A DNA stretch of 23,353 nucleotides from Baffinella frigidus (lineage: Eukaryota; Cryptophyceae; Cryptomonadales; Baffinellaceae). The stretch is from assembly GCA_026770585.1 (NCBI GenBank), contig MU646513.1:283395-306747 (forward strand). Direction: 5' to 3'. This document shows positions 1 through 23,353 of the stretch, piece after piece (the first letter of the stretch is position 1; the number at the start of each line of letters is the position of its first letter). The notes under the pieces are model-generated. The model was not told where the DNA came from. It saw only the letters and a list, made by a program, of their open reading frames with translations, and ran no database searches. Both the position numbers and the translations under genes were made by a program.

Positions 1-800
1 GGGGAGGGGGGGAGGGGAGAGCGCGCGCGTACCTTTCCCTTGGGAGTCAGTGAAGAATGGGCTCTGACGCACCTTGCCCTTGGGGAGGGGGGGGGAGAGA
101 GGGCGCGCGCACCTTTCCCTTGGGAGCCAGTCAAGAAAGGGCGTGCGTACCTTGCCCTTGGGAGGGGTGGAGGGTGGGGGAGGGCGCTCGCACCTTTCTC
201 TTGGGAGCCGGTGGAAAGCACACGCGCAGCAGAGTGCGCATAGCATGCCCGCGGCAGGGGACGTACGGGGAGAGGGAGGGGACGCAGCCTGGCGAGCTTG
301 TTGATGGCGCACGTTGTCTTGTCATGTTGAAACACTCGTGGGCGCCAGCGCTCACCCGGGGGTGATCACCTGCGCGCCCACGGAGAGACGCACGGAGAAA
401 CGGTACGGAGCACGCAGGTGTGGGTGGCCGAGTACGCACGCGGGAGCAGGGAGGGAGAGGAACAGCGCTTGGCATCATCGCATGCTGCTCAGTTGCGAGG
501 AGAGGGCGATGGCAGCACACGCAAGGGCGCACGCGGGGCAGCAGAGCATGCACGCACGCGGGGCAGCAGAGCGTGCACATAGCAGAACGCGCACAGGGAG
601 CAGGGAGGGGATGCGGCCAGACACAGTGTGCATCTTGCACAGAAGCCGCGATCGAGAAAAAATGTGACAACATTCTGTCGAGGGGAGCTTGGACGCGTGC
701 GGGGGCAGCTGCGCATGCACGCGGGGCAGCAGAGCGTGCACGCAGCGGAGTGCGCACAGGGGGCAGGGAGGGGAAGCGTCCCTGGTGCAAGGATGAGCGT
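1..800. repeat. G-rich degenerate tandem repeats; no gene recognised
   Basis: Positions 31-210 hold five ~40-bp units built on acctttcccttgggagcc (31, 71, 111, 149, 192). From 226 to 760 there are repeats of gcggggcagcagagcgtgca with variations (226, 535, 560, 717). Long ORFs here are open only because the sequence is GC-rich and stop-poor. On the minus strand, each of the five units reads ctcccaagggaaag|gtgcgc. That resembles an exon end plus donor and matches the echo pattern seen in the two real genes. Confidence 0.6.
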
Positions 801-842
801 GGCGCTCGTGGGCCGGAGGATCCGAGATGCCATCCTCAGCAG

Positions 843-963
843 TACAGGGGCACCTCGCTCGTAAGAAAGCGCCCCCCCCCCAGGACCACCGTAGGGCCCT
901 AGGCATGGTCCTACTGTAGGGTCCTAGGGGGAGGCGGTTTCGTGTGAGCGGGGTACCCCTGTA
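843..963. mobile_element. MITE family A, copy 1
   Basis: Short non-coding element, ~120 bp, with terminal inverted repeats beginning TACAGGGGTACCTCGCTCA and ending in the reverse complement. The core contains paired CCTAC.GTAGG and CCTAGG motifs, so the whole element can fold into one hairpin. TA at both ends suggests a TA target duplication, as in Tc1/mariner-type MITEs. No transposase is present. Confidence 0.8.
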
Positions 964-1077
964 GAGCACGCCACAGCTGTAGAACAGCACCAACCTGCGA
1001 GATAGGGGTGGAGAGAGAGAGAGCGAAAGAGAGGAAGCGAGAAGGCTTGTGGAAGCTACTGCTTCGTCCAGGCAGTG

Positions 1078-1182
1078 TATCCCTTAAGTACCCAGGCCTG
1101 CAAATTTGCAGGCCAAGAGGTCCTAGGCAGGTCCTAGGGCCCTACGGTAGGGCGTATGAGCCTACTGGGCACTTGAGGGATA
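1078..1182. mobile_element. MITE family B, copy 1
   Basis: ~105-bp element with termini TATCCCTTAAGT / ACTTGAGGGATA. Its interior is CCTAGGCAGGTCCTAGGGCC and CTACGGTAGGGCGTATGAGC. Orientation is opposite to most other copies. Confidence 0.75.
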
Positions 1183-1227
1183 GCCCCATGTGGCCTTCAT
1201 GTAGCGTAGCCCCCAAGTTATTCTTCC

Positions 1228-1295
1228 ATGAGTGGTGAGTAGGCTCATACGTCCTACAGTAGGGCCCTAGGACCTGCCTCGCCACTTAAGGGATA
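1228..1295. mobile_element. MITE family B, copy 2 (left part lost)
   Basis: The interior and right end (GCCACTTAAGGGATA) are present. The left terminus is degraded. Confidence 0.6.
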
Positions 1296-1507
1296 GGTGA
1301 AGACCCTAGCCCCCGCCCCTCTGTGCCTCGCAATCAGTCGGTGGGCTGGACGCTGTTCAACACCACTGAGACCCCGCATGGAAGGAGAGAGGCCGCGCAG
1401 GCCAAGGCACCCACACAAGCGAGACCAACGATACCTTCATTCGTCAACTACCGAGGCTCGTCACCTGTCCGACGGAGGCTCACAACCACCCATGACTTTG
1501 TGATGGA

Positions 1508-1742
1508 TTTCCCTTAAGTGGCCAGCACCCAATACGGCCAGTAGCCAGAACGCTCCTACCGTAGGGCACACGTAGGAGCCTAGGACCTGTACAGGGGTAC
1601 CTCGCTCACAAGAACGCGCCACCCCAGGACCCTACAGTAGGACTATCTAGGACCCTATGGTGGTCCTAGGGGGATGGCGTTTTCTTACGGGCGAGGTACC
1701 CCTGTAGAGGGTCAAATATGACCCCCTGGCCACTTGAAGGAT
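1508..1742. mobile_element. MITE family B, copy 3, split by a family A insertion
   Basis: The left half begins CCCTTAAGTGGCCAG. The right half is GAGGGTCAAATATGACCCCC followed by TGGCCACTTGAAGGATC. The element at 1590-1706 separates them. Confidence 0.75.
1590..1706. mobile_element. MITE family A, copy 2, inserted in a family B element
   Basis: Same termini as the copy at 843-963. It lies inside a family B element whose halves resume on either side (1508-1589 and 1707-1742). This dates A as younger than that B copy. Confidence 0.85.
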
Positions 1743-2326
1743 CAGGGGCAACCCGCGGGGGGGGGGTTGCCCCGCAGGCAGGTCCCAGCTCTGTCTTGCG
1801 AGCCTCGGTCGGACAGGTGATGAGCTCCGATGGTTGACTCATCAAGGTATCTTAGACTCTCTCCTCCTAAGCGGGGTCTCATGTCTCCCATGAGTCGATT
1901 CGGTGTCACCAGTTTGGCGAGGCCGGGCTCATTTTCGCCCCCAAGTCCCTGAGGTCCTTTAGGTTCTTTTAACTCCCACCATCGGCGAAAACCGGAACTG
2001 GTTCTGTAGAAAGGCCATGCTTCCTTTCGAAGTTGACTGATTGGTCCCACACACCCAGCATGTCAACTTAAGCATGCACACGTGCGCTTCCCACTCCTCG
2101 GGTTCTGTTCTAAACCCCCTGATAATTGGCTTTGGCTAGAAAAAGTGTTGGATTCCGACACCTAACGATCCATTTCCCATAACTTTATGTCACGATTATC
2201 CACCTTCGGAAGCCAAAAGCGCATCGGCTGGCGCTTAAAAGCCATTTTATGCACACCACCTGCCGTTTCACCCCACACGCGTTTTAAACTACACCCCCAC
2301 GCAGGCTCCGAGTCAAGGCTTGGGCT

Positions 2327-2617
2327 TGGAGCCGAATTTAGCCGTGAGGCTAAATGGAGGTCCGCCTGGGAGATTCCGCCCAGGGTCTCTCAACACTGGC
2401 GCCCTACAGGAGTACCTCGCTCATAAGGAAGCGCCTCCCCCTAGGACCCTACAGTAGGCCTATGCGTAGGGCCCTACGGTGGTCCTAGGGGGGGGGTGGT
2501 TTCTTATGCGCGAGGTACCCCTGTAAGCCCTAACTCTTGACGCCGAACATAGCCTTGATGCTAAATCGAGGTCCGCCTGGGAGATTCCGCCCAGGGTCTC
2601 TCAACACTGGCGTCCTA
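2327..2617 (-). repeat. Tandem copies of the end of ankyrin exon 11 and its downstream sequence
   Basis: Two ~85-bp units (2327-2404 and 2526-2617) share TCCGCCTGGGAGATTCCGCC and CAGGGTCTCTCAACACTGGCG. Each begins, on the plus strand, with a diverged copy of the exon 11 end. The unit at 2532-2570 still reads FGVKS-stop on the minus strand. A family A MITE at 2405-2525 separates them. Confidence 0.7.
2405..2525. mobile_element. MITE family A, copy 3
   Basis: Terminal inverted repeat TACAGGAGTACCTCGCTCAT / CGCGAGGTACCCCTGTA. It sits between two ~90-bp direct repeats derived from the end of ankyrin exon 11 and downstream sequence. Confidence 0.82.
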
Positions 2618-2621
2618 AGCG

Positions 2622-2711
2622 CTAACTCTTGACGCCGAACTTGGCCTTGAGGGCGTCGAGATCAGCCTTGGAGATTCCGGCGAGCGTGGCGTCCTCCGCG
2701 CCCGGGCCCAC
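2622..2711 (-). CDS. Ankyrin gene exon 11 (terminal, stop TAG)
   Basis: Acceptor gattgcag precedes 2711. It encodes VGPGAEDATLAGISKADLDA, then LKAKFGVKS and stop TAG (2624-2622). A Lys-rich amphipathic helix ends the protein. The 3' untranslated region probably runs into the repeats at 2327-2617. Confidence 0.72.
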   Translation of the reverse strand: MGPGAEDATLAGISKADLDALKAKFGVKS

Positions 2712-5700
2712 CTGCAATCCAATCAGTCAAATGCCTTCCTGTAATGTGGCGCCTTGGGGCACACCTGAGATGACACACGAGGGTCACGTTACCAGAAGAA
2801 CACACACGCAAACAGGGGTGCGTCCTCCGCACCTGGGCCCACCTGAGATGACACACGCGAGTCACGTTACAGGGATACCTTTCTATCCCTTAAGTGGCGA
2901 GTAGGCTCATACGCCCTACGGTAGGGCCCTAGGACCTGCCTAGGACCTCTTCCGGGTCAAATTCGACCCGCTCGCCACTTAAGGGATACGTTAGCGCCCT
3001 GCTTCGACCGTGCGTGTTTCCAGCATACAAGGGTACCTCGCTCATAAGACCCCCCCTCCCCCCCGTAGGATCACCATAGGGCCACAGCCATAGGCCTACT
3101 GTAGGGTCGTAGGGGGGGGCGGTTTCTTATGGGCGAGGTACCCCTGTACCAGAAGAACACACACGCAAAGAGGGTGCCGTCCTCTGCGCCAGGGCCGACC
3201 TGAGATGACACACGCGAGTCACGTTACCAGAAGAACGAAGCCGTACAGGGGCACCTCGCTCATAAGGAGCCGCGCGCCCCCCCTAGGACCACCGTGGGGG
3301 TAGATAGGCCTACCGTGGGGTCCTAAGGGGGTGCGCCTCCTTATGAGGGAGGTGAACCTGTGTTGGATAAACCCGTGCCACCGCAACGTCCTGGACATGT
3401 CGTGTACTATCCCGTAAGTGACCAGTAGGCTCATACGCCCTACCGTAGGGCCCTAGGACCTGCCTAGGACCTCTTGGCCCTCAAATGTGACGGCATGACC
3501 ACTTAAGGGATAGGTTCTTCAGGTTCTTTCAACTCCCACCATAGGCGGACACTGGAACTGGTTCTGCAGAAAAGCCCTGCTTCCGTTTGATCGCATCAAG
3601 CCTCCCCGACACAACAAAACGGTGCTTGCGGCCATGTTTCATCTCGGAGGATAACTGAATCAGTTCCTTTTTATTAGGAGGTTGAATAGGAGAAATAAGT
3701 AAGGGCATAGTAAATTTAATCAGGCCTCCAAATTAAATGAAAACGCTAATTAGGGAACTGATTCAGTTATCTTTCGAGATGATGTTGGTGTTCACAATCA
3801 ACGGGAGCTCTGAGTTGTTTGGCGCTTAGGTCCTAGTCTTACAAGGCTTTCACGCAAGGGACTTCAGGGCTACCTCGCTCATAAGAAACTGCCCCACCCC
3901 TAGGACCACTGTAGGGCCCTAGGAATAGGCCTACTGTAGGGTCCTAGGGGGGCGCGGTTTCTCATGTGCGAGGTACCCATGTACATGGTGGACGTGTTGG
4001 TTTCGATCCGCAATCTCTTAAGTGGCCAGTAGGCTCATACGCCCTACCGTAGGGCCCTAGGACCTGCCTAGGACCTGACGGAGGTTAATTTTGACCCCCT
4101 GGCCATTGAAGGGAGAGAAGCACTTTTCGCTCTCTCTCGGCAGAAATGCGACCTTGGTTGGTTTCGATCCGTAATAAACGCACGTCTCTCTCTCTCTCTC
4201 TCTCCCTCCCTCCCTCTGTCTCTCCCTCTCTCTCTCTCCCTCTCTCTCTCTCCCTCTCTCTCTCCCTCTCTCTCTCGGCGGGGACGTGACCTTGGAGAAG
4301 CGAGAGTCGTCGGCGCGAAAATCCTCCCAGTCGCCCTGCCGCACGGGGTAGTGTTTAGGATCAGGCCCAGTTACCACTCGGTGCACCACGGACCTTTCAA
4401 CAGAAGTCAACTTGCCCACAGATAATTAACTTTAAGGATTTTCTGGTGTCAATTTTGACACGTACCACCCCAGAATCGGGGCCAAAATTCAAATCCGAAA
4501 CCCTTGAAGCCCCCCCCCCCGAGTGGACCGTTGTTTTGCCCTGCCGCGCTCACAAGGGATGCTCGCGGTAGTAGCAAACACGGTTTGGTACGAGGTTTTT
4601 GGACCGCCCTAGCCACACGGTCGACTACGAACCTTTCATTAAAAGTCAACTTACCTGAAGACAATTGACTGAAGGATTTTTCTAATGAAAATTGGTCACG
4701 TAACACCCCGGAATCCGGGGTCAACGAAAGCCTAGTTAGGAAAGTGCGGTAGGCACATTCCTAGATGCTTCCCAGTCGCCCTGCCCCGCTCACACTCTTG
4801 TTTCAAATCTCATGCGGAAAGTCTTATATATGATAAAGCTGGTCTCAATGAAAATTACTACACGTTTGTTTAATATTACTAATAAAGATTGTCCAGAGTA
4901 GCACATTTCATTGAACCACTTTCATAATTTAAAAGACTTTCGATATGAAATCGGTCGCGATAGAGTCGGTCACGCTGGGAGCGCGTTTCCCTCGCACGTC
5001 CCCACACAGCGGACTTCGAAGGAATTTTGAATAACCCCTAAGCGATAAGACCTATAGGACCCTACGGTAGGCAACCCGTAGGGACATAGGGGGGTTTCCA
5101 TGTATAAGGTAACGGAAAAGTGGCCCAGTTTGGGCCGAAATTCCCTTTGTAGCCCGCTGTGTCCCTTGGGCACACCATTTCTTCGTACAGTATCGACGTT
5201 ATCCCATAAGTGGCGAGTGGGCTCATACGTCCTACAGTAGGGCCCTGGGACCTGCCTAGGACCTCTTTGCGGTCAAATTTGACCGCATCGCCACTTGAGG
5301 GATATACGTCGTATATTATACGATCGTATATTATACGATCTTCCCTCAGTAAAGCAATGAGCGACGGTTGGAGTTTCGGGTTCAGGGGGTTTAGGAGGTT
5401 TAGGGGTTAGAGGGGTGGGGTCGACCTCGTCCTCTGTCCACCAGGGAGCGGTCAACGGCGTACATCTATCATACATTCATTCCTGATACCAACACAGTCT
5501 ACACTTCTATTCTACACCAAGCGAAACACAACAACAAAAAGCTGTAATCAGTCAACTGCCACGCACCTCGTCCTCTGTCCACCAGGGCATTCTTCCTATA
5601 AATGTAGTTACACAGTCTATACATCTATTATACATTCTTTCCTCGTACAGTATTTCGTCTGAACTTCTACTATACAGTCTGTTCGAAGTGTACCGGGGTT

Positions 5701-8700
5701 AGGGTTTATGGGGAACCTCGTCCTCGATCCACCAGGGCGCTTCGGAGCAGACGCAGCTGTTCGAGTAGTCTACAGCGTTCTCCATCGCCAGCAGCAACGG
5801 CGTCTGCAGGGAGGGATTATGGGTGAGGGTTTGGGGGATTGGGGGTTCGGGTTCCAGGCATAGGGTTCAGGGTTTGATGTTCAAGGTTTAGAGAAACGGT
5901 TCTCCATCGCTGACAGGATAAAAACTCCGAGCACTTCGAGTAGTCTACAGCGTTCTCCCTCGCCAGCAGCAACGTTGTCTGCCGGTGATTGTTCAGGGGT
6001 TAGGGTTTATTGTGTAGGGTTTAGGATTTAGGGGTTAGGTTTTTATGGTGCAGGGTTTGTGGTGCAGGGTTTGGGGTTCAGAATTTGGGTTTAGGGTTTA
6101 GGGTTTAGGGTGTAGGGTTGAGGTTTTAGGGTTTAGGGTGTAGGGTGTAGGGTGTAGGGTTATGGGATTAGGGTTCAGAGAGGACGTTAGGGTGTAGGAT
6201 TTAGGGTGCAGTGTTGAGGGTCTAGGATTTAGGGCTTAGGGTTTAGGGTTTGGGGTGTAGGATTTAGGGTGCAGGGTTTAGGGCAGTGGCGACAGCCAGG
6301 ACAGCCAAAGACGAGTCTTCAGCCGGCACATTAATAGGGTAACGGCCTGAAAATGGGGTAGTTAGGCATACGGCATTACCTAGGACCTCCTACCGTAGGC
6401 CGAGGGATCCTAGGACCAAAAAGTCTCGGCCTACGGTAGGAGGTCCTAGGCAATGCCGTAGGGCTAACTACCCCATTTTCAGGACGTTAGCCTATGAACA
6501 TGCGTCTTCTCCAACTGACGAGACATCCAAGAGTAGTAACGAAGACGATGGATCGGACCTTCGACCTCCCTCCCGCCGCGCGTGCAGAAGAAGGTGAAGA
6601 AGAACAAGAACAGGAAGAACGAGAACAAGAAGAACACGAATACGAAGCAGAAGAGGAAGAAGAAGAAGTATGTTCCGAGATACCTCCTCGTAAGGGCCTT
6701 GGGATAGGGGTCAGACCTTAGCGCCCACCTCCCTCCCGCCGCGCGTGAAGAAGACGGTGAAGAAGAAGAACACCAACAACACGAACAGCAAGACGAAGAA
6801 GGTGAACATGAAGAAGCAGAAGAAGATGATGATCAAGAAGAAGGTGAATAATTATAAGAAGAAGAAGAGGAAATCGCTGGGCGAGGGGTCAGACCTTAGC
6901 GCCCACCTCCCTCCCGCCGCGCGTGAAGAAGACGGTGAAGAAGAAGATGCAGAAGCAGAAGAAGAAGCAGACTAATAATAATACGAAGAAGAAGAAAAAG
7001 AAGAAGTATCCTGAAGATTTGCGCCACCCCGTGAGAAATCGTTGGGCTAGGGGGTCAGACCTTAGCGTCGACCTCCCTCCCGCCGCGCGTGGCGCCCGCG
7101 TCCAGCAGCCAGTCAATCTGCCCCAGGAAGGGGGGTCAGGGCGTAGGTTTTAGGGTGTAGGGTGTAGGGTGCAGGGTGTAGGGTGTAGGGTGTAGGGTGT
7201 GGGGTGTGGGGTGTGGGGTGTGGGGTGTGGGGTGTGGGGTGTAGGGTTCAGGAAGCTCGTAGCACGAGGTCCAGCAGTCAGTCCATCTGCCCCAAAGAAA
7301 GATCGTGAGCTTGACCCAACTTCGGTTGAAGAGAAGTTCTAATGAATATGCAGTATTGGAGACTACGGTAGGCCCTGTGGCTCCTACCGCCGGCGTTGAT
7401 GAGACAGTCGATCTGCCCCAGGACGGAGGGTTAGGGCGTAGGGTGTGAGTTACTTCACAAAATGTGAAAATAAATATAAATATTCAATAATAGGGTGTAG
7501 GGTTCAGGGAGCTCGTAGCACGAGGTCCAGCAGCCAGTCGATCTGCTTCACAAAGGGCAGTTACGGCGTAGGGTGTAGGGTGGTGCTACCAGCGCCCTAC
7601 ACCCTACACCCTACACCCTACGCCCTACACCCTACACCCTACGCCCTACATCCTACCACAAACACCCTACACCCTACACCCTACACCCTACGCCCCTATA
7701 CCCTATACCCTACACCCCACACCCTACACCCTACACCCTGCACCCCACACCCTACGCCCCAACCCCCCTTCCTGCGACAGCTCGACTCCCTCCCGCCGCG
7801 CGTGGCGCGGGTTTAGGGTTTCGGGTCTAGGGTTTAGGGTTTCGGGTTTCAGGTTTAGGAGGGTTTAGGGTTTGGGACGTACCGTATTGGCGTGCACGAA
7901 GTTGGCCGCGACCTGATAGTGAGATATGGCGCTGTGACCTAAACCCCAAACCCCAAACCTCAAACCCTATGTAAATAGAGTAACGGACTAAAAATGGGGT
8001 AGTTAGGCCTGCGGTATTACCTACGGTAGGCCGTGGTTTTTTTCGTAGGAGCCCCCCTATGCCCCTACGGCCTACCGTAGGAAATACCGTAGGCCCAACT
8101 ACCCCATTTTTAGTCCGTTAGCCTATGAATGTAAGAGGGCGGGTAGGACGAACCGTGTTGGGGTGCACGAAATTGCTCATGGCCGCGACGTGTAGCAGCC
8201 CCTCTCCATCTGCCGGGACCTGCACCAAGGCATCGCATCTCAGCACATTCGCACTTTTTGTTTTTGTTGGGCAGTGTTTTTGTTGGCCGGTGTTTTTGTT
8301 GGCCGGTGAGGATGTAGGTAGGGCGCGCGCGTCTGCGCCGAAATTGCGGAGTCGTGCGCTGCCTCACTTCTTACCTTATCGTACCTTTCCCCTTACCGTA
8401 CCTTACCTACTTCCCTACCTATACTTCTATTAACCTACCTATACCTTACCTCTATCTCTATTAACCTACCCGCCTTGGATGCATCATAGCGCTGCCTCAC
8501 TTGCGTTGCCCGCATTTTCTCAAGTTGCCAACCTCGATCCGAAGTACAAATCCGCCAACTTTGGCGCGGGAACGAGCCCGGGGGAAGCAGATTGGTGGGC
8601 CCAAATAGACTGTCAGACAGCGCTACCACACGGTGGGCTACGAAGGCTTCGTTGGGGCTGGAATTCAGGGTGTTACGTGTCCAAATTGCACCAGAAAATC

Positions 8701-10472
8701 CTTCAAGTTAACTGCCTCAAGGCAAGTTGACTTTTGGTGAAAGGTTCTTAGCCCACCGTGTGGGGGGCAGGACCGCGCGGGCGTCGGCGCCGAAGTTGAG
8801 GAGGAGAAGCGTCGTCGTGCGCTGCCCTGCCCCCCGCATACGTGCAGTTAGTTACTCGGTGCAAGACAGTAACCCCCATATCATGCATTTAGTTAGCCAT
8901 GTGTCTGTCCGCGGCCGGTCAGCGCCTACTACCTACTACCGTGAGCGTTCGCCAACGGCTCATTTGCCAACGGCTCAAAGGGAACACGCTGGCATCGACA
9001 GCAGTACCGTTTGCGAAGGCGGAGAAGAGGGGCGTGCGTCCCGTGATGCTCTCTCTCTTCAAGAAAGGTCTCTCTCCCCCTCCCTCTCCCTCCCTCTCCC
9101 TCTCTCTCCACCTATATGTCTCTCTCTCTCTCTCAGCAGTACCGTTTGCGACGGCGGAGAAGAGGGGGGTGCGTCCCGTGATGGTCCGCGCCTCGAGCGA
9201 GGCCCCATGCGCCACCAACGCTCTCACCTGTGGACGACTTATCTTCACGATATCGTAAACATATCGTGTGTTCTTTCTATATTTCTGTTTACGATATCGT
9301 GAGCATATCGTGTGTTCCGTGTGTACCGCCATCGCGATATGCCACGTCCTACCCCCCAGGTTCCGCGCCGCAGGCCAGCGCCCGCACCTGCACCACTTTC
9401 GATTCACCTTTGCCAATACTCCAGACCTAAGCCTGCACTTCTCGCCCTCGTGACACGACACCGTGGCGCCCGGAATCACAAACCCGGCGTGATCCCACAC
9501 AGTGGGCTTCGAAGGAGCCTTCGACCAGGAATCTGGTCGAAATGTTAATTACCACGCCAGAGGGATGGAAACATCCACTTTTGACATCTTTCAAGGGAAA
9601 GGCATTGAATTCTGAAGTCAACCACGCCAGATGTTACGTGGATAAGGCGTCGGGTTCCCTCGATCATTCTGGCGTGGTGATAAGATGAGAAGTCTCCAGC
9701 GAGGCCCCGTGCGCCACCAGCGCTCTCACCGAAAGTAATTGAGAAGAAGAAGAAGAAGAAGAAGCAGAAGAAGAGGAGGAAGAAGAAGCAGAAGAAGCAG
9801 AAGAAGCTTACCGCAGTGGTTCAGCCCTTCCCGGCAGTGATGTGCACCAGCAGACACCCTAACCTCGGCATCAAACAGGTTCCAGCACCCATGGTAGTCA
9901 AGCCGATCACTTAAGTCGATCACCAGTTGCTCATTTTCCAAAAGGATGTGCGGGTGATACAGAGAAAGCGGAAACCTGCCGCAGTGGGTTTCCTCTTTGC
10001 ACATCGCAAACATCACCCTCTGAGGCTCATTCCCTTCCACTCATCTCTGAGGCTCATAGACTTTCGGACCACCCATCTCCGGGCGTGAGAGTAACAAGGA
10101 AGAAGAAGGAGAAGAAGGAGAAGAAGAAGGGGACGAAGCGTAACAAAGAAGAAGGAGAAGAAGCGTACCGCAGTGGTAGCACCCTTCCCGGCGGCGATGT
10201 GCAAAGCTGTGACGCCCGCTCGCGTCTTCGCCGTCACTTCCGCGAGCCTGCGCACCGAGAGAAAGAGAGAGAGAGAGAGAGAGTGCGTGAGAGAGTGTGT
10301 GTGTGAGAGTGTGTGTGTGGGTGTGTGAGAGAAAGAAAGCGTGAGAGAGTGTGTGAGAGAGAGGTGCCTTCAGTACGTGGCGGGCGTGCTGGCATTACTA
10401 AATGCCTCTCGCCTGGCCTCTGGTACCCGTCCCGGAGGCGATGTGAGAGACCTGTATTTACAGAGAGAGAGC

Positions 10473-10508
<36 letters not shown>

Positions 10509-12958
10509 CAGAGAGAGAGAGAGGTGATGTGCAAAGCTGTGACGCCCGCTCGCGTCTTTGCCGTCACCTCTGCGAGCCTGCGCACCGAGAGGCATTCAGA
10601 GAGAGAGAGCCAGAGAGAGCGAGAGCGAGAGCGAGAGAGAGATAGCGAGAGAGAGAGGGGGTGTCTTCATTAAGAGAGAGAGAGAGAGAGGGATCCGAAG
10701 TAGCCTCAGCGATAATGTGTGAACCGACTACGTGGGTGAGTATTGGCCGTCACCTCTGCGAGCCTGCAGAGAGCCAGACCTTTCTTCATATGGGCGACGA
10801 CTGCAATGTGGTCGTGCGTTGGACCTCAACGTGCCATGCCACTGGAGGCTGGGAGTCTGGGGGGGAGGGCGCCTGTCTAAGATGAGGGCAGCACTCCAAT
10901 GTGGTCGTTCTTTGGTCGAGAAACTACCCCACAGTGCCATGCAACTGGAGGCTGGAGGTCTTTGGGGCGGGGGGGGGCTGTCTCAGGATTTAACCTGTCT
11001 AAATGGAAGGTAAATTTTACCTGTCTAAAAGGAGGGTGACGACGCCGATGTGGTCGTGCCCCCGCGCCAGCAGCCGTGCTGTTTCCTCCTGCCACGCGAG
11101 ATTCTTCTTTATTATTATTATCATTATTGATTTATTACCTATTTATTTACTGCAGCCGTGTTGTTTCCTCCTGGGAGCAGTAAGACGTCTTGAGATTTTG
11201 CCTTGGCAAAATGCGGGTATGTCGACTCAAGACAGCTAAGTGGAGGCGGGGGGGAGGAACCCCGAGGGTGACTCTCGTCCCCTGCTTGCCTTTCCCCGTT
11301 CGCCGTGAGACCTTCACGTTCGAGCCTCTCTCGACGCATGCAGTTTATGGTTCGACGTCATACGACCAATCAAGTACCACATCAGAGGGTACTCTATACT
11401 ACCACGCCAGAGGGCTCGAAACATCTCCTTTGGACATCTTTCAGAGGAAATCCGAAGGATTCTCAAGTCAGTTTCGCCAGATCTGGCTAAGATAAGACAG
11501 TTATTCCCCTCGAGCCCTCTGGCGTGGTAAGTTCAATAAAGTCTCATGTCCCGCGAGATTGCCCATTTTATTGGTCCCAATCTGGGGAGGAGTTTTCTGG
11601 GAACCTGCTCCTGTCAGTAGGTACGGACCTTCCACTCCAGTCCAGAAAAGGGACTATCAGTAACGTGGCGGTGTAGCTACGCCAGAGGGCTCGAGGGAAA
11701 CCGACGCCTTATCCACGCCAGATCTGGCGTCGTTGACTTAAGTATTCAGGGGATTTCCCCTGAAACATGCAAAAGTGGATGTTTCGAGCCCTCTGGCGTG
11801 CAGTGTCACGACCTAGTTTGCATTGAGGATGGTCACGTTCCCCAGTATTTGGAGGGAGCGTGACCTCCCCGCCCGCAGCTACAAATCTTAGGAAGAAATC
11901 GGGGTTTACAATCAGTCCTTCTTCCAGCCTCGAGTGGTTCACCACCACAGCGGAATAAAGAGACTTTTATTGAACTTATGACGTCGGACCATAAACTTAA
12001 GGCGTCCAGAGAGGGCTCGAAATTAAAACCTAAAGGACCTAAAGGACGAACTAAGACCGGACTGCGAAGGGGAAACATCGTCAAAATCAAGGCATTCCCG
12101 GTTACCTTATCCGTAGGAACCCCCCCTATGTCCCTACGGATTGCCTACCGTAGGGTCGTAGGTCTTATCGCTTGAGGGTTATTCGAAATCCCTTGGAAGT
12201 CAGCTGTGTGGGAGTTCACCTGAAATCGAAGGATCTCATCCCCACAGGCATTTAAATTAAATGCTGAAAATGCGTGGGGATGAGATCGCTGCATATTCCC
12301 ATACCCTGAAAACGCCCCACCCTAGCTCTGCGCGGTGACCTAGCTCTGCCCCACTCGGGTTGACCGACTATTATCAAGTTGACATGCTTTGGCTCACCAA
12401 CCTGGCGAGCCCAAATAGGCTGAGCCAGAGCCAGGTAAGCGCCCGACCTCCATGTCGCCGCTGGTCTGGATGCCCGAGAGCGCGGAGTGGAGCGCAGTGC
12501 AGTCCTGCAGCCCTTCCGCCTTGGCGTACACGATCCCCGGCTCCAGGTCCAGCAGCACCTGCGGGTCGAGGGGAGAGAGGGTTCGGCAGGATGCGTGGGT
12601 TCGCGCTGGGCGGGGAATGGAGGGGGTGGATGCGGTTGTGAAGCCGGGGAGGCACACGGCATGAGACCCTGGGGAGCACCTCGCACACGTCGCGCCGGCC
12701 CAGCTCCGCAGCGACGTGCAGCGCCGTGCGCCCGACCTCGTCCACCCCGTCGATCTTCACGGCCAGCCCCTTCTTCTCCGTTAGTCCCAGCAGATACCGC
12801 ACACGAGCTACGTCTCCTTCCACGGCAGCGGCATGCAGCGGCGCGCGTATCGCTGGCGCTGGCGGCGGCGGCGGCGGCGGGGCGTCCGCCCCCGCGTGCT
12901 CCGCGCCGCTCTGCACCCGGGTGAGGCCCATGAGCGTGTTGTTGGAGACGGTCGGCAT
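2622..12958 (-). CDS. Ankyrin-repeat protein, 11 exons, function unknown
   Basis: I assembled this from minus-strand exons, 5' to 3': 12958-12680, 12558-12448, 11088-11021, 10247-10169, 9227-9143, 8826-8774, 8219-8154, 7117-7061, 5803-5717, 4335-4291 and 2711-2622. They total 1020 nt, 339 residues plus TAG, with phases that all agree and GT-AG at every intron. The product has a short Pro-rich N-terminus (residues ~26-36) and about six or seven ankyrin repeats (~38-285). These are seen as APLHAAAVEGDVARVRYLL, GRTALHVAAELGRRDVCEVL, CTALHSAL, GVTALHIAAGKGATTAVRAL, GRTPLFSAVANG, GLLHVAAMSNFVHPN and KTPLLLAMENA. An acidic Trp-containing tail (APWWIEDE, GDWEDFRADDSRFSK) ends in SKADLDALKAKFGVKS. 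There is no signal peptide, membrane segment or catalytic domain, so it is probably a soluble protein-interaction scaffold. I do not recognise an ortholog. It starts 350 bp from, and points away from, PRP19. Confidence 0.8.
2884..2988. mobile_element. MITE family B, copy 4
   Basis: Intact copy. It starts TATCCCTTAAGTGGCGAGTA and ends CTCGCCACTTAAGGGATA. Near the right end is an inner palindrome GGGTCAAATTCGACCC. Confidence 0.82.
3026..3148. mobile_element. MITE family A, copy 4
   Basis: Inverted termini TACAAGGGTACCTCGCTCAT / GGGCGAGGTACCCCTGTA with the CTAC.GTAGG core. It lies within the last intron of the ankyrin gene. Confidence 0.8.
3244..3363. mobile_element. MITE family A, copy 5 (right end degraded)
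   Basis: The left terminus is intact (TACAGGGGCACCTCGCTCAT). The right one is diverged (GAGGTGAACCTGTGT). Confidence 0.7.
3408..3512. mobile_element. MITE family B, copy 5
   Basis: Starts TATCCCGTAAGTGACCAGTA and ends GACCACTTAAGGGATA. Same interior as copy 4. Confidence 0.8.
3641..3780. mobile_element. 140-bp AT-rich MITE, family H
   Basis: Termini ATCTCGGAGGATAACTGAAT / ATTCAGTTATCTTTCGAGAT (one or two mismatches). The interior is AT-rich and lacks the CTACGGTAGG core of families A-D. Single copy in the window. Confidence 0.8.
3863..3983. mobile_element. MITE family A, copy 6
   Basis: Termini TTCAGGGCTACCTCGCTCAT / GCGAGGTACCCATGTA. The core is CCTAGGACCAC...CTACTGTAGGG. Confidence 0.75.
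3997..4172 (-). pseudogene. 3'-edge copies of ankyrin exon 10
   Basis: 4153-4172 reads, on the minus strand, ggatcgaaaccaaccaag|gtcgca. This corresponds to exon 10's SRFSK|gtcacg. The same tggtttcgatccg block recurs at 3999-4014. Both lie downstream of the exon. Confidence 0.5.
4011..4115. mobile_element. MITE family B, copy 6
   Basis: Starts CAATCTCTTAAGTGGCCAGT and ends CTGGCCATTGAAGGGAGA. The termini are diverged. It abuts an exon-10 edge copy. Confidence 0.7.
4182..4276. repeat. CT-rich low-complexity tract
   Basis: Almost pure (CT)n with CCT interruptions, immediately downstream of ankyrin exon 10 on the coding strand, where it reads GAGA. It gives a spurious Arg/Glu-rich ORF. Confidence 0.85.
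4291..4335 (-). CDS. Ankyrin gene exon 10 (45-nt exon)
   Basis: Acceptor gcggcag precedes 4335. It encodes GDWEDFRADDSRFSK. The donor is gtcacg. The exon is supported by keeping phase 0 on both sides and by edge copies flanking it in the order seen for the other exons. There is no recognisable domain. Confidence 0.65.
4374..4470. mobile_element. Family G element, diverged partial copy
   Basis: CCACTCGGTGCACCACGGAC, then CTTTCAACAGAAGTCAACTT and AAGGATTTTCTGGTGTCAAT. It matches the reverse complement of 8626-8763. Both ends are poorly defined. Confidence 0.55.
4530..4790 (-). pseudogene. 5'-edge copies of ankyrin exon 10
   Basis: 4766-4780 reads gcggggcag|GGCGACTGGGAAGC, matching the exon 10 start (gcggcag|GGCGACTGGGAGGA). 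A weaker copy ends at 4540 (gcgcggcag|ggcaaaac). Both are upstream of the exon on the coding strand. Confidence 0.55.
4612..4715. mobile_element. Family G element, second partial copy
   Basis: CCACACGGTCGACTACGAAC, then AAAAGTCAACTTACCTGAAG and CTGAAGGATTTTTCTAATG. Same orientation as 4374-4470, ~240 bp away. Confidence 0.58.
4800..4975. other. AT-rich intron stretch, nothing recognised
   Basis: Low-GC sequence in ankyrin intron 9 without repeats or coding signal that I can see. Confidence 0.5.
5004..5161. mobile_element. MITE family C, copy 1
   Basis: ~158-bp element with termini CACAGCGGACTTCGAAGG / CCCTTTGTAGCCCGCTGTG. The interior is CCCTAAGCGATAAGACC and a CTACGGTAGG core. Copies recur at 12055-12210, 15453-15609 and 18664-18824. 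Confidence 0.8.
5200..5304. mobile_element. MITE family B, copy 7
   Basis: Starts TATCCCATAAGTGGCGAGTG and ends ATCGCCACTTGAGGGATA. It is followed by a short duplicated tract gtatattatacgatc (5311-5342). Confidence 0.8.
5426..5588 (-). pseudogene. 3'-edge copies of ankyrin exon 9
   Basis: 5426-5450 and 5567-5588 read ccctggtggacagaggacga on the minus strand, then g|gt. This matches exon 9's end (ccctggtggatcgaggacga, then g|gtt). Both lie downstream of exon 9 on the coding strand. A tract catctatYatacattc also repeats after each (5463, 5626). Confidence 0.72.
5717..5803 (-). CDS. Ankyrin gene exon 9
   Basis: Acceptor ccctgcag precedes 5803. It encodes TPLLLAMENAVDYSNSCVCS, then EAPWWIEDE (29 codons). 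TPLLLAMENA follows exon 8's EVDAK as a normal ankyrin start. The rest leaves the ankyrin pattern for a Cys- and Trp-containing acidic segment. The donor is gttccc. Confidence 0.78.
5816..6290. repeat. Telomere-like TTTAGGG repeats, degenerate
   Basis: Runs of tttaggg, tgtaggg and ttcaggg on the plus strand, i.e. CCCTAAA-type on the sense strand of the ankyrin gene (intron 8). They are interstitial and too irregular for a chromosome end. Confidence 0.85.
5933..5978 (-). pseudogene. 5'-edge copy of ankyrin exon 9
   Basis: Minus strand ggcag|ACAACGTTGCTGCTGGCGAG through AACGCTGTAGACTACTCGAA matches the exon 9 start (TPLLLAMENAVDYS) at ~90%, then stops. It is upstream of the exon on the coding strand. 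Confidence 0.8.
6334..6495. mobile_element. MITE family D, copy 1
   Basis: ~160 bp, long inverted repeat. It starts ATAGGGTAACGGCCTGAAAA and continues TGGGGTAGTTAGGC. It ends in the reverse complement ...GACGTTAGCCTAT. It has CTACCGTAGG core arms and is highly foldable. Confidence 0.82.
6559..7010 (-). pseudogene. Three 3'-edge copies of ankyrin exon 8 in a ~160-180-bp tandem array with GAA tracts
   Basis: Copies at 6559-6584, 6717-6746 and 6895-6924, with the real exon end at 7061, share cacctccctcccgccgcgcg. On the minus strand this is RGGREV.AK plus the donor gtctga or gtccga. Each is followed on the plus strand by a GAA/AAG-rich tract. Spacing is 158, 178 and 166 bp. The ORFs over the GAA tracts (poly-Glu/Lys) are not genes. 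Confidence 0.75.
7061..7117 (-). CDS. Ankyrin gene exon 8
   Basis: Acceptor ggggcag precedes 7117. It encodes IDWLLDAGATRGGREVDAK (19 codons), an ankyrin second helix plus loop. The donor is gtctga at 7060-7059. Three 3'-edge copies lie at lower coordinates and three 5'-edge copies at higher ones. Confidence 0.78.
7136..7250. repeat. Telomere-like GTAGGGT/GTGGGGT array
   Basis: Near-perfect 7-bp tandem repeat (gtagggt then gtggggt) on the plus strand, directly upstream of exon 8 on its coding strand. There it reads as a C-rich tract before the acceptor. Confidence 0.85.
7265..7542 (-). pseudogene. Three 5'-edge copies of ankyrin exon 8
   Basis: Copies ending at 7286, 7412 and 7542 read ggggcag|ATGGACTGACTGCTGGAC, ggggcag|ATCGACTGTCTCATCAAC and gaagcag|ATCGACTGGCTGCTGGAC on the minus strand. 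They match exon 8's IDWLLDAG start with the acceptor. The 7265 copy has a TGA inside, so it cannot substitute for the exon. Confidence 0.75.
7566..7875. repeat. Telomere-like CCCTACA array, partly inverted
   Basis: 7576-7590 has gtagggt and 7598-7770 has its complement (CCCTACACCC repeats), so the two can fold back. 7806-7875 returns to tttaggg orientation. A copy of the exon 8 3' half (cctcccgccgcgcgtggcgc) sits at 7788-7808. Confidence 0.8.
7883..7916 (-). pseudogene. 3'-edge copy of ankyrin exon 7
   Basis: Minus strand GTCGCGGCCAACTTCGTGCA then CGCCAATACG|gtacgt. It matches exon 7's VAAMSNFVHPNT|gttcgt and keeps a donor that is better than the true one. It lies downstream of the exon. Confidence 0.72.
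7975..8126. mobile_element. MITE family D, copy 2
   Basis: Starts ATAGAGTAACGGACTAAAAA and ends TTTTTAGTCCGTTAGCCTAT. Same layout as 6334-6495. It is inserted 28 bp from the ankyrin exon 7 donor. Confidence 0.82.
8154..8219 (-). CDS. Ankyrin gene exon 7
   Basis: Acceptor ggtgcag precedes 8219. It encodes VPADGEGLLHVAAMSNFVHP NT in two blocks. GLLHVAAMSN is an ankyrin first helix. The donor is gttcgt at 8153-8152, phase 0. The exon lies 28 bp from the inverted-repeat element at 7975-8126. Confidence 0.78.
8304..8350 (-). pseudogene. Diverged copy of ankyrin exon 6
   Basis: The minus strand reads RNFGADARA preceded by gcagcgcacga, as in exon 6 (RTTTLLLLNFGADARA). No usable GT follows. It is downstream of the exon. 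Confidence 0.6.
8487..8625. mobile_element. Inverted-repeat element family F, copy 1
   Basis: Ends TAGCGCTG / CAGCGCTA. The interior has GCCAACTTTGGCGCGGGAA and TGGGCCCAAATAGACTG. Related copies lie at 12340-12434 and 17636-17780. It is directly followed by a family G element. Confidence 0.65.
8626..8763. mobile_element. Inverted-repeat element family G, full copy
   Basis: Termini CCACACGGTGGGCTACGAAG / TTCTTAGCCCACCGTGTGG. The interior includes AAAATCCTTCAAGTTAACTG. Partial copies occur at 4374-4470 and 4612-4715. Confidence 0.75.
8774..8826 (-). CDS. Ankyrin gene exon 6
   Basis: Acceptor ggggcag precedes 8826. Two bases complete Gly, then QRTTTLLLLNFGADARA follows. LLLNFGADAR is the ankyrin second helix plus GAD turn. 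The donor is gtcctg at 8773-8772, phase 0. A second AG five bases downstream would break the frame. Confidence 0.75.
9008..9049 (-). pseudogene. 3'-edge copy of ankyrin exon 5
   Basis: The minus strand reads TGRTPLFSAFAN plus the donor gtactg, nearly identical to exon 5 (TGRTPLFSAVAN). A short CT-rich microsatellite (9055-9135) separates it from the exon. Confidence 0.8.
9143..9227 (-). CDS. Ankyrin gene exon 5
   Basis: Acceptor tccacag precedes 9227. It encodes VRALVAHGASLEARTITGRT, then PLFSAVAN, plus one base. L..HGA.......GRTPL is the ankyrin loop and helix start. The donor is gtactg at 9142-9141. Confidence 0.83.
9246..9318. repeat. Two ~28-bp repeats with internal palindromes
   Basis: cacgatatcgtaaacatatc then gtgtgttc (9246) and the related tacgatatcgtgagcatatc then gtgtgttc (9290), with a further gatatg tail. 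They lie just upstream of exon 5 on its coding strand. Confidence 0.65.
9550..9678. mobile_element. MITE family E, copy 1
   Basis: Termini TACCACGCCAGAGGG / CTGGCGTGGT. It contains the family's CATCCACTTTTGACATCTTT block and an inner CACGCCAGA. It lies in ankyrin intron 4. Confidence 0.78.
9697..9728 (-). pseudogene. 5'-edge copy of ankyrin exon 5
   Basis: The minus strand reads GTGAGAGCGCTGGTGGCGCA then CGGGGCCTCGCT. It matches VRALVAHGASL of exon 5, but the preceding base pair is not AG. It is upstream of the exon. Confidence 0.75.
9738..9853 (-). pseudogene. 3'-edge copy of ankyrin exon 4 with an in-frame stop, beside a GAA tract
   Basis: 9812-9853 reads on the minus strand HITAGKG-stop-TTA plus the donor gtaagc, versus HIAAGKGATTA|gtacgc in exon 4. 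A poly(GAA) tract (9738-9808) follows, as also after exon 4 itself (10095-10165). Confidence 0.8.
10169..10247 (-). CDS. Ankyrin gene exon 4
   Basis: Acceptor gtgcgcag precedes 10247. Its first base completes Arg with exon 3. It encodes LAEVTAKTRAGVTALHIAAG, then KGATTA. GVTALHIAAGKG is a textbook ankyrin first helix. The donor is gtacgc. Confidence 0.82.
10258..10695. repeat. GA/GT-rich microsatellites with exon 4 edge copies between them
   Basis: (GA)n and (GTGT)n tracts at 10258-10345, 10460-10525 and 10595-10695. Between them, 10521-10577 copies most of exon 4 (LAEVTAKTRAGVTALHI, with acceptor cgcag). 10421-10446 carries a scrap reading HIASGTG on the minus strand. 10747-10763 repeats the first bases of exon 4 with its acceptor. 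All lie upstream of exon 4 on the coding strand. Confidence 0.75.
10794..11010 (-). pseudogene. 3'-edge copies of ankyrin exon 3
   Basis: 10873-10910 and 10794-10822 repeat cgaccacattgSagt.gt, matching exon 3's DHIGVV. 10995-11010 and 10873-10888 repeat its last bases (ttagacag) with donors gttaaa and gcgccc. The plus strand also carries a repeated catgcMactggaggctgg (10837, 10938). All lie downstream of exon 3. Confidence 0.65.
11021..11088 (-). CDS. Ankyrin gene exon 3
   Basis: Acceptor gtggcag precedes 11088. It encodes EETARLLARGHDHIGVVTLL LD in two blocks and ends two bases into an Arg codon (GAC AG|gtaaaa). The join to exon 4 restores the frame. Confidence 0.72.
11152..11170 (-). pseudogene. 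5'-edge copy of ankyrin exon 3
   Basis: Minus strand gctcccag|GAGGAAACAACACGGCTGCA matches the start of exon 3 (GAGGAAACAGCACGGCTGCT). It then runs into an AT-rich (ATT)n tract. Confidence 0.75.
11400..11530. mobile_element. MITE family E, copy 2
   Basis: Termini TACCACGCCAGAGGGCTCGA / TCGAGCCCTCTGGCGTGGTA, perfect over 20 bases. TA at both ends suggests a TA target site. It lies in ankyrin intron 2. Confidence 0.85.
11678..11800. mobile_element. MITE family E, copy 3
   Basis: Reverse-oriented copy, TACGCCAGAGGGCTCGA to TCGAGCCCTCTGGCGTG. It contains the central GCCAGATCTGGC palindrome. Confidence 0.8.
12055..12210. mobile_element. MITE family C, copy 2 (left end degraded)
   Basis: Reverse orientation relative to copy 1. 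It has TTACCTTATCCGTAGGAACC, the GCCTACCGTAGGG core and the right end GAAATCCCTTGGAAGTCAGC followed by TGTGTG. It lies in ankyrin intron 2. Confidence 0.7.
12232..12290. repeat. Hairpin with 14-bp stem
   Basis: GATCTCATCCCCAC pairs with GTGGGGATGAGATC. The loop contains its own palindrome CATTTAAATTAAATG. It lies in ankyrin intron 2 beside the family C remnant. Confidence 0.7.
12340..12434. mobile_element. Inverted-repeat element family F, copy 2
   Basis: TAGCTCTGCCCCACTCGGGT to GAGCCAGAGCCA. It shares TATCAAGTTGA.ATGCT and GCGAGCCCAAATAGGCTGA with the other copies. It lies 14 bp from the ankyrin exon 2 end. Confidence 0.6.
12448..12558 (-). CDS. Ankyrin gene exon 2
   Basis: Acceptor cccgcag precedes 12558. 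It has 37 codons, VLLDLEPGIVYAKAEG to GIQTSGDME. It completes the ankyrin repeat begun in exon 1 (DVCE|VLLDLEPG). The donor is gtcggg. The 121-bp intron between exons 1 and 2 is the shortest in the gene and shows no echo copies. Confidence 0.82.
12680..12958 (-). CDS. Ankyrin gene exon 1
   Basis: Starts at ATG (12958) and runs 93 codons to ...GRRDVCE. The donor is gtgctc at 12679-12678. It holds a run of seven prolines, then two ankyrin helices pairs (APLHAAAVEGD, GRTALHVAAELG). A downstream in-frame Met (residue 10, MGLTRV) is an alternative start. Confidence 0.85.
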
Positions 12959-13308
12959 GCTGCCTCTCTCGCGATTCTTTCGTCAAGGAAAGGTGTTCCC
13001 CACCACCAGAGCACCTACAGGTCGCGTCCGTGTTAAGTTGAAGAAAGGGAGGGAGGCGAGGGACGGAAGGAGAGCGAGGGCCACTCCACGAACGAAAACG
13101 ACTCTGAAAATGGCTCCAACACTCACGTTGACTTTACGGCAAAAGTCAAAATCCGGTTGAGGAGCAGATCGAGAATGGAGCTTGAGCCATTTCTTGGGCA
13201 GATTTTCGGAATTCCGAAATTCGGTGTCGACTTTTGGCGACAAAAGGCTGTTGACTAATCCAAAGGTCAACCCCCACGCGAGGTCCCCGCCTCAGCGAGG
13301 AAGGGAAG
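12959..13308. promoter_or_regulatory. Presumed bidirectional promoter and 5' leaders of PRP19 and the ankyrin gene
   Basis: The 350 bp between the two divergent start codons contain no ORF with family similarity and no MITE. I see no clear TATA box. There is a purine-rich stretch around 13035-13085, a related pair of tracts near 13133-13160 and 13222-13270 (ggcaaaagtcaa / gtcgacttttggcga), and a short palindrome cggaattccg at 13206-13217. Core-promoter positions cannot be read from sequence alone. Confidence 0.5.
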
Positions 13309-13480
13309 ATGAGCGCTCTAGTATGCGCCATGTCGGGCGACCCGCCTGTCAAGCCGGTCGTCTCGCGCAAGTCGGGCCACATCTTCGAGCATGCTGTCAT
13401 CGCGAAGTACCTGCTCGAGACCGGCAGGTGCCCAATCACGGGCCAGGAGCTGGCGGCAGCGGATCTCATCGACCTCAAGG
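13309..13480 (+). CDS. PRP19: PRP19 exon 1 (start, U-box)
   Basis: Begins at ATG 13309 and encodes [18 protein letters not shown] through ADLIDLK plus one base. The donor is g|gtattc at 13481. An internal ATG at 13330 (residue 8) is less likely, because the residues before it match the conserved N-terminus of the family. The U-box is a RING-like fold without zinc ligands; the CPITGQ segment is its conserved Cys-Pro-[IV]-Thr-Gly loop. Confidence 0.93.
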
Positions 13481-14776
13481 GTATTCCCCCCCCGCCCGTC
13501 CAGGCTCAGCTCCCCCCACCAGTCTCTCTCAGGCGGCGCCGTGGCCGATCTGCCGTCGCGCGCGGCTCTGTTTGTTTTGCGAGGGCATGGCCGCCAGTTG
13601 GTTCACCAGATTGGTGCCCGTGTTGACGTCGTGCGGGTGGCGCAGCGAACCCGGAGGTGAAGCCCAAGCCGGTGTCGGCGACGAGCCTCCCGGGGATGAT
13701 CGGCGCGTTTCAGACAGAATGGGACGCGTCCGTGATCGAGACGCACATGCTGCGCAAGGAGCTCGAGCAGGTGCGGCGGCTAGCCCCATCCGCGGGAAAG
13801 TTCAGGTCTCGGAGCCAGGCGGCTGCTTCCAGTTCGGATCCGAGAGTTCCCTCTCGTGTACCCATCCTATGGGGAGCTGATGAGGATTCCGGGCTCCAGG
13901 CTGGACTCGGTGCCGTCGTGCATGGCGGGACCCCCTTTTTTTTGTCCTACTGCCTCCAACTTGTTCATGCAGGCAGGGTTCTCATCCGCTTGTTTCCCAA
14001 TCCCCCCTCTCTCTCCCGCGAACTGACCCCGCCCGGATTAGTCGCCGCCCCGCTGCGAACACGCCCTGCACGGATCAGTCAACCACCGCGTGCCGACGGG
14101 TGGCATCCCTCCTGGTACAAACCCTGCCCGGACCAGTCACCCGCGGACCCCAGCGCGCAGCTACATGCTGTACTGACTGCGGCGGCTGACTGCTGACGTG
14201 GGGCTGACGGGGGGGCGTCTTGTTCGCAGGTACGGAATGAGCTGGCGCACACCCTCTACCAGCACGACGCCGCGTGCCGCGTGATCGCTAAACTGATCCA
14301 GGAGCGCGACGCGGCGGTGGCGGTGGCCAACGACCCCGCGCGGCGCGCCGCGCCCGCCGGCGACGCCATGGAGGAGGACGGCATCCCGGAGGTGGTGAAG
14401 GAGCGGATGACAGAACGGTCGCAGGAGCTGTCCAAGGGGCGCAAGAAGCGCCCCGTGTCGGAGCTGCTGGCGGGCGAGGCTGCGATCCAGGCGAGTTCAA
14501 TCAAAACTGCGATCACCGATTTGCCTCTGTCGAAATTGGGATCGCCGATTTGATGGGCCGGGGCTCTTTTCCTCTCCAACGTTGACGATTTTGTGCCGTA
14601 CACCCAGCATGTCAACTTGAGCAGAGTCGGGCAACCTGAGTGAGGCAGATCTGGGTGGTTCTCTATCCACGCAGAAAGGGACGGTTGACTGAATTTCCCT
14701 TTCCGAGGGACCACGCCAGCGAGGATCCCGCCTCTAGGAAACCCTACACCCCACACCTTAACCTTGATTCTAAACC

Positions 14777-14808
<32 letters not shown>

Positions 14809-15195
14809 ACCCTGAATTCATAGAGAGCAAGCGAGAGGGTCAGACCCCGCCGCAGGGAGGGCCGCGGGAGGGTCCACGTTGGGGTTTAGGGGATAGGGTT
14901 TGACGTCCACGTTAGGGTTGAGGGGTTTTGGTCCACGCATAGCACTCAGCAATCAGGAGGCGTTGTCTCCTGGGCCCTGCTGCGCACCGCGAGCTAGCAC
15001 CTCATAGCACTCACAGGGCCCCCCTTGTAGGCTCCACTGACTGAGGTCCACAGGGTTTAGGGGTTACGGTTTAGACATTGGTAGTAGACCCTCCCACGCC
15101 TCTCCGTGCGGGAATAACCCCCCCACCCCCGCTTCCGGTACGAACCCGCACAGAACGGTGCGGGGGTTTACTGGGTGTGGCTAAATAAATAAATA

Positions 15196-15287
<92 letters not shown>

Positions 15288-18200
15288 AACCGGCGTACGG
15301 GGATCTCCGTGTCCGCATGCGTTCATGGACTGTCGTACATCTCTCATACCTTCCTTTAGAATAGATGTATTGATTAATAGATGTCAAGGCTCGAGGGCCC
15401 ACCATCCCTCTAGAATGGGAGGAAATGCTCTTTGTCGAGACCCGTGATTTTCACACGGCGGACTTCGAAGGGATTTTGAATAACCCCTAAGCGACAAGGC
15501 CTAGGACCTTACGGTAGGCATCCCGTAGGACTATAGGGGGGTTCCTTCGAATAAGGTCACGGAAAGGTGGCCCGATTCGGGCCGACAATCCCTTCGTAGG
15601 CCGCTGTGTGGGTACATGAGGTCGAAAGACCTCGCCGGAATCCGATTCCGTCGACCTCCAGTAAAAATCAGGGTTTTAAAAGGGTGATTTGGACCACGAC
15701 GAAGGTTGGTGGTACGGGGGGAGGCATGTTGCGTGCGATCCGACTGAATAAACAAACGCGTAGCCCAGGTGCCCTCAAATCCTAGTTACTCTACTTTCCC
15801 TTGAAACCCTAAAAGCAGGTGCCCCGAAACCCAAAACCCTAAATTCCCTAAAACCTCAAACCCTAAACCCTAAATCCCCCTCTCACCCAGGCGTGCACGG
15901 ACGCGACGAAATTCCAGAACCCAGAAACCTTGAACACTTGAAACCCTTGAACCCTAAACCCTCAACCTGAAACCATAAACCATAAACCATAAACCATAAA
16001 CCGTAAACCCTGTAAACCTTAACCCTAAACCCTCAACTCCAAACCCCAAACCCCAACCCCCAAACCCCAAACCATACACACACCTCACACCCTAAACTCT
16101 AAATAAATCTCTGAAGCCCTAAACCCTAAACAAACCCTAACCCCCAACCCCTGACCCCAGGCGTTCAAGGAGGCAGCGAAGTTCGCAGCGCACCAGAAGA
16201 AGGCGGCGACGAGCGTGGCGGTGCACCCGAAAAACGAGTCCCTCGTCCTCTCCGCCGACACCTCGGGTACCCCACCCCCCTAACCCCAACCCAGGCTTTG
16301 TTTCCCCTGTTCCGGAACTTCCTTCACTTTAGGAAACTCGTCGTCCCACTTTAGCCAACGCGTCGTAAACCCTAAACCCTAACCCTGAACCCTAACCCTA
16401 AATCGCTACAGGCGCGGCGGTGATCTGCGACCGTGCGACGGGCAAGGCCGCGGTTCCCATCGTGGGCCACAAGGCCTCCATCACACACGCCATCTTCCAC
16501 CCTACCCAGGTCCTCATCCTAACCCCTGCACACCTGACCCTTAATCCCTAAAATCCCTAAATCCTGAACCTCATTCCAACCCCTACCCACCTTACCCTTG
16601 ATCCCTAAAACCCCTAAATCCTGCACCGGGCGCGAGTTAGGGTTCAAGGTTCAGGGTTCAGGATTTCAAGGGCTTGCGTTTAAGGTTCAGGGTTTGCGTT
16701 TTTGATGTTCAGGGTTCATGGTTCAGGGTGTAAAGGCCACAAGCCCTACATCACACACGCCGTCTTCCATCCCACCCAGGTGGAAATCGAGAAGTGATCG
16801 CTAAATGGCCAAAGTGGGTGTTGTTCGGGGCGAGAACGTGTGCGTTACTGAGAGCAACAGCTTCGCACTTTACTGAGCTAAACAGCTCCAATCACTGGGA
16901 GCAACGGCTCCAATTACTGAGAGGAATGGCTCTAATGACGCGACGGCTCCAATTTAATTTCGGAAGAAGACAGAGTCTGTCCCGCTATCTTAGGCTTCCG
17001 ACGCCGAAGATAAGGGTTTATACGCTATTTTAGGCATACAATGATGCTATCTTATGCCTTTTTATGTGCATAAATTCTGGTATGTTCCGAGTTGAAATTA
17101 CTGAAAGAAATGGCTCCAACGGCAGGACGTGATCTTCACGGCCTCGAAGGATTCGACGGTCAAGATGTGGTCCGCGCAGGGGAAGCAGATCCATTCATTC
17201 GGAATGCACAAGGTCTGTCCCACTCTCTTCGAAGAGCTGAAAACATTTTATCTCAGATTTGCGTTGGGCTTGGAGCCATTTCTGAGCTTTACTAACTTTT
17301 TAGGGATTCAAATACCTGGTTTTGTACCAGAAATTCTTTAGATAGACACCTTGCGAAATAGAATCTGTTGTGGTCCGCGCAGGGGACCCACTCATTCGGA
17401 ATGCACACGGTCAGCTCCACGCCAGAGGGCTCGAAACATCCACTTTTGACATCTTTCGGGGGCAATCTCCTGGATACTCAAGTCAACGACGCCAGATCTG
17501 GCGTGGATAAGGCGTCCATTTCCCTCGAGCCCTCGGGCGTGGCTACTTCAGCCGGGGCAATTGAAATGCCACCCGCGCCACTTGAAAAATCGTTTTTTAT
17601 TTTTATTTCAAGGTTCTTGAGAGGTGGGGGGGGGCTAGCGCTGCCTCAATCGGGTTGACTGTCAGACTATCATCAAGTTGATATGCTGGATGTGCGTTAC
17701 AAATATGTCAACTTTGGAGCGGGAAAGAGCCCTGGCGCACCCACTAACTTGGTGAGCCCAGACAGACTGAAAAAGAGCTAGAACAAGGTCCGCTGCTTCA
17801 CCCGCGCCACTTGAAAAACTGTATGCTACATGACCCTTGAATCGACGATTTGCGGGTGAAGCTGAATTCGCACGCTCCAGTCCCAACCCCTGAAGCCTTT
17901 GCCCCACAACAGGGGGAGGTGTCCGGGGTGTCGGTGCACGCAACAGGCGACTACATTGTCTCGACGTCCACGGACAAGAGCTGGGCCTTCTGCGATATCG
18001 AGCAGGGCAAATGCCTCCAGCTAGTCCAGGTCAAGCTCCCACGAATTTAGACTATCACCCAGGGCAAAGGACTCCAGCTAGGTCAGGTGCGGCCACCACC
18101 ACTTGAGGCTGGGAGAAGGGACTATTTTTGAACCCTGCTGGACCCTGCTGGCACATGCCTGCAGCTTGTCCAGGTGCGACTTAGGGTTGAGAGTTGTGTG

Positions 18201-21132
18201 GGTGTAGAGGTGCAGGGTTTATGGTTGACACTTTATTGGTCCGAGAGGGCGATATCGCCTTCTCGGACCAAATGCCTGCAGCTACTCCAGGTGAAGCTCC
18301 CACGGATTTCGACGGAACACTCCGTGATTTAATGGCGGTTGAGGATACGTGGTTGGCTACAGTAGGGACCACGGTAGGCCGTAGGGCACATGCCTCCAGC
18401 TAGTCCAGGTGCGACTTTTGCGTTTGGGGTTGAGAGGTGTTGGGTTGAGAGGTGCAGGGTTTAGGAGTTTGTGATTTACACTTTGCAGTTGGTCCGAGAA
18501 GGCGACATCGCGCAGGGCAAATGCCCGCAGGTAGTCCTCCAGGACCACGGTAGGCCGTAGGGCACACGCCTCCAGCTAGCCCAGGTACGGCTCCCGCCCC
18601 ACGACTTGCTCGCAAAACTCGTCGATCCGATGCCAGTTTTCGGTACGGGATTGGCCACGGTCCACACAGAGAGAGGGCTACCAAGGGGGTTTCGGCCCAA
18701 ATCGGGCCACCTTTCCGTTGCCTTATCCGTAGAACACCCCCCACGTCCCCACGGGTTGCCTACCGTAGGGTCCTAGGTCTTATCGCTTATGGGTTATTCA
18801 AAATCCCTTCGAAGTGCGCTGTGTGGGGCTACGGTGGGCCGGGACACCCCTGCAAGAGAAAGTCAACACCTCTGCGCCAGAAAGTTGGCACCTCCCTCGT
18901 GTGTTTCACAGGGGGACATTTCTGCAGGGCTCAGCGCCTCAATGGAGCACACACAGTCATCACCTCTGCGCCAGAAAGTTGACAGCTTGTGTCTGGCTTT
19001 CACAGGGGGGCATCAGCGGAGGGTTCTCGGCGTGGACGGTGCACCCAACGTCAGCAGAAAGCTGAAAGAGAAATGTCTGCCTTTCACAGGGGGACATTTC
19101 TGGCGAGTTCTCGGCTTCTTCGGCGGAGTGTTGACAGCTCGTGAAAGAAGCTCGTGTGTTTCACAGTGGGGACGCCTGCCATGCTGAAAATGTTGTGATG
19201 TTTGCAGGGGGACATCAGCGGAGGGTTCAGCGCCTCGATGGTGCACCCCGACGGGCTGATCCTCGGGAGCGGGACCACGGACGGCATGGTGCGCATCTGG
19301 GACATCAAGTCCCAGCAGGTGCGCCACACCCAACCCGCGAACCCTTCTATTTTTCGAACCCTATACCCTTTAGGGTGCGCACCCTAAACCCTTTGGTGCG
19401 ACCCCGAAACCCGAAACCCTAAACCTGAAACCTGAAACCTGAAACCTGAAACCCTAAACCCTAAACCCTAAGCCCTAAACCCTAAACCCTAAACCCTGAA
19501 CCCTGAACCCCAGACAGTAAAACCTAACCCAAAACAGACAGTGACCCCTTACCCAGAACAGAGTAAACCCAAACAAAATCAACAAAATCAAAAAAGAAAG
19601 TAAACGCCACGCCCAAAGTAAATCCCCACACCTGAAAAACAGAAGGTGGTGTCGTTGACGGGGCACGGCGGGGCGATCAGCTTCGCTCTGCTTCAAACTC
19701 TCAACTCCAAACCTCAAACCCCAAACCCTGATCACCCCGCGCCCCAAAATCAGACCCTGCACCCCAACCCCAGAAATCAAAAACGTGAACCCTAAATCAA
19801 AACGTGAATCCAAGAAACCCTCAAAGATGACAACGTGAATCGAAGAAACCCTGAAACAGAACGTGGTGTCGTTCACGGGGCACGGCAGGGCGATCGGCTC
19901 GCTCTGCTTCTCTGAGAACAAACCCCACGATCAGACACGAAACCCTAACCCGAAACAGAGAGTAAAACCTAACCCAAAACAGAGAGTAACCCCTAACCCA
20001 AAACATAGAGTAACCCCTAACCCGAAACAGGGCAAACCCAAACAAAACCAAAAGCGTTTCCTTGCTGTTTTGGGGTTTGGGCGTAGCGTTTAGGGTTTAG
20101 GTTTACTAAACCCTACACCCTGAAACAGAACGTGGTGTCGTTCACGGGGCACGGCGGGGCGATCGGCTCGCTCTGCTTCTCAGAGAATGGCTACTACTGC
20201 GCGACCACCTCCTCGGACGGCTGCAAGGTCAAAACCCTAGACCCGAGATAGCATAATCCACCCTTAAGATAGCATACTCCACCCTTACGGTAGCATACTC
20301 CACCCTTACGGTAGCACGATCGGCTCGCTCTGCTTCTCGGAGAATGGCTACTACTGCGCGACCAGAGAGATTGATAATTTATTGCCAAACAACCAGCGTC
20401 AGCGCCGCACATGCTACGCATTGTGCCACTTACTGTACCCCGTGTCGGCCGCTCATACGAGCATTTTCCGGATGGATTCCAACTCCACCTCCTACCAACT
20501 ACTGCGCGACCACCTCCTCGGATGGCTGCAAGGTCTGACTCTTAAACCCTAGACCCTGTACCGCACACCCTACAACCTAAAACCTAGGGTATAGGGGTAT
20601 AGGGGTCAGGGTATAGGGGCCAGACCCTGAACCCTGCGTGACCACCTCCGACGGCTGATCATCCTCTGTCTTTGTTATTACCCTAGCCTTTTGAAAGGTG
20701 ATCAACTACCTCTACCTACTACTGCTTGCTTCCGAGGGCGGGCGTGGCTCCCTGCCTAGATCCCTGAACCCTCAATCATAGACCATAGACCTTAGACCAT
20801 AGACCATAGAACCTAGACGATGTTCCCTATACCTGACCCCTGCACCCTCATGAAGGGTCAGATCCCAGACCTTGCAGATCCCAGATCTTGGGCTGAACCC
20901 TCAACCATGAACCCTTTACCCTGTACCCTCAAGCCAAACCCTGCGGCCTTAACCTAAAACTAAACCCCGAAAACTGTAACCCTAAACCCTACCCCCTGAA
21001 CACCGAACACCAAACACCAAACACCAAACACCAAACACCAAACCCAAAACCCAAAACCCAAAACCCAATCCCCAAACCCCAAACCAGGTGTGGGATCTGC
21101 GCAAGGTCGCGAAGCAGGGCGCCAACGCACAG
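13309..21132 (+). CDS. PRP19: PRP19 pre-mRNA-processing factor 19 (U-box E3 ubiquitin ligase, WD40), 3' end beyond window
   Basis: Nuclear E3 ubiquitin ligase that scaffolds the Prp19/NineTeen complex and activates the spliceosome. I joined exons 13309-13480, 13646-13770, 14230-14490, 16161-16266, 16412-16509, 17126-17212, 17913-18029, 19208-19318, 20129-20227 and 21088-21132. They total 1221 nt and give 407 residues with no stop. Residues 1-~65 are the U-box ([22 protein letters not shown]). Then come the conserved [12 protein letters not shown]...FQTEWD linker and the coiled-coil signature [14 protein letters not shown] (~105-125). From ~187 on are WD40 blades, including [39 protein letters not shown]. 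The start fits the family, whose proteins begin with a short M-x-C-x-I-S-like segment directly before the U-box. Family members are ~500-525 aa, so the last ~90-100 residues are missing. Residues such as [13 protein letters not shown] look plant-like. Identification is very secure; individual junctions are inferred from frame and AG/GT. Confidence 0.95.
13646..13770 (+). CDS. PRP19: PRP19 exon 2 (linker and start of coiled coil)
   Basis: Acceptor cgcag ends at 13645. The first two bases complete an Ala codon with exon 1. It encodes [26 protein letters not shown] and HMLRKELEQ. The donor is gtgcgg at 13771, phase 0. Confidence 0.9.
14025..14145. repeat. Three-copy minisatellite in PRP19 intron 2
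   Basis: cccgcccggattagtcgcc, ccctgcacggatcagtcaac and ccctgcccggaccagtcacc, spaced ~40-55 bp. The other parts of intron 2 (13771-14229) show nothing recognisable. Confidence 0.55.
14230..14490 (+). CDS. PRP19: PRP19 exon 3 (coiled coil and linker), probable GC donor
   Basis: Acceptor ttcgcag ends at 14229. It encodes [20 protein letters not shown], then an Ala-rich acidic linker, then [20 protein letters not shown], the conserved patch preceding the WD40 domain. The exon probably ends at ...GEAAIQ with the donor CAG|GCGAGT, a strong GC-AG type. No better GT lies nearby in frame before the stop at 14551. Confidence 0.88.
14743..14940. repeat. Telomere-like repeats, both orientations
   Basis: 14743-14815 is CCCTAAA/CCCTCAA (sense-strand C-rich). 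14880-14935 is TTTAGGG (opposite). Confidence 0.75.
15183..15284. repeat. (AAAT)n then (TA)n microsatellite
   Basis: A short aaataaat run leads into about 42 perfect TA units. On either strand it yields a meaningless Tyr-Ile ORF. Confidence 0.95.
15453..15609. mobile_element. MITE family C, copy 3
   Basis: Termini CACACGGCGGACTTCGAAGG / CCCTTCGTAGGCCGCTGTGT. Same interior as 5004-5161. It lies in PRP19 intron 3. Confidence 0.8.
15784..16157. repeat. Telomere-like CCCTAAA repeats before PRP19 exon 4
   Basis: Degenerate ccctaaa, ccataaa and ccccaaa repeats on the sense strand, running directly into the exon 4 acceptor. They act as the C-rich tract of that acceptor. They are interrupted at 15891-15917 by an exon 4 edge copy. 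Confidence 0.85.
15891..15917 (+). pseudogene. 5'-edge copy of PRP19 exon 4
   Basis: cacccag|GCGTGCACGGACGCGACGAA then ATTCCAG resembles the true ccccag|GCGTTCAAGGAGGCAGCGAA then GTTCGCAG. It lies 270 bp upstream of the exon. Confidence 0.7.
16161..16266 (+). CDS. PRP19: PRP19 exon 4 (first WD40 blade)
   Basis: Acceptor gaccccag ends at 16160. It encodes [20 protein letters not shown], then [15 protein letters not shown] and one base of a Gly codon. The donor is gtaccc. It follows exon 3 in phase 0, and the D-x-S end of a blade is complete with exon 5. Confidence 0.9.
16412..16509 (+). CDS. PRP19: PRP19 exon 5 (WD40)
   Basis: Acceptor gctacag ends at 16411. It encodes [20 protein letters not shown] and [12 protein letters not shown]. 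The GH...FHP pattern is a WD40 blade start. The donor is gtcctc at 16510, phase 0. The intron to exon 4 is only 145 bp and carries no echo copies. Confidence 0.9.
16510..16734. repeat. Telomere-like degenerate repeats, mixed orientation
   Basis: cctaacccctgcacacctgacccttaatcc-type text to 16625, containing a ~60-bp imperfect duplication (16545-16625 repeats 16512-16565). Then ttagggttcaaggttcaggg in the opposite orientation. Confidence 0.65.
16735..16779 (+). pseudogene. 3'-edge copy of PRP19 exon 5
   Basis: Reads [15 protein letters not shown] plus GT, against [15 protein letters not shown]|gtcctc in exon 5. It lies downstream of exon 5 and has a usable donor (gtggaa). Confidence 0.85.
16844..17125. 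repeat. ctgagagcaacggctccaa minisatellite leading to the exon 6 acceptor
   Basis: At least five ~25-bp units (16844, 16873, 16899, 16916, 16940) are variants of actgagag.aa.ggctccaa. The last copy (17099-17122, actgaaagaaatggctccaa) is the acceptor region of exon 6 itself. A second repeat, gctatcttaggc (16983, 17022, 17045), lies between. Confidence 0.7.
17126..17212 (+). CDS. PRP19: PRP19 exon 6 (WD40)
   Basis: Acceptor acggcag ends at 17125. It encodes [20 protein letters not shown] and [18 protein letters not shown]...MW is the typical D-x-[VI]-x-[IVM]-W end of a WD40 blade. The donor is gtctgt at 17213, phase 0. Confidence 0.92.
17370..17409 (+). pseudogene. 3'-edge copy of PRP19 exon 6
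   Basis: Reads [13 protein letters not shown] then gtcagc, against [15 protein letters not shown]|gtctgt. It has a two-codon deletion and is otherwise near-identical. It lies downstream of exon 6, next to a family E MITE. Confidence 0.85.
17416..17543. mobile_element. MITE family E, copy 4
   Basis: CCACGCCAGAGGGCTCGAAA to TCGAGCCCTCGGGCGTGG, with GCCAGATCTGGC in the middle. It lies in PRP19 intron 6, right after the exon 6 echo. Confidence 0.82.
17636..17780. mobile_element. Inverted-repeat element family F, copy 3
   Basis: TAGCGCTGCCTCAATCGGGT to GACTGAAAAAGAGCTA. It shares ATCAAGTTGATATGCT and GTGAGCCCAGACAGACTG with the copies at 8487 and 12340. Confidence 0.6.
17913..18029 (+). CDS. PRP19: PRP19 exon 7 (WD40)
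   Basis: Acceptor cacaacag ends at 17912. It encodes [20 protein letters not shown], then [26 protein letters not shown] and SWAF.DI..G are conserved in this blade of PRP19. The donor is gtcaag at 18030, phase 0. Confidence 0.93.
18059..18584 (+). pseudogene. Six 3'-edge copies of PRP19 exon 7
   Basis: Copies end at 18086, 18173, 18290, 18408, 18542 and 18584. All are variants of gggcaaatgcctccagctag then tccag, most followed by gtgcgac, gtgaag or gtacgg. The copies at 18250-18290 and 18503-18542 start further inside the exon (gatatcg.., gcgacatcgcgcag). The 18290 copy also carries ~20 bp of following intron (gtgaagctcccacg.attt). Confidence 0.85.
18664..18824. mobile_element. MITE family C, copy 4
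   Basis: Reverse-oriented copy ending ATCCCTTCGAAGTGCGCTGT. It lies in PRP19 intron 7, between the exon 7 echoes and the exon 8 echoes. Confidence 0.78.
18912..19175 (+). pseudogene. Three or four 5'-edge copies of PRP19 exon 8
   Basis: After a cacag acceptor, 18912-18952 reads [14 protein letters not shown], 19006-19049 [15 protein letters not shown] and 19090-19120 [10 protein letters not shown]. 19168-19182 is a weak fourth. The intron-side flank (ctctgcgccagaaagttg, then tttcacag) is copied too. All are upstream of the real exon (19208). Confidence 0.88.
19208..19318 (+). CDS. PRP19: PRP19 exon 8 (WD40)
   Basis: Acceptor gtttgcag ends at 19207. It encodes [20 protein letters not shown], then [17 protein letters not shown]. 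The HPDGLI.G.G block is diagnostic of PRP19. The donor is gtgcgc at 19319, phase 0. Confidence 0.93.
19370..19620. repeat. Telomere-like CCCTAAA repeats, PRP19 intron 8
   Basis: ccctaaa and cctgaaa tandem repeats on the sense strand to about 19520. After that comes a related gacagtaa.cc.aaccca repeat that also reappears at 19955-20040. Confidence 0.8.
19643..19920 (+). pseudogene. Two 5'-edge copies of PRP19 exon 9
   Basis: 19643-19694 reads [12 protein letters not shown] after aaacag, with an indel later. 19860-19920 reads [20 protein letters not shown] after gaaacag, nearly perfect for 60 bp before diverging. Both are upstream of the real exon at 20129. Confidence 0.9.
19955..20110. repeat. 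gagagtaaaacctaacccaaaaca tandem repeat
   Basis: Four ~24-27-bp units (19956, 19983, 20008, 20028) of agagtaa.ccctaaccc.aaac. They are followed by a short inverted telomere-like segment (20073-20105). Confidence 0.7.
20129..20227 (+). CDS. PRP19: PRP19 exon 9 (WD40)
   Basis: Acceptor gaaacag ends at 20128. It encodes [20 protein letters not shown], then [21 protein letters not shown]...D is the PRP19 signature. The donor is gtcaaa at 20228, phase 0. This is the only full-length version among at least five related copies. Confidence 0.93.
20247..20317. repeat. ~21-bp minisatellite, 3 units
   Basis: Three units of gatagcatactccaccctta (variants gtagcat...cg), just after exon 9 and before its first 3' copy. 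Confidence 0.8.
20317..20657 (+). pseudogene. Three 3'-edge copies of PRP19 exon 9
   Basis: 20317-20365 reads [16 protein letters not shown] (interior of the exon). 20497-20532 reads [11 protein letters not shown] plus the donor gtctga. 20638-20657 is a short scrap, tgaccacctccgacggctga. All lie downstream of the exon. Confidence 0.85.
20760..21086. repeat. Telomere-like and accaaac repeats before PRP19 exon 10
   Basis: agaccata repeats near 20778-20815 and ccctgaacc/ccctcaacc variants. Then caccaaacaccaaa and aaacccaa arrays (21001-21085) run into the acceptor. Confidence 0.8.
21088..21132 (+). CDS. PRP19: PRP19 exon 10 (WD40 blade end)
   Basis: Acceptor aaaccag ends at 21087. It encodes [15 protein letters not shown], continuing SDGCK from exon 9 to give the canonical KVWDLRK. 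The donor is gttgtg at 21133. No convincing next exon is visible in the remaining 2.2 kb. Confidence 0.88.
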
Positions 21133-21331
21133 GTTGTGAGCCCCTCTCATACGTATATTGGGATGTATATGGGGAAATGCCGTGGGCGGCGTTGGTGCCG
21201 GCGACCGTTGAAGGTGCAGGGTGCATGGTCCGCTGACGAGCAAAGCGGGGACAACTTGGAACGTTAAAAGTCATGTTACCTGAAAGCCAAGGTCGCATAT
21301 CGATCGACCTTGACTGTCTTGCACGTGCCAG

Positions 21332-21471
21332 CGGTATGGGTGAAAATGCCACAAGAAATCAGTGGCAAAAACTGGTGTATGCCCGAATAAAGTGTTTAGG
21401 GTGTAGGGTTGATGATGTACGGTCGAAAATTCCACAAGAAATCCGTGGCAAAAACGCCCATTTGTGTATGG
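21332..21471. repeat. ~50-bp direct repeat pair
   Basis: gtatgggtgaaaatgccaca then agaaatcagtggcaaaaac (21334-21372) and gtacggtcgaaaattccaca then agaaatccgtggcaaaaac (21418-21456), each followed by a tgtgtatg-like tail. They lie in PRP19 intron 10. Confidence 0.75.
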
Positions 21472-21504
21472 CACGGAGGGTGGTGGGCGCTGCAGGAGTG
21501 AGCA

Positions 21505-21627
21505 TACAGGGGTACCTCGCTCATAAGAAACCGCCCCCTCCTCTAGGACCCTACAGTAGGCCTGTGCCTAGAGCCCTATGGTGGCCCTCGGGGGGAGGCA
21601 GTTTCTTATGAGCGAGGTACCCCTGTA
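21505..21627. mobile_element. MITE family A, copy 7
   Basis: Near-canonical copy (TACAGGGGTACCTCGCTCAT / ATGAGCGAGGTACCCCTGTA). It lies 10 bp before an exon 10 edge copy in the last visible PRP19 intron. Confidence 0.82.
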
Positions 21628-21636
21628 GGCTTCAAA

Positions 21637-21671
21637 CGCGCAAGGTCGCGAAGCAAGGCGCCAACGCATAG
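21637..21671 (+). pseudogene. 3'-edge copy of PRP19 exon 10
   Basis: cgcaaggtcgcgaagcaagg then cgccaacgcatag|gttgtgagcccc, versus the true ...gccaacgcacag|gttgtgagcccc. The last codon became TAG. The copy extends 12 bp into the intron and lies downstream of exon 10. Confidence 0.9.
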
Positions 21672-21859
21672 GTTGTGAGCCCCGTCAATAATGCCTTGAG
21701 GGTTCAAGTCGAGGGATTAGGGCTCAGGATTTGAAAGTTTTAAAAAACAGGAGAAAACAGTAGCAAGAACACCCAGTTGTGTAGTGCTCGAAGGCGAGGG
21801 TTGAGGGTTGAGGGTGGGCAATTTCGCCATGCAGGGTTCAGGAGAGTGAAGGGCACAGG

Positions 21860-22000
21860 AGGAACCCTCAACCCTAAACCCTAAACCCCAAACCCTAAAC
21901 CCTAAACCCTAAACCCGAAACCCTGAACCCTAAACCCTAAACCTAAAACCTAAAACCTAAACCCTAAACCTTAAACCTAAACCCTAAACCCTAAACGAGG
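21860..22000. repeat. CCCTAAA telomere-like array
   Basis: Good tandem ccctaaa with ccccaaa and cctaaaac variants on the PRP19 sense strand. Confidence 0.88.
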
Positions 22001-22086
22001 AGTGAGCATAGGCTAGACCTTTGACTTTCGGGTTCACTAAGCTGCAACTTAGTTTGGGTCAGACTGACGCAGGGCGCCCGTGCACA

Positions 22087-22238
22087 CTTATCTCAGAAAA
22101 CGAGTTCTAAAACTCGTTTTCTCAAGTCAATTCCCCTATAAATTTGTCAACTTATGCGGAGAGTAAAGAATAAGTTGACGAATTTGTAGGGGGATTGACT
22201 TAAGAAAACGAGTTTTAGAACTCGTTTTCTGAGATAAG
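22087..22238. mobile_element. Near-perfect 152-bp palindromic element
   Basis: CTTATCTCAGAAAACGAGTT at the left and its reverse complement at the right. The arms extend inward (CAAGTCAATTCCCCTATAAA.. / ..CTACAAATTCGTCAA) to a short loop near 22155-22172. Each terminal arm carries a further small hairpin (AAAACGAGTTCTAAAACTCG). Confidence 0.85.
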
Positions 22239-22242
22239 ACCT

Positions 22243-22579
22243 GATGAAACCTGACTTCCTGCGTCTGGGAAATCACCTGGGAAAACCACTGACACAGTCG
22301 ACATGGAGCGATCCCGGGAAATGTTGGCCGCTTTTCCGTTTGCTGATTTCCGGGTTTGCCGGTTTTACTAGTCCCTGTGTTGTTTTGAAGCCGTGCCAGG
22401 AACAGGATGATCACAGGATTAGTACCAGGCGCGTCCATTTTACATTTGTAAAATGGACTTGTAAAACGGGCAAACTGGCAAACCGGCAACCCGAAAAGCG
22501 GCCAACATTTACCGGAGTCGCTCTACCAGATGATTTTATGAGACTCGGCAGGAACAGCTCGCACCTGCAGGTTTCATCC
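22243..22579. mobile_element. 337-bp inverted-repeat element with ~70-bp arms
   Basis: Ends GATGAAACCTG / CAGGTTTCATC. Strong inner arms pair CCGGGAAATGTTGGCCGCTT (22314) with its complement at 22496-22517, and TTTGCCGGTTTTAC with GTAAAACGGGCAAA. A central ATTTTACATTTGTAAAAT hairpin is present. The ORFs inside are by-products of the arms. It begins 4 bp after the preceding palindrome. Confidence 0.75.
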
Positions 22580-22599
22580 GGGATCATCATTTAATCAAA

Positions 22600-22820
22600 T
22601 GAAACTGGGCGAAGAAATTGACTGCACATTTGCTTTACTATTACTAGTAGGAGCCTTCTGTGTAGTACATTTTGTTGTGCCCATTTTTGTTGAATTAAGT
22701 TATGTTCCGGATTAGGTTGGCGAAGGCTGCGCGGAAGATCGTGTCGAAGATGCTCAGCTTACTCCTGGGACACTGCTTCGGGACGTGGAGGGGGCATGCG
22801 GGGGAAATCAGGCGGCTGGT
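22600..22820. other. Unassigned stretch; possible frame-shifted WD40-like scrap at 22755-22808
   Basis: After ag at 22758 the text reads YSWDTASG in one frame and GTWRGHAGEI in the next, which together resemble a WD40 blade end and start. It could be a decayed copy of a later PRP19 blade or chance. No clean exon can be drawn. Confidence 0.25.
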
Positions 22821-22824
22821 AACC

Positions 22825-23353
22825 TTAACCCTACACCCTAAACCCCAAACCCTGAACCCAAAACCCCGAACCCTAAACCCTGAACCCCAAACTAGAACCC
22901 TAGACCCTAAACCCTGAGCCCTGAACCCTGAACCCTGAACCCTGAACCCTGAACCCTGAACCCTGACCCTGAACCCTGAACCCTGAACCCTGAACCCTGA
23001 GCCCTAAACCCGGAATCCGGAACCCTAAACCTTCAACCCTGAACGCTGAACGCTGAACCCGGAACCCCAAACCATAAACCCTAAACCCTGAACCCTGAAC
23101 CCTGAACCCTAAACCCTAAACCCGGAACCCGGAACCCTAATCCCTAAACCCTAAAGGTGCGGGTCGGGACGGGGGCCGCGCATCGATGGACCGGTGAAAC
23201 CCTACACCCTACACCCTACACCCTACACCCTACACCCTACACCCTATACCCTACACCCTACACCCTACACCCTATACCCGACCGTCGCTAAACCCTACAC
23301 CCTACACCCTAAACCCTAAGCCCTAAACCCCAAACCCTGAAACCCTAAACCCT
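22825..23353. repeat. CCCTGAA / CCCTAAA / CCCTACA telomere-like arrays to the window end
   Basis: Near-perfect ccctgaa (22916-23000), mixed variants, then ccctaca (23197-23275), all with the C-rich strand in PRP19 sense orientation. A non-repeat island at 23156-23198 (ggtgcgggtcgggacggggg...) reads ASMDR just before a GT. It might be a scrap of the final PRP19 blade, where family members have SMDR. Confidence 0.85.

Follow-up and report, generated by a model that had tools for sequence, protein, structure and literature searches.

The window, by which we mean the whole stretch of 23,353 nt analysed here, comes from the Arctic alga Baffinella frigidus, a cryptophyte, and carries two multi-exon genes on opposite strands. 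Their exons, numbered in gene order, are placed as follows.

13309..21132, plus strand, PRP19-like gene, 10 exons
13309-13480, 13646-13770, 14230-14490, 16161-16266, 16412-16509, plus strand, PRP19-like exons 1-5
17126-17212, 17913-18029, 19208-19318, 20129-20227, 21088-21132, plus strand, PRP19-like exons 6-10
2622..12958, minus strand, ankyrin-repeat gene, 11 exons, gene order from 12958 down to 2622
12680-12958, 12448-12558, 11021-11088, 10169-10247, 9143-9227, 8774-8826, minus strand, ankyrin exons 1-6
8154-8219, 7073-7117, 5717-5803, 4291-4335, 2622-2711, minus strand, ankyrin exons 7-11

Both models have open reading frames and GT/GC-AG introns. The ankyrin model agrees with a deposited Baffinella protein except where exon 8 ends, a difference of four residues; the boundary is placed at 7061 in the deposited model and at 7073 here. 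The PRP19 model is 98% identical to the deposited PRP19 across 97% of the model. A tblastn search for missing 3′ exons of PRP19 found none, and the added stretches read N. A search of the window against Rfam gave no match.

An initial annotation, made from the letters alone, had claimed about 40 diverged copies of exon edges in the introns of these genes. We counted as a copy any direct match of exon sequence in the adjoining intron or just beyond the gene end. At E ≤ 0.05, 38 direct copies adjoin their own exon, close to the number claimed, and a single match (E 0.011) lies elsewhere in the window. The corresponding numbers are 35 and 0 at E ≤ 0.01, and 42 and 26 at E ≤ 1; the adjacent introns take up on average 9% of the window. 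Two matches are found in the window on the opposite strand at E ≤ 0.05, one 18 kb away and one overlapping its own source exon, and apart from the latter the adjacent introns hold no inverted copies at this threshold. The exon-derived part of a copy is 19-66 nt long with 73-100% identity, and none of the 38 copies in the window holds both edges of its exon. The copies are listed below with the exon nucleotides they represent in brackets, and upstream and downstream refer to gene order.

16735..16779, plus strand, PRP19 exon 5 3′ edge (54-98), downstream, E 2e-10
17369..17407, plus strand, PRP19 exon 6 3′ edge (41-85), downstream, E 5e-7
18150..18173, plus strand, PRP19 exon 7 3′ edge (94-117), downstream
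18269..18290, plus strand, PRP19 exon 7 3′ edge (96-117) with intron flank
18383..18408, plus strand, PRP19 exon 7 3′ edge (92-117), 96% identity
18502..18537, plus strand, PRP19 exon 7 (80-115), downstream
18559..18584, plus strand, PRP19 exon 7 3′ edge (92-117), downstream
18912..18950, plus strand, PRP19 exon 8 5′ edge (1-39), upstream
19006..19046, plus strand, PRP19 exon 8 5′ edge (1-41), upstream
19643..19694, plus strand, PRP19 exon 9 5′ edge (1-51), upstream, E 2e-13
19860..19918, plus strand, PRP19 exon 9 5′ edge (1-59), upstream, 97% identity, E 6e-19
20308..20364, plus strand, PRP19 exon 9 (23-79), downstream, leading half of a copy interrupted by a mobile element, E 2e-15
20366..20490, unstranded, young SINE-like element of 125 bp that interrupts the exon 9 copy and is flanked by a 15-bp duplication
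20498..20532, plus strand, PRP19 exon 9 3′ edge (65-99), trailing half of the interrupted copy, 97% identity, E 2e-9
20634..20657, plus strand, PRP19 exon 9 (69-95), downstream
21638..21671, plus strand, PRP19 exon 10 3′ edge (12-45) with 12 nt of intron flank, 94% identity, E 9e-9
11152..11170, minus strand, ankyrin exon 3 5′ edge (1-19), upstream
10792..10817, minus strand, ankyrin exon 3 (30-55), downstream
10740..10763, minus strand, ankyrin exon 4 5′ edge (1-24), upstream
10523..10577, minus strand, ankyrin exon 4 5′ edge (1-55), upstream, 93% identity, E 1e-15
10425..10445, minus strand, ankyrin exon 4 (47-67), upstream
9812..9846, minus strand, ankyrin exon 4 3′ edge (45-79), downstream
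9694..9729, minus strand, ankyrin exon 5 5′ edge (1-36), upstream, without AG
9008..9068, minus strand, ankyrin exon 5 3′ edge (26-85), downstream, E 4e-12
8323..8351, minus strand, ankyrin exon 6 3′ edge (24-52), downstream
7883..7915, minus strand, ankyrin exon 7 3′ edge (28-66), downstream
7786..7808, minus strand, ankyrin exon 8 3′ edge (23-45), upstream and thus on the wrong side, the sole exception in the window
7511..7542, minus strand, ankyrin exon 8 5′ edge (1-33), upstream
7255..7286, minus strand, ankyrin exon 8 5′ edge (1-33), upstream
6907..6925, minus strand, ankyrin exon 8 3′ edge, downstream, in an array with units of ~170 nt
6729..6747, minus strand, ankyrin exon 8 3′ edge, downstream, in the array of ~170-nt units
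6566..6584, minus strand, ankyrin exon 8 3′ edge, downstream, in the array of ~170-nt units
5930..5974, minus strand, ankyrin exon 9 5′ edge (5-49), upstream, 93% identity, E 4e-12
5567..5588, minus strand, ankyrin exon 9 3′ edge (66-87), downstream
5426..5449, minus strand, ankyrin exon 9 3′ edge (64-87), downstream
3170..3199, minus strand, ankyrin exon 11 5′ edge (1-30), upstream
2820..2842, minus strand, ankyrin exon 11 5′ edge (1-23), upstream, 28 nt of flank in common with the copy at 3170
2530..2597, minus strand, ankyrin exon 11 3′ end including the stop codon (25-90), past the gene end on the downstream side, E 1e-11
2325..2386, minus strand, ankyrin exon 11 3′ end (25-84), second copy, past a palindromic element

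Copies at E ≤ 0.05 are associated with 14 of the 21 exons, and none was found at this threshold for ankyrin exons 1, 2 and 10 or PRP19 exons 1-4. The phrase ‘at every exon’ is too strong. Weak copies of PRP19 exon 4 and ankyrin exon 10, both within the range originally given (PRP19 exons 4-10 and ankyrin exons 3-11), can be made out by eye below the threshold. The three shortest introns (121, 145 and 165 bp) lack copies, as had been noted, but two longer introns of PRP19, with 459 and 1670 bp, lack them too.

Arranged by class at the same threshold, the copies comprise 13 of 5′ edges lying upstream, 20 of 3′ edges lying downstream, four of internal exon sequence and one on the wrong side. Thus 33 of 34 edge-anchored copies occupy the expected side, which upholds the fixed order first proposed. 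The splice dinucleotides are usually carried along, as also claimed: AG is present in 12 of the 13 5′-edge copies and GT in 16 of the 20 3′-edge copies, ankyrin exon 11 being excluded because it ends at the stop codon. Homology continues past the dinucleotide into the intron flank in about half of the copies: a score of at least 5 is reached in 19 of 34 cases, compared with 72 of 530 (14%) mismatched pairs.

The initial annotation had recommended a survey of other genes, and the same arrangement is found there. We examined 56 exon segments of chaperonin and kinase genes from the same genome and left 30 low-complexity matches out of the results. The kinase segments are a non-random sample, being 46 of 108 search matches in 22 regions picked for at least two listed matches each (one region was trimmed to a single match). 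Local direct copies are present at 25 of the 56 segments, on 16 contigs, and every edge-anchored copy, 40 in all (19 and 21 by edge), is on the right side. These copies reach 90 nt or more of exon sequence. Only one of the 50 direct matches covers a whole segment; it lies downstream of C1237:12634. The 27 inverted matches are all confined to nucleotides 79-122 of one segment, which we judge to be repeat-like. Scans of viral contigs by pattern and protein gave nothing useful, and a pattern scan of prokaryote contigs gave three matches, taken as chance.

These observations confirm that exon-edge echoes are real and are not confined to the PRP19 and ankyrin genes. Background similarity, random placement and an assembly error restricted to two genes had been named as the ways in which the pattern might dissolve. 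Chance similarity is rejected on the adjacency of 35 out of 35 copies at E ≤ 0.01 and by recurrence in other genes, and the sides are far from random. Assembly error is unlikely, as the copies are diverged, many are separated from the exon by intervening sequence, and those outside the window are spread over the 16 contigs.

The order is also not a generic feature of local repeats in this DNA. Under a stricter repeat filter, exon segments outside the window gave 38 right-side and no wrong-side copies, whereas unique non-exon windows gave 106 and 121; these control windows may hold breakpoints or undetected exons. A first non-exon control with looser filters had yielded 806 right-side and 540 wrong-side copies, and the second, from which the unique windows are drawn, yielded 532 and 443 over all windows. 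Local copies are commoner at exons. In the window they occur at 14 of 21 exons versus 14 of 73 unique intron windows (P 7e-5). Outside it, they occur at 24 of 56 exon segments (one fewer than above, reflecting the stricter filter and one shorter locus) versus 185 of 727 unique non-exon windows (25%; P 0.007), a comparison in which the uniqueness filter applied to the controls leaves just seven of the 56 exon segments, one with copies, because the kinase segments match one another.

In five of the least diverged pairs of copy and exon (PRP19 exon 9, 97%; C1170, 98%; C1237:11412, 98%; C1237:12634, 97%; C671:44290, 100%), about 60-200 nt of non-duplicated sequence, here called filler, separates the two. 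The 98% pairs with filler thus have direct repeats bracketing inserted DNA. At C1170:10417 and C1237:11412 the copies stand ~94 and 114 nt apart, and flank homology stops 8 nt outside the exon; neither these loci nor C231:415911 look like junction-spanning arrays with homologous flanks and a spacing equal to the unit. The C1237 filler belongs to a dispersed family, for which a first look gave 1092 candidates; it is truncated on the left, and this truncated end adjoins the duplication. The C1170 filler has 20 candidates, mostly partial matches. By eye, the C231 filler resembles a palindromic family of the window. Further events are nested within copies, with short overlaps of 9 and 15 nt; the ankyrin exon 4 copy at 10425..10445, for example, resumes that at 10523..10577 beyond a (TC)n insert, the two overlapping by 9 nt of exon sequence.

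We consider it somewhat probable that the Baffinella genome undergoes frequent local insertions accompanied by duplication, and that the echoes are those which exons make visible. A break whose ends had come apart, or some comparable copying during repair, would give two direct copies of ~20-100 nt with filler trapped between them. This filler varies: it may be an inverted-repeat element that has been truncated, a repeat of simple or telomere-like type, or sequence of another kind. If the duplicated stretch lay inside an exon, the gene would be broken and the event lost. If it crossed one splice junction, the exon would retain an intact copy, a partial copy would be left in the intron, and the intron would grow. 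Because the exon keeps the intact copy, 5′-edge copies would come to lie upstream and 3′-edge copies downstream, and a stretch crossing the junction would bear the splice dinucleotide and a little flank. That breaks were repaired in this way, and that purifying selection removed the events within exons, are our inferences. The recurrent, local, junction-spanning duplication first suggested, with exon integrity fixing the result, is retained, although many copies are not bare head-to-tail tandems. The order would follow from geometry and the need for unbroken exons, so that the selection against reverse order that had been invoked is unneeded; the even split in random non-exon windows agrees with this.

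Simulations with blind placement and intact exons produced 0-0.12 wrong-side versus 4.1-9.4 right-side copies per gene in three settings, and a first simulation with less divergence produced up to 1.5 versus 10.7; their rates are arbitrary and the results show what is possible only. Exon-specific targeting is not required, because local copies occur in a quarter of the unique windows outside exons as well. Several points stand against blind insertion: the wrong-side copy of ankyrin exon 8, the array loci described below, the wrong-side copies of the less diverged simulation, the exon excess outside the window and that inside it, the latter not easily produced by the blind model, and the position of outer copy ends. 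Outside the window, 13 of 35 outer ends lie within 8 nt of a splice site where 8.1 are expected (P 0.03); splice sites were picked by script, one of 36 pairs was dropped for lack of one, and all pairs below 85% identity were dropped. This excess is weak, and copies ending exactly at splice sites were abandoned as a main claim. It is doubtful, on this evidence, that exon edges are preferred sites, for example through breaks made at splice junctions by transcription or splicing. If they were, the preference would amount to splicing-coupled intron growth, proceeding outward from exon borders by repeated splice-site-anchored duplication.

The strongest competitor to duplicative insertion, though still unlikely as the general explanation, is that slippage or unequal exchange created tandem arrays across splice junctions whose units were later separated and blurred by insertions and decay. 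The C18 kinase exon has five downstream copies with 91-99% identity and partly homologous intron flanks, and the array at ankyrin exon 8 has ~170-nt units with exon-end copies that are 100% identical; both sets, whose copies reach 99-100%, look like plain repeat arrays. As these are two of the most alike sets, they raise the standing of plain arrays and lower that of duplicative insertion, and the flank common to the ankyrin exon 11 copies points the same way. Against this stand C1170:10417 and C1237:11412, at which 98% identity coexists with intervening sequence and an abrupt end of flank homology. Since some loci look like plain arrays with homologous flanks, slippage or unequal exchange is probably also at work. 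Decayed whole-exon duplications are, by comparison, very improbable as a source: one downstream match does span the entire C1237:12634 segment, but the copies are ordered and lack one edge, with 13 and 20 in the window against one exception and 19 and 21 outside it against none, and we reject this origin.

It is improbable that the echoes are long target-site duplications of an introner-like transposable element inserting at exon edges. The identity of the C1237 filler as a dispersed element, and the likeness seen by eye at C231, would suit such an element. Of the 20 other C1237-family copies examined (from 40 scored candidates), eight have direct repeats of 24-65 nt on their two sides, compared with one of 60 pairs of mismatched flanks, and two have inverted repeats lying outside the element. 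However, ten of the 15 copies scored as full length have no bracketing repeat, and in the other five it does not abut both ends. The repeat abuts the truncated end in L058, L060 and L063, by our reading, and the fillers are heterogeneous. The 125-bp SINE-like element clearly transposes, and 10 of the 11 copies inspected (the sample being 10 of the 40 candidates scored) have duplications of just 9-15 nt; this weakens mobile-element target duplication as the source. We give very little credence to the idea that selection maintains the copies because they act as decoy or recursive splice sites or serve unproductive splicing. The frequent AG and GT would favour it, but the dinucleotide is simply inherited when the copied stretch crosses a junction, identity is broad, copy number varies, and seven of 21 exons in the window and 31 of 56 segments elsewhere have no copies. 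Classical intron gain by tandem duplication is rejected, as the copies are uncrossed, 33 of 34 lying beside their own exon's edge.

The initial annotation knew of no described process of this kind, yet one in Daphnia comes close: new introns there arise by repair of staggered double-strand breaks with insertion and direct repeats (PMC4202315). The Daphnia case shares with Baffinella the combination of insertion with direct repeats, repeats common to the adjacent exon, and later internal breaks that lengthen introns, but the repeats it shares with the exon measure 4-12 bp and are situated at the opposite end of the new intron (PMC4202315). In Baffinella the exon-derived copies span 19-66 nt within the window and reach 90 nt or more outside it, are often multiple, lie on their own exon's side, and occur in introns that we regard as established. 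Gain of introns by tandem genomic duplication also duplicates an exon segment, and in a potato case crosses the intron-exon boundary (PMC4974935); in Baffinella no new intron appears, and uncrossed copies lie in an existing one, many with intervening sequence. Introners are likewise inverted-repeat elements in introns of algae and protists; their target duplications measure 3-9 bp in some families (PMC9860276), and direct repeats of 3-5 nt are also given (PMC7789003). The Baffinella duplications are long and variable with mixed fillers; they show neither a short target duplication of constant length nor the intact ends expected of introners, and the abutting cases are left-truncated elements. 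Direct repeats at intron-exon borders have also been read as insertion scars; these measure 4-30 bp (mean 11.4 bp) between the two borders compared mutually, and the abstract describes no ordered edge copies (PMC11782384). Staggered-break repair in Daphnia is thus the nearest described case, the Baffinella duplications being longer, repeated, and present at 14 of the 21 exons in the window and 25 of the 56 segments tested outside it.

Introns usually wipe out their own history. Here the intact exon serves as a fixed reference, by which each copy can be identified, assigned a position and given an approximate age, and intron growth can be read event by event. There is also a caution for gene predictors, as the deposited PRP19 model reads on into the intron after exon 9. 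The genome of Baffinella is 534.5 Mbp, about six times the 87.2 Mbp of Guillardia theta (PMC9756366), and intron growth by echoes may be part of the reason. The same paper treats the Baffinella strains CCMP2293 and CCMP2045 as conspecific (PMC9756366). The echoes provide a natural test of how a cryptophyte repairs breaks, and of what allows exons to persist in a genome with many nearby copies of their own splice sites.

The window occupies positions 283395-306747 of contig C211 in the 382 Mb assembly (G000) of Baffinella, a cryptophyte genus. Both the PRP19-like gene (forward strand) and the ankyrin-repeat gene (reverse strand) could be modelled with open reading frames and GT/GC-AG introns, and the spliced proteins are 98% identical to a deposited Baffinella frigidus record (PRP19) and 99% identical to a deposited record (ankyrin). 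The deposited ankyrin model is four residues apart from ours; the deposited PRP19 model (P0001; window 13309-21132) runs on into the intron after exon 9 and has a start of exon 4 that is shorter by four residues. A PRP19 transcript (P0007) labelled MMETSP0986, which we take to be the CCMP2293 transcriptome, is just 50% identical to the PRP19 of the window, and for this reason there may be two PRP19 genes in Baffinella.

Every exon was compared against the entire window. With the threshold at E<=0.05, 38 copies lie in an adjoining intron or shortly beyond the gene end and a single match (E 0.011) lies elsewhere; tightening it to E<=0.01 leaves 35 and 0, and the best copy has an E value of 6e-19. 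Thirteen copies carry the 5′ edge and lie upstream of their source exon, 20 carry the 3′ edge and lie downstream, one 3′-edge copy lies upstream, and four are internal. The ordered arrangement of edge copies proposed in the initial annotation is thus borne out by 33 of 34 edge-anchored copies. The opposite strand gives just two matches at E<=0.05; the first is 18 kb away and the second overlaps the exon from which it derives. The splice dinucleotides are mostly retained (AG in 12/13, GT in 16/20). The initial annotation further proposed that the copied unit often spans the splice junction; in about half of the copies, intron flank past the splice site is similar above background. Identities range from 73 to 100% (median 89%), a spread that points to a long-running duplication process, perhaps one still active. 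The single wrong-side copy (7786-7808) lies near an inverted repeat (7146-7265 / 7583-7702) that by eye takes in the flank of ankyrin exon 8 on its acceptor side, which suggests that inversion was involved there.

The same pattern is present in other genes. Exon segments of two unrelated families were sampled by profile search, giving 56 in total: 10 of 10 matches to the chaperonin profile PF00118 and 46 of 108 to the protein kinase profile PF00069, the kinase segments coming from regions picked for several matches rather than at random. All 56 are defined by their profile match and not by a complete gene model, so some few could be copies in their own right. A local direct copy accompanies 25 of the 56. 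Among 50 direct matches, 19 are 5′-edge upstream, 21 are 3′-edge downstream, nine are internal, one spans a whole segment, and no edge-anchored match is on the wrong side. All 27 inverted matches fall within nucleotides 79-122 of one segment, a stretch taken to be repeat-like. The pattern is therefore not restricted to PRP19 and the ankyrin gene, and in the one genome sampled it extends beyond them. Among the titles and abstract openings of open-licence PubMed Central articles listed by our searches (at most 20 per search), none described partial copies of exons in a fixed order across a genome, and the word 'intron' is absent from the main text of the Baffinella genome paper (PMC9756366).

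Is this order special to exons? At the same loci, non-exon windows that are unique and have local direct copies gave an expected:opposite ratio of 106:121, and the exon segments of that run gave 38:0 (Fisher P 1e-11). The comparison is imperfectly matched, as the uniqueness filter used for the control windows leaves only seven exon segments. Looser non-exon controls gave 532:443 and 806:540 (expected:other). An exon must remain contiguous, so a local duplication that includes one of its edges can leave a copy on one side only; a random window can hold a duplication breakpoint and a used exon cannot, which would account for order at exons and none in random windows. The order therefore points to local duplication combined with exon integrity, not to a separate sorting mechanism.

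An excess of copies at exons is present, and is moderate outside the window: 14/21 exons versus 14/73 unique intron windows within it, and 24/56 exon segments versus 185/727 unique windows outside. Part of this excess arises because the exon side of each pair barely changes, so that old copies remain recognizable. Simulated duplications placed without regard to exons gave, in one setting, copies at 3.8/10 exons and 27% of intron windows, which is comparable to the observed values; other settings gave 4.5-5.9/10 exons and approximately 50% of intron windows. Outer copy ends lie within 8 nt of a splice site in 13/35 cases, a slight excess (8.1 expected, P 0.03). We therefore do not claim that exon edges are targeted, although targeting keeps a low probability.

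The window also carries the following elements.

20366-20490: 125-bp SINE-like element, inside one PRP19 exon 9 copy
843-967, 1590-1706, 2405-2525, 3026-3149, 3243-3361, 3863-3983, 21505-21627 (last by eye): palindromic family, approximately 120 bp, ends ACAGGGGTACCTCGCTCATAAG
1078-1183, 2883-2989: second palindromic family
9550-9678, 11400-11528: third palindromic family
5055-5158, 15452-15613, 18664-18825: fourth palindromic family
6335-6490, 7978-8120: fifth palindromic family (by eye)

The 125-bp element has 1837 first-look candidates in the genome, and the 40 scored are all 99-100% identical; it is SINE-like and very young. Target duplications of 9-15 nt flank 10 of 11 copies inspected, including that in the window. 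In some introner families the duplicated target measures 3-9 bp (PMC9860276). Transposition of the 125-bp element thus yields short duplications; the long duplications of the exon copies probably have another source.

The anatomy of an event shows best in the freshest pairs. At an exon locus on contig C1170 (position 10417), a 58-nt stretch (8 intron, 50 exon) occurs twice with 98% identity and approximately 94 nt between, a filler with 20 mostly partial candidates in the genome. At another on contig C1237 (position 11412), a stretch of approximately 57-60 nt occurs twice with 98% identity, separated by approximately 115 nt that match scored candidates over most or all of their length (40 of 1092 scored). 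The family to which this filler belongs is longer and has inverted ends (20 copies read), so the C1237 copy is left-truncated by approximately 41 nt, and its truncated end abuts the duplication. Direct repeats of 24-65 nt bracket 8/20 family copies (mismatched controls, 1/60) and inverted repeats bracket 2/20; in three copies (L058, L060 and L063) a direct repeat abuts the left-truncated end, as judged by reading. Of 15 copies scored full length, 10 lack a repeat; in the other five a repeat is present but is not flush with both ends. Other fillers resemble simple or telomeric repeats or are unclassified. Introns and intergenic DNA of the window also hold long stretches of degenerate telomere-like sequence (CCCTAAA/TTTAGGG), often beside exon copies.

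5991-6283, 7595-7759, 15941-16131, 19403-19535, 21863-21996, 22823-23353: telomere-like tracts

These could be filler added at breaks. Plain array growth appears to act too, for example at ankyrin exon 8 and at a kinase exon on contig C18 (L043, approximately 3082-4050), where five downstream 3′-edge copies are 91-99% identical; the latter is the richest array encountered. In potato, duplication of a segment across an intron-exon boundary created a new intron (PMC4974935). For the long duplications in Baffinella, we favour a source in which breaks with separated ends would be repaired, or an equivalent copying step would occur, with filler trapped between the two copies.
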